Source of the DNA: Malachius bipustulatus
Taxonomy: Eukaryota; Arthropoda; Insecta; Coleoptera; Melyridae
Length of the DNA stretch: 64,000 nt
Direction: 5' to 3'
Assembly (NCBI GenBank): GCA_910589415.1
Contig: OU342638.1
Coordinates: 37,917,579-37,981,578 of the forward strand
Shown one piece after another: positions 1-64,000 of the stretch. Position 1 is the stretch's first letter; each line of letters starts with the position of its first letter. The position numbers and the translations under genes were made by a program. The notes beneath the pieces were generated by a model, which searched no databases, was not told the origin of the DNA, and saw only the letters and a program-made list of their open reading frames with translations.

Positions 1-479
1 GACGGGCGAATATGAGAAAGAGAATCTAAAAAGTAGCCCCGTGTCTCGAATATATTAAAAGCCTCCAGCATCAGCTCGAGACTGCGTCGGGGCTAAAAAC
101 TTCCATCATCGGACAAATATTTTTAACTAAAAACGGAATTTTTAGCTTTTCGGCCGTTCTCGGAACTGAAATTTTAATTGCGACCGCTCCGCGGATTCTT
201 CAAGTTTTTGCCCGATTTTGCTAAAATGCTCACGTCGTAGACGGGCCGCGCAAAAACCGATATGGCCTTGTTTCGCAAATGCCTCTATGTCTGAATGTTC
301 CCATCTCCCGACTATTAAATTAAACGGCGACGGCTATTTAACACTCTGTATATATGTTTTAATTTCTGGTTCGATCGCCTTTTATTGCTTATTGTTCGTG
401 TTCGCGGACAAAACTCTACAATGTAAATGCTGAGAATATCAGAGTAATTATATCAGAGAGCCTTTTTTGCATTTCATAG

Positions 480-1510
480 TATGAAACTATAATAATTATT
501 ACCCCGTAGGAGTATTAAAATTTTACAAAGCCGCGCAGTAGCCACTTTGGTCCGCCATTAACAGGCCAATGTAAAACGCGCCTTATTTGTCCGCCATTAA
601 CAGGCCAAAACGATAACGATTACATCAGCAAATAAAGAAATTAATTTAAACTTTTATAAAGAGGTAACGAAAAAATCTACGTATAGGTATTCTGGGCTAT
701 CGATAATCCCATCTAATTTTATTTGGCCTGAAAATGGCCGCTAGTAGGCTGATGCTCTTTCTCTTATTCTGTTCCATCACGGTTACTTTAAAAATGATTC
801 CGCTGAGAATGCATAACAAATAATAATCCCTCAATTAGAGGAAAAAAAATCCTGTAAACATTACCAGGCTGGAGTAAAACGCACATTTCTTGTTCGCCAT
901 TAACAGGCCATAGCGAATAGTGAACAATTCATAAGAAAGAAAAAGACTTCATTGCCATTTAAAAAAATCAGGTTTGTTCAGTTTTCTCGCGTTATTGATC
1001 AAAAAAACCTGAGAGATTTTTTCTGCAATCAAGCAAACATCTAATTTTGTTTGGCCTGAAAATGGCCGCTCGTAGACTGATTCTCTTTCTCTTGTTCTGT
1101 CCCGCCAGGGAGAGCGTATAACACATAAAAATCCCTCAATTAGAGAAAAAAAGTCCAGTAAACATCACCACGTTGAAGAAAAACGCGCTTTTTTGGCCGC
1201 CATTAACAGGCCAAAGCGTTACCGATCTATAAACGCAAGGAAACAAGTTTACTGGACGATTCTTATGAAGAGGGCTTGTCCACGAAAAAATCTGGGGATT
1301 TTTTGGGTTTTTTAATCTAATTTGATTTGGCCTGAAAATGGCTGCTATAGTGTACTGGCTCTTTTTTTGAGCTCTGTTCGCTCTGATATTTGAAATGATA
1401 ACCCTGATGGCGATTAAAACAATTACAAATCTCTTTATACAGAGAGAAAAACGTCCAATAGTCACTTTTTCTTTTTCCGCCATTAACAGGCCATGAAGAA
1501 TTATTCATAA
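480..1510. repeat. Tandem repeat of about 300 bp with GCCATTAACAGGCCA core
   Basis: The core GCCATTAACAGGCCA occurs near 555, 592, 896, 1199 and 1479. A second core, TTGGCCTGAAAATGG, occurs near 722, 1052 and 1326. The second core is roughly the reverse complement of the first (CCATTTTCAGGCCAA), so each unit carries inverted ends around an AT-rich middle. Open frames here are short and look incidental. I do not recognise the family. Confidence 0.8.
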
Positions 1511-2885
1511 CTAAACTTTTTGAATACTAGACACGTTAGATATCTCTTTATCTTTGTTTTATTAATCACAAATCTGTTATATTTATAAAAAAATGACACA
1601 ATTAGAGAATATCTTCATAATAGATAGAGATGCCATGAATATACCGAGTGTTGAAATATAAGGGCGCGTTCTTGAAAAAAAAAACTTACCAGGATTCAGG
1701 CCATAAGAATTAGGTGACAGTAGGCCTGTAGTGACAGTTGCCATTGTTGCCAGCTTGCAGTCATTCCTGAAAATGAAAGAAAAAACGTTTCACAATCGGT
1801 TAAAAGGTTCGATTAATTAAATATCGTTCTAATCAGGAATGGTGAATTGATCTGACCGAATTCCGTCAGATCGATTTCGATTTCGAGAAGAATGAAGAAT
1901 TGCCTGCGAATTCTGAATATTAACGAATAGCCAGCGACGTTTATAAGACGCGGAAATAGTTTTTAACTGTAGCAAAGTAAACGGGTTTCCAAATCGGTTT
2001 ACAGTTGTTGTTGGTTGTTGGTCGCAGATCTGGCATTTAAAAAATCGCGTCGTTCGTTATTTAATAATAATTATTATAATGGAAATTTCCCAACTGGAGC
2101 AACGATCTCCTCTTATTTAGGTAGGTATTCATTCCATTCCGGCAGATTCTAATCGCTCTCTTTTTCGAACATCGAGCAGTATTTTATAATAAGAGCAATT
2201 CACTCACGATAGTCACCAGTTCGCACCAGCTGGATGGATGCACGAAAGAAGAAGAAGAATGGAGATGATACATTTCGTGACATATTAAATAATAAAAATT
2301 ACAGACTATACTAGTTTAGTTTTAGTGAACCCTCAAAGGAAACCTGGAACCGCTCGCTTGGGGACTTTTTTTCAATATTAGCCTACTAAAAAGCTGATTT
2401 ATCGCAGTGCGATGTTTATTCCAGTCGACCAGCGCGAGTGATCGTCGGAACGTAAATAGGAACGGTGGCTATGTTCGCCTCGGCCGACCGATTTCTCATC
2501 GAAATATTCAAATTTCGACGCGGCGGAGAAGGGTAGCGGAAATTTGCATACGGCCATCTGCGCCATTACAACCCTTAAACATAGAATCATCCTGGGCCCG
2601 GGGGTAAAAGAATAGATTTGAAATATTACAGTACACCAGCCCCTGGTTTGAGATTTCTAATGGATTTATCACCCTTTTTATGTAACTCTGATGGCGAGCT
2701 GCGGCCGTGTGTTTCATTTCACAAAGAAAATCATTAATTCCGTTTCTGGGTCGGATATTTATTTCACGGAGCGTAATATTCAAATTTTTGAGCGAACCAG
2801 TTCCTCGCCGCCATTGCGAGTGTGCAATAAAAAAATGACGCTTAAAAACTAGACAATTGGAATAATAGTTTTTAATTGTTACTGT
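1511..2885. other. Mostly unique AT-rich DNA, no gene seen
   Basis: There is no long open frame with recognisable protein content. Two overlapping 60-90 codon frames on opposite strands near 2400-2780 share the same GC-richer stretch and show no domain. The stretch at 2400-2800 is slightly richer in GC than its surroundings and could be a conserved noncoding element, but nothing in the sequence proves it. Confidence 0.5.
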
Positions 2886-5482
2886 TGGTCCTTCGAGCAG
2901 GATAAATATTTTTTACTCTAACGTGGAATCATAATAATTATTGAAAGATGGAATAATCAATTAAACAATAAAACGTGGCATGAAAACTATAAAATTCAAA
3001 CATTAATGAAATAAATGGTTCTTCGAGCATTATTAATTAATTACCTACTTGGAACTCGATACCTACCTACGAGTTTCCGTTGATTGCGAGATATTAAAAA
3101 AAGCTAAAAAAGTGATAAAAAAAGCTGCTCAGAGCTCATAAAAATTACCTCTAGAACTCGTCTTGGATGTTTATTTTCTTTTTTATTTACTTTTTTAATT
3201 TCTGTAATCATGCATAATCCTATTATTCCATCACTTTACTTGCTAGAGCGTTTATTTTATTTTTTTAATAATAATTGTCCTCTTGGACTTGTCAAAACTC
3301 GTACTCTGTCACTTGATTGTTAATTAACTGTCAGGGATGCAAATTTACCACGAGATTTACAGTAAAAACGACTAGATTTTTTATAAAATGGTCCTTTGAG
3401 CCTTCTATTTGCGGATTAAAAATTATTATTTTCATTTTTTATTTTCTAACACGATTTAAACTTGCTAATTGTCATTTAATTACTCAAAATTGATGCTAAT
3501 CTCGGTCGAAATTTAATATGTAGTCGCTTAAAACATTTTTATAAAAAGGTCCTTCGAGCCTGATTAATTTATACATCATTGATCTTGTTTTATATTATTT
3601 TTTTTTAATATTTTCTTGAATATTTCTAACTGGTGAACTCACATTAAAAAAAAAATAGAAACGCTTTTAACAAAGTTTTATTAAAAAAAACTAGCGCGAA
3701 TTTTGAAATAAAACCGCGTTTTTTATTAAACGGTCCTTTGAGCCTGATTACCTAAGGCACTGTTAGTTAAAAATTATAGCAAAACTGCCGCCGTATTCAA
3801 AATACACAATATAATAAGCGCTTCATTTTATTTTATTAATGGTCCTTCGAGCTTCAACCATTTGCACAACTTATCTTCGTTTATTTTTTTTTTTTGCACT
3901 TGTCAGTTTTTAGCCTAAAAATCAGAAAGGAAGCGTTTGTTTGATAAGTCCATTCTATACAAAATTAAAGTAGACCAAATTTCCTACATTTATCATACAA
4001 AACGGTTTTTTGTAAAACTAATTGTTCCGCCGGTAGAGTGCGCCCTAAAAAATTGCATGGCACTTTTTGCCCAAATTTTTGCACTTTTTTCATTTCTTGG
4101 CCTAAATCTCACAAAGGAAGCGTTTTTTCGACAAGTCTATTCTATACAAAATTAAAGTAGAAAAAATTGTCTACATTTCTCATAGATAACGTTTTTTTTG
4201 AAAAACTAACCGTTTCGCTGGTAGAGCGCGCCAAAAATTTTGTGCCCAAATTTTTGCACTTTTTAAGTTTTTGGCCTAAATCTCAGAAAGGAAGCGTTTT
4301 TTAGACAAGTTCATTCTATACAAAATTAAAGTAGACAAAATTTACTACATTTCTCATAGATAACGTTTTTTTTAAGAACTAATCGTTCCGCCGGTAGAGC
4401 GCGCCAAAAATTTTGTGCCCAAATTTTTGCACTTTTTTCAGTTTTAGGCCTAAATCTCAGAAAGGAAGCGTTTTTTCGACAAGTCTACTCTATACAAAAT
4501 TAAAGCAGAAAAAATTGTCTACATTTCTCATAGATAACGTTTTTTTTTGAAAAACTAACCGTTTCGCTGGTAGAGCGCGCCAAAAATTTTGTGCCCAAAT
4601 TTTTGCACTTTTTAAGTTTTTGGCCTAAATCTCAGAAAGGAAGCGTTTTTTCGACAAGTTCATTCTATGCAAAATTAAAGTAGACAGAATTTACTACATT
4701 TCTCATACATAACGTTTTTTTTAAGAACTAATCGTTCCGCCGGTAGAACGCGCCAAAAATTTTGTGCCCAAATTTTTGCACTTTTTTCAGTTTTAGGCCT
4801 AAATCTCAGAAAGGAAGCGATTTTTCAACAAGTACACTCTATACAAAATTAAAGTAGACAAAATTTGCTACATTTCTTATTTAAAACGTTTTTTTGGAAG
4901 ACTAACCGTTCCGCCAGTAGAGCGCGCTAAAAATTTTGTGCCCAAATTTTTGCACTTTTTTTTGGTTTTTGGTCTAAATCTCATAAAGGAAGCGGTTTTT
5001 CGACAAGTACACTCTATACAAAATTAAAGTAGATAAAATTTCCTACACTCCTCATAACTATTTTTTTTGTAAGACTGGCCGTTTAAATTAAAAAGAAAAA
5101 ACAAGCGCTTTTAATACTTAATATATGTTTTTTAATAAATGGTCCTTCGAGCTCGATTACATTTATAATAAAATACACTTTTTATGTTCGATTTGGATCG
5201 AAAATTCTTATTATTGAGAGCTTTCTTAACTTGCGAGCTGTCATTTTGTTAGGTAGTCAAGCTAGCACACAATTAAATATACTACATCAAATGATCCTTT
5301 GAGCCTGATTAATCTATACTCTATTTTTCATTTCCATTAAAAATTCTTCTATTTATTTTATACCATTCTTCTAGCACAGTTTAAACTGGCTAATTTTAAT
5401 TTAATTAGTTAAAATTAGAACAATCTCGTGCGCAATTTAAAAAACAAGCGATATTTTCATCAAATGGTCCTTCGAGCCTGAT
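2886..5482 (+). repeat. tRNA-Tyr primer-binding-site-like motif, cluster A (9 plus-strand copies)
   Basis: Copies related to TGGTCCTTCGAGCCGGAT start at 2886, 3016, 3389, 3547, 3731, 3840, 5140, 5292 and 5465. The consensus is exactly complementary to the last 18 nt of eukaryotic cytosolic tRNA-Tyr including the post-transcriptional CCA, the form expected of an LTR-retrotransposon primer binding site. In this cluster most copies read CCTGAT instead of CCGGAT, and intervals are 110-190 bp where the copies are dense. The DNA between them is AT-rich and poorly conserved. I see no LTR pair or gag frame, so the cluster is probably a decayed and amplified retroelement leader. Confidence 0.75.
3885..5085. 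repeat. 174-bp satellite, about 7 copies
   Basis: The marker AAAGGAAGCG recurs with its AAGCG at 3931, 4118, 4292, 4466, 4641, 4815 and 4990. After the first copy the spacing is 174-175 bp. Each unit also contains CAAAATTAAAGTAGA and a GGTAGAGCGCGCC segment. Units at 4292/4641 and 4466/4815 look more alike than neighbours, hinting at a two-unit higher-order period. The array lies inside the tRNA-Tyr motif cluster and interrupts its spacing. Confidence 0.88.
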
Positions 5483-5879
5483 ACGCATTTTATCTTCGGT
5501 TTGGAATTTGGATCCAAAATTCGGTTAATTCAACTATTCTTCAATCTTTGAACGGTAGTGGTGGTCCGGTTAAGTAAAAAGATTGTACTGGAGTATGCTA
5601 AAATTGATATAAACCAGTACTGCCGATTAAATTTGCCCCAGTTTGGGTCATTGTACGCTGCCGGTTCTATCCGGGAAGAAGTACCGAATGGGTTTTTTTC
5701 TTTTCTCGCCGGGGCAATTGAAAATATGTAAATTCGGATTCGAAATAATCTCGACTTTGAAGCGAAACACCTACAACTACACAAACGAAACGAGATCGAA
5801 ATAAAATTAATATTTCTATCGCGTTCATGGATCTAACAAACTTATGAATACATTAATAATTTTTTTTTACTTGATATTT

Positions 5880-5960
5880 GAGACAGAAAGAGAGAGAGCG
5901 AGAGAGAGGGGACGAGAACGAACCAGATCAACAAAACAAGAGAGCGAGAGCGAGCAAAGA
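5880..5960. repeat. AG-rich microsatellite
   Basis: Imperfect GA/AG-rich simple sequence (AGAGAGAGCGAGAGAGAGG and similar). Open frames on both strands across it are low-complexity artefacts. Confidence 0.9.
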
Positions 5961-6442
5961 ACGGGCGAAATACCAGATTTCAATCGTCTTGGGCAACGAG
6001 AGAACATTATTATAAACGCGAGCAGAGCGTATATTTCTTTACCCAGACAATAGAAATAATTACATTTTAATAAACCCAAGGTCCCTCCAGTCACGAATCC
6101 GTTCAGACCATTAACACAATGGTTTACTGGTAGGTATATAAGTAAGGCCTAGCCTTACGTGGGCATACGCAAACAACCTATAATTGTTATATTTGTACTT
6201 TATTAAATGTCTTAATATCGTTAATTGCCGACAGGAGGCTCGGTTGTAGTTGTAGATTATGAATTTCGCTGCGCGCTGATTGAGCAAGCAAGCCAAGCTA
6301 GCTGCTCGAAAAGTTCTCGTAAATCTTCCAACGCAGATTTTATTAGATTTATCTATTCGCTCGTATTTGGTTATGGACGTTCCAAATTCCAGTTCTCGTT
6401 ATTAAATTGATCGTTTTGTTCGTTTTCAACCTCTGAATCTCG

Positions 6443-6460
6443 ATCAGGCTCGAAGGACCA
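6443..6460 (-). other. tRNA-Tyr PBS-like motif, minus strand
   Basis: The plus strand reads ATCAGGCTCGAAGGACCA, one base different from the tRNA-Tyr 3' end. It is the first copy in reverse orientation and closes cluster A, so the cluster is flanked by oppositely oriented motifs. Confidence 0.8.
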
Positions 6461-7320
6461 TTTGTTATTTATCTATCTCGTTTCGTAAGCGCTCCCATTT
6501 TCAATTCAAACTTCGCGCGCTTAATTTCTCCCACAGTTAATTTCGTGTCAATAGTTAAGAAACATAATATTTACTTAGAGCATGCATTTTAACTCTAAAC
6601 TCAAGGGTCAATAATAAAAATAATTATTATTTCCCATTAGCGTGATGTTTTCGAATATTTTTAACGATCGTACCTATAAAGAGTATTTTTTTATAACATC
6701 AGCTCAGCTCATCGGTAATAAAACTAAACCGAAAACTGGATTGTCCGTAAAAGTTATAAAAGCAAAGTCGAAGAAGTGTAGATTGTTTAATATGCGCGTC
6801 TTAGAAAATTATATGAGATTTTACAAGATAAGATCCGAGATCTGACTTTGAAACGCTCTTCGGGCGCCCCATTCCATCATCAAACCTAAAAGTTAGAAGG
6901 AGAGAGAAAGAGAGAAAAGAGAGAGACTAGACCGACACGAAATGTGCATATAAAAGTAACGAACAAGTTTCTCGTCTCTCTCTCTCTCTCTCTCTCGCTC
7001 TCTCACACACACTCCTCTGGATTTTATCTCCAGACCCGGAATTTAAAAGTTGTAAAAGATCTAATAAAAACCGAGAAATTAAGTAATAGAATTTATAAAT
7101 TATCGTCGTTCCGAGATTAAGTTTCCCATTCGACACATCCTGTGGACGTGTAGGAGAAAGATAAGAGCAATATCCCTTTCCTATTTTCGTGAAACGGCTA
7201 CAAAACTACAATTAACTGGCCCCCTACACAGCGGTCCCAAACAAAACGCTACACGATTCGCTTTTATTAATTAATAAAAATAATAAATCGATTTTTTAAA
7301 TTATCGAACTTATTTAATAT
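6461..7320. other. AT-rich DNA with a TC/CA microsatellite, no gene
   Basis: Contains a (TC)n tract near 6975-7005 followed by CACACACA, and AGAGAGAAAG-type sequence near 6900. No open frame with recognisable protein features was seen. The 67-codon frame near 6642 has no domain and no homologous neighbour. Confidence 0.55.
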
Positions 7321-7321
7321 A

Positions 7322-8150
7322 TAACACCCTGTATATTCAACCATTTTCGCGTAAAAAATCGAATTACCTTTCAAACGATACCAAACTCGACTTACCTAAA
7401 TCAAACCGTTCAGGAATTATTTAATATAACGATCACTAGAACACTCTGTATGAAAAAAGCACCCATACTCTGTAGTCGAATATCTATTAAACCGTTTCAG
7501 TTAGATACACCGAGTTTGGTCTCGTTTAAGACGTCTCACTTCGGGCTTCCAAATAAACGTAAAATATACAGGGTGTTACTATACAAATAAGAAAGTTATG
7601 AGACTTCAGATAATTACGCTTTTAAATTATAATAATTTTAAAACGTTTCTATTGAATTTGAGTCATTTAAATGAAAAAAAAAATTATAACATTGGTTTAA
7701 AGCGATATAAATGAGGCTAATTAATTATTTGATATAATAACACCAAGTATATTAAATCATTTTCGCATAAAGAATGAAATTATGGTTAAAACGATACCAA
7801 ACTCGACCTATCTAAATCAAACCGTTCAGAAGTTATTTAATATAACGATAAATAGAACACTCTGTATGAATAAAAAGCACCAATTACTTTGTAGTCGAAC
7901 ATCTCTTAAACCGTTCCAGTTGGATATACCGAGTTTGGTCTCATTTAAAAAGTCTCACGTCGGGCTTCCAAATAAACGTAAAATATACAGGGTGTTACTA
8001 TACAAATAAGAAAGTTATGACATTTTGAAATAATCACGCCTGTAAATTATAATAATTTTATCAAGTTTCTATGAAATTTAAATGATTTTTATGATCAAAA
8101 TCATCCAGGGGTGATTTAAAAGCGACATAAACGAGATTAATTATAACACC
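7322..8150. mobile_element. Duplicated MITE-like unit with AACACCCTGTATA ends
   Basis: Copy 1 (7322-7579) opens with AACACCCTGTATA and closes with its inverse TATACAGGGTGTT. Copy 2 (7736-7998) has a decayed left end (AACACCAAGTATA) and an intact right end. Both are followed by related sequence (AAGAAAGTTATGA, then AAATTATAATAATTTTA), so the duplicated unit is about 414 bp. No transposase is present. Similar termini occur in the family at 10.3-15.5 kb, suggesting a shared superfamily. The class (TA-targeting MITE or other) is uncertain. Confidence 0.7.
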
Positions 8151-9640
8151 CAGAATAGAAAAATGGCCCTATAATAAAAAAAAGGACGATTTCTCCCCAC
8201 GAATTTTCAACTTTGAAGTTTGAAAACTCTGTTTTGATTTTTTCTTCCTATTTTTCGCATAACTGGATTCGAGCCCCAGGTATTGTCTTCACTTTGCCAC
8301 CGCCAAAAAACTTTAACCCCGAATTTTAACGTCATCATAATGACTTTTATTGAAAAATTGACGATAGTTTCTACGACTTTTCGAATTTAACGTTTCCAAA
8401 GTGACAGTTCAAATTTCTATTTCACATTTCTCCCATAATTGCGTCGTAGCTTGGAGTCTCTTCGTTACGTCAAAATAATAATAATATGGTCGCCATCCTG
8501 GTTTTTTGAATGGGCAAAAATTTCCTTTGGTCTGGGTATGGATTCGTCTCTATATTTCCCTTTAATCTGATATTCAGGGGCCATTTTCTTTCAAAACTAT
8601 GACCGCAATAAAAAAATGTCAAGGTCTGACGACGTAGCCAAATTTTTTACAACTGTCAAATATTGAGCGATCAAAGCGACTAATAAACAAAACCAATTAA
8701 CCATCAGGTAAATTTTTAACTCAAGACGACGATCGTTTGAGAGCCCCTGGTGCTCCGGTGGTGGTGCTCAATAATCCAACAGAATGACCGGCAGTTCGGT
8801 TTCGGTAGTAGGTAGCCAGTTCGTGGAGAGCCAGAGCCACCGAGCGCGATCTCCGGACTTTTTACCATACACACACATACACGCACACAACCGCACCGGT
8901 GAACGCCAGAGGTCTATTTTAATTTGTCCATATAAATGTAAATTCCGAGATAAAAATCATGTTATCCGAATTTAAAATAGCCGTCCGTGACCGTGCACGT
9001 AGTAATTCTTCTTCCAGGCCGGGCCGATCGTTTTCCTCTCCTCGGCCGTCTCCATTATTCTTATTCTCGGGGCAGCGGGGGGACGCCTTTCTTGAACGCC
9101 TTTCATTATTACGGCAGCAACAACAGCACACCGAGCGTAAATTAATTCATTTCTCGCGTAATGAATGCGAGATGTCGACGAGTTATAAATAACAAACTTG
9201 TTATTTTTTTTTTAATTCAAACTATTACGCTCCCCTTGATTGAACCCGAGCGCCGCCTCCCCGGAAGGGGTCGAATCAGCGGTGTTGCCTCTCTCCCGAA
9301 AATCCCGAAAATCCCGGTTTCACTTTGAATTTGAAATAAGCGCATGCACGTTTCCGTTTCATAATAACGTGCCCCGTTTCTTAATTTAGTCCCGAACGCG
9401 TTGTTATTAATATTAATCCCGCTCGACGTTTTCGTTTGTTGTTCCGAACCAATCAGGTGAATTTTCTCATATTTATAGATTTCAGCAGACCGACGACTTC
9501 TGGCAATTAGCGAAATAAATCCCGTCCGTATCATTTACTCCCGGGCTATTTCTGAACCTTTTCCCATCATCGTGTTTTCACTATCCCGGCCGAATTTTCC
9601 GGCGGAAACTTCCTTCAAACTTGTTCTTCATAGCAATAAT
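8151..9640. other. Low-repeat segment with GC-richer core at 8740-9560
   Basis: From about 8740 to 9560 the DNA is clearly more GC- and CpG-containing than the window average, with a short CACACA tract at 8870. Overlapping open frames on both strands (60-105 codons) have low-complexity S/R-rich translations and no recognisable domain. It could be a regulatory island or untranslated exon, but no splice or promoter evidence is decisive. Confidence 0.4.
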
Positions 9641-9654
9641 AATAAACGATATGG

Positions 9655-10260
9655 TTCATAGTATTGGTCCTTGCAGTACGCCGCACGTCTCTATTTCTTC
9701 ATGTTAGCGATGAAAAAATATTAAAGGTCCCAATATCGATCCTTGTGGTACTGTTAACGAAATATGGTACTCTAATGGGACACAAATTTTTTCATACCAC
9801 ACCCCTAAACTCAACCAAATGAAGAACATTCAAATCTCCATGGAGCACCAGTACCAATACCTATACTAGCACCATAGGCATCAATTCCAGGACTTTCATT
9901 ATTTGGAAAACCACGAGGAGCTATACTAAGGCCGATTTAATTTATATTAACCAGCACTGTCGATTTTTCAATCAATAATATCATACGAATTTATCGACAT
10001 TTTACGTGAGGCTAAAAAAATATAATTCTAAAAATCACCTCTTAATGGCGTTGGCGTACCAGAGGGGTCAATACTGTGACCGTTATTATTTACATTGATA
10101 GTCCATTGTTATATTTCTTATTATCATCGTCAGTAAATCGACGTTTCTCGTTACGTTTCGTTGGATTTTGGCAATATTTTAAAAAATCATGTCATCATAG
10201 ATGGAGTACCACAGGGAACAATACCAAGACCAATAATTTTTACATTAATAATAATATTTC
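9655..10260. pseudogene. Cluster of short non-LTR RT core (motif B) fragments
   Basis: At least five pieces translate into the RT motif-B region G-V-P-Q-G-S-x-L-G-P. Minus strand: 9660-9690 reads GVLQGPIL, and 9700-9757 reads VPQGSILGPLIFF. Plus strand: 9904-9955 reads GKPRGAILRPI, 10045-10100 reads GVPEGSIL-stop-PLLFTLI, and 10203-10255 reads GVPQGTIPRPIIFTLI. Only about 10-20 residues are recognisable each time, and the catalytic YxDD box that should follow was not found. Minus-strand copies come first and plus-strand copies second, so they diverge. These are dead fragments of Jockey/CR1/RTE-type elements. Confidence 0.7.
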
Positions 10261-10269
10261 GTTCGGAAG

Positions 10270-11530
10270 GAATCAAAAAATGCAATAATATACAGGATGT
10301 TCCATGAGAAATTATCGAGTTATTGATGGTTATTAAGTGTTAATTAGCTCTTTTTAGTCGCAGTAAACTTTTTAGCGGTGTACTAATCTCTTATTTTAAT
10401 TCAAATTAAAAAAAAATAGATATGGTACCGTTAGGAAATGATTCCAACGTTGTTGTTAAGTTATATGCCACTAAAATGAGCTAAAAACGGACTTAACGTA
10501 CAAAAAATCGATAATTTCATATGGAACACCCTGTATATTATTGCATTTTTGGATTCCTCTTTAAACGCTCGTCTGATTTGATAGGTCACACTATATGTCT
10601 AAGAGTGATATTTTCAGAGCTATTTTTGCTTTAATTTTTTGACATTTAGAATGAAGATTTGACATTAGTACAGCACTAGCGCTAGCGCAATAGGAAATTA
10701 TTCATTATTTTTAAAGTTCATGTGACAAAAAAAGAAAAATAACGCGCTTAACAGTCAATAAATCGATAATTTCATATGGAGCACCCTGTATATTATTGCA
10801 TTTTTGGATTCCTCTCCGAACGCTCGTCTAATTTGATAGGTCGCACTATATGTCAAAGAGTGATACTTTTCGAGCTGTCCTTACATTAATTATTTGACAT
10901 TTGAATTCCCCTTCAATCGCTCATCTAGTTTGATATCGTTCTACCGGCTGTAAAGTAATATTTTTTCTCCTGTTTTGACATTGATTGCAATAATGACATT
11001 AGCAGTAAGCACTAGCTCTGTTAGAAATAGAGTTACCAACAAAATGACTTGATAATTTGATTTTATATTGACAAAAAATTTATTAAAGGTAGTGTTAGTT
11101 TGACAGTTATTATTATTGTTGTTTGAAAAATACTGATGTATGTCAAAGTATAAACGAAGATAATTCGAAAAGTACAACTTTCCAGTCCATAGTGAGACAT
11201 ATCAAGTCAGACTAGAATTGTCTGACTAATCCGAAAATGAATCAATATACAGGTGTTCCATTAAAGAAAACAAAATAAGAGGCTGTTTCTTGTATAAATA
11301 TGAGTGTGGCTACCATTAAAATAATTATTCCAGTCAAAAAAAGCATAAAAAATTATATAAAAAGAGAAAAAAAATTAAGACCGTAAAAGTAGCAAAATTT
11401 CAATCGGTATAACTCGAAAAGTACAACTTTTCAGCCTATAGTGCGACATATCAAGTCAGACTAGAATTGTCTGAATAATGCGAAAATGTAAAAATATACA
11501 GGGTGTTATAAATGAAATAACGAAGTTTGA
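10270..11530. mobile_element. Palindromic MITE-like family, block 1
   Basis: Family units consist of AATATACAGGGTGTT, an adjacent ATGAAATTATCGAG flank, and an inner arm containing GAATCCAAAAATGCAATA and GACCTATCAAATCAGACGAG. In this block, termini lie near 10290 (+), 10525 (-), 10783 (-), 11250 (+) and 11500 (+). The inner part carries a CTAGCGCTAGCGC palindrome near 10677. The later plus copies are a divergent subfamily with CAGACTAGAATTGTCTGA. No coding capacity was seen. Confidence 0.7.
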
Positions 11531-13340
11531 GGCGTTTTTTAAAGAAATGAATGAAAAGTGGTTAATAATTCTTGAATTTCTGGTAAAGATTGACATGGTT
11601 AAAGTTTAATAGAGGTGAAAAAGACTTATCTTTTTTATCATTTCTCAGATAGAGGCGCTTATCAAACACCTAATTTTAGCAACTCGATCACCGTTTCGAC
11701 TTTGTTTGAACTCATCTGCATTTTCGAACTTGCTGCTTTTCTGATGATTATTTGTCTGGTCTAGATCATCCCCGCAGGTCCAGTTCGAGTAGATTGATTA
11801 TTGATCGATCATGGATGTAAGGTAATGTACCGGCGGTTTTTTTTTTAATGAAACAAAAGATAGAATGAAATATGGAGATGTTGCGTAACGAGAGATAACG
11901 CGCATGCAGCAAGCGAGAAGAACGTCCATTTTAAATATAAAGATAAAAGTAATATTTCGTGCGCCAAAAAAGAAATCACGTCGAACAGCGGATAAATCGA
12001 ATTCTTGACTAATTGCGCTTGTTCATAGAGAGGCGCGCACACTAAAATTAAAACAGCCTAAAAATAACATTCCTATTATACTGCCCCGTCCAAACATTGT
12101 CCCCCATTTGTCGCCCAAATTACCGGTTATTAATCGCGCAGATGAGAAGAAATTCTTTACGTTCATGCAGGCCGGCCTGATAAATTGGACTACGAGACGG
12201 GCCCCGGTATTTTATCGAATTATTCTCGCTTTTTTATAGTGAAAAACCGTGTAACCGAAAAGGTCGGATTTACATAATAATTAGTCAGATTTTGTGTGAA
12301 AAATGTATAAGCCGCTCGAATAACACCCGTAAGTGGTGGGCTCGGTCATCTCTCTCTCTCTCTCTCTTTCTCTCCATATGGGTAGATATATGTATAGGTA
12401 GGTACTTACTCTCTGGTCCGAGGAATTTCGAATTATTAACTAAATTCGAAAATTATGGAAATCCCGACGGGGACAAGACAAATCACTCTCCGGCCTGCCG
12501 GTTGGTTCTCTTATTAACTTAACTTTACTTAACTCTCCACGTGACGTAATAGAGAGTGCCCTTACAATAATAATACAATCGCGATGTGGCTGCGTTAGGG
12601 TTAAAGTCAACTAGGTACTATGCACCAGCACCTTTTATTATAATGGTTGGATAGAGAGCGAAATAAAATAAAACGAGTAACTATTATCAGTTCGGGTGAA
12701 ACGGTCTCTTAACCATTATTATTGTTGCTTGTCTTTGAATTTACAGTCTCCGGAGATATAAATATAAAATTTTATTACGTTTCCACTATAAATTCCCCGG
12801 CGCTGCGGAAAAATTAGTTTTATTGAAAATATGATTTAATGTTACTAGTTCTTGGTTTATTGTGTATCCGTGCGTTATATACCAACCGGCCGTACTTACA
12901 TATACAAATACATATACACACACACACACGAACCGTTCACTCTATGCCATATAAGTTTTAATCTTTGAGTTGAAATACGATCTGTGTGTTTGCTTTTTAT
13001 ATGCGCAACTCTTTATCAGGCTCACTCGCAAACAACTTATTATACACATTGTATTTAACGCCGTAACGATCCCTCTGTCTATAAAACGAAACGAAACGAT
13101 ACACTTTCCCACAATAATAATAATACTATTATTGGTCTTAAGAGCCTCTTCTTCTTCTTCTTCTTCTTCACCGTGATCAGTGATGATCACCATCTGCCTC
13201 TACTAGGCTCATCTCTCATCTTTCCTCTCCTCAGTCTCAGTCTTAGTACTCTCAGTCAGTTCTCTCATCACCAGCATCAGCAACTCTGCTCGATTAATTA
13301 TTAAATTAACCACCCCAAACTGTAAATAAGATAATCCTCG
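11531..13340. other. Low-repeat AT-rich DNA with microsatellites
   Basis: Contains (TC)n at about 12347-12372, a CA tract near 12918, and a CTT tract at about 13147-13170. There is no recognisable protein or RNA gene. TAGGTAGGTACT at 12395 and similar tracts are typical simple sequence of this window. Confidence 0.5.
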
Positions 13341-13349
13341 TGAGCATTA

Positions 13350-13740
13350 TATGAGCCCGGTATTCTCGTCTCATGATAATAACACCTGTCGAAGAGAGAT
13401 CACCAACATCAACACCGGACCCTCCCGGCGGTGTCTCTTTTTTTTCCTCTCCGGTCCGTTCACTCACGAATTAGTCGAATTACGCGGTAGTCGAGATGGA
13501 GAGAGGAAGGAAGTCCGGGTCGCGTGTGACCGACCGGCCGGCCAGAGGTGGAGGTCCGGGACCCCGGCGGCGCTCGACTCGATCGGCCCGTGCCTTACAT
13601 AATAAATAACAATTGAACATCGCGTGTCGGCCGGCTCTTTTGAACTCTACCACCGTACGTCGAGCATCTTCCTTGTCTCGGCTCTCCGATCTCGTTACCT
13701 ATTGTTGCTGCTTGCGCTGCCGCTAGGACCCGAATATATT
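13350..13740. other. GC-rich, CpG-containing island
   Basis: A 0.4-kb stretch rich in CCGG/CGGC/GGCCGG within AT-rich DNA. An 83-codon frame crosses it without a recognisable domain. It ends abruptly where the ACACCCTGTATA-type repeats resume at 13745. It may be a regulatory element or a first exon. Composition is the only evidence. Confidence 0.35.
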
Positions 13741-13744
13741 TTTT

Positions 13745-15475
13745 TTTATAATAAATCGATCATTTGTTAAAAAACATCCTGTATTTTATTGAATTTTTGG
13801 ATTCCTTGTCGAACGCTCGTCTGGTTTGATATGTCGCACTATAGGCCGCGAAGTAACGTTATTCGAAATATTCTCGCTTTTACTTTTTTGACGCTGGCAT
13901 AAAATATGAGCTTGTTCTATAGGGAATGATTTTAGCTTTGTTGGTAAGTTTTATGCGACAAAAAATGAGGTAATAACGCTCTTAATCGATTCAAACTCGA
14001 TAATTTCATATGGAACACCCTGTATATTATTGCATTTTTGGATTCCTCTTCAAAAGCTCGTCTATTTTGATAGGTCACACTGTATGTCAAAGAGTGATAC
14101 ATGTTGAGCTATTCTTGGTTGAATTTTTTTGACATTTAGAATTAAGCACTATTTCTAGTGTTTGATATGTCGCATCGGCACTGTAGGTCGTGAAGTAACA
14201 CTTTTCTCGAAATATGTTTGTTTTTTTGACATTTAAATTACATTTGTCGTATAGGAAATTATTCTAGCTTTGTTGCTAATAAGTTTAATGCGACAAAAGC
14301 AGAGCCTAAAAAACATTTAAGCAACAAAAACTCAATAATTTCATATGGAACATCCTGTATTTTATTGCATTTTTGGATTCCTTATCGAAGGCTCGTCTAT
14401 TTTGATATGTCGCACTGCAGGCCGTAAAATGACACTTTTCTAAATAATCTTACTTTTATTTTTTTGACGCTCTCATGAAATATGACGCTTGTCTTATAGA
14501 ATTATTCTATAGCACTAGCGCTATACTAATGTTATATTTTCATTCTGTCGTTCAAAAAATTAAAGAATATCTAGAAAAGTGTGTATAATATTTCGAGAAA
14601 AGTCTTACTTCACGGCCTACAGTGCGACATATCAAACCAGACGAGCGTTCGAAGAGGAATCCAGAAATGCAATAATATACAGGGTGTTTCATATGAAATT
14701 ATCGAGTTTTTATCCATTAAGATCGTTTTTGTCGCATAAAATTTAGTAACAATGCTAGAATCATTTCCTAGCGCTAGCGCATTTACTTTTTTTGACATTT
14801 TGAATTAAAATAAACGATAAGTGTAACGATAATGAGTTAAATGACTTTAATGCGACCAAAAAGAGCTAATAAAGCACTTAATAGTGAATAAATCGATAAT
14901 TTCAGATAAAACACCCTGTATATTATTGCATTTTTGGATTCCTCTTCAAACGCTCGTCTAATTTGATAGGTCGCAGTATATATCCAAGGGTGATACTTTT
15001 CGAGCTATACTTACTATAATTTTTTACATTTAGAATAAAAATGTGAGAATGTACTAATGTTACATTTTAATTCTAAATGTCAAAAATTAAATCAAGAATA
15101 TCTCGAAAAGTATCATTCTTGGACATATAGTGCGACCTATCAAATCAGACGAGCGTTCAAAGGGGAATCCAAAAATGCAATAATATACAGGGTGTTCATA
15201 ATAAAATTATCGAGTTTGGTTGATCAAATACGCTATTAGCACATTTTTAATCGCATAGGACTTAACAACAAAACTAGGAAACATTTCCTAAACGACAAGA
15301 GTAATTTAAACGTTAACGTCAAAAAATAGACGAACAAGAATATTTCAAGAATAGTACGAAAAGTATCACTCTCAGACATATACTGCGACCTATCAAATCA
15401 GACGAGCGTTCGAAGAGGAATCCAAAAAAGCAATAATATACAGGCTATTATTATGAAATTATCGATTTTCAGCTC
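13745..15475. mobile_element. Palindromic MITE-like family, block 2
   Basis: Termini occur near 13767 (-), 14013 (-), 14352 (-), 14683 (+), 14912 (-), 15187 (+) and 15441 (+). Two inverted pairs are clear: 14331-14713 and 14888-15215. Each has arms of about 140 bp beginning with the AACACCCTGTAT end, then GCATTTTTGGATTCCTC, CGCTCGTCT and GATAGGTCGCA. Each pair looks like one foldback element of about 330-380 bp. The AGCGCTAGCGC palindrome recurs near 14764. Confidence 0.75.
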
Positions 15476-16585
15476 ATTTAACTCATAAGTTGGTTGTCAC
15501 GATAAGCACAATAATATAACACTGATGATAATTATTATGATTTAGGTTAAGGTACCTATACAGATTAGATTGGACATTATTTTTTGTTGAAGAAATTGAG
15601 ATAGAGATCAGGTAACAATAACAAAATAATGTCAGTCTTTTTTGTGTCTCGTGTCTGATGGGCGTAATAAATGGTGCAATTATAAAATTAATTGGATTTC
15701 CATTCTTCGTTTACTTTACTTCTATCTTGCAACATTACCACCGACTGCTAACAATCCCATAATATTATAAATTGATCGTGAAAAATAATAAATACATATT
15801 ATCGATACATGTGTGTAAGTATGTAGCAATAATGGAATTTTGCTGAAACGACGTGAATTATAAATAAAAAAAAAAACTGCACAATGTAGAGTGTGTGTGT
15901 GTGTGTGTGTAGAATAAATAATAAAATCGCTTTGGAAATCGGAACGAATTATTGCAACACCGTCAGCGATTTTATTATTTATTACACATTTCGCAGGTAT
16001 TATTTGTTAATAAATAAATACACGCAAATGTTCTGTTATGAGTAAATAAATAACATTATTATTAATAAAATTATTTGGGCGTATAGCGCGGTGCGTAGGT
16101 ATAATAAAAGACACCTTATTATTAAGCGTACGTAAAGTAAAGCCCGGATTAGCCTTTATGAAATCGGTAAGATTTTTATTGCGCTAATCTGAATAATTTT
16201 TTATTTACAGAGCGGCGCTTCTGTGGTTGCTTTTTTTCTGACACAAAGCGCGAGAGCAAATATTTGACCTGAAATTTCGTAAAAATAACAGAGCGATTTC
16301 GAGACTGCTGTTTTTCGGGATTAAACGTTATCATTTTTTTTATTATTATTAACGCCGCAGAGCTTTTAATTAATCGCTCTCCCGCTTCGTAAATATTTAA
16401 TTATAATTAAGTGTTACTTTTAAGTTTAATTAAATTACATAATAATTGATCCTTCGGCATAGTATCGAGCATAGTGTTGTTTCACCTCTTACAATGGTAA
16501 AGCGCATTCCGGAGACTGAGGAAAAATGCAAATGTGTCACTGGGGCTGTGACTCACCGACAGGGACCGCATAAATAGTTATTTCA

Positions 16586-16620
<35 letters not shown>

Positions 16621-16830
16621 ACGGGTCAGTGTTGCTAACAAATATCCCGCGAGGAATTCTCTCTTCTGTTGCATTATTGCATGTCGTTCGCGTTCGATGG
16701 TCGATATCGCTGCTTAATGTAGCGACACACCTCGATTTGTTGTCTCGTGAGATTTTTCCGAATCCATATACATATAGACACGAGTACACGCGAACCGGTG
16801 ACTGTTCCGGTATCGCCGTGGAAAAATAAA
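15476..16830. other. AT-rich DNA with GT and AAAT microsatellites
   Basis: Contains a (GT)n tract at about 15891-15911 and an (AAAT)n tract at about 16585-16620. A degraded tRNA-Tyr-like TGATCCTTCGGCATAG sits at 16447. No gene was recognised. The frames near 16580-16830 are short and overlap on both strands. Confidence 0.5.
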
Positions 16831-16954
16831 AACATACAGGGTGACGTAGAAAATGTTGCCACCTCTTGTTGCATCAGTATGGAGAAATATTTTTTCTGTA
16901 AGTTGTTGATTTGATTTGTTTCATTTTTCTTTAAAAATGAAACAAATCATGAAA

Positions 16955-19900
16955 AGTCTGCAAGCTTCAGAAATGCAAGTACAATGAAATTATAAAGGAA
17001 AGCTACTCTCGGTTCATTCGAAATTGTTGACCAATGACAGTGGACATGAAATACAATGAAAATATTGAGAAATACTACAGAAAATGTAAAAATACCTACT
17101 TATAGATTCAGAAACAAATAATGACAGTACTAGTACTAGTAGGTACTATAAAACTACATGGGAAATACAATGAAAATATACAGTGAAAAATGAAAATAAT
17201 TGAATATAATGTAACGTAAAGAGTTGGGAACTAGATGGGTACAATGAAATTTGAGTATGAATGAAAAATATATCGAGGGAGCAAGTGACTAATGATCAAT
17301 ACATTGAAGTACAATGACAATAATGTAACTCCCCCCTCCAGGGCTTTCGGCAGATAAAAAAAAAAGGGTACCGAGGTCCGGTATGTTACAATAATAAAGA
17401 AAGATGACAAGAAATATTAATATAATTAAGAAATAATGACTGAATATTTGAGAAATACAATGAAACAATTTATATAAATACTACAGAAATGTAAACAAAA
17501 ATACATCTAAAGATTTAGAAATAAACAATAGTACTATAAAATCAATTCCAAAATACAATGGAAATATACAGGGTGATTCAGGTTTTACCTTGTTAACTCG
17601 AGGGAACGATAGACATACGAAAAATAATATGAGTTTGCTCTATGAAATATATTCGGGAAATTCTTTGTTAAGAAAATACAGGGTGTTAAAGTTTTAAGAA
17701 AAAATTCGTATTTTTGAAATATAAAAACATTGGCTCATTGAAATCATTTGAAATTTTGAATTTTTTTTTAACACCCTGTATTTTCTTAACGAAGAATTTC
17801 CCGAATATATTTCATAGAGCCAACTCATATTATTTTTCGATTCTCTATCGTTCCCTAGAGGTAAAACCTGAATCACCCTGTATATTGAAAATATTAAATA
17901 CAATGAGTTGCGAATTTCAAGTTAGATAGGTACAATGAAATTTGAGTATGTAATCTATCAAAAATTAATTTTGAGGGAGAAAATGACCAATATCCTCAAA
18001 ATACAACGACAATAGTAAAGAAAAATGTAAAAAAATATTTTCAGTGCTTCAGAAACAATGACAGTACTATGTAATTATGCAAATATTAGAGAAATACAAT
18101 GAAAATATTGTGTAAATCCTTATTATATTAAATACAGATATAGTTATAAAGCTGTAGATACCTAGGTACAATGAAATTTCAATATAAAAATTACTCTCAG
18201 TTCATAGAAAATTATACTAACAAATGACAGCGGACATGAAATACAATGAAATTATTGATAAATCTACAGAAATGTAAAATACATCTGCAGATTCAGAAAT
18301 GAATGGCAGTAGTTATTGGAAAATCACTTGGAAAATACAATGAAAGGATTAAATACAATGTAAAAAGTTGCGAATTTGTAGGTAGGTACATATAGGTACA
18401 ATTAATTTTTAATTACGTATCAAAAAACAATTTCTAGGATACCGAGGACAAATACAATCGAAATACAATGACAAAAACAAAGAAAAATGGCAAAAATATT
18501 AATACGGTTCAGAAACAATGACGTACCATTGAGAAATACAATGAAATTAATGAAAATGTAGTGAAAACTATAAAAATACAAAAAAAGTTACAAATCTGTT
18601 GGTACAATGAAATTTCAATACAAAAACTACTCTCAGTTCATAGAAAATTATACTAACAAATGACAGCGGACATGAAATACCTACAATGAAATTATTGATA
18701 AATCTACAGAAATGTAAAATACATCTACAGATTCAGAAATAAATGGCAGTAGTTATTGGAAAATCACTTGGAAAATACAATGAAAATATTAAATACAATG
18801 TAAAAAGTTGCGACTTTGTAGGTAGGTACATATAGGTACAATGAATTTTTAATTACGTATCAAAAAACAATTTCTAGGATACCGAGGACCAATACAATCG
18901 AAATACAATGACAAAAACAAAGAAAAATGGCAAAAATATTAATACGGTTCAGAAACAATGACGTACCATTGAGAAATACAATGAAATTAATGAAAATGTA
19001 GTGAAAACTATAAAAATACAAAAAAAGTTACAAATCTGTGGGTACAATGAAATTTCAATACCAAAACTACTCTGTGTTAATAGAACATTGATAACAAAGG
19101 ACAGTGGACATGAAATACAATGAAAATATCAAGAAATACTACAGAAAATGTTAAATTGCATACTTCAGGTTCAGGAAAAAGGGACGGCACTATAAAAAAA
19201 AATATTTGAGAAATAAGTACAATGTAAATTTAGTAATAATAATAATTAAATACAACGCAAAGAGTTGCAAATTTGTAGATAGGTACAATGAATTTTTGGC
19301 AATGAAGATTATCAAAAATCAATAATTTTGAGAATAAAATGATCAATACAATGGAATAAAGCTTCAGAAACAATGATAGTGCCATGTGTATATTCGAGAA
19401 AAACAAGGGACATCTAGTGAAAATTATTAAATACAATGACAATATTGAGAAATATGACAAAAAAATATTTTAAATACTTCTGAAATACTTGCAATACTAC
19501 GAAAATACTTTATAAATACAATGTAAGTCTAGTGAAAATAATTAAATACAATGACACGACATTTTGAGAAATATAACGCAATTTGTTTTTTTTGGGAATA
19601 TATCAGAAACAATTGCAATACTATGGAAAAACTTGAGAAATACAATAAAAATATATTGAAAATAGTTAAATAAATACAATATAAAGGGTCTCAAATATGT
19701 AGGTACAATGATATCCAATATGAAAATTATTATTCTTGATAACAGACAGACAGAAAGGCAATGACAAAATTGAGAAATATGCCAAAAACTTGCAAATGCA
19801 AAATAAACCAAAAACAAGTGACAGTACAATTGAAAGTACTTTGAAAGTAACCTAAAAATACAACGAAAATATTGAGAAACTCGATAAAATTTACTACTGA
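16955..19900 (+). repeat. TACAATGAAA-rich degenerate tandem array
   Basis: About 3 kb built from short variants of GAAATACAATGAAAATATT, with secondary motifs TACAGAAATGTAAAATAC and GGTACAATGAAATTT. A higher-order unit of about 437 bp is obvious: CTCTCAGTTCATAGAAAATT begins near 18194 and near 18631, with a more diverged copy near 19068. The first two copies are almost identical, pointing to recent duplication. The minus-strand frame at 19542-19937 (131 codons, hydrophobic) is a by-product of AT-rich repeats. Confidence 0.85.
17566..17884. mobile_element. Foldback MITE nested in the TACAATGAAA array
   Basis: The left arm begins TATACAGGGTGATTCAGG and the right arm ends with its inverse. The arms (about 17566-17690 and 17768-17884) match well, including ATATATTTCATAGAG/CTCTATGAAATATAT. 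A second ACAGGGTGTT motif sits at the inner edge of each arm (near 17681 and 17769), so the element has nested ends. The middle is AT-rich with no transposase. Flanking TA dinucleotides would fit a TA target. The outer repeat continues on both sides, showing insertion into a pre-existing array. Confidence 0.75.
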
Positions 19901-19914
19901 ACGAGTGTATACCA

Positions 19915-20542
19915 GGTGTTTCACTATACATATTCATGAAAAAAAAAAGAAATAAAAGAAGGGATAAGTTTCACTTATACCGAGATAATAATAATAACGT
20001 AAACCGCAAGATAACCGAGAGAGCTATGGCTGGTCAGTTTCAAAGAACGACCATAAAACAATCGAAGAATACATTTATTTTACAGCCAATAAAACGCTAA
20101 TATATGTTAGAGCAATTTAATTTTAAATGAAAACGGGCACACAGGGGGGAATAAATAACAACTTACACTCACACACACACTCACGGTATATACCTATACC
20201 TGCAGCAAACGGCCAGTATACCATACATACATATAAACATGAATACGTACCGACTAACTTATTGGAAAGCGGCGTTGTTGTTGTTGTTATTATTATTATT
20301 ATTATTGTTAGTGTTGTTAGTGTTGGTTGTTCGGCGAGACCAGTATTGTTAATTATTTCGAGTAAACGTACTATGAAAATCACTTTGCACGTATACCGGG
20401 ACCGTAAATTATTTATTACACGGCCGGGTTGTTATACGCCGGTTTACCCCGCGTGTGTAAAAGGCGCAGCAGCGGCCAGCGGGTGTCGTTAAAGTTTTTC
20501 TCTTCTCTTAGTTTTTTATACGCATACGCGATGATTCGTCTC
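19915..20542. other. Low-repeat segment with TTG/TTA microsatellites
   Basis: Contains CA-rich sequence near 20163 and GTT/ATT triplet runs at about 20275-20320. A 121-codon plus-strand frame (20127-20492) crosses them, but its valine/isoleucine run is the microsatellite itself. There is no recognisable domain. Confidence 0.5.
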
Positions 20543-20560
20543 ATCCGGCTCGAAGGACCA
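20543..20560 (-). other. Exact tRNA-Tyr PBS motif, minus strand
   Basis: The plus strand reads ATCCGGCTCGAAGGACCA, identical to the mature tRNA-Tyr 3' end including CCA. Because CCA is not encoded in insect tRNA genes, this implies a primer-binding-site origin or copying from mature tRNA. Confidence 0.85.
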
Positions 20561-20644
20561 AATAACTATTAAGATTATTAATATTGCTCTGACGCGATAT
20601 AGTTTTAATAACAATTTTTGTGTTAATCAAACTACTTATTCCCT

Positions 20645-20662
20645 ATCCGGCTCGAAGGACCA
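20645..20662 (-). other. Exact tRNA-Tyr PBS motif, minus strand
   Basis: Second exact 18-mer, 102 bp from the previous one and in the same orientation, with dissimilar AT-rich sequence between them. A third, imperfect minus-strand copy (ATCGGGCTCGAAGGACCT) lies at 21159-21176. Confidence 0.85.
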
Positions 20663-21299
20663 TAAGCACAATAATGTAAATTATAATAGAATAATGAGGA
20701 ATGTCGATTTCTCATATTATTTAAAATAGAAACTTTCAATTACCTACCTACTTAATTGTTTATTTTATTTTACATGAAAATAGCAATTATTATTATTATT
20801 CAATTATTGTGCTATTGCGTAATAGAAAAACGTACAGTAATTATTTCCCAATTAATTTACAATTTTGCATTTTTTGACGCGTGAAAAATTAAACAAACAA
20901 TTAGGGAATTTATTGTTGAATTTTTCACATCAAAGTCGAGCCAGTTTTTATAAAACTTGCGAGAACTCATGCAGACACGCGTGAATGAATAGAATTTTCA
21001 ATTATTTCAAGTATTTCTTCTATTCAAAGCAGTTTTTAATTAAATATTGAAACTATGTAGTCGCACGTGGCTATTATTAATTAATAAATTAATAAATAAA
21101 GACGAGTAATTCTTCTACGTCGTTAAAGCTGAACACTTATTTGGAATGATTTTTTTTAATCGGGCTCGAAGGACCTAATGATAATAACCCATAACAATAA
21201 TTTTATTCGGACACGAAAAAACGGGACTACCTCCCACAATCACAATAAGTCCCCATAATTATTATAATAATCTGATTTTACCTGAAAGAATCATTAAAA

Positions 21300-21730
21300 T
21301 AAAAATTGAAGCGAAATTTGATGTTCCAAAAGTGATGATAACTCGGAAATTATCACTTTTTAATATACAGTGCGACCTATCAAATCAGACTAAAATCGTC
21401 TGATTAATCGAAAAATGTAATAATATACAGGGTGTTATTAATTAAATAACGAAGTTATAAGCGATTTATCTTTCAGTACCCCATTTTTGAGCGTTTATTT
21501 TTATCCGGCTTAACGGACATTAAAATTAGCTGATTTACCTGAAAGAGTCTTAAAAATAAAAATTGGAGCAAAATTTGATGTTTCAAAATTTTTGATAACT
21601 CAGAAAGTATCACTTTCTGGTATACAGTGCGACCTATCAAGTCAGACTAGAATCGTCTGATTAATCCAAAAATGTAATAATATACAGAGTGTTATAAATT
21701 AAATAACGAAGTTACGGCCGATTTATCTTG
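21300..21730 (+). mobile_element. Two tandem copies of the ACAGGGTGTT repeat, divergent subfamily
   Basis: Two units of about 260 bp. Each contains GAAAGAATCATTAAAAT-like sequence, a GTGCGACCTATCAA segment, CAGACTA..TCGTCTGATTAAT, and ends AATAATATACAGGGTGTTAT (21428) or ACAGAGTGTTAT (21688). They match the plus copies near 11250-11500 more closely than those of block 2. Confidence 0.7.
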
Positions 21731-23277
21731 CAATTTCGACTAAATCCAAGCGGTACGTGCTAAATATGAAATAACTCTAATAGACTTTTATTAAATGAAT
21801 AATGAAAGTATCGCCCGCGCCGTCTGATAATAATAAATGAACTAACCGTACATCGTACATTCATCATTAATCGAAACATATAACATATGAAATTCAGATA
21901 CAAATGAGTAACCTATTGTGATAATTTCAACTTCCACTTATATGCATATATACCCATAGGTAATTCCACATGTCGATTATTTAGTTTCCCGATGTATGTA
22001 CATCCATTGTTACGGACGTGGATGATAAATGACAGACACAGTCACACGGACAGACGGACAAGTACCTTCTTCTGCCAGGCTTTTTTACCATTTTCCATTA
22101 TTTTATTTGAGCCGGAGCGAGCGAGTGTGTAACGCGAACCCCCGTGCATGATTAATAATAGTCGGATTGGCTGCGCTCGGTAACAATGGACTTGCCAGTT
22201 TTTATCATTTACGGACGAACAGTCCGATAATTAATTTTGAATATTTAATGATTTTCTATAAATCAAGTGATCCTTCCAGACGGGGATAACAAAAGACGAA
22301 CGATCATCAGCAGGATCGTCATTATTACAATAACGGATATATTTCGATAAATATTTTAGCCACAATAATAATAATAATAATAATTAGACCGCTGGAGCTG
22401 GAGTCTCGATCATTCGGACAATCTGATGGACGACAAATGAAACGACAGTGGACGGATTGATTGATTTACAGCGCGCAAAAGAGAGGAGCCTCTTCTGCGG
22501 GGAAATCGTCAGCGAGTGCCGATTATGTAAAATGGTGAGGAAGGCGAGTTTTTCAGGCGCTACGATAATCAATTACCCATTACTGGAAGACGTTCGAGTC
22601 TCTTTCACGGAGATATACACGTCGTTACGTCCTTACATATATAGAACACTCCATGTTTAATTAATAAACGACACAAGCGCAATTTGTAGTGTCTTTTTTG
22701 CCCCTCGTCGACGACGGACGTCATAAAACTCTCACAGCAGAGATTATTGTGAATATGAGGACGGCAAATAACTTAATTTCGCATGTATATAATTTAATCG
22801 AGTCATTTCCAGGTAGGTCTACGGGTACATGGTACATACCTACTACACATACCACCGGTATGTGCGGATACAAATAACAATTAACAATTAACGCCGCATT
22901 ATTTTGTAATAATAACCTCGGTAATGGCTGCGTGTGTAATATAGTCAAAGCAAGCCCACACGTCGAGTCTATAAATTTTCAATTTATTTAAATTTCCTAT
23001 ATACCTACGTAGGCCAGGCAAAAGCAAGAGCGCATTACTTATAAAACGTATAATACTAATAACAACAAACGACACATTGCCTGTCATTATCATAGTTGTT
23101 GCAAATTTACATACAACGAAAGGATCGCGCTTATTTCCATCAATGCATGCAGATATTTCCGTGCTTGTAACCTGTATATGTATTTATATATAATATACCC
23201 CATTAGCTTCGCCCTGTATAAAATGAAAATAGGTGACCACTCTTCTTAATTTGTGAAAAGAAAACTTACTATAGTCC
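21731..23277. other. Low-repeat DNA, no gene seen
   Basis: Contains an AAT triplet run near 22367-22384 and TACATACCTACTAC-type sequence near 22835. Several 60-75 codon frames overlap on opposite strands at 22380-22950, with no recognisable domain. A degraded TGATCCTTCCAGACGGGGAT at 22268 resembles the tRNA-Tyr motif. Confidence 0.5.
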
Positions 23278-23710
23278 TGGTCCTTCGAGCCGGATCTACT
23301 GCAACGTAGGCTGCAGAAATAGCAACTTTTGATACACTTTTACTCCCACTTGAGATAATTTTTATTATATTGATTGATATCGTCATCAAATTACGCAAGA
23401 TATATCACAATAGAATTATTTATGGTCCTTCGAGCCGGATTTATTGATTGGTAGTGATTATTTATTGATTTCTACTGAATAAAAAATAAAAGCAATTAAT
23501 ACACTAAATATTACTTCGATTTTTAGGGAAATTGGTCCTTACGTACCAGATATCAGGGAGACCACGATCTGAATAAAACACCAATTTTACAGCCAAAAAT
23601 TCGCCTCTTATCAGCTTGAGATGTTTGTGACGCTCTACCACGAGAATCTATGGTCCTTTGAACCGGATCTATTAAAAAAACGTGAGCTGAAGGAATTGCA
23701 ACTTTTGATA

Positions 23711-25397
23711 CAGGGTTACTGGTAACTGGATACATTCCTTTGGTGATCTGATAAAACAAGAGGTAAGGAGTAAATTAACCCCAACATGCACTATAGAAAA
23801 CTCAATAGATTTTGAGATATTTCGATTTTCAACTTTTCTTAAAAAAATGGTTTCAGATGTATTGAAATGTAATTTTCAAAAAATCTACTTTAACTTTTTG
23901 ATTTTTTTTTTTTGCTGGAATACTTGTCCAATACTATGCTTCCTTCTGGAATAAAAAATATCCTGAGGTATTTCGATCGTGTGAAAATTTCAAAGAAAAA
24001 CTTTCACAAACTATTTTTTTTAAATAAGATTTAAAAGTTTTTACAAGTTATTTTCGCAAAATTGTCAAGGCACCTTGCGTACAAATTGTTTTAAAAACTT
24101 CCCTAGTGTAGTAGCTATCTAACAAGGTACGAATCTTGTACAAGAATAACAGAATCTCCCCGCTATGTACCGTTACCGAGGAACAAATCCTTAAGTCGGG
24201 ACGTTTTAAAAAAAATACGGCCCTGAACGGGGGTCTTAAAATTCTCGGATCCGGTCCATTTTCAATAGGTCGTATTTGGGGGTCACGAGCTTCGTCCCTA
24301 CCAAGTTTCGTCCCGATCGGTAAAACTTTCAGACACTTAGAGTGGCTATTACTAGGCTATTCCCGAAAAATCCCGAAATTCCCGAAAAAATGACACTTCC
24401 CGGGAACGGATCCCGCTCATTTTCAATAAGCATCGTGCCACGGTGCGCCTCTTCAATCAAGCCAAATTTCAACTTTCCCACATGAAAACTGGCGGCTCTA
24501 GAGTGTTTCCTAGCAAAGACACAGACAGACAGACCGACAGACAGACATTTTTTCGGGCACAAGAATACGTATACTTACGAAACTTCTGTGACTTTGCTAG
24601 GAAACACTCTAGAGCCGCCAGTTTTCATGTGGGAAAGTTGAAATTTGGCTCGATTGAAGAGGCGCACCGTGGCACGATTCCTATTGAAAATGAGCGGGAT
24701 CCGTTCCCGGGAAGTGTCATTTTTTTCGGGAATTTAGGGATTTTTCGGGAATAGCCTAGGAAACACTCTTAGTGTCTGAAAGTTTTACCGATCGGGACGA
24801 AACTTGGTAGGGACGAAGCTCGGGACCCCCAAATACGACCTGTTGAAGATGGGCCGGATCCGAGAATTTTAAGACCCCCGTTCAGGGCCGTATTTTTTTT
24901 AAAACGTCCCGACTTAAGGATTTGTTTCCTCGGTAACGGTACATAGCGGGGAGATTCTGTTATTCTTGTACAAGATTCGTACCTTGTTAGATAGCTACTA
25001 CACTAGGAAAGTTTTTAAAACAATTTGTACGCAAGTTGCCTTGACAATTTTGCGAAAATAACTTGTAAAAACTTTTAAATCTTATTTAAAAAAAATAGTT
25101 TGTGAAAGTTTTTCTTTGAAATTTTCACACGATCAAAATACCTCAGGATATTTTTTATTCCAGAAGGAAGTATAGTATTGGACAAGTATTCCAGCAAAAA
25201 AATAAATCAAAAAGTTAAAGTAGATTTTTTGAAAATTACATTTCAAGACATTTGAAACCATTTTTTTAAGAAAAGTTGAAAATCGAAATATCTCAAAATC
25301 TATTGAGTTTTGTATAGTGCATGTTGGGGTTAATTTACTCCTTACCTCTTGTTTTATCAGATCACCAAATGAATGTATCCAGTTACCAGTAACCCTG
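23711..25397. mobile_element. 1.69-kb foldback element with 0.81-kb arms and TA duplication
   Basis: The left arm is 23711-24524, beginning CAGGGTTACTGGTAACTGG. The right arm is 24586-25397, its near-perfect inverse. The loop of about 61 bp is rich in GACAGACAGACC. TA flanks both ends (23709-23710 and 25398-25399). A related repeat copy without the insertion at 23321-23360 reads GCAACTTTTGATACACTTTT, matching the joined flanks, so an empty-site paralogue lies 0.4 kb away. TA duplication and CAG-type termini suggest Tc1/mariner-mobilised foldback DNA, which is inferred because no transposase is present. Frames such as 24136-24393 and 24443-24754 are arm sequence, not genes. Confidence 0.9.
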
Positions 25398-25783
25398 TAT
25401 ACTTTTACTTCCACTTACGAGAATTTTTATTAACCTGATTGATACCGTCATGAAATTACGCAAGAAATCTGACAATAAAATTATTTATGGTCCTTCGATC
25501 CGGATTAATTAGAAATTTTTGCTCAAATCTGCACCCACGGTTGTTGAAGTAACTTTTAACTAAATTACCCAATAAGGCAGTAAAATAAAATTATTTATGG
25601 TCCTTCGAGCCGGATTTATTGATTGATATCTTGTGAATATAAAACATTTAGGGAAATTAATTTTTTACCGGATCGATAATATAATAAATAACGCGTGGTC
25701 CTTCGAGCCGGATTTACGTACCCGACTAATAAAGCGAAATAAAAAAAGATTGACTCGTCTCCGGAGTTGACGACCTCCCCGTC

Positions 25784-26203
25784 GTGTCATTTGACATTTC
25801 CACGCCGTCTACGGACATGAAAAAGCAATCAAGGCGCCGATTTTACAGCCGAAAATTCGCCTCTTATGAACAACTCGAGATTATCGTGGCGCTGGTGGCG
25901 GAGAGTGGAAGAATTTTACAACTTTTTAATGGCCGATTGAGAGCGCGGGACTTAATGGCAACGGGCGCTATTATACAAGGCGATTTTTTCGTAAATGTAA
26001 AAAAAAGAGCTGAAAGTGTATTGTGTTTAGTTTGTGCCTGGAATTCGTTCGTTCTCCCCAGACGCGTTCAACAGGTGAACGAAAACGAAAGCAAATCGAG
26101 CGCGGACCGCGCTCGCGAATTCAGCCCGCGTGGGTGTAGTCCGCGGTTGGGCTACACGAAGAAGACGCCGTTGCCTGATCGTACGAAATCTCCCCCTCTC
26201 TAA
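25784..26203 (+). other. Unassigned 139-codon open frame in GC-richer DNA
   Basis: The frame starts about 70 bp downstream of an exact tRNA-Tyr motif (25696-25713), which is where an LTR element's gag would begin. The product is basic, with a serine/arginine-rich tail after residue 100, and has no zinc knuckle, protease or capsid motif that I can recognise. A 60-bp part near 25830-25890 is duplicated at 23575-23635, where the frame is not preserved. GC content is above average. It may be a decayed retroelement leader, a host noncoding island or a real short gene. I lean towards non-gene. Confidence 0.2.
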
Positions 26204-27319
26204 ATGTCGTTCAAACTATCCCAATATAAGGGATGAAAAATCTAAGATACCTAGTTCGATGAATTCGGCAACACCGCCTCGATTATAATACACGGCAATA
26301 ATAATAGTAATAGGGGCTGTTTGGTGAGGTAAAGTTACCTAAGTCAATTCAAGATTTGATGGCCGGCCGCGGTCGAGGAACGAAAAGTGGCTTCATTTCT
26401 ACAGGAATGCCACTAAAACGGTTGTTTATGTCTTTTTTATAGGATTACACGTCCGAGCGGGGACGGATTTTTAAAGGTTTTCACTGATTTTTATCGAATT
26501 TATTTAAACCGGGTCGTTAAATTGACGTCCAGAGATATTCTTTTAATGCACGATTATAAAAATATAATTCGACCGATCGTGTTTCTACTGCTTTACGACC
26601 CGCTGGGAAATAAAACAAAGTCCACCTTGATTTATTCCAGTTATGACCGCGGGTCCGGCGAGGTGCATGACTACTCGTTCTTCGTTCGTTTTTGTTTCCG
26701 ATAGTCAGTCGGGTCTCTCCATTGGCGTAGCGATTTTTTACGTATTTTTCGTATTTTTGAATAGTTATCTGATCCTTCGAGCCGGATAAGATAATTCAAG
26801 AAGAATTATTAACATAAGTTCTTTCGTTCCTTTTTGTACGCAATTCAAACATTTTTAAACCTAAAAATTCTAATTTCATGTCTTAGTCATGAAAGCAAAA
26901 AGAAGGTATTGAAAAGATAAAAAATAAGAAGGAACGAGTTTTGAAAGAACCAAAAATGTTGAGGTTGCATAAAAAATATGAAAGTATTATAGTACGTCTA
27001 GAACTGGAAGTGGAAAGTGAAAAAAAGAAGAAATAACATTTTATTTCATAAAATACAAAGATAGAAAATGGAAACAGGGATGAAGATAAATTAATAACAG
27101 ACATGCTCGCGTTCAATGGAAAAAAATAATAATAAAATTTAGGTTAGGAGTAATTTTAATTTTATGATTCTTCTTACTCTGAGTCAGAAATACTTTTAAA
27201 ACTTTTGCGCACAATTTTTACTAATCATATTGAAAAAAGAGCGATTTCCCGAATTTTTGGTCCCCACGAAATCTCTTTACTGAAATTTCCCGACAAATTT
27301 ATGGTCCTTCGAGCCGGAT

Positions 27320-28150
27320 TTATTAACAATAATAAGTATACATAATAAAATATAAATATTGAAAAAAAAACGAACTTTTCAACTTTTTTTCTCCCACTCT
27401 TGAAATAACTTTTTTTAGTTTAGAAACGTGTTTTTTGGTTCATATTCTCATCATTTTTTTAGAAAAATTGCCCGAGCTGACTTGATTCGATTATTAGAAT
27501 TAAACAGACATGAAAGTATAAAAAAATCATTTCGTTTTTATTCAATATGTACCTAAATTTCTCATCAGATTGGCTCATTTTTTATTGACTCAGGTCAGCT
27601 CAATTTTTCCTGAAAGCCGCTTGAATCATCCCCCTAAAGTTCTTTTTTTTTTTTGACTGACTAGTAAAGTGTAATTTCCCATAAAATTTAATTATTCAGG
27701 TTTGCGGGTCCTCATCTACTTTCGGTAATTCAAAATATGAAACATCCTGCTCAACTCTCTTGTTTGAGAGAGGTGGGTTTGATAGTTTTAAAATTGGGTG
27801 AATTTTTCGAAATAGACTCAAATCAACTCAAAAAATGACCGCCCCAAAGATTTTTTTTCTTTTTCTTGGACTAAGCTAGGTACAAAAATATAATTTTTCT
27901 ATAAAATTGTAGCCCTGTTTTTTTGAAGTACTTTTCAAAGTACCTTTTTTTACACTTTCTTTCAAATTTTCTCTCCATTATTGTTTTTTTTTTCACTCTA
28001 ACTTTTGTTATTTTTCTTCAGTTTCTCTTTTCAGGCAATAATTTCTTTTTTGTCCATCCTTTTATTACGGTATAACAAAGAGAGCGAATTTTCACGCGTT
28101 CCTTTTTTCAAAATATGTTAAATCGTCAAAATTAGTTCAATTCGCTCATT
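27320..28150. other. AT-rich DNA, no gene seen
   Basis: T-rich low-complexity sequence with no recognisable frame. Isolated GACTCAGGTCAGCTCA and TTGGCTCATTTTTTATTGA near 27570-27605 belong to the minisatellite family that begins downstream. Confidence 0.5.
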
Positions 28151-28151
28151 T

Positions 28152-28205
28152 ACTGACCCTGGTATACCTCAAGATACGATTCTAGGACCAATAATATTAC
28201 AATAA
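28152..28205 (+). pseudogene. RT motif-B fragment
   Basis: Translates as GIPQDTILGPII, matching the GVPQGSVLGPLLF segment of non-LTR reverse transcriptases. No upstream catalytic aspartate motif or downstream YxDD box is visible. It lies directly before a GAGCTGACC minisatellite array. Confidence 0.6.
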
Positions 28206-28239
28206 TTATTATTCTCAATCCGGTTCAGCTGATATTATC

Positions 28240-29870
28240 AGCCCAAAACCGACCCGAGTTGATTGAAAAAAGGAGCTAACCCGAGTCCAAAAAAACGAGC
28301 TGACCTGAGTCCATAAAACTGACCTGACCTGAGTCCATAAAAATGAGCTGACCTGAGTCCATAAAAATGAGTTCATGAAAAATGAGCTGACCTGAGTCCA
28401 ATCAGGGTTGATATAAAAATGAAAAAAAAAATTATGGACTCAGGTTAGCTCATTTTTATGGACTCGGGTCAGCTCATTTTTATACAAATATGATTTTTTT
28501 TTCTTCTTTTCTGTTTATCATATTGTATTGTGGAAGATTTCATCAGGTTTAAAAAAATTTTATCAACATCTAATAGGGCCATAAAAAATTATATTTTCAT
28601 GGAGAAATTTTTCGCGCGGAAATTTCGAAAAAAAAAACAAAGACTTCTCTTTAAAAAGCTCAAAAGCTCAAATATTTGCATCTAAGGATACAAGAAGCCA
28701 ATTTTCAGACGATTTACGGCAAAATTGTGAGCAGAAATGATGCAAAAAAAGTGGAAAATGTTAAAAAAGAAGATTAGGGTACTTAGAATGGAAATGGGGA
28801 GGATTAAAAACTAAAAAAAAAATAACACAGAAAATGAGCTAACCTGAATTGATGATAAGTAAGCTCGGACACCACAGCTGAGAAAAAACGAGCAAATCCG
28901 AGTTCATAAAAAATGAGCTGGCTGAGTCCATAAAAAAATGAGCGAACCTGAATCCATAAAAAGAAGCTGACCTGAGTCCATAAAAAATATCTGACCAGGG
29001 TTTGGGTGTATAAAAATGGACAAAGTTTTGTACGGACTTATTGTATTGAGATATTTTTTATGGACTCAGCTCAGCCCCCCAATTTATGGACTTAGGCCAG
29101 TTCATTTTTTATGGACTCAGGTTAGCTCATTTTTATGGACTCAGATCAGCTCATTTTTAACCAAATCAGACCATAAAAAATTAGATTTTTATTTTTTCAT
29201 GGAGAAATTGTTCGCGCGAAAATTTCAAAAAAAAAAAGAGTACTTATAACTTCTCTTTAAAAAGCTCAAAAGCTCCAATATTTGCATTGAAGGATATAAA
29301 GAAGCAAAATTTTCAGACGACTTACGGATTTTTTTGGATATTTTTGCAATTGTGAGCAGAACTTATGGAAAAAAAGTGGAAACTCTTAAAAAAGAAGATA
29401 CTTAGAATGGAAATGGGGAGGATGGATTAACAACTTAAAAAAAAGAACACAGAAAATGAATTAACCTGAATTGATGATAAGTAAGCTGACCACAGCTGAG
29501 AAAAAACGAGCAAATCCCAAATCCGAGTCCATAAAAAATGAGCTACCCTGAATCTATAAAAAATGAGCTCACTTGCATCCATAAAAAAGGAGCTGACCTG
29601 AGTCCATAAAAAAATAGCTGACCAGGGTTTGGGTATATAAAAATAGACGAAGTTTTGTATGGATTTCAGGCTAAATAATTTTTTATGGACTCAGGTTAGC
29701 TCATTTTTATGGACTCGGGTCAGTCCCCTTCTATGGACTCAGGTCAGTTCATTTTTTATGGACTCAGGTTAGTTCATTTTCGATCAACTCTGGTCAGTTT
29801 AATTTCTATGGACCCAGGTCAGCTCGTTTTTATGGACTCAGGTCAGCTCATTTTTAACCAAATGGGGTCG
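28240..29870. repeat. GAGCTGACCTGAGTCCATAAAA minisatellite, strand-switching, with unique inserts
   Basis: Runs of the 22-25 bp unit GAGCTGACCTGAGTCCATAA occur on the plus strand (28310-28400, 28910-28990, 29530-29620). Its inverse TTATGGACTCAGGTCAGCTC occurs at 28430-28480, 29050-29150 and 29680-29850. The runs are separated by two copies of a segment of about 350 bp (28590-28910 and 29190-29530) containing TTCAGACGA.TTACGG and GAATTGATGATAAGTAAGCT. A third copy of that segment lies at 40770-41110. Each strand switch makes a potential hairpin. Confidence 0.85.
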
Positions 29871-31260
29871 TAAAAAATTGATTTTCTTAGAAATCTTTTG
29901 AGTTGAAATTTAGAAAAAAACGTAAAGGCTCGAAAGCAAGTATCCTACTCTTCAAACGATTTTCTAAACGAGCATTTACTCTGTTAATTTGATTCGTCTC
30001 CACTGATTTGAATGGTAAGAATTTTCACATGAACATGTATAACGGAAAAATTGTACGTAGAACCAGAAACTACGCTTGATAAAAGAGCAGGGATGGGTTG
30101 AAAAAAAAAAAAGAAAACTTGAAAAAAACACCGCTGAAATTATGAGAAAATATTTGTTTCATGATTCTAAAAAAATGACTTTTTCTGGGCTCGAAAAAAA
30201 TTTATTTTCTCAACTCTCACTTTGCAGAATCTCTGCGATTTAGTGAGGGGGTTAAAATTGATGAAATAAAAAAAGTTGCAGCTGACACTACTGTTATAAC
30301 TCCACACTTTTCAGCCTCTTGTTCAAAAGAAGAATAAGAAGAAGAATAAGAATGTGAATGAATTACGCTCTGATTGGGTTAAAAGTTTACAAGTTGAAAA
30401 GCCACCTCCTAGAGCTCTCAATCAATCAGAAACCTGAACACAAAATTTAAATTGCCCTAGAGGATTTTTTACCGATTTGGGGAGTAAAAATCGATTGGAC
30501 TCAGGAAATTGGACGAATAACGCTTTCAAGCGGTATCAGAGATAAAAGCGCTTTCGGTCAAAAAACTTTCGCGCAACTTTTATTAATTTCAATAAACTCA
30601 CCCCCTCCTTAATTGATTAATTAATCAATTAATTAATTAATTAAAATAATAAAAAAAAACACTCAATTACCTTCAACTCAGACAGCATTCGTTGATGTGG
30701 TTGGAGTATTTCCCCGGGTAGAAACAACACTGATACTAATAAACCAAACCAATCACTACTCTTCTTCTTCTTTTTCTTCTTCTTAAATTAATATACTAAC
30801 GATAATAATAATCCACACAAACTATTAATAATAATTATAATAATAAAATCCTTTTCACTGTTATTACATCGGATGTCGGTGTCTTAAAAAAATCACAAAC
30901 TCACAGTAATAATAATAATAATAAACAGGGCGCCGTCTCGATTAGTGTCAAAAGAGAGAGAGAAAAAAACAGAAAGTCCGAGAAAACCATAAAATAAAAA
31001 ATTAAATCGTCCCGTCGTCTCGCGATTTCTCACAATAACCAGAGGCGCAGGTGAACGTGACGCGGTCGTCGTCAAGTCGTGAGTACGACTGGAGCGCTTT
31101 GATATCTCCCGGCTTTGCCCCCACCAGCGGTGTCGGTTACCCCCACCGCGCGGCGTTCCGCTGAAAAATTCAGTCAAATCGCGGATTTTATTGGTCCAAT
31201 TTCGTACAATCCCATCTCGCGAGGGTCGCTCTCTCACCCGCGTGCTTCCTTTCGTTTAGT
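29871..31260. other. Low-repeat DNA with a GC-richer, CCAAT-containing end
   Basis: 29880-30085 is duplicated at about 41350-41560. The rest is unique, with CTT/AAT simple sequence near 30762-30850. The last 250 bp (31010-31260) is GC-richer, with ATTGGTCCAAT (a CCAAT box in both orientations) near 31190. That could mark a promoter, but no associated gene is recognisable in either direction. Confidence 0.4.
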
Positions 31261-31479
31261 TCGAGCTTAGTAATAATAGTGACAATGATAATTGTCGCAA
31301 GCAACGACCGCGGATGGCGAAGAGAGTGGAGAGGAGAGGAGAGAGAGGCGACCCTTCCGATGAAACGCGCCGAACAGCTGATCCGTTTGATTTGATCTGG
31401 TCTGCTCTGATATGATTTGATTTGATTTTACCACGGCTGTTGAAAAAATAGTCTTCACTTGTTTGTTTTTTTGGTATAT

Positions 31480-31562
31480 TTTTGTTGTAAGTAGATGTTT
31501 TATGAGGAACAGCGAAGGGCCCAAACGTGAACCCTGCAGCACTCCACTTGGACCAGGATCGT
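31480..31562 (-). pseudogene. RT motif-B fragment
   Basis: The minus strand reads SGVLQGSRLGPSLFLIKHLL, a close match to the non-LTR RT segment SGVPQGSxLGPLLFLIYIND. It is preceded by a Trp-Ser-Lys-type context like that of the fragment at 33925-34060, suggesting the same element family. The downstream YxDD region is lost. Confidence 0.75.
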
Positions 31563-31659
31563 TTTGCAGAAAAGAACGGAAAAGGGTGAAATTGTAATAA
31601 TTTTACGTTGATTTTATGACACTTTTTACACGATCCATGTTACCTCAATTTATTTTCTC

Positions 31660-31810
31660 GATATAGGAAAAATGAGCTAACTTGGGTTGAGGAAAAAAAT
31701 ATCTCATGGCTTGTCATGGAATGAGCTGACCTGGATTGTAAAAAAAAGAGCTAGCCCGGGTTGATAAGAAATAAGCTGAACAGAGATAAGTGATGAGTTG
31801 AGAAAGAAGA
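31660..31810 (+). repeat. Short GAGCTRACC minisatellite run
   Basis: About six loose copies of GAGCTGACCTGGATTGTAAA-like units. It is an outlier of the family expanded at 32.3-33.9 kb. Confidence 0.7.
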
Positions 31811-32029
31811 AATCAAAATTTGGCCGGCCAGAAAATGCAGCCCTACGACAATGAAGAAATGGTCAAGACTGCATGGGTACCGCAAAAGTAGAAGTTCATG
31901 TGTAATCCTGATCGTTCCTGCTCCTATTTGCGTAGCTTGATTGATTTGGCGACATCAACGCGGCGACGTGTTTTTGCAGGCAGTTCAAGGTGACGCCCAA
32001 AATTTTGGGGATCTCTTACTTGTGTTGTG

Positions 32030-32280
32030 AAACAGTTCCCGGTCGTGGCGTTTAGCTATAAACAGTTCGGGTTCCAGAACCGAGCCCTGAGGGACACTTT
32101 GGTCAGATTATGATGACTTGATAGCTGCTGTCAAAGACTTTTTCAATAAATTTTTGTAGAGATCTTCAGGGTGTCTCTGTTACAACTCATCAGTTGTTTA
32201 CTGTTCTAGTAGCTTTAAAAAATCACTCTGAGAAATGAGGTCGAAGCTTTGAGACCTCTCGCTTGGTTTTCCTGGCTCCA
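32030..32280 (-). pseudogene. Decayed non-LTR RT fragment (motifs A and B)
   Basis: On the minus strand, SFDLISQSDFLKLLE near 32258-32215 resembles motif A of CR1/Jockey-type RTs (AFDxVDHxxLLxKL). About 50 codons later, near 32108-32070, comes SVPQGSVLEPELF, which is motif B. The spacing matches the family. Several in-frame stops interrupt it. This is the best preserved RT remnant in the window and shows that the isolated motif-B fragments are real RT relics. Confidence 0.75.
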
Positions 32281-32530
32281 GGTTGCGATGAGCTAAGGCT
32301 GCGAAACTCGAGCTGACCTGGATCGTCAAAAAGTGAGCTAGCCTGCCTTGTCAAAAAGGCAGCTGTAACAATCTATTGACTCTTCCCGGGTTTTAAAGTT
32401 TAGGGGATTGGGGATTTCCCAGCCTTAAGCTCATCGCAACCTGGAGCCAATGAAAAACCTGGAGCCAAACTTTAAAACCCGGGAAGAGTGTTACAGCTGC
32501 CTTCTTGACAACCCAGGCTAGCTCACTTTT
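32270..32530. repeat. Compound inverted repeat at the edge of the minisatellite
   Basis: GGCTCCAGGTTGCGATGAGCT (near 32275) is inverted at about 32430-32452. GGCAGCTGTAACA..ACTCTTCCCGGG (near 32357-32390) is inverted at about 32477-32505. The two inversions interleave, so the boundary has been rearranged more than once. Confidence 0.75.
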
Positions 32531-33925
32531 TGACGATCCAGGTCAGCTCGATTTTCGACAAGCCAGGCTAGTTCACTTTTTGGACGATCCAGGTCAGCTC
32601 ATTTTTCGACAATCCAGGCTAGCTCACTTTTTGACGATCCAGGTCAGCTCATTTTTCGACAATCCAGGCTAGCTTACTTTTTGGACGATCCAGGTCAGCT
32701 CAATTTTCGACAAGCCAGGCTAGCTCACTTTTTGACGATCCAGGTCAGCTCGATTTTCGACAAGCCAGGCTAGTTCACTTTTTGGACGATCCAGGTCAGC
32801 TCATTTTTCGACAATCCAGGCTAGCTCACTTTTTGACGATCCAGGTCAGCTCATTTTTCGACAACCCAGGCTAGCTCACTTTTTGACGATCCAGGTCAGC
32901 TCGATTTTCGACAAGCCAGGCTAGTTCACTTTTTGGACGATCCAGGTCAGGTCATTTTTCGACAATCCAGGCTACCTCACTTTTTGACGATCCAGGTCAG
33001 CTCAATTTTCGACAAGCCAGGCTAGCTCTGTTTTGGACGATCCAGGTCAGCTCATTTTTCGACAAGCCAGGCTAGCTCACTTTTTGGACGATCCAGGTCA
33101 GCTCAATTTTCGACAAGCCAGGCTAGCTCTATTTTTGACGATCCAGGTCAGCTCATTTTTCGACAAACCAGGCTAGCTCACTTTTTGGACGATCCAGGTC
33201 AGCTCAATTTTCGATAAGCCAGGCTAGCTCTGTTTTGGACGATCCAGGTCAGCTCAATTTTCGACAAGCCAGGCTAGCTCTATTTTTGACGATCCAGGTC
33301 AGCTCATTTTTCGACAAACCAGGCTAGCTCACTTTTTGACGATCCAGGTCAGCTCATTTTTCGACAATCCAGGCTAGCTCACATTTTGGACGATCCAGGT
33401 CAGCTCAATTTTCGACAAGCCAGGCTAGCTCTGTTTTTGACGAGCCAGGTCAGCTCAATTGTCGACAAACCAGGCTAGCTCACTTTTTGACGATCCAGGT
33501 CAGCTCATTTTTCGACAATCCAGGCTAGCTCACATTTTGGACGATCCAGGTCAGCTCAATTTTCGACAAGCCAGGCTAGCTCTATTTTTGACGATCCAGG
33601 TCAGCTCATTTTTCGACAAACCAGGCTAGCTCACTTTTTGACGATCCAGGTCAGCTCATTTTTCGACAATCCAGGCTAGCTCACATTTTGGACGATCCAG
33701 GTCAGCTCAATTTTCGACAAGCCAGGCTAGCTCTATTTTTGACGATCCAGGTCAGCTCATTTTTCGACAAACCAGGCTAGCTCACTTTTTGACGATCCAG
33801 GTCAGGTCATTTTTCGACAATCCAGGCTAGCTCACATTTTGGACGATCCAGGTCAGCTCAATTTTCGACAAGCCAGGCTAGCTCTGTTTTTGACGAGCCA
33901 GGTCAGCTCAATTGTCGACAATCCA
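32505..33925. repeat. Dimeric minisatellite of about 57 bp, roughly 24 copies
   Basis: Two related half-units of 28-29 bp alternate: TTTTTGACGATCCAGGTCAG and TTTTCGACAATCCAGGCTAG, each followed by CTCA. Larger blocks of about 174 bp also repeat (33300-33925). The orientation is constant. The array stops at 33925, where it joins an RT fragment almost directly. Confidence 0.92.
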
Positions 33926-34060
33926 TGTTGGTTCAAGAAGTGCTATAAAATCAAACAGCATCAACGACAAGTGATACTTTCCGGTCTTATTTGCAAAAAG
34001 TCATCCTGGTCCAAATATAGTGGAGTACCGCAGGGTTCACGTTTTAACCATTCTCTGCTA
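33925..34060 (+). pseudogene. Non-LTR RT fragment (pre-motif B and motif B)
   Basis: The frame reads WFKKCYKIKQHQRQVIL, followed by SSWSKYSGVPQGSRF. This matches the family pattern W-F-x-x-Y-L-x-x-R-x-Q-x-V, about 12-15 residues, then S-G-V-P-Q-G-S. Downstream the frame decays. It is fused at its 5' side to the minisatellite, whose last units form an open frame with it by chance. It is on the opposite strand from the RT pieces at 31.5 and 32.1 kb. Confidence 0.8.
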
Positions 34061-35290
34061 AAAACAAAAACGTAAAAAACCAGAGCACCCTGTATAGTCA
34101 ACAATTAATTTTTATTCCCGCACGTCACTTCTTAATAAAACGACACGACATTTCATTTCATTCCATTTCATTCAATACATCGATCAAGAAAATAACGCTT
34201 GAATTTTTGGCACAGAATTTAACGTAGGTAACGGTTTACAATAATGAACAATAGTCACGTTCCTACATATACCTACCTATACCCATACATACGTACACAA
34301 TTATCACACACACACGGTAACATGTTCCAAATTTCCTTTTATTATTTTCATTACTATTACCATTATTATTATTATTATTATTATTAACATTAACATTACG
34401 AAGCAAAAAATAACACTCGAGCTAGAAAGCCGAGCCTTTTATGTTTGCACGTTTGCTGTGTTGTTAATTTAGGTGCAAATGCGAGACAATGATGAATTTT
34501 AACGCTAGAGCGCTAGGGGGAGGAGGGGAAGGGGGACCACTAGCCCCCCCGGGGGTATTTCTGTTTATTTCTATGTCACATAATCGGATATAAGTTTCAA
34601 GTCACTGTAATTGAAGATATTGAAGATATTCAAGAAGAACGGTTTAGTTGATGGTTACTCGTTACTGGAACAGTTAGTTACTCGATTTTTTTTTTCTTAA
34701 TTATTGGTTATTGAAATTGGTGGGCCATGATAGTTTAGTGTCGTTCTGGTTCTGGTTCTGGTTACGGCGAGCGTCGAGTTTCAGAACGTTAATTGAGTTT
34801 TTCGGTGAAAATTTTGCTTCCAATTAATTAATCAATAACGAGAATTTCGGACGGGCAAAAAGTCGCCTAGTCCGCAATTAAACGCATACGAACATGTCCG
34901 AGTCTTTTTTACCGTTTCCGATTAAGAACCCCCGAAATTGGCCCGTTTTAATTATAATCGTCCGCTTATTTCGACCATCATTTTCATTTTGGCGTCGCGT
35001 GTATATCGCGAAAAAAGCGGTCGTCGATCGGAGCTCCTTATGGCCGTGGTTGCGTTAGTTGTTAATTCGATTAATAGAGTGCGCGGATCGGGGAAATATT
35101 TATTCAGAGCGTTCAATTTTGAGGACACAACTTTTCTTCCCTTATACGCAAGCAAACGGTATTATCACTTTTGTCCTACATTATAAGCAGCAAACCACCA
35201 CTCTTCTAAGAACTTTTAACCTCAACAAATTCAATGCAAAGGAATCCTCTTTTTTCGAGTATTTGGTCAATTTTCGGCGCTGAAACCGTT
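34061..35290. other. Low-repeat DNA with ATT microsatellite
   Basis: Contains an (ATT)n run near 34362-34386, a G-rich patch near 34518-34556, and TACATATACCTACCTATACC near 34265. Overlapping frames on both strands near 34940-35190 show no recognisable domain. Confidence 0.5.
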
Positions 35291-35360
35291 TATTGGTTAA
35301 TAAAAATTGAAAACATTAACGGTGCTAAATCGAGACCTTGAGGTACTCCAAGAGGATGTA
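35290..35360 (-). pseudogene. RT motif-B fragment
   Basis: The minus strand reads LGVPQGLDLAPLMFSIFIN, an almost complete motif-B block of a non-LTR RT with no stop. It lies 60 bp before the HSE-like array and is matched by an oppositely oriented fragment at 40128. Confidence 0.8.
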
Positions 35361-35420
35361 TCAGAAAAAATGATCGAAAAAATCGACTTGACATATCTGC
35401 AGACACACTGAGGGGAAAAA

Positions 35421-36838
35421 AGAACATTCTAGAATCATTCGATTACCTGGTCCTTTATTTTTCATGATAATAAACGAAAACATTCTATAACTCTCTTAAA
35501 CATGTTAAAGCGTTCTATTATACTTTTCTATCATACCATGGACGCGCATTTTTAGACAGGAAAGTCTTTTTTAACGGATTTTCGAACAATTCGGAAAATC
35601 GGGAAAAAATAGTTCGTTACTTGGTTTAATTATTAATTAAAGTGAATATTTTGACCGAGCAATAAATAAAAATCGACCTGTCATCTCTTTAGACATTAAA
35701 TAAAAATATAAAGAATATTCTAGAATCATTAGATTGCCTTATTCTCTATTTTCCATAATGGAACATTCTAGAATTCTCGAGAACATTTTGAGACGCTCTT
35801 TATTACATTTTTATCATACCATGGACGCCTATTTTTAGTCAGAGAGCATTCTGAGAGAACAACACTCGCAGAGAACATTCTAGAATCGCCCAATTCAATT
35901 ACTTTGTCCCCTATTTTCTACGATAACGAAAGGAGAACATTCTGGAATTATTCGGTTGTTTTGTTCTCTATTTTCCAGGATTTGTGTTGAAAACTACATT
36001 GGGGACAACGCTGGAGAACATTCTAGAATCATTAGATTACCTGGTTCTCTATATTTCATAATAATAAAACGAGAACCTTCTAGAATTCTCGAGAACATGT
36101 TGAGATGCTCTCTATTATACTTTTATCATACCATGGACGCCTATTTAGAGTCAGAGAACATTCTGAGAGAACATCATTCGCAGAGAACATTCTAGAATCA
36201 TTCGATTCAATTACTTTGTCCCCGATTTTCTACTATAACGAAAGGAGAACATTCTAGAATGATTCGGTTGCTTTATTTTCCATTTTCCAGGATTTGTGTT
36301 GAAAACTACATTGGGGACAACGCTGGAGAACATTCTAGAATCATTCGATTACGTTACGATTCGTTTTTTATAGTAATGAAACGAGAACCATCTAGAATTC
36401 TCGTGAACATTTTAAGACGCTCTCTATTATATTTTTATCATACCATGGAGGCCTATTTTTAGTCAGAGAACATTCTGAGAGAACATCACTCGCAGAGAAC
36501 ATTCTAGAATCGCTCAATTCATTTACTTTGTCCCTTATTTTCTACGATAACGAGAGGAGAATGTTCTAGAATTTTTTTAAAATGATGAAGGTGCTCTATT
36601 ATACCTTTCTGTACCATGTACAGCGAATTTTTACACAGAAAAGTCAGAAAATTAGGAAAATCGAAAAATATTTGTCCGCTAGTTGATTTAACTCATGCAA
36701 CTAGGGCGGGGAACGTTGAAAAGAGAACATTCTAGATCTACAATCATTCAATTATTTTGTCCTCTATTTTCTACGATAAGAAAACCGGGAGATAGAGGAC
36801 ATCCTCTAAGTCTTGATCATTCCAGAACATTCTAGAAG
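35421..36838 (+). repeat. Heat-shock-element-like array, left half
   Basis: AGAACATTCTAGAAT (three alternating GAA/TTC pentamers, the HSF consensus) or a variant keeping all three occurs at 35421, 35712, 35760, 35872, 35934, 36015, 36072, 36183, 36246, 36327, 36496, 36558 and 36824. Some are extended to four units, such as 36820-36838 (TTC-GAA-TTC-GAA). Degenerate copies lie between them. The larger unit of about 310 bp includes CATACCATGGACGCC and TTTTCCAGGATTTGTGTTGA. Two 67-79 codon frames (35956 and 36259) are repeat by-products. Confidence 0.88.
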
Positions 36839-38370
36839 GCTTGAGAGCATGTTTGAGCGCTTTATTTGCCAAAACTACTTCGGAGAATTTTGAAAATGGA
36901 AAAACGAGTTCCCTCGTTTTAAGCGGCATAAATAAAAATTACTTATCTTCAGGCATTCAGAAAAAATCGCGTTAATTCGTTTGAAATTGTTGAACAATTT
37001 TGTTTAATCATTTTTAAGACTCCTCAGCTATCCGTCTATAATACTTAGATAAGAGAGATTGAGTGAGAAAATTTAATAATATTTTTTGTATTGCTGCGCT
37101 AAATTCCGAGCAAACGTGAGCAGCTGTCAATAATTTGCATCATCCTCATTATAATAATTTATCTGCACATCATGCACATCACACGTTTTTAGACCCCTCT
37201 CATTTCCAGAGCATGCTAGATCTCTCCTCTAGGTAGGTAGGTAAAAGTACGCAAAATGAAAAGGGTTCCGCGTATATGCGTATGTGTGCTCATAGTCTCG
37301 AATGACACCTCAGGTATTTCGTGGTAAAGGTGCGCGACATGTTTAGACTCCTTTCGGTAATCTTATAGGTCAAACATCTGCGAGCAGGTAAATGATTAAT
37401 AAAAAAAAACTCCGACCGAAGGGCTTCCTCCCTTCTTCTTCACTTCGGAGACGGGGTCGGTTTTCTGGTCTTGGGAAAGTCTGCACGGCGATACGGTCCC
37501 TCGGCTACCTGACCCGTTCCGTGCTTATTTGTTATTTTATATTTTGATAAATGATACGTTCTCGGCGTTCGGGTACCTATAATGTGGATATTCTACCTTT
37601 TCTCTATTGTTGAATCGTAGATGTATAATTTATTTTAATGCACCTCTATCATCTACCTAAAGGGAAAGGATTAGGTAGGATCGAGTCGAGTGCATGGTAG
37701 AGGGAAGAAGTCATTTTGTTGAAAAAAAATCCGGTGTTCGGTTTCCATCATGGGAATTGTTTCGGAATTAATTTCTATAAAACAGGAATTTTGTGCTACT
37801 TAACATAACGGACGTTGTTTATAAAAAAAATCTTCAAAAAGGACGAACTGTTTCGTAGTTATTATGATAATCAGAAAAGTGGCCATAAGCACAACAGACC
37901 CGGCGGGGGAGAAGCCGACCCCCCCCCTCCCCTTTTAAGTTTCAACCAAGAAAACCGTTCCCCGGACAAAATGACTCAACGTTGAAGAATCAATTCAATG
38001 CTGGAGAGGCGATTCGAAGCTGAGTGAGATAATCGATTCAATATGGAGCCTGAGAGAGCCATTTATTCCTTATCAACTCAGGTCAGCTCAGTTTTCATCG
38101 AAAAGGTTAGCTAATTTTTTGACAACCCAGCAGTCAGCTCAGTTTTTGACAATCTAGGTCAGCTCATTGTTTGATAAAGCGCTTAATTCTTTGACAAGAT
38201 TAATCGCTGGGAAAAAATGAATTAATCTGGATTGAGAAAAAATACAAACCTCAGCAGGACAATATTGTTCGATTTTCCTGATTTTCCTACTTTTCCGTGT
38301 AAAAATACGCTGTACAAAAGGTATTTTGTACAATGGTACAAAAAGGTATAATAGACCACCTTCATCATCT
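36839..38370. other. Spacer between the two HSE-like half arrays
   Basis: Mostly unique sequence, GC-richer at 37400-37540 with a C-run near 37920. A short GGTCAGCTCA minisatellite run lies near 38080-38180. Nothing coding was recognised. Confidence 0.5.
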
Positions 38371-38378
38371 TTCAAAAA

Positions 38379-39852
38379 TTCTAGAACATTCTCCTTGCGT
38401 TATCGTAGAAAATAGGGAACAAAGTAATTTGAATCGAGTGATTCTAGAATGTTCTCTGCGAGTGATGTTCTCTGACTAAAAATAGGCGTCCATGGTATGA
38501 TAAAAATATAATAGAGAGCGTCTCAAAATATTCACGAGAATTCTAGAAGGTTCTCGATAAGGACCAGGTAATCGAACGATTCTAGATTGTTCTTCAGCGT
38601 TGTTCCCAATGTAGTTTTCAACACAAATCCTGCAAAATAGAGGACAAAGCAAACGAATGATTCCAGAATGTTCTCCTTTCGTTATCGTAGAAAATAGGGG
38701 ACAAAGTAATTGAATCGAATGATTCTAGAATGTTCTTTATGAGTGATGTTTTCTAAGAATAGTCTATGACTAAAAATAAGCGTCCACGGTATGATAAAAG
38801 TATAATAGAGAGAGAGCGTCTCAATATATTCTCGAGAATTCTAGAATGTTACATTTTCCATTATCATGGAAAGTAGTGACTAAGGCAATCTAATGATTCT
38901 AGAATGTTTTCTATTTTTCCATTCAGTGTCTGAAGATATGTCAGGCTGATTTTTCATCTATTGCTCGGATGAATTTAAAATTAGATCAACTAACGGACTG
39001 ATTCGTTCCGATTTTCCATAAAATTGTACAAAAAAAAACGCTAAAATCGAGTTTTCTGGCTAAAAATAGACGTCCATGGTGAAATAAAATTATAACAGGG
39101 CTCTTTAACATGTTCTAGAGAATTCTAGAATGTTCTCGTTCCATTATCATTGAAAATATTGAATAAAGGTAATCGAATGATTCTAGAATGTTCTCCAATG
39201 ATGTCTATATGTAGTTTTCAATTCTCTCTTTCTATACTCGTCGAGAATGGACTAATTTATTCCCATTTTTTCAAAAAAACTGTTAAAAATCGACTGTTCT
39301 GACTAAAAATATGAGTTCATATGCCACAAGAAAAGTATAATAGGATGGCTTGAGGTGTTTTAAAGAATTCTAGAATGTTCCCGTTTCGTTATCGCGGAGA
39401 ATAGAGAACGAGGTAATCGAACGATTCTAGAATGTTCTCCAACGTTGCCTCCAATAAAGTTTTGAACGTTTTCTAACTAATTGTGAAAAAAGAGGACACA
39501 GGAACGAAATGATTCTAGAATATTCGCTGATATTGCCTTTAAAATGTAGTTTTCAACGTTCCTGTTGAGAACGGGGAATAATCTAGAAAGATTAAGCGCC
39601 AAGTGAACGAAAGGCACATGTTACATGTTTACAGGATGTACTCTGGACTATAATCTCTTCCTGATCGTGTTGAATAGAAAAAAAATCTCCAAAGTAGATT
39701 TCAACAACCTATCATCGAGAATAAAGTGATAAAGAGATAATAATCTCTTCCCAATTGTGTAGAATAATAGAGAAAAAAATGATCGAACAATTCTTTCTTT
39801 TATCGTGAAGAATAAAGGACAAAGTGATCCTACGATTCTAGAATGTTCTCGA
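38379..39852 (-). repeat. Heat-shock-element-like array, inverted right half
   Basis: ATTCTAGAATGTTCT-type sites (inverse of the left half) retaining TTCnnGAAnnTTC occur at about 38379, 38442, 38540, 38661, 38723, 39123, 39181, 39367, 39425, 39513 and 39837. The last extends to a fourth GAA. Associated motifs are also inverted relative to the left half: GGCGTCCATGGTATGAT and CAACACAAATCCTG. The two halves therefore form a long imperfect inverted repeat around a spacer of about 1.5 kb. Confidence 0.88.
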
Positions 39853-40084
39853 ATGTCACATGTTTGAAAGATACGTAACGATTCCCTTTTCGTGAAAATA
39901 AAGAGCGCCCTGATGTTAATTTCAGACAGTTTTTTTGACGTAGACGATTCTTTAATGGTTCCATTTGTATATTCCTAGAATACCCATAGCTCTATCTTAG
40001 GGACGTTTAATTATCTGACAGTATAAGAGTCATTTGGACAAGTTTTCTGGAAAAATACTATTTTTAAAACGCGCGGAATGCTTT

Positions 40085-40165
40085 TATAGTCCAACCCAAG
40101 AGTTTGGTCGAATTTCGATCATTTTTGCTGCTACATCCTCTTGGCGTACCTCAAGGTCAGCTCCA
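40085..40165 (+). pseudogene. RT motif-B fragment fused to minisatellite
   Basis: Reads PLGVPQGQLQ, preceded by a KSLV/RSFLLL-like context as in the pre-motif-B region. Immediately after the glycine the frame runs into the GAGCTGACC-type minisatellite. It is in the opposite orientation to the fragment at 35290-35360, so the two bracket the HSE-like array. Confidence 0.65.
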
Positions 40166-41720
40166 GGCTGGCCTGAGTCCATAAAAATGATCTGGTCCGA
40201 GTCTATAAACAAGTCAGCTCATTTTCTATGGACTCGGGTCAGTTGGTTTTTTATGGACTCAGGTTAGCTCAGTTTTATGGACTCAGGTCAGCTCAGTTTT
40301 ATGGACTCGGGTCAGCTCAGTTTTATGGACTCAGGTCAGCTCATTTTTATGAACAATTCATGAAAACGAGCTGACTTAAGTCCACAAATATTGATCTAAC
40401 CCAAGTCTTTCAAAAATGAGCTGACCCGAGTCCATAAAACTGAGCTCACCTGAGTCCATAAAAAAGGAGCAGGCCTGAGTTCGTAAAAAAATGAACTGGC
40501 CTAAGTCCATAAATTGGGGCTGAGCTGAGTCCATAAAAAATATCTGACCAGGGTTTGGGTGTATAAAAATGGACAAAGTTTTGTATGGACTTATTGTATT
40601 GAGATATTTTTTATGGACTCAGCTCAGCCCAAATTTATGGACTTAGGCCAGTTCATTTTTTATGGACTCAGGTTAGCTCATTTTCCATCAACTCTGGCCA
40701 GTTAAAGTTTTATGGACCAGGTCAGCTCATTTTTATGGACTCAGATCAGCTCATTTTTAACCAAATCAGACCATAAAAAAATTAGATTTTCATGGAGAAA
40801 TTGTTCGCGCGAAAATTAAAAAAAAAAACATAAAGAGAGAGTACTTATAACTTCTCTTTAAAAAGCTCAAAAGCTCCAATATTTGCATTGAAGGATATAA
40901 AGAAGCAAAATTTTCAGACGACTTACGGATGGCAAAATAGTGAGCAGAAATTATGGAAAAAAAGTGGAAACTCTTAAAAAAAAGATACTTAGAATGGGAA
41001 TGGGGAGGATGGATTAAGAACTAACAAAAAAAAAAGCACACAGAAAATGAATTAACCTGAATTGATGATAAGTAAGCTGACACCACAGCTGAGAAAAAAC
41101 GAGCAAATCCCAAATCCGAGTCCATAAAAAATGAGCTAACCTGCATCCATAAAAAAGGAGCTGACCTGAGTCCATAAAAAAATAGCTGACCAGGGTTTGG
41201 GTATATAGACGAAGTTTTGTATGGATTTCAGGCTAAATAATTTTTTATGGACTCAGGTTAGTTCATTTTCGATCAACTCTGGTCAGTTTAATTTCTATGG
41301 ACCCAGGTCAGCTCGTTTTTATGGACTCAAGTCAGCTCATTTTTAACCAAATGGATTCGTAAAAAATTGATTTTCTTGGAAATCTTTTGAGTTGAAACTT
41401 AGAAAAAACGTAAAGGCTCGAAAGCAAGTATCCTACTCTTCAAACGATTTTCTAAACGAGCACTTACTCCGTTAATTTGATTCGTCTCCACTGATTTGAA
41501 TGGTAAGAATTTTCACATAAACAAGTATAACGGAAAAATTGTGCGTGGAACCAGAAACTACGCATTTCAAGTCTTTCAAAAATGAGCTGACCCGAGTCCA
41601 TAAAACTGAGCTCACCTGAGTCCATAAAAAAGGAGCAGGCCTGAGTTCGTAAAATTAGCGGACCTGAGTCCATAAAAAAGAGTTGGCCCGAGTCCATAAA
41701 ATGAGCTGACCCTAGTGATA
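40150..41720. repeat. GAGCTGACC minisatellite cluster with duplicated inserts
   Basis: Units switch strand several times: plus near 40170, minus near 40220-40350, plus near 40380-40540, minus near 40610-40760, plus near 41080-41190, minus near 41240-41350, plus near 41580-41720. The unique inserts copy those at 28.6-30.1 kb: 40540-40620 matches 28985-29060, 40770-41110 matches 29170-29530, and 41350-41560 matches 29870-30085. This is a segmental duplication of about 1.5 kb with internal deletions. Confidence 0.85.
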
Positions 41721-41889
41721 AATAAGCTGGCCTGAGGGAAAAAAGAACTGATCTGAGTCTCTTCTTATCACCTTACGGCACTCCACGATGGTTTTTCTAC
41801 CTTTTTTGAGTAAATCTGTCTTAAATCTCAAAATTTTAAAGGTTTTAAATAATCCAGGGCGTCTTATTTCACACATCATGAATTAATTA

Positions 41890-42180
41890 AAATGGATCAA
41901 ATCTGAAGATATTATCTTGAATAGTGGTACTATTTTTAAAACGTGCGGTATGCTTTTATAACTGAAACCAAGAGTTTGGTGAAATTTTGATCATTTTTCC
42001 TACTACATTCTATTGGAGTACCTCACGGTCTCAATTTAGAGCCGATATTATTTTCGATTGTTATTATTGAAACTAAGAGCTTATTCCAATTTCTATTATC
42101 TGACAGCAGGGGTACCTCAAGGTTGCAATTTATAACCGTTAATGTTTTAACAATTTTTATTAATATTGTTTTTTTTATTT
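41890..42180 (+). pseudogene. Two tandem RT motif-B fragments
   Basis: The first (41998-42060) reads IGVPHGLNLEPILFSIVII. The second (42108-42170) reads GVPQGCNL-stop-PLMF. Each follows an AAGAGTTTGGT segment or similar, also seen at 42186 and 40096, so a repeat of about 100-190 bp carrying the motif-B core has been duplicated. Confidence 0.7.
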
Positions 42181-42935
42181 GAAACAAAGAGTTTGGTTTA
42201 ATTATCTCTTTCAATGGTTCGATTTTATGATCTCTTAAATTTATTAGAACAGATAAATTGAACCGTTACAAAATCTTAATATTTTGATGTCTACTAATAA
42301 AAGAATACTTCAGCAACCCGTAAAATCCTAAAAAAATGACCTCTCGACTCGACCAAACCATCCGTTAAGAAAATTTCTCACATTATATCAAACCACTTCA
42401 ACAAATTCTCACTTTTTTATGATGAAACCCTCTTCTATTATGCGCGCACACAGTCACAATAAGGCCACTTAAACGATCCCATTAGTCCCTATTTAAGACC
42501 CAAAAAAGATCAATTTCCGCGATATCACACTTGAACTGTCTAAAAAAAAACCACTTCTGCATATCCAGTCTGTGAAACGCAATTGGCAGCGGTCGAGATA
42601 TATCGGCTTTTTTATGTAAAAAGGAGCGGAAAAAAAAACGCATCTAATAAAGTGGCCGGCCAGCCCTAGCCGCATCTAGTTTGGATCCGCGCACCCCAAT
42701 GACAAATAGACTTTAAAACGGGGGTCAGTTGCCCTGCAACAACAACAACAAGAGATGATCTACGATCTAGAGGTGTTAAAAGGCGAAGAAATAAACCGCG
42801 GGAGGTCCGTAATATGCCATCATACGGTATGTTTGAGCGGTGTTGCCGGTTCACGCTCTTGCTACTACTTAGGGTGACTTCAAGTCTCCTTAGACCTTTC
42901 GTCTTTTCCGCTAGTTAAATTGTTTCCTTCCAAAG
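42181..42935. other. Unique DNA, no gene seen
   Basis: AT-rich to 42600, then GC-richer to 42860 with an AAC triplet run near 42738. The 60-62 codon minus-strand frames show no recognisable domain. Confidence 0.45.
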
Positions 42936-42937
42936 AG

Positions 42938-43000
42938 AAGAATAAAAATCGAAAATATTATTGGTTAAAAATTGAGACCTTGAGGTACTCCAAAAGGATG
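42938..43000 (-). pseudogene. RT motif-B fragment
   Basis: The minus strand reads FGVPQGLNF-stop-PIIFSIFIL, close to the fragment at 35290-35360 (shared CATCCT.TTGGAGTACCTCAA) and evidently of the same origin. Confidence 0.75.
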
Positions 43001-44640
43001 TTGATGCTGAAAAATTATTGTGATAGTCCGCAGGCTTAAAAAATTAATCTCTGAACCAATTAGATGATCGTATCCAGTTTCATGAAGCAAAAATTTCGGA
43101 AGATGTTGAATTTTTTTTGACAAATCAAACTAGACACATAATGGAAGTGCCTTTTTGTATTTTTTTATGTAGTTCTGTATGTAAATGTGAATTTTTTATC
43201 AAAAATATAATTTTTGGTAAAGTGAAAGCACTATTTATGTCAATGGCTAAATGCACAAGTGTGCTCAGGCCATTATAGTAGAAGCAGAGAAATCAGGTTA
43301 GATAATGTTTTGTCAATCCAGGTCAGCTCATTTTTCAGCCAATTCTCATAGCAAAATCCTGATTGGAGAAAAAAATTGTTAAACCGCCTTCAATTAATAT
43401 ATAATAAATATTAGCACAATCTGGCTGCAATATTAAACAAAAAAACAACATTACTCTGGTTTGAGTAATTCAACCCCTTTCTTTCATTCTCCTTCCAAGT
43501 CGATTTTTCAACACTAAACTAAAGTTTAAGGGTCGAAAAAATAGGAACAGGGCAGCTATAAAAATAAATCCAACCTGGCAACAGGGGGAGCACCTATTAA
43601 ATGCGGTCCAGAAGCCAGAAGCTACTACCGACTGATCCCGATCCCGTTGTTAGGCCTCGAGATAGGTCTCGTCTAAGCCTACTAGATAAACATATTATGG
43701 TCCAGCGCCAATGGATATAGGGCCTGTGGTCAACCCCTGACCATTATCCACCTGTCACCTGTCACAACATATTTCACGGGACTTGACACGTAGGTAAAGC
43801 AGCAGCACTAGCACTAGCACTAGCACCACCACCACCACGGTTGGCTATTTTTTTATTTTTTATAAGCGAATGTCAAAAGTTTAAGAAGGCGAGCGAGATT
43901 CGAACTCAGTTCTCACAGAAGTTACAGTAGAAGTGGGTCCTCTTATTAGATTTAGACGATCTTTGAATTTATTAAAAAAAAAAAATAACGAAGTGTACCC
44001 ACATCCACATGAAAGATGAAATAATGAAAGACGAAATTAAGCAACGTATCAGCTAAGCAGCTCAGAGAGTGTTAATTCTGAAGGAATCCCATCGAAAACG
44101 GCTCGTTTAACATTTAATTTTATTACACATATTATTTGATCTTCGGTCGTAAAATCGTCCGCAGCCATTTCACATATTTGCGTCCCTAATTGCCCGCAAT
44201 TAAATCAACAGTAAAGTTCAAATAATGATATTTTCTAACAGCTTCTCCGCGATGCTTGTAAGCTTTTGTAGCTTGTAGAGGTAATAAGGAGCGTTGCGCG
44301 TTGTTCCTACCTACTAAACCGTTAAAACGAACCGAAAAAACTTCCGTTAGCATTAGGTAGGTATATACAATTATTTTACTGCGCTCCCAAAGTTCATATA
44401 TCGTCATTATTACTATTATGATAGCACATATTATTACTTACCTATAGGTAGACGAGCGTGTGTGTGAGTGTGTATGTGCGCTCAATTAACATATGTGACA
44501 ATCGAGTACCGTGTGCATGTGTGCGCGCCATAGATATACAATCAATCATTCGTTTGGTACCGGGGTCCCTGGTACTTTTTACTGGTACATTGGCGTAGAT
44601 CCATGCACGATAATAGAACCAGAACCTCGAAAAATTTTGG
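43001..44640. other. Low-repeat DNA, no gene seen
   Basis: One isolated minisatellite unit (AATCCAGGTCAGCTCATTTTT) lies near 43316. An AGCACT hexamer and CACCAC run lie at 43801-43838, and a GTGTGTGAGTGTGTATGTG tract near 44458. GCGAGATTCGAACTC at about 43896 resembles an inverted tRNA T-arm, but no cloverleaf could be assembled around it. Confidence 0.45.
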
Positions 44641-45830
44641 GTTGACAAAAACTGATCTGACCTACGCTGAGGAAGGCTGAGCTGATCTGAGTTCATAAAA
44701 ATTAACAAGCCTGTCGTAATAAAAAACGATCTGACCTGAGTATAAAAATTGACCTGACCTGAGTCCATAAAAATGAGCTGACCTGAGTCCATAAAAATGA
44801 GCTGACCTGAGTCCATAAAAATTGAGCTGACCTGAGTCCATAAAAATAGCTGACCTGAGTCCATAAAAATGAGCTGACCTGAGTCCATAAAAAAATAGCT
44901 GACCTTAGTCCATAAAAATGAGCTGACCTGAGTCCATAAAAATTGAGCTGACCTGAGTCCATAAAAAATAGCTGACCTGAGTCCATAAAAATGAGCTGAC
45001 CTGAGTCCATAAAAATGAGCTGACCTGAGTCCATAAAAATTGAGCTGATCTGAGTCCATAAAAAATAGCTGACCTGAGTCCATAAAAATGAGCTGACCTG
45101 AGTCCATAAAAATGAGCTGACCTGAGTCCATAAAATCTTAGCTGACCCGAGTCCATTAAAAAATTAGCTGACCTGAGTCCATAAAACTGAGCTGAAGTGA
45201 GTCCATAAAACTGAGCTACCTGAGTCCATAAAACTGAGCTATCTTAGTCCACAAAAAATGAGCTCACCGGAGTCCATAGGAAAAGAGCCGGCCTGAGTCC
45301 ATAAAAATGAGCTGGTCCGAGTCTATAAACAGGTCAGCTCATTTTCTGTGGACTCAGATCAGTTAGTTTTCTATGGGCTCGGGTCAGTTAGTTTTTATGG
45401 ACTCAGGCTAGCTCAGTTTTATGGACTCAGGTTAGATCAGTTTTATGGACTCAGGTTAGCTCAGTTTTATGGACTCGGGTCAGCTAATTTTTATTCACTC
45501 AGGTCAGCTCATTTTTATGGACTCAGGTCAGCTATTTTTTATGGACTCAGGTCAGCTCAATTTTTATGGACTCAGGTCAGCTCAGTTTTATGGACTCGGG
45601 TCAGCTCATTTTTATGAACAATTCATGAAAACGAGAGCTGACTTAAGTTCACAAATATTGATCTAACCCAAGTCTTTCAAAAATGAGCTGACCGAGTCCA
45701 CAAATCTGAGCTAACCTGAGTCCATAAAAAAAAGCTGGTCCGAGTCCATAAAATGAGCTAACACTAGTGCATGAAAAATGAGATGGTCTGAGGGGGAAAA
45801 AAGAGCTGGTCTGAGTCTCTTTATCACCCT
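44640..45830. repeat. 24-bp GAGCTGACCTGAGTCCATAAAAAT minisatellite
   Basis: About 25 plus-oriented units run from 44690 to 45310. The orientation then flips (TATGGACTCAGGTCAGCTC) from 45335 to 45615, and flips back at 45640-45800. Because 24 bp is eight codons, all frames stay open and yield repetitive peptides (MDSGQLIF, YGLRSAHF, LWTQVSSF). The 229-codon minus-strand frame at 44442-45131 is therefore not evidence of a gene. Confidence 0.93.
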
Positions 45831-46580
45831 GCGGTACTCCACGATAGTGTTTCTACCTTTTTTTAGTAAGCTTGTCTTAAATCTCAAAATTTTAAAGGTT
45901 TTAAATAATCGAGGGCGTCTCATTTCACCCTGCGGTACTCTTTCTGCGGCAATATTTCAGTTCCTTTGGTTACGAAGAAATAAAAAACGAGCCCTTCATA
46001 TGAATTAATTCAAATGGATCAAATCTTAAGATAGTTACGTTATCTTGAATACTGGAGTGTCTCTCGTACTATCCTACGGTACTCCAAGGTGTCTCTCATT
46101 GTCGCCAGCCTTTTATTGTTCTCAAAAAATAGCAATGAACATTATAAAAGATACTCTTCTTCGAGTAAATCTATCTCAAATCTCCAATTTTTAAAAAACA
46201 ATTTTAAATTTTAAAGATTTGAAATAACGAAGAATGTCTCATATCACCTTGCGGTACTCCATGGTGTCTCTTCAAAACACGATCACTGTTTCCTTGAGAA
46301 AACGACAAGGTTAGAAGAAAAAGTCGTTAAATCAAATAATTGACCTCAAATTTGACGAAATGTTTAAAAAAAATCGAGGGTGTCTCATATCCCCTTGCGG
46401 TACTCCATGGTGTGTCTCATAGAAATAGATCACTTTTCCTCAATAACTAAACGGATATGCCTTACTTCAAACCAAATCTTCTGAAATCGTCAGAAAATCA
46501 GCTTATCCTGAATTCTGAAATAATGGAGGGTATCTCATATCATATAACCTTGCGGTACTCCATTATGGTGCCGGTGTGGG
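45810..46580 (-). repeat. Tandem repeat of about 150 bp carrying a GVPQG (RT motif B) core
   Basis: CTTGCGGTACTCCATGGTGT-like cores occur near 45829, 45928, 46073, 46248, 46396 and 46551, with an outlier at 41770. Read on the minus strand these give GVPQGDMRHPRLF or close variants (GVPQGDKE, VPQGEMRRPRLF, GVPQGYMI). The first five residues match RT motif B, while the rest diverges from the usual GVPQGSxLGPLLF. The units share CTCATATCACC and a following AAATC/TTAAAT segment. Confidence 0.7.
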
Positions 46581-46589
46581 TATGTTGGT

Positions 46590-47900
46590 GTTGGTGCCGG
46601 CGCGACTTTTTTCCCTCTTTTCTCGAGGAAACGATGAAAGAGCAAATTATTAAACGGAAAAATTTAGTGAACCCTGACGAGGCGTCACTGCCGCTAACCG
46701 GTCGGAAGAACGCCATCGCCGATCGAGGTAATTGAAGGTACACACACCACAATACAAATTAGAGAAACTGTTCACGTTTAGATATTTATAAGTATATGAA
46801 ATTCTTGCGCTTTTTCCGTCCGATAAGGCATCGAGGTAATAATAATTCATCTATCGAGTACTTGGCGTTTTAAGAAGCGGCAAAAAGTGTGTCACACTCG
46901 CCCGTCGTCGTCGCTGACGTGAATATTATCGTAAGACACATTCGTTCAAATAATTACTGAATTACTCACTCACTCACCATGCAGTCAACACCATAGCACC
47001 GGCACCGACACACCTGTCACTCTACTCTATTCGCGATGTACTCGCTAAAATTACAATAAAAAAAAGGGCCGAAATAGCAATTAAGAGTACCGCAAGACTC
47101 AATTCCCCCGGCTTCATTTTTCCTGTTTAGAATTTATTTGTTTCTTGCTTTTTTGTATTTTTTAGTTAAACTAATAACTTTGCTTACTACTTTATTGCTT
47201 GAAATAATAAATTTTCTAATCGTTAGTCTTGGATTGGACAAGTAGGTATGGTATATTAAATGAGCAGATCCAGATCATCCTGATAGAGAAGTCTACTCTA
47301 CAACAAGCACTAGCACCAGCACCAGCTGCATTAGAGCGCACGATCGGGCTTCAGTAGGAGCAGCAGCAACAGGTGTCGTTATTATTGTCGCTCGTTTGTG
47401 TATAAGTTGCATGCGAGAGAGAGAGAGACGGAGAGCGTACGGGAATCTTATTAAATTAATTTCGAAGGATGCGTAATTTTTTAATTAAAATGTGGAATGC
47501 AACCGTACCGATGACTATATTTATAATAACGACAATAATATAAAATTCATTTTATTGCCCGTCCATTTCCTGTACAGATCGTGCTGTTAAATTTTAATTA
47601 TTTAGGACGTATTGTTAGAATGAATAACGCGTCGTCGATTTTTTCATTTTTTTTATTTACCTATGATACTCTATCTTTATTAGTATTTAGTACCTACAGG
47701 TGAGTTGATGAGAGAGAATTTGTCATTTTTTTACATTGATTGATGATGGGACTCCACCTCATTATACTTGTACTATTTCTAATATAATCGATACATATTA
47801 ATATGCACATCATTTGGATACATTTGGATTTGGATATAAATCGAGTGGTACATTTCAAAAATTGTCAAAAATATGATCGAGTGAATGATACTAATATGCT
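46590..47900. other. Low-repeat DNA with one RT motif-B fragment
   Basis: Near 47084-47140 the plus strand reads VPQDSIPPASFFLFRIY, a weak RT motif-B relic facing away from the minus-strand fragments upstream. AGCACTAGCACCAGCACCAG lies near 47306 and a GA tract near 47417. No intact gene was recognised. Confidence 0.5.
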
Positions 47901-47929
47901 ATGGAATGCTGTGGAAATGAAATTCTCAT

Positions 47930-49640
47930 TATTGTTATTTGTTACTTAATATTTTTGAATTACTGGAAAATTCTGCGTCAAAAAATTATTTTTTTGTTAG
48001 CGTAAGTAAAATTATGAGAAACTACTTGAAAACTATGGAATTTTTTCATGAAAACGCTTCGATGGCGCACTTATTTCAAAAATTTTAGGATATGCGAGAA
48101 AAAATTTGAATCGTAACTCGTCAAAATAAGATAATGAGGGCAAATACTGCAATACTATGGAAATACTTCATAGAAACGCTTGTTAATAAGTGGAATATCT
48201 AGAATGTTTCGAGAAAATCTAGAAAATTTCAAGACATTGAAATTACATTTTCGTTTACGACACTCTAAGACACAAAATTTCATAAAATATCTAAAAACTA
48301 TGGAATTTTTTTCTTGGAAACACTTCGTTGAGTGCACTTATTTCCAAAATTTTAGGATGTGCGAAGTAAAATTGGAATCAGAATTATTAAAAATGGAATA
48401 ATGAGGGAAAATATTATAAAACTATGGAAATACTTCATAGAAACGCTTGTTCATAAGTGAAATATCTAGACTATTTCTACTAGATATCTAGAATATCTAG
48501 AAAATTTCAAGATATTTAAAGAAAAATTTTGTTTACGACACTCCAAGACACAAAATTTCATAAAATACCTAAAAACTATGGAATATTTTTTTGAAAACAC
48601 TTCGTTGAGTGCATTTATTTCAAAAATTTTAGGTTTTGCAAGGTAAAATTGGAATCGGAATTCTTCAAAATAGAATAATGAGGGCAAATATTAAAATACT
48701 ATGAAAATACTTCATAGAAATGATTGCTAATAAATAAAATATCTTTAAAAAATTTGAGATATTCAAAAGAAATGCGTTTACGATACTCGAAAGCACAAAA
48801 TTTCATAAAATATCTAAATGCTATGGAATTTTTTCCAAGAAAGCGCTTCATTTAGGGCACTTATTAATTCAAAAAATTAAATTTCCAGGATGTGCGAAGT
48901 AAAGCTTGAATCGCGTAACTCGTCAAAATATGATAATTAAGGCATATAATTATAATACTATGAAAATACTTCATAGAAATGCTGGTTAATAATTGAAATA
49001 TCTTTGAAATTTCGGGATATTCAAAAGAAATATTCGTTTATTACGACACTCTAAGGCAAAACATTTCATAAAATATCTAAATGCTATGGATTTTTTCAAG
49101 AAAGCGCTTCGTCGAGGGCAGTCTTTTCAAAAAATTTATTGCATAATTTTCAGGATATGCGAGGTAAAGCTTGAATCGCGTAACTCGTCAAAATAAGATA
49201 ATGAGGGCAAATACTACAATACTATGGAAATACTTCATAGAAATGATTGTTAATAATTGAAATATCTATGACATTTCGAGATATACAAAAGAAATCTTCC
49301 TTTACCACCCTCTAAGGCACAAAATTTCATAAAATATCCAAATGCTATGGATTTTTTTTTCGTGAAAAAATTTCGTCGAGGCCACTTATTTCAAAAAAAA
49401 ATTATTTTATAAAATTTTCAGGATGTGCGAGGTAAAGTTTGAATCTCGTAACTGGTTAAAATATGATATTGAGGGCAAATATTATAATACTATGGAAATA
49501 CTTCATAGAAATGCTTGTTAATAATTGAAATAATTGTATTAAAAAATAGGGATACTCAAGGAAAATTATAGTTTGGGACTCGTTTGTTGTAAAATTTCAT
49601 AAAATATCTAAATGCTATGGGTTTATGGAATTATTTCATA
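47930..49640 (+). repeat. 267-bp satellite with two CTATGG motifs per unit
   Basis: Markers (GAGGGCAAATA or variants) recur near 48136, 48403, 48680, 48937, 49204 and 49472, giving a period of about 267 bp. Each unit contains ACTATGGAAATACTTCATAG, an imperfect palindrome with CTATG/CATAG ends, and TTCATAAAATATCTAAATGC followed by TATGGAAT. Frames at 48155-48687 are by-products. Confidence 0.88.
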
Positions 49641-52600
49641 GCAGAATAATCCATTTTACTTAAATTTGATCTGATATTTTTTGCAATATACCACGTGCAT
49701 TTCAAATAATAACACTCCAGAAGAAAATATTTCAGTACTATGGAAATAATTCATAGACTATTTTCTGTTATTATCTTAAAATCACATGAAAAAGTTACAA
49801 ATTATAAATTTCCCTAATAAATAATCAAAAAATACTTAAATTCCATAGAAATTTTTAATTTAAGACACTCTTAGGCACAAAGTTTCATAAAATACCTAAA
49901 TGCTATGGAATTACTACCCGGATATATTTAAAATCATAACTTTTCATGCATATTCAATTATAGAACAGAGGATATTCTAATTCTATGGAAATACTTCTTA
50001 AATCATAGTTCATAATATTTGATCTTTTTTTTTATGAGTGAAATTTTTGACTCCCAAAGAAAACGCCCAAAAGTTTTATTTTTGAAACGATTTTTCTCAA
50101 ATTTGCTTTTATAGGAATGATGAAGTATACTGACCCTGAATATTTTATTTGAAGGGCGTATCAACCTGTTTCTAATCAAAAAACCATCATCAGAGCTGTA
50201 AAATAAAAAAATACATAGTTTCTATGGAAATACTTCATAGAAATACTAATAAATATCTCGGAAATCCTGGAACATGCAATATGAGTGAATTAAGTATATC
50301 GTTGATACATCCTTAGGTATTATACATATACCTATACGTTATTATAGGTACGTCACTGGGTACACTGGGATTATAGGCTACGATGACGAGAGAGAGAGAG
50401 TTTAAGAAACGAAGTAAAAAATGAAAAGAAAAGTAAACGGCAATAATACAAACTTTTGTTACGGATTTTACGAGCGCGGCCGTTCCGATTCGTTTCCAGT
50501 CTCGGCTCTCGTGTCCGCGTCCCCGTCCGGCCGGGCCGAAATTCGAAAAACAAGAGAAAATCGCCCGGCAGACGAAATAAATCATAAAGTCGCATATATA
50601 CGCTCTCGCGCACGGCCGCGGACGGGCGGCCGGCGGGGCAGCGGGGTCGGGCGGCGGCGCGGAATTCGAAAAGTGAACAAAAAAGCGCCCGGTTTGCGAA
50701 ATTCTGATGCTCCGGCCGAACGCGAGTTTTAATTACCCGGCCGCGGAATGAGCTCTTCCACCGGGCTCCGTGCAGTTTCGGAGGGGTCTCGCACCACGCA
50801 TTTATATAGGTTTATTAATTTTAATTTGCCGATTTCGCTCGGGGGCCGTAAGACGAGATAAAACACCGGACCGCTTAAAAACCGCGAAATACTGATCGCG
50901 AAACTGCCACGGACCGGGCCGCGTTGCCAGGTTGTTATCCGTCGCGGGACACCTGATCCGGCTGTAAAATCGAAAAATTCATAGTAACCGAAATATCCCG
51001 AATTGTTACTAAGAACTCCAGAAAAAACCTTTGTAAGAGTGGAGAATATCAAAATGCTATGGGTGATACTAAAATGCTATGGAAATGCGTTTCTCGATTA
51101 CCGATTAGTGCAAATACTAAGATATAATACCACTTATAAAACTCAGCGAGAAGTTGTAATAACCTAGAAATGGCAGCACATACTGAAATACTATGGAATA
51201 CTAATGGAATACTAAAATATTTGTCGCAGATACTTCATAACTGCTCACAAAAAATCAGGACAAGCAGAAGCTCCCTAAGGAAATTTCAATCGTTGCTTGA
51301 TATCGAAATTCTATGGATATACTTCTTACAAATATTACATAGAACCTGAAATATTTCCTATACGATGTTAAATGTTGGTTAAACTACTTTAATTATGATA
51401 CTTTAATGATATGGAAATTGTAGCAAAGCTGTCGATTTTGAAATGCAGACACCTCTAGAACATTCAAAAAAGGTACAAAATTTCATAAAATATCCAAATG
51501 CTATGGAATTATGCCATGAAACTACTCCATTGTACTTTTACATTTGATCAGATATTTTTTGCATATCAAATAATAACCTCTACACTGATTATGAACAGAA
51601 AATATTTCAAAACTATGGAAATAATTGGCATACCTATATAAAAATACTTAAATTCTATGGGAATTTTTCATAGAAATGCTATCGATTTTGAAATATGTCG
51701 ACTTTCTGTAGGATACTGAAATGAAATTTTCGTTTATGCCACTCTTATTAGACACAAAATTCCATAAAATATCTAAATGCTATGGAAATACTTCCTGGAT
51801 ATATTTCAAATCATAACTTTTCATACATACTCTAATATGGAACAGAGAATATCCTAATTCTATGGAAATACTTTTTAAATCATAGTTCAGAGTTCGTAGT
51901 ATTTGGTCTTTTTTTAAGAGGGACAATTTTTTTTTCAAAAAATAATTGCGCAATTTTTAGGCGATTTTTCTCAGTGTCCCGGGATATTTGGTTTGAAGAG
52001 CGTCTCAACCTGTTTCTAATCGTAAAAACCTTCATCAGAGTTGTATTATTTAAAAAAAAAAAATACTCAATTTCTATGGAAATATCTCATAGCAATGATC
52101 TTATTAATAACATTTCGAATATCCTAAGACATGCAATAAGTGAAATTTTATCACGGCTCGTTGGATAGTTTTTTTCCTTAAAATATCGAAGAGCTATGGA
52201 ATTATTTTTATTGTGTTTGTATTATAAATTTAATCAAATAATCTTGTCAATGCGTTAGTTCAATTTTAAATCAAGTTTTCTAACAAATTATGAACAGAAA
52301 GTATTACAACACTATGGAAATACTATGGAATGAGTAATCAATCATATCATAGCACTATCGAAATACTTCATAGAAATGCGCGTAAATAATTGAAATCAGA
52401 ACATTTAAGGGAAATAATTATGAGAGAATATATAAAATTTTATAAGATATCTAAATGCTATGGAATCACTTCATTAAAATACTCCATGATACTTAAATTT
52501 GATCAGATCTTTTTGTAATGTTAGGCATATTGCAAATAATAACACTCTAGACTGACTCTGCTAAGAAAATATTTAAAAACTATGGAAATATTTCATAGAC

Positions 52601-53030
52601 TATTCTCTTAGAATCACTAAAATTTATACGAACATTGGAAAGAATGATATTACATGAAAAAGTGAATTTGCTAGAATAGATAATCCAAAAATACTTGAAT
52701 GCTATGGAAATTATTAGAAGGGATCTCAACCTGTTTCTAATCGTAGAAACTAGAAACCATCCTCAGAGTTGTATAGTAAAAAAATACTTAATTTCTATGG
52801 AAATAAGTAAGATTTTCAATCAGGGCTCATTACTTAGATAGTTTATTTTTTCTTAAAATATCGAAAGGCTATGGAATTATTATTTATTGCGTATTAGATA
52901 TAAATTTAAAAAAATCTTATCATTGCGAGTTGAATTTCAGATCAACTTTTCAAGCAAACTATGGATAGAAAATACTACAATACTATGGAAATATTTCATA
53001 GCTCCATAATACTTCATAGAAATAATAGAA
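49640..53030 (+). repeat. Degenerate CTATGGAAATA array
   Basis: Continues the 267-bp satellite in a looser form: CTATGGAAATACTTCATAG and AAATGCTATGGAAT motifs every 50-150 bp. It is interrupted by the GC-rich island at 50430-51000. Longer blocks are duplicated within it: ATATTTCAAATCATAACTTTTCAT-type sequence at 49927 and 51799, and the CAACCTGTTTCTAAT block at 50163, 52006 and 52727. Confidence 0.8.
50430..51000. other. GC-rich CpG island inside the CTATGG array
   Basis: The strongest GC peak in the window: CGGCCGCGGACGGGCGGCCGG-like sequence near 50615-50665, then mixed CpG-rich DNA to about 50990. Open frames on both strands (103-107 codons) are arginine-rich and without a known domain, as expected from GC-rich composition. 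It could be a host regulatory island that predates the surrounding repeats. Confidence 0.45.
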
Positions 53031-54230
53031 GTCTATTTATTGATTAAATTTTTATTCTACTAGTGCATCATCTGTCATGTACGTGTAATAGATCAAACAG
53101 TCGACGGGGATTTTCTCGTCGAGCCGGCATCTCCGCGACCGTTCCGCGTAGCAGACCATTTTTTCCAGCGCCAGCCGAGATGAAGAATCAAGAGCACATT
53201 ATGTATAACTGCCCACTGTTTAGTGAATTCCTCAATTGAGAATTTTTATTGTATTACAATTATATGTTCGCGTTCTTTTTCGCTGCTGCTGTTGTTGTTG
53301 TTGCGCTTTTTGTCGCTCAATCTCTGTTGGTTGCGGTTCCGAGCGTGCTGGCCGCACGGCGTCTCGTCTCGTCTCGCGATACAATTTTTTTTCACCATAA
53401 ACTACCGAATATATGAATTATCATCAAGAGTTATAGTTCACTTGAAATAACACTCGTTTTATTCCTTGAAACCTCTCTAGAAGAGATTATTGACTGAAAA
53501 AATTAAATCCAAACGACTTACAGGACCGGGCAATAGCGCGAACGCCCACGAATTCCGATGACATATTTCAGGTAAACGCACCCGCTATCGCCTCTTGGAA
53601 CTTTAGAGCGACCTCTACGATCGTGGGAGCTATCATCCATACAACCATCAACGCTAACGCTAAGTAAGTTCCCTCCAGTAAGCAATACTGGCTCTAAGAT
53701 GATTAGTATTTTTTCTACCATTACTGATGGGTGTATTGATGTATTGATGTGATGTATTATTGAAGAAGTCCCATAGTTCATGCTAGTGCTAGTGCTAGTG
53801 CTAGTGCTATAGTGCTGTACAAACAGAGCAGAACCATAAAGAAATTATTATTATTATTATTATTACCTACGCTAGTGCTTATGTTATACAAGAGTCAAGA
53901 CAGGAGTACAAAAGCATATAAGTACTTTTGTCGTGTACTTTACCTACGTGAGTGGAATAGCGGAATGTGTCGAGTAGAGGCGCTCGGTCGGGTCATCGTT
54001 GGCTCTTTCGAATGTATTTTTTCCCGAATTATGAGGAATTGTCGGTCGCTGATGGACGACCGATCTTTCCGTCGTGTGTCAACACACTTTTACTGTTTGC
54101 TTAAGCAAATAGAGGAGAGAAAGAGAATGCCGAATGCTTCCAAATCTTACCTGCTTCTTGTTTCTTTACTGTCTGTCTATGTACCTACTTAGGTGAAATA
54201 AAGTCTGCGCTTCAGCTTTTATAGGCGATT
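53031..54230. other. Low-repeat segment separating the two CTATGG orientations
   Basis: Contains a TTG triplet run at 53291-53304, a GCTAGT hexamer run at 53783-53815, an ATT run near 53847-53864, and GC-richer DNA. The 126-codon frame at 53812-54192 begins in microsatellite sequence and has no recognisable domain. Confidence 0.5.
53165..53225 (+). pseudogene. Possible C-terminal relic of a non-LTR retrotransposon ORF2
   Basis: Reads EMKNQEHIMYNCPLFS. The E-H-I-x(3)-C-P-x-F pattern resembles the conserved C-terminal cysteine/histidine motif (EHxLxxCPxF) following the RT/RNase H region of Jockey, R1 and I elements. No upstream RT remains attached, so the assignment rests on this short motif only. 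Confidence 0.5.
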
Positions 54231-55180
54231 TGAATAAATATTTCTTTTATACCTACCTACTTTTTTCCATAGCCATCGAAATATCTCAATATTTTCCGCA
54301 TTTTTATTTTTTAACATTTCCTTACATGTTTTCCATAGTCATCAAAGTATCCTACACTACTTACTCCATAGTGGTAGTAGTCTTAAAGATAACTACTACC
54401 TTAAGCCTTCCTCCAATTTTCTTTCATTTCTCTACCATAATCATCAAAATACCTAAACATTTCTCCATAGTATTAGTGATATTCCATATATTGTTTCCCA
54501 TAGTCATCAAGATATCTTTAAATTTCTTCATATTATTGTTAATGTTCCCTATATTTTTCTCATAATTATTAAAATTCCTTTCATTTCCTGCAATAATATT
54601 AACATTTCCTACAATTTTTCCATAGTCTTCAAGTTACCTTCAAATTTCTACACAGTAATAGTAGTACTTCTTATATTTTTTTAATGATCATCAAATTACC
54701 TACCTCATTAAGCCTTTGTGCAATTTTCTTACATTTCTCTACCATAGTCATCAAAATATCTAAAAATTTCTCCATAGTATTAAAGGTATTCCTTATATTT
54801 TTTCCATAGTCATCAAGATATCTTAAACTACGACTACCACTAAGTTTCTTACATTTGTTTTGCACTGTTCACAAAATTCCTTTAATCTTTTCCATAGAAT
54901 GATTTATATTTCCATAGTATTTAATATATTTTGAAATTTCTCTATAAGTATACATTTTATAACAATACCTCACAATGATCAAAATACCTTATTAACACTC
55001 CATAGTATCATTGATTGATATTCCTTGTATCTTTTCCATAATCATAGAATCCCTTCTACTTTCTCCACTACTATCAACATTTTCAGAAAAAAAATTCTCA
55101 TAGTGGTCAAAATATCTTAAACTTACTCCATAGCTTTATCGATATTTCTCAAAAGTTTTTTTTTCGGTAGTCCTCAAGAT
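54230..55180 (-). repeat. CTATGG array in reverse orientation
   Basis: TTTCCATAGTATT/CCATAGTCATCAAAATA motifs recur every 40-80 bp, i.e. CTATGG units on the minus strand, opposite to those at 47.9-53 kb. Units pair TCTCCATAGTATTA with TTTCCATAGTCATCAAGATA. The 111-codon hydrophobic frame at 54230-54565 is AT-rich repeat sequence. Confidence 0.85.
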
Positions 55181-57110
55181 CTCAAGATAGGGCCACAACG
55201 AATTGTAATCCAATAATTAAGTCCGTTTTTCAATTATAAAAATCTTTTTTTCTGATATGAATTTTGGAATTTGGGAATTTTCGATTTTTGACTCTTTATG
55301 GGTTCGATTTGGGACACTTCCCGGCTATTGCGACCCCTAATACCATATATATTCTGAATCAGCGATCCAAGGACTACAAGATAAAATTATCAGCCCGCTT
55401 TCGAAAAATGCTTTTTTTGAGAAAATAAAGCGCAGGGCCCACCCTTTGAAAAAAATTTTTGTCGCATTTTTTTTATTTCGGTTTCTGATAGCTCAAGCCA
55501 CGGCGAATGTGATATCAAAGTCCTTTTTTCAATTAAAACAATCTTTTTTGTGATATGAATTTTTGAATCTTGTAACTTATTTTTTTTTTTTTAATTTTTG
55601 GTCTCCCCTTGTATATTTTTATCGAGGGCCTCTAATGATTTCCATAGTCACTCTGATATCTTATAATTTCTCCGTAGTAGTGGGTATTTACCACTTGAAT
55701 ATTACAGCTCAGGACTTGGCAGATTTAGGTCTAGTTCTAGTAATTCTAGATTTAGTGCTTAAAGTGAATAATTGAAAAGAAATTGAAAAAAAATAATCTT
55801 CAACCCTTCAGCTCATTTTTATTAATGGTCCTTCGTTCATCAATCAATCAAGAAAAGCGCAATAATTCTGGAGAATTGAAGAAAAATTATTCTTTTTACT
55901 TTCTATAAATGTATCTAGGTACCTACCCCTGTCTTAGGGGTTCCTTAACCCCTAATAATACGATAATACCTCTTTTCTTTGATGATGATGTTTGAGCGTT
56001 GAGCTTTAATAAAATAAATAATGAAAAGAACTAGACTTGGAACTGGATTTATATTTTATATACCGCGTGTTCTTTTATTACAATATACAATAATAATAAT
56101 AATAATAATATAAGACCTGATGCGATATAAATCTGGAAGTGATTCAAGGAATGAACAAACAAACGAGCAGCCATAGCTGGCTATAATCGAGCGCCCAGAC
56201 ATCCTTCGTTCGAACAAATACATAGAAAACACACAAAAGACGGGGCCAGTTCGGATACGAGTTTTTAAAAAAATCAGACACAATATACCCGGTGGTCGAT
56301 CTAAAAGCAGCGGCCCGCTCCGATTCGAACACCTGCGCGGAACGATTCACGTGCAACATTCGCCTGTCCGACTGTTCGACCCCATCCGACCAGACGAGCG
56401 GTCGATTTTTCTTTCAAAATCCGCGGTTGACGGTTCGTCTGTGCGACCGTGCCGTATCGTTTCTGCTCGGCTCCGGCGTTTTCTATCAAAATTCCATATT
56501 AACACTTTGGACAAACATTCGGATGGGTGCCTTAAGAAATCGCTCATAAAAGAGTGAAGAAAGAAGAAATCCTTTTGGAATTATTATTTATATTATTATT
56601 TAGGTGTTCGGTGGCTCTGAGTTCTGGTTATTTTTTAGAGACTGGTTTTTGTGTGAAACGAATGGGGTCGCGGATGTTATTGAGGGAAACATCAGCTGAC
56701 GTGACGTTTCGGTCATTAGACCGGGTGTCGAATTTCGTCGATTCATTATTTCGTTATTTTCGGAATGTCACTCCGTCGTTCCAATGTAATTAATATCTCG
56801 TAATGTTCCAATGAATGGAGATGTTTTTTCCATTAAAGTTTTTAAAAAACTGTTTCTTCCTTAGTGCCTACAGATTTCTGAGATTATTTTCCGGGCGGAG
56901 GTTTTTTTTTCAAAACGACTGCTAGAGACGCTGGCGGTTTCTAAACTGAAAGTCGTTTTATCCTGCGAATTCGCGTTCTCGAGATATTATGACCTTTGAA
57001 AGTTGAAAATTGGCAATTTTTTTAAGCTTTTCAAAATGTTTGTTCCCGTTTTGAGAGAAAACTGAGGACTTTACGGTCTAACTGGACTGTTTAACCGACT
57101 CGTATGGCAG
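55181..57110. other. Low-repeat DNA; GC-richer patch at 56290-56540
   Basis: A diverged tRNA-Tyr motif (TGGTCCTTCGTTCATCAA) lies at 55826. AAT triplets occupy 56090-56111. Overlapping frames on both strands at 56290-56560 (62-85 codons) have no recognisable domain. AATCTTTTTT.TGATATGAAT recurs near 55243 and 55541, a local duplication of about 300 bp. Confidence 0.5.
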
Positions 57111-57119
57111 TCGGCTGTG

Positions 57120-58790
57120 CTCACACATAGGCCGGGCCCAAAACGGCCGCCACGAGTTTATGAATTTCCGAATTCGGATATTCAGAAATTGTAATTTTTG
57201 ATTTTCGGGTATAAAAATTGCCCATGATGCGTTGATGCTGGGGTTTTTATTTTTCCAAACGAAGGAGAGGGATCAACCCTGTCCAGCCGTTGTGAAAATT
57301 CGCTTTGCGCCAAAATGGCCACCATAATTTTTTTAAATTTCCGAATTAGGATATTCAGAAATTGTAATTTTTTATTTTGGGGTATAAAAATTGTCGTTGA
57401 TGCTGGGGTTTTTATTTTTCCAAACTAAAAAGAGAGATCAACCCTGTCCCGCTGTTGTGAAAATTCGTCCTGTCCGGGCCCAAAACGGCCGCTATGATTT
57501 TTTTTATTTTCGAATTCGGATATTCGGAAATTGGAATTTTCGACTTTCGGGAATAACAATTGCCCTTGATGCGCTGATGCTGGGGTTTTTATTTTTCCAA
57601 ACGAAGGGGTAAGGTCAACCCTGTCCCGCTGTTGTGAAAACTCGTCTTATCCGGGCTCAAAACGTCCGCCATGATTTTTTGAATTTCCGAATTCCGATAT
57701 TCAGAAATTGTAATTTTTGATTTTCGGGTATAAAAATTGCCCATGATGCGTTGATGCTGGGGTTTTTATTTTTCCAAACGAAGGAGAGGGATCAACCCTG
57801 TCCAGCCGTTGTGAAAATTCGCTTTGCCCGGGCCCAAAATGACCGCCATGATTTTTTTAATTTCCGAATTAGGATATTCAGAAATTGTAATTTTTTATTT
57901 TGGGGTATAAAAATTGCCGTTGATGCGTTGATGCTGGGGTTTTTATTTTTCCAAACTAAAAAGAGAGATCAATCCTGTCCCGCTGTTGTGAAAATTCGTC
58001 CTGTCCGGGCCCAAAACGGCCGCTATGATTTTTTTTATTTTCGAATTCGGATATTCGGAAATTGGAATTTTCGACTTTCGGGAATAACAATTGCCCTTGA
58101 TGCGCTGATGCTGGGGTTTTTATTTTTCCAAACGAAGGGGTAAGGTCAACCCTGTCCCGCTGTTCTGAAAACTCGTCTTATCCGGGCTCAAAACGTCCGC
58201 CATGATTTTTTGAATTTCCGAATTCCGATATTCAGAAATTGTAATTTTTGATTTTCGGGTATAAAAATTGCCCATGATGCGTTGATGCTGGGGTTTTTAT
58301 TTTTCCAAACGAAGGAGAGGGATCAACCCTGTCCAGCCGTTGTGAAAATTCGCTTTGCCCGGGCCCAAAATGACCGCCATGATTTTTTTAATTTCCGAAT
58401 TAGGATATTCAGAAATTGTAATTTTTTATTTTGGGGTATAAAAATTGCCGTTGATGCGTTGATGCTGGGGTTTTTATTTTTCCAAACTAAAGAGAGAGAT
58501 CAACCCTGTCCCGCTGTTGTGAAAATTCGTCCTGTCCGGGCCCAAAACGGCCGCTATGATTTTTTGAATTTTCGAATTCGGATATTCGGAAATTGGAATT
58601 TTCGACTTTCGGGTATAAAAATTGCCCTTGATGCGTTGATGCTGGGGTTTTTATTTTTCCAAACGATGGAGAGGGATCAACCCTGTCCCGCTGTTGTAAA
58701 AACTCGTCTTGTCCGAGGCTAAAACGGCCGCCATGCTTTTTGAATATCCGAATTCGGATTTTCAGATGTTCTTATTGTAGATTTTCGGCT
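57120..58790. repeat. 177-bp satellite with a 531-bp three-monomer higher-order unit
   Basis: The marker GATGCTGGGGTTTTTATTTT starts at 57234, 57399, 57576, 57753, 57930, 58107, 58284, 58461 and 58638. Every interval is exactly 177 bp except the first, 165 bp. Monomers three apart are most alike, giving a 531-bp higher-order repeat. As 177 is 59 codons, one frame reads through two or three monomers (146 codons at 58282-58722), until a TAAGGT stop in one monomer type. The peptide has no recognisable domain. Confidence 0.95.
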
Positions 58791-58799
58791 ATAAAAATG

Positions 58800-59940
58800 G
58801 CACCATTTTTAAATGAATGAATCATCGAGTAATTGGAGATTAGAAAAAAAAAAATCCGGAATACGATAAACGTGAAAAATAATCGTAAATTCCAGCGATT
58901 AGTGCTGAGCGCAATAATAACGTGAAAGCGAGGACGAAACTCGATACTCCTGTGAGATTGTCGATTTCAGTAAAGTCACACCGGAGGTTTTGATAACACA
59001 AAGAAAAGAGACCGTCGCATTTATAAATGGACGCAATTATTATTTTAACGCGAATAACGATCGAATGACACTCGCCTTCGGTACATTACTAAACGTCAAA
59101 GCGAGCAAATCAGGAAACTTCTTGTTCTAATAGGTAGCTATCTTTAAATAAATCGAATAAAACTACCCCCGCTTCTTCTTTAATCATGCCCCAATTTCAG
59201 TCGCACAAACGACAAACGACAAACAACAAACAACAAACAACAAACAACAAACAACCCCCTACCCCCACCCACCCCCTCTCCATCCCTTTAATGATAACAA
59301 ACAACATTTCCGCTCGAAACGACGAGTAACGAACGTTCCGCACCTACTAAATTAACAGCCTGCGGCTCCTGCCACTGGCTGTTACATCGCTCTGTACAAG
59401 CAAAAACAGGCCATCAGCATGCGGAATGTCCCAACTTTGAGCAAATGAGTGCCGAATTATGAAAATTAACACCCCCCTGTCAGACGCAAGCGCCCCCCGA
59501 TCAGTCAATGTCACCGCCACTGGCCCGGAACTTGTAACTTCTCGCAATTAACATAAGTACCCGCCGCCGTCACCGCACTGGAGAGAGGCGCCCGGGGGCG
59601 GAATTTGCATTCCCGCGGGTCGATCATTGGGAAGAGATGGGGAAGGGAAGGGGTTGCCTGCCGAAGGGTAAGAAGGAATCTTAGCTGCTGCTTCCGGTTC
59701 GGGTGGGAGAAGAAAATTATTAGAATTAGGTATATGGATATTAGAATTGTGGTTGTTATAGGACGGTGTCCGTTCTCATTTTTTACAGGATATGTTCGTA
59801 ATTAGATTATCTTCCATTTTAACTGAACAAGAAACTTAAAAAAGGGAATTAATTATCATAAAAAAATTATTAAAAATTATTTTCAGTGGGGTGCGTTGCA
59901 TATTGATGAAAAAATAAATTTAGCTAACTTCTTGATTTAT
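58800..59940. other. Low-repeat DNA with CAAACAA microsatellite
   Basis: An ACAAACA-type run lies at 59213-59256, followed by C-rich sequence to 59285. Slightly GC-richer at 59340-59650. Short frames lack recognisable domains. Confidence 0.5.
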
Positions 59941-59944
59941 TGTC

Positions 59945-60875
59945 AAAAAATGAGCCAACCTGAGTTGTCAAAAAAAAAGTGAGCTAACCTGGATTGTCAA
60001 AAAATGAGCTGGCCTAGATTGTAAAAAAAAGCCGGCCTAGATTTATAAAAAGTGATCTGGCCTAGATTTATAAAAAATGAGCTGGCCTAGATTTATAAAA
60101 AACGAGCTGGCCCAGATTTATGAAAAAATAGCTGGCCTAAATCTAGAAAAAATAAGCTGACCTGGATTGTCAAAAAATAAACTAACCTGGCTTGTCAAAA
60201 ACTGTGCTGGCCTAGATTTATAAAAAAAATGAGCTGGCCTAGATTTATAAAAAATGAGCTGGCCCAGATTTTTGAAAAAAACCTGGCCTAGATTTAGAAA
60301 AAATAAGCTGACCTGGATTGTCAAAAAATAAATTAACCTGGCTTGTCAAAAAAATGAGCTGGCCTACATTTATAAAAAACGAGCTGGCCTAGGTTTAGAA
60401 AAAATAGCTGGCCTAGATTTAGAAAAAATGACCTGACCTGGATTGTCAAAAAATGAACTAACCTGGCTTGTCAAAAACTGTGCTGGCCTAGATTTATAAA
60501 AAATGAGCTGGCCTAGATTTATAAAAAATGAGCTGGCCCAGATTGATGAAAAAATAGCTGGCCTAGATCTAGAAAAAATAACCTGACCTGATTGTCAAAA
60601 AATGAACTAACCTGGCTTGTCAAAAACTGTGCTGGCCTAGATTTATATAAAAAATGAGCTGGCCTAGATTTATAAAAAATGAGCTGGCTCAGATTTATGA
60701 AAAAATAACTGGCCTAGATTTAGAAAAAATAAGCTGACCTGGATTGTCAAAAAATGAACTAACCTGGCTTGTCAAAAAATGAGCTGGCCTAGATTTATAA
60801 AAAATGAGGTGGCCTAGATTTAGAAAAAATTACCTGACCTGGATTGTCACTCTCTTTTTGCTCTCTTTTTGCTCA
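59945..60875 (+). repeat. GAGCTGGCCTAGATTTATAAAA minisatellite
   Basis: About 38 units of 23-26 bp, mainly ATGAGCTGGCCTAGATTTAT, interspersed with GACCTGGATTGTCAAAAAAT and AACTAACCTGGCTTGTCAAA variants in a recurring order with a higher-order period of about 130-190 bp. A few looser units continue to 60990. It is the same superfamily as the arrays at 28-29.9, 32.5-33.9, 40.1-41.7 and 44.7-45.8 kb, but with a distinct consensus. Confidence 0.9.
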
Positions 60876-61052
60876 ATTTTTCTCGAGGTTAGCTCATTTG
60901 TTCATTGATTGTCAAAAACAAACTAACCTGGGCTGTCAAAAATTGCGCTGAGCTGAGTTGATAAAAAATGAACTCACCCAATTGAATAAAAAAGCGTCCC
61001 CAAACAATAGCTACAATACAATACAGGCGAAAAAAGTTAATGTGTTTCTTTA

Positions 61053-61735
61053 ATCCGGTTCGGAGGACCAATTTGAAAAAAAATCCTCATGTCTGTAAAA
61101 CAGTAAAATGATTCTGATCGTTTTATTTTGTAATATTGTAATATTTTAAGACGTTTCGTCATCTTTGAGTCTCGTCAGTTATTTCAGAAACAACCTTAAG
61201 ATATGTGTTTTTTCTGAAGTTTGGTAAATATTTACAGTACCTACTGTTGCTTATGAGAAATTCCTACTTTAGGGGTAAACTTTCGACCTTGAAGCTTCAG
61301 TTTCAGTCAAAATGTTCAGATAGACTTACAAAAAGTTTTTTTCACCTCGTGAAAATTGTCAAAACTGTGTTGTATCCCAAATAAGCCATGCAATAGAAAT
61401 TGAAAAGACACTGCGTGAGTATGCGGCATCAGAAAGGGAGACACAAAAGATCTTCTTAGCTCGTGGTGTAAATGCCAATCCGGCTCGAAGGACCAATTAA
61501 AAAAAAATTCATCAGATATTGAATCTGTACAACTCTTTTCTTATAAGACAGGTTAAGGACGTTTCGTCATCTTTTAGACTCATCAGGGAGTTAAAAATTA
61601 TATTCCTGGAGTCATTTTTTTTAAGTTCATTGCTAAAGAAAGAATAATTGGAAAGACATGCACCAGAATCAGAGGAATATAATAAATCTTCTTAGGACGT
61701 AGTATAAAAAAAGGTAAATCCGGCTCAAAGGACCA
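61053..61735 (-). repeat. tRNA-Tyr PBS-like motif, cluster C (minus strand)
   Basis: Plus-strand ATCCGGTTCGGAGGACCA at 61053, exact ATCCGGCTCGAAGGACCA at 61478, and ATCCGGCTCAAAGGACCA at 61718, each followed by AATT(T/A) and an A-run. The last two lie in a 239-240 bp tandem unit shared with the hammerhead-like cores at 61557 and 61797. Confidence 0.82.
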
Positions 61736-62010
61736 ATTAAAAAAAAATTTCATCAGATATTGAATCTGTACAACTCCTTTTTTTTAAGACAGGTTAAGGA
61801 CGTTTCGTCATCTTTTAGACTCATCAGGGAGTTAAAAATTATATTCCTGGAGTAATTTTTTTTTTTAAGTTCATTGCTAAAGAAAAAATAATTGGAAAGA
61901 CATGCACCAGAATCAGAGGAACATATTAAAAAAATAATTAAAAAAAAATCTCCTCGTTTTTAAGACAGTTTTAAGACGTTTCGTCATCCACTTGACTCAT
62001 CAGGGCGTCA
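61140..62010 (-). repeat. Tandem repeat bearing hammerhead-ribozyme-like cores
   Basis: The minus strand reads CTGATGAGTC(TAAAAGAT)GACGAAACGTC near 61556-61590 and 61796-61830, and CTGATGAGTC(AAGTGGAT)GACGAAACGTC near 61975-62007. A fourth, damaged copy (CTGACGA) lies near 61150-61180. CTGATGA, a GTC/GAC stem II and GAAAC are the conserved hammerhead core elements. I could not find the complementary stem III strand and cleavage triplet, so self-cleavage is unproven. Confidence 0.45.
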
Positions 62011-62019
62011 GAATTACAC

Positions 62020-63330
62020 GTTTCGAGTTAATTATCGAGATTATTGCTGAAGTAGTAATAATAACAACGAGAGAATTGAGACTCGAGCAGCCTCGGCGGC
62101 GCGGATTGTTTCGCCTTTTCCCACGGAACTTTTCAATTAGCTATCAACGAAACGTGCCGAATCGTCATAAAAGCGGACCATACAGCGAATTCTGAACAAT
62201 AATCGCACATTTTATCCAGGCCGAGCAGATAAGTGAAAGCATTCATGAATGTAAAATTCAGTATTCGGTGCGAATGTGTGCAATAACAATAATTAAGTGT
62301 ACATATACCTAATAACGATCCAGACTAAACAATCGCCGGGTTATTTGAAACTAAGAAAAACAAAAAAGTATCGAGTTTCTAAGCGGATTTCGACACGTCG
62401 CCGTTCTTCGGAATTAAGTAATTATAACGATCATGAATGATGAATTTAAATAAGTATAGGTACAAAGAGATCCATTATTTTATTAGAGCATTAGTCATTA
62501 ATAGTTTGTGTAGAATAAACATCTGTCGTTTATAATACTTACCTATACCTACATAAGGAATCGCGCAACTATAACTAATCGAAATTTCAACGAATTTTTT
62601 AATGACAAGTCCGCGCGCACCGATTCCCACCCGGGACGCACATTTCCCACAACGCACACAAGAGAAATTAAACATTTTCCACTTGATTCGTTCGAACAAT
62701 TAAAGCTATCGAATGATCATCGATCACTCCAATCATCAATCAAGGGGACATCATTAACGGTGTCGTGTTCCACCCCTGGATCCCGGCATCGTGTAACTCT
62801 TCTGTGCCGGTTCTGGTAGTTTTTACCTTAAAAAAATGTTTCGTTTCAGGTAGGTAGGTAGGCCAGTTGAATGAGAAGAAAAAAAACCCGGAAAGACGGA
62901 GGAATCCTTTCTGTGTGCGACGCGGACTTACTTGAACCTACCTAATCCTGGTAATCCATCAATCGTCTCGGATTGACTATTTATTAAAAAGGTTATAAGA
63001 ACATTAAATGCAGTGGCGTACCTACGACGAGAAAGGTACCAAAAATTGTTGCATTCATTGTAAATTAAAATTACAATTAAGTACCTAAAAGGGAAATTTA
63101 GTTTTTTTTTTCTCGCGATTTTCCAGGAAAAATAATCACAGAGCAGTTTTTTTCTTTATCTAAATAAAAAATCACACTTCAAAACTAAAAGTTTCATAAA
63201 ATCGATTTTTCTTAAAAATTTTGACGAAAATGGCTCACCGTTTTCAAGATGAGTCATCATTTTTTCTCGTTAAGTCTAAGAACGATTCGACTGAAAAAAT
63301 GGAAAAAGGAACCGAACAAAAGTCGAGTAC
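62020..63330. other. Low-repeat DNA, no gene seen
   Basis: AT-rich, with TACCTATACCTACATAAGG near 62540 and TAGGTAGGTAGGCC near 62851. The 67- and 74-codon frames lack recognisable domains. Confidence 0.5.
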
Positions 63331-63344
63331 CTAACTGAATTTGA

Positions 63345-64000
63345 CAAAATCCTAGCACCAAAAAAAGAATGACGTCTTGAAAAAAACGCAGCTGTGCGTT
63401 TTTATTTTTATTTTTTCCCGATTAAACTGATGAAATGGAAAAACGAACCGAACAAAAGGCGGGAAACCTAATTTCATCAAAATCCCAGCATCAAGAAAAG
63501 ATTGACGTCTTGACAAAACGCAGCTGCGAGACTCTTATTAGTTCTTTCGCGATTCGATTGAAAAAAAGGGAAAAAATTAACCGAAAAGGAGCCGTGTAGC
63601 CAAATTACACAAAAATCATAGCAACAAAAAAATGACGTCTTGAAAAATCGCAGTGGCGATTCTTTTATTTTCAATTTTTTCGTGTATGTATGAAAAAACG
63701 ACAAAAAGAACCGAAAAAAAGGCTGTAACCCCATTTCATAAAAATCCCAGCATCAAAAAAAGATTGACGTCTTGAAAAAAACGCAGCTGAGTCTTTTGTT
63801 TTCAGTTTTTTTGCGATTAGACTAAAAAAATGGAAAAACAAACCGGAAAGAAGTGTAGTAAAGAAATTTCACAAAAATCTCAGCATCAAAAAAGGAATGA
63901 CGTCTTGAAAAATCGAAGCTGCGCGTTTTTTATTTTCAGTATTTTCGCGATTAAATTTAAAAAAATGGAAAAAGGAACAGAACAAAAGGCGGTTAACCGA
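63345..64000. repeat. Satellite of about 130 bp, at least five copies, running off the window
   Basis: Cores AGCATCAAAAAAAGATTGACG and TCTTGAAAAAAACGCAGCTG recur near 63354, 63486, 63619, 63749 and 63881. Each is followed by a TTTTATTTTCAGTTTTTTCG.GATT segment and AATGGAAAAA.GAACCGAACA. The first half unit may begin near 63285. The 85-codon minus-strand frame is a by-product. Confidence 0.85.

Follow-up and report, generated by a model that had tools for sequence, protein, structure and literature searches.

The window, a stretch of 64,000 nucleotides from the beetle Malachius bipustulatus, was found to contain three clusters of an 18-bp motif, here termed arrays A, B and C, situated in AT-rich, apparently non-coding DNA. 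Searches of both strands retrieved 21 sites with up to three mismatches to the 18-mer, eight of which were exact, relative to a mean of 0.02 in 100 dinucleotide shuffles. The initial annotation had proposed at least 24 copies, a figure reached at up to four mismatches (24 sites) but not at up to three; the three clusters it described hold all 24 of these sites, and its eight exact copies were confirmed at 20543, 20645, 23278, 23423, 25598, 25696, 27302 and 61478. The features of the window are as follows.

2886..3857, plus strand: left half of array A, motif starts at 2886, 3016, 3389, 3547, 3731 and 3840 (1-4 mismatches)
3389..3564, plus strand: array A block between two motifs, copy 1, duplicated at 5292-5482
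5140..6460: right half of array A, motif starts at 5140, 5292 and 5465 (plus strand) and 6443 (minus strand)
5292..5482, plus strand: array A block, copy 2
20543..21176, minus strand: array B sites 20543 (exact), 20645 (exact) and 21159 (2 mismatches)
23278..23668, plus strand: array B sites 23278 (exact), 23423 (exact) and 23651 (2 mismatches)
23278..23440, plus strand: array B block between two motifs, with a second copy at 23651-25505 that is split by the inserted palindrome
23711..25397: palindromic DNA element of 1,687 bp, inserted into array B and not part of the array
25488..25713, plus strand: array B sites 25488 (1 mismatch), 25598 (exact) and 25696 (exact)
26770..26787, plus strand: array B site (1 mismatch)
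27302..27319, plus strand: array B site (exact)
61053..61735, minus strand: array C, sites 61053 (2 mismatches), 61478 (exact) and 61718 (1 mismatch)

Array A was composed of nine plus-strand and one minus-strand sites, array B of eight and three, respectively, and array C of three minus-strand sites. The distances between consecutive window sites were 98-240 bp in 12 of 21 instances, in keeping with the spacing of 100-240 bp first described, but were looser in the other nine (373-2119 bp). A gap of 1837 bp in array B contains the inserted palindromic element, for which 1015 first-look candidates were retrieved across the genome. The information content of the 18 motif columns ranged from 0.93 to 2.49 bits, whilst that of the 80 flanking columns listed did not exceed 0.53 bits, and the conserved block was exactly 18 bp wide. 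The motif stretches were not among the repeats reported by Tandem Repeats Finder for the window.

The 18-mer is the complement of the 3' end of tRNA-Tyr(GUA) plus CCA, as judged from the tRNA genes of this genome, 11 of which were found, ending in ...AAATCCGGCTCGAAGGA and none encoding the CCA. The species' own tRNA-Tyr 3' end therefore agrees with the motif, as does the claim that its complement includes the non-templated CCA. Agreement with the tRNA ends at position 59, one base before A58, which we take to be modified (m1A58) and to be the expected stop for reverse transcription; such an end is like that of a retroelement primer binding site (PBS) and unlike that of a tRNA pseudogene. The next nine bases matched the tRNA at 2.23 positions in the arrays (2.43 expected) and at 2.83 positions at single sites (2.34 expected), and tRNA pseudogenes were rejected since the array bases past the 18-mer match at chance level. 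No sequence of a tRNA gene, pseudogene or SINE was detected beyond the 3' 18 nt with ARAGORN (without introns), Rfam or the nine-base extension.

Across the genome, 740 exact 18-mers were retrieved (383 plus, 357 minus), with none for the reversed control, and 1413 at up to two mismatches (control 12). The exact sites that were read numbered 38, all on C1 and among the 100 of 740 matches listed: 15 with 10 kb of context (L014-L028), three in L013 and 20 with 0.5 kb (L046-L065). In 10 of the 15 with long context the 18-mer could be assigned as the PBS of a BEL/Pao element, those without an assignment being L018, L019, L022, L024 and L026. Nine of the 15 were accompanied by a pair of LTRs of 195-517 bp, 99-100% identical, together with long reading frames, and Pfam searches of sequence pieces identified DUF1759 in all nine LTR-paired elements; L027 gave BEL protein and LTR matches. 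The BEL match at L018 comes from another element at this locus, whose PBS, at 2904, is decayed; pieces downstream of the exact site yielded no Pfam family. The 18-mer is thus the tRNA-Tyr PBS of BEL/Pao LTR retrotransposons in this genome, and elements sharing it, which the initial annotation had suggested looking for, do exist with near-identical LTRs. A separate search for BEL gag homologues retrieved nine distant proteins, and there were 0 matches in viral contigs.

No such element surrounds the window arrays. Searches with tblastn at 1e-4, employing pieces from seven elements, retrieved no BEL protein match in the window, in the window ±20 kb or in L009-L012, L043 and L067; none of nine LTRs of this genome matched the window or the 20 kb on either side; and self-comparison of the window revealed no LTR-like pair around the motifs among the matches listed. 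The tested flanks of array A and of two parts of array B (left and right) were single-copy in 544 Mb, apart from local relatives and one 41-bp stretch. The middle of array B scored at 40 places in the genome, 39 of them within the palindrome, and array C adjoins a dispersed repeat. Together with the lack of BEL protein and LTR matches, the single-copy flanks tested in A and B indicate that these sites did not arise by copying the leader of a single element, and a multiplied leader, taken literally as first proposed, is not supported.

A related explanation is that the arrays derive from BEL families, now extinct, in which several PBS copies were already present in the LTR end or leader, so that later local growth would be unneeded. 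Some elements do have this form: second PBS remnants (at least 10 prefix bases or up to three mismatches) were present upstream of the PBS in five of 32 single-site contexts, representing four families (L021, L023, L026/L049 and L050), with two lying inside the LTR by position, which indicates that PBS doubling occurs inside elements too. Furthermore, L013 holds three exact PBS in a tandem with BEL-like coding matches inside, and L024 holds a 161-bp tandem that includes a PBS. However, the lack of BEL coding or LTR matches within 20 kb of the window, the single-copy state of the tested A and B flanks and the presence of motifs in both orientations within A, B and D (the last described below) have already weakened this explanation, and we regard it as unlikely.

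Comparisons within the arrays revealed duplicated blocks in A, B and D that span from motif to motif, with homology outside them not detectable. Alignment z scores inside the blocks were 12 (A), 8.5 and 21 (B) and 17.6 (D), relative to -1.5 to 1.1 outside, including 1.0 and 1.1 for the array A block and -0.8 and 0.4 for that of array B. Homology of the array A block stops on the right at the motif end and on the left 9 and 27 bp inside the motifs of that side, whilst the array B block ends at a motif start and 5 bp past a motif end. Of the six block ends overall, five fell inside a motif or no more than 8 bp from it, and the remaining one is that located 9 and 27 bp away; block ends thus lie at or near motifs.

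Flank homology was detected in 14 of 169 within-array site pairs from A, B, C and three arrays outside the window (45 of the 47 array sites, owing to an edge rule), and was one-sided in 13 of the 14, a count in which the two ends of one block make two pairs and flanks are cut at the next motif. In four of the 14 the alignment stays more than 12 bases from the motif. The only two-sided homology among the pairs tested was in array C, where sites 61478 and 61718 lie inside a 240-bp tandem pair; its members are 91% identical and do not have their boundaries at the motif. Hence the view that the flanks have drifted is only partly correct. Independent insertion of 18-bp units at clean empty sites was dropped, as the sole candidate (23560-23720 against 25820-25960) aligns poorly and is not decisive.

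Motif-to-motif blocks could in principle also arise if tRNA-Tyr primed reverse transcription of array transcripts, starting at one motif and stopping at the next occupied one, with the resulting cDNA recombining back. The blocks being motif-bounded on both sides, and the motif ending at the presumed m1A58 stop, are consistent with this, although the same ends are expected from ordinary DNA exchange at a shared 18-bp word. Moreover, CCTGAT replaces CCGGAT in five of the 10 array A sites (3547, 3731, 5292, 5465 and 6443), including the 3' motif of the array A block in both copies, whereas all 11 tRNA genes have CCGGAT; the motif was therefore not rewritten from the tRNA, and the copies were inherited as DNA. 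Primed cDNA is accordingly considered highly improbable.

Further arrays exist outside the window. Array D, encountered in the 20 kb taken past the window, lies 5.4 kb beyond it, whilst L043 and L067 were met through BLAST hits; one array other than A-D is located in an intron that splits an Ig domain. A single distant relative of array D was identified, L067, though a spacer common to the two was weak (z 2.5, with 8 of 1000 shuffles as good) and was discarded. Inverted motif pairs acting as hairpins were likewise rejected, in that D folds well (z -5.1) but is alone among six arrays in having a close inverted pair. A CA dinucleotide, the LTR end, was present at -9 to -2 in six of eight array D sites (1-4 in control windows), in eight of nine L067 sites (controls 1-2; L067 has 10 sites, nine of which were tallied) and in 27 of 30 single sites (controls 12-16). 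The column and CA tallies drew on 35 single sites, or 30 after removal of five sharing repeated upstream sequence. Retention of CA before the motif in D and L067 is taken as support for an origin from LTR-end/PBS sequence, whilst CA was not above background in A (3 of 10), B (2 of 11), C (1 of 3) and L043 (1 of 5), for which descent from an LTR junction is only presumed.

The motif itself was somewhat better kept than its surroundings. In paralogous aligned pairs, 6 of 100 motif positions were mismatched relative to 67 of 530 flank positions (P 0.017, Poisson; 0.06, Fisher), so that the comparison proposed in the initial annotation gave a middling outcome: conservation is about two-fold better in the motif, but the extra conservation is weak. 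Columns 3, 5, 9 and 10 were invariant in the 47 array sites, with columns 0, 2, 8, 13 and 14 taking most changes. It could be argued from these figures, from the sharp 18-bp block amid near-random flanks, from the array in the Ig-domain intron and from the identity of the exact complement with a reported insect small RNA that the host maintains the arrays, with the 18-mer under selection as a site bound at the DNA level or targeted by RNA; examples would be binding by a protein that recognises the BEL PBS, or an 18-nt Tyr 3' tRNA fragment for which the sites serve as targets or decoys. Nevertheless, the excess is only about two-fold at a Fisher P of 0.06, the duplication-related copies are not independent, decayed copies with three to five mismatches persist, and half of the array A sites share the non-tRNA variant. 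Neither strand exhibited the wobble-pairing bias of an RNA-pairing constraint (14 C-to-T and A-to-G changes against 17 G-to-A and T-to-C), and a short peptide or start codon (ATGGTC...) was discounted by eye, the CCTGAT copies reaching a stop after five codons. Host maintenance is therefore possible but rather doubtful. A bolder version, which we consider decidedly unlikely, is that the genome retains PBS arrays for host use: a PBS-recognising silencer or the Tyr 3' fragment (miR-2779) would read the 18-bp modules, and exchange at these modules would reshuffle their spacing.

The explanation that we favour, with about even confidence, is that BEL PBS sequence remaining in non-coding DNA gave rise to further copies through local duplications joined at the 18-mer. 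Old BEL insertions would likely have left LTR-end/PBS sequence behind; this origin alone does not account for four clusters within 70 kb. Growth may then have proceeded by local duplication of DNA, by unequal exchange or by template switching. The 18-mer is the chief sequence that the otherwise unlike spacers have in common, so junctions would fall inside it or close by, and junctions at the motif would cause spacers to appear unrelated while the motif is retained. Function is not needed to account for the data. An element normally has a single PBS; arrays of this site that lack a recognisable element, and whose duplicated blocks end at or near it, suggest that the signal may outlive its retroelement as a point of breakage or exchange.

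Among known systems, mammalian ZFP809 reportedly binds the tRNA-Pro PBS of MLV, a host protein reading an 18-bp PBS as DNA. The window motifs are likewise 18-bp PBS sequences, and if the host does read them they would represent, in an insect, the equivalent of the silencing through the PBS that operates in mammals. The BEL/Pao element Achilles of the olive fly has the same 18-nt complementarity to the tRNA-Tyr 3' end as the window motifs (PMC4580426), but its single PBS follows a 5' LTR and it has a gag-pol frame; neither the LTR nor the frame was found in the window arrays. In plants, satellites and minisatellites that originated from LTR retrotransposons similarly demonstrate short retrotransposon parts growing into arrays (PMC7004042, PMC3305785), although the units there are tandem within the element, whereas the window arrays repeat the PBS only, with mostly differing spacers; compared with a head-to-tail minisatellite, two array C sites form a plain tandem pair and A, B and D contain motif-bounded duplicates. 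Lastly, the insect small RNA reported as miR-2779 or miR-7550 (PMC4035286, PMC3888459, PMC3699532, PMC5042526, PMC9170749), AUCCGGCUCGAAGGACCA, is complementary to the motif at every position, with a 20-nt form in the Bombyx listing; the excerpts of these reports do not mention genomic arrays. Although catalogued as a miRNA, this exact counterpart of the BEL PBS is probably a Tyr 3' tRNA fragment.

The initial annotation had reported at least 24 copies of an 18-bp motif complementary to the 3' end of tRNA-Tyr, the mark of a primer-binding site (PBS), in three clusters of the window, and these were recovered as claimed, with 21 sites at no more than three mismatches, eight of them exact, against 0.02 expected in shuffled sequences. 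Up to four mismatches, 24 sites were found, across which the 18 motif columns carried 0.93 to 2.49 bits each and the printed outside columns 0.53 bits or less. The motif edges were exact, with TGG (complementing CCA) at one end and, at the other, the base that pairs with tRNA position 59, in a numbering assigned by the analysis itself. A genome search with a tRNA-Tyr 3'-half pattern, blind to genes having another 3' end, retrieved 12 places; ARAGORN, run with introns, called 11 of these as tRNA-Tyr(GTA) with introns of 19-21 nt, the twelfth (L040) not being called. All 11 genes end in AAATCCGGCTCGAAGGA and none encodes the CCA, hence it is the mature tRNA, with its CCA, that the motif complements. 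The next nine bases past the motif matched the tRNA at 2.23 of nine positions in the arrays (2.43 expected from composition) and at 2.83 at single sites, slightly above the 2.34 expected. Locus L040 (1498-1524) carries a PBS-Tyr whose match runs beyond tRNA position 58, with eight of the nine next bases fitting, as if copying had gone beyond its usual stop.

Within the 544-Mb assembly (52 contigs), the exact 18-mer occurs 740 times and its reversed control not once; at up to two mismatches the counts were 1413 and 12, respectively. Element context was read in 10 kb around each of the first fifteen sites on contig 1. An LTR pair (195-517 bp, 99-100% identity) with long reading frames was present in nine (L014-L017, L020, L021, L023, L025 and L028), and Pfam searches on pieces found DUF1759, the BEL gag domain, in all nine, with Peptidase_A17, rve and DUF5641 additionally in L014. 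L027 matched BEL protein and LTR, L026 had a BEL match approximately 7.6 kb downstream of the PBS, and the match in L018 was part of a second element; L019, L022 and L024 had no BEL match within their 10 kb. Judged from the LTR pairs, frames, Pfam domains and BEL matches at fifteen of the 740 sites, several BEL/Pao families of this genome use the motif as their PBS. Downstream of its exact PBS-Tyr at 7983, L018 also has long frames without a Pfam family (3255-6655), and this PBS may belong to a non-BEL element using the same primer.

The 104 kb comprising the window and its flanks held 11 exact sites against 0.14 expected at the genome mean. The arrays compared were as follows:

Array A: window 2886-6460
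Array B: window 20543-27319
Array C: window 61053-61735
Array D (locus L011): eight sites in 613 bp, on both strands, starting 5.4 kb past the window
L043 (contig 3): five sites
L067 (contig 16): ten sites at up to four mismatches, downstream of an exon-like frame that has no Pfam family above its cut-off

The L043 array is flanked by two coding pieces matching complementary parts of the Ig_3 profile (13-42 and, below the Pfam cut-off, 54-78), and since it lies between two parts of one Ig domain, the array is within an intron. At L011 5840-6060, inverted motif pairs are predicted to fold into a long hairpin (z -5.1), from which small RNAs directed at the BEL PBS could arise.

The arrays are distinct from the BEL elements carrying the PBS. 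Neither tblastn with protein pieces of seven BEL elements nor blastn with nine LTRs gave a match in the window, 20 kb either side, L043 or L067. Flanks were also compared with the whole genome by BLAST, which omitted the sites at 6443, 26770 and 27302, was blind to very common words and retained best candidates only. Two parts of array A found only themselves and one local relative, the left part of array B only itself, and its right part, besides itself, one local relative plus a match of 41 bp that led to L043; array D found itself and L067. The middle of array B scored at 40 places, namely itself and 39 touching only the end within an inserted palindrome. Array C found itself and 23 others, of which 21 were a dispersed repeat at 61195-61374 and two were short and immediately beside the motif at 61478.

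Other repeats occur in and near the arrays. The palindrome in array B (23711-25397) is a 1,687-bp near-palindromic DNA element with TA flanks, whose arms are identical at 808 of 859 aligned columns and whose end matches 39 other scored places, of 1015 genome candidates, at 92-100%; this insert is young and very common. A 174-bp tandem array (3891-5084) divides array A, each end lying within 60 bp of a motif. Short-unit arrays of the ATGGACTCAGGTCAGCTC type and its kin, several mutually related by BLAST, lie in both orientations at 28.3-30.1, 32.5-33.9, 40.2-41.7, 44.7-45.8 and 59.9-60.8 kb.

Flanks of 45 sites from the six arrays were compared in 990 pairs, with homology taken as z of at least 5. 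Homology was found in 14 of 169 within-array pairs against one of 821 between arrays; it was one-sided in 13 of the 14, flanks being cut at the next motif and both ends of one block scored as two pairs, and in four the alignment nowhere came within 12 bases of the motif. Homologous stretches between motifs gave z values of 12 in array A, 8.5 and 21 in B and 17.6 in D, and the same blocks gave 1.0 and 1.1, -0.8 and 0.4, and -0.6 and -1.5, respectively, outside the motifs. By BLAST, five of six block ends fell inside a motif, at its edge or within 8 bp of it, and the left end of the array A block lay inward of the left motifs by 9 and 27 bp. In A, B and D, these duplications thus have their junctions at the motif or close to it, the exception being array C, a 240-bp tandem. 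CCTGAT occurs in five array A copies and in none of the 11 tRNA-Tyr genes, indicating that these five were inherited by DNA copying, without renewal from the tRNA. The feature is real and odd, and the arrays are best seen as dispersed repeats with a PBS core that grow through exchange at the 18-mer or close to it.

In four aligned pairs, differences affected six of 100 motif positions against 67 of 530 flank positions, where 13.7 motif differences were expected at flank rates (Poisson P 0.017, Fisher P 0.06). Among 47 array sites, columns 3, 5, 9 and 10 were invariant, and changes were frequent in column 8 (10 of C to T) and in column 14 (13), although these counts include related copies several times over. 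Both observations are suggestive of selection, short of being decisive.

As to origin, the CA that ends a BEL LTR stands ahead of the PBS, at -9 to -2, in 27 of 30 single sites (12-16 in control windows), six of eight sites of array D (controls 1-4) and eight of nine of L067 (controls 1-2); it is at background level in A (3/10), B (2/11), C (1/3) and L043 (1/5). In some BEL-type contexts the exact PBS has a further, decayed copy 29-226 bp upstream of it; a strict rule counted five among 32 single-site contexts, and a looser rule gave 10 hits against 1.65 expected:

Decayed upstream PBS copies: L021, L023, L026/L049 and L050, the first 11-12 bases kept in three

By position, those of L021 and L023 are within the LTR, and the PBS seems to shift in position during BEL evolution. 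L024 contains a 161-bp tandem (8327-8637, 97%) with the PBS within the unit, the upstream copy of which seems to start with a decayed PBS. Together, the upstream copies and this tandem indicate that PBS doubling occurs in elements. The arrays may have started through such doubling, an origin that is conjectural for A and B.

Literature searches for PBS arrays or PBS-binding decoys yielded no paper, and the titles listed by further searches (12 of 27 and 12 of 17) named no such arrays, which does not imply their absence from print. The exact complement of the motif, ATCCGGCTCGAAGGACCA, appears in small-RNA listings (PMC4035286, PMC3888459, PMC3699532, PMC5042526, PMC9170749) as miR-2779 in Anopheles stephensi and an Aedes cell line; western corn rootworm is listed with six loci of it, and in Thrips palmi it goes under the names miR-2779b and miR-7550. 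Bombyx is listed with a 20-nt form in which AT precedes ATCCGGCTCGAAGGACCA, at the place of AA in the tRNA of the M. bipustulatus genome. The simplest source of the miR-2779 sequence would be a Tyr 3' tRNA fragment. Among known elements, a tRNA-Tyr PBS has been reported for the BEL element Achilles (PMC4580426).
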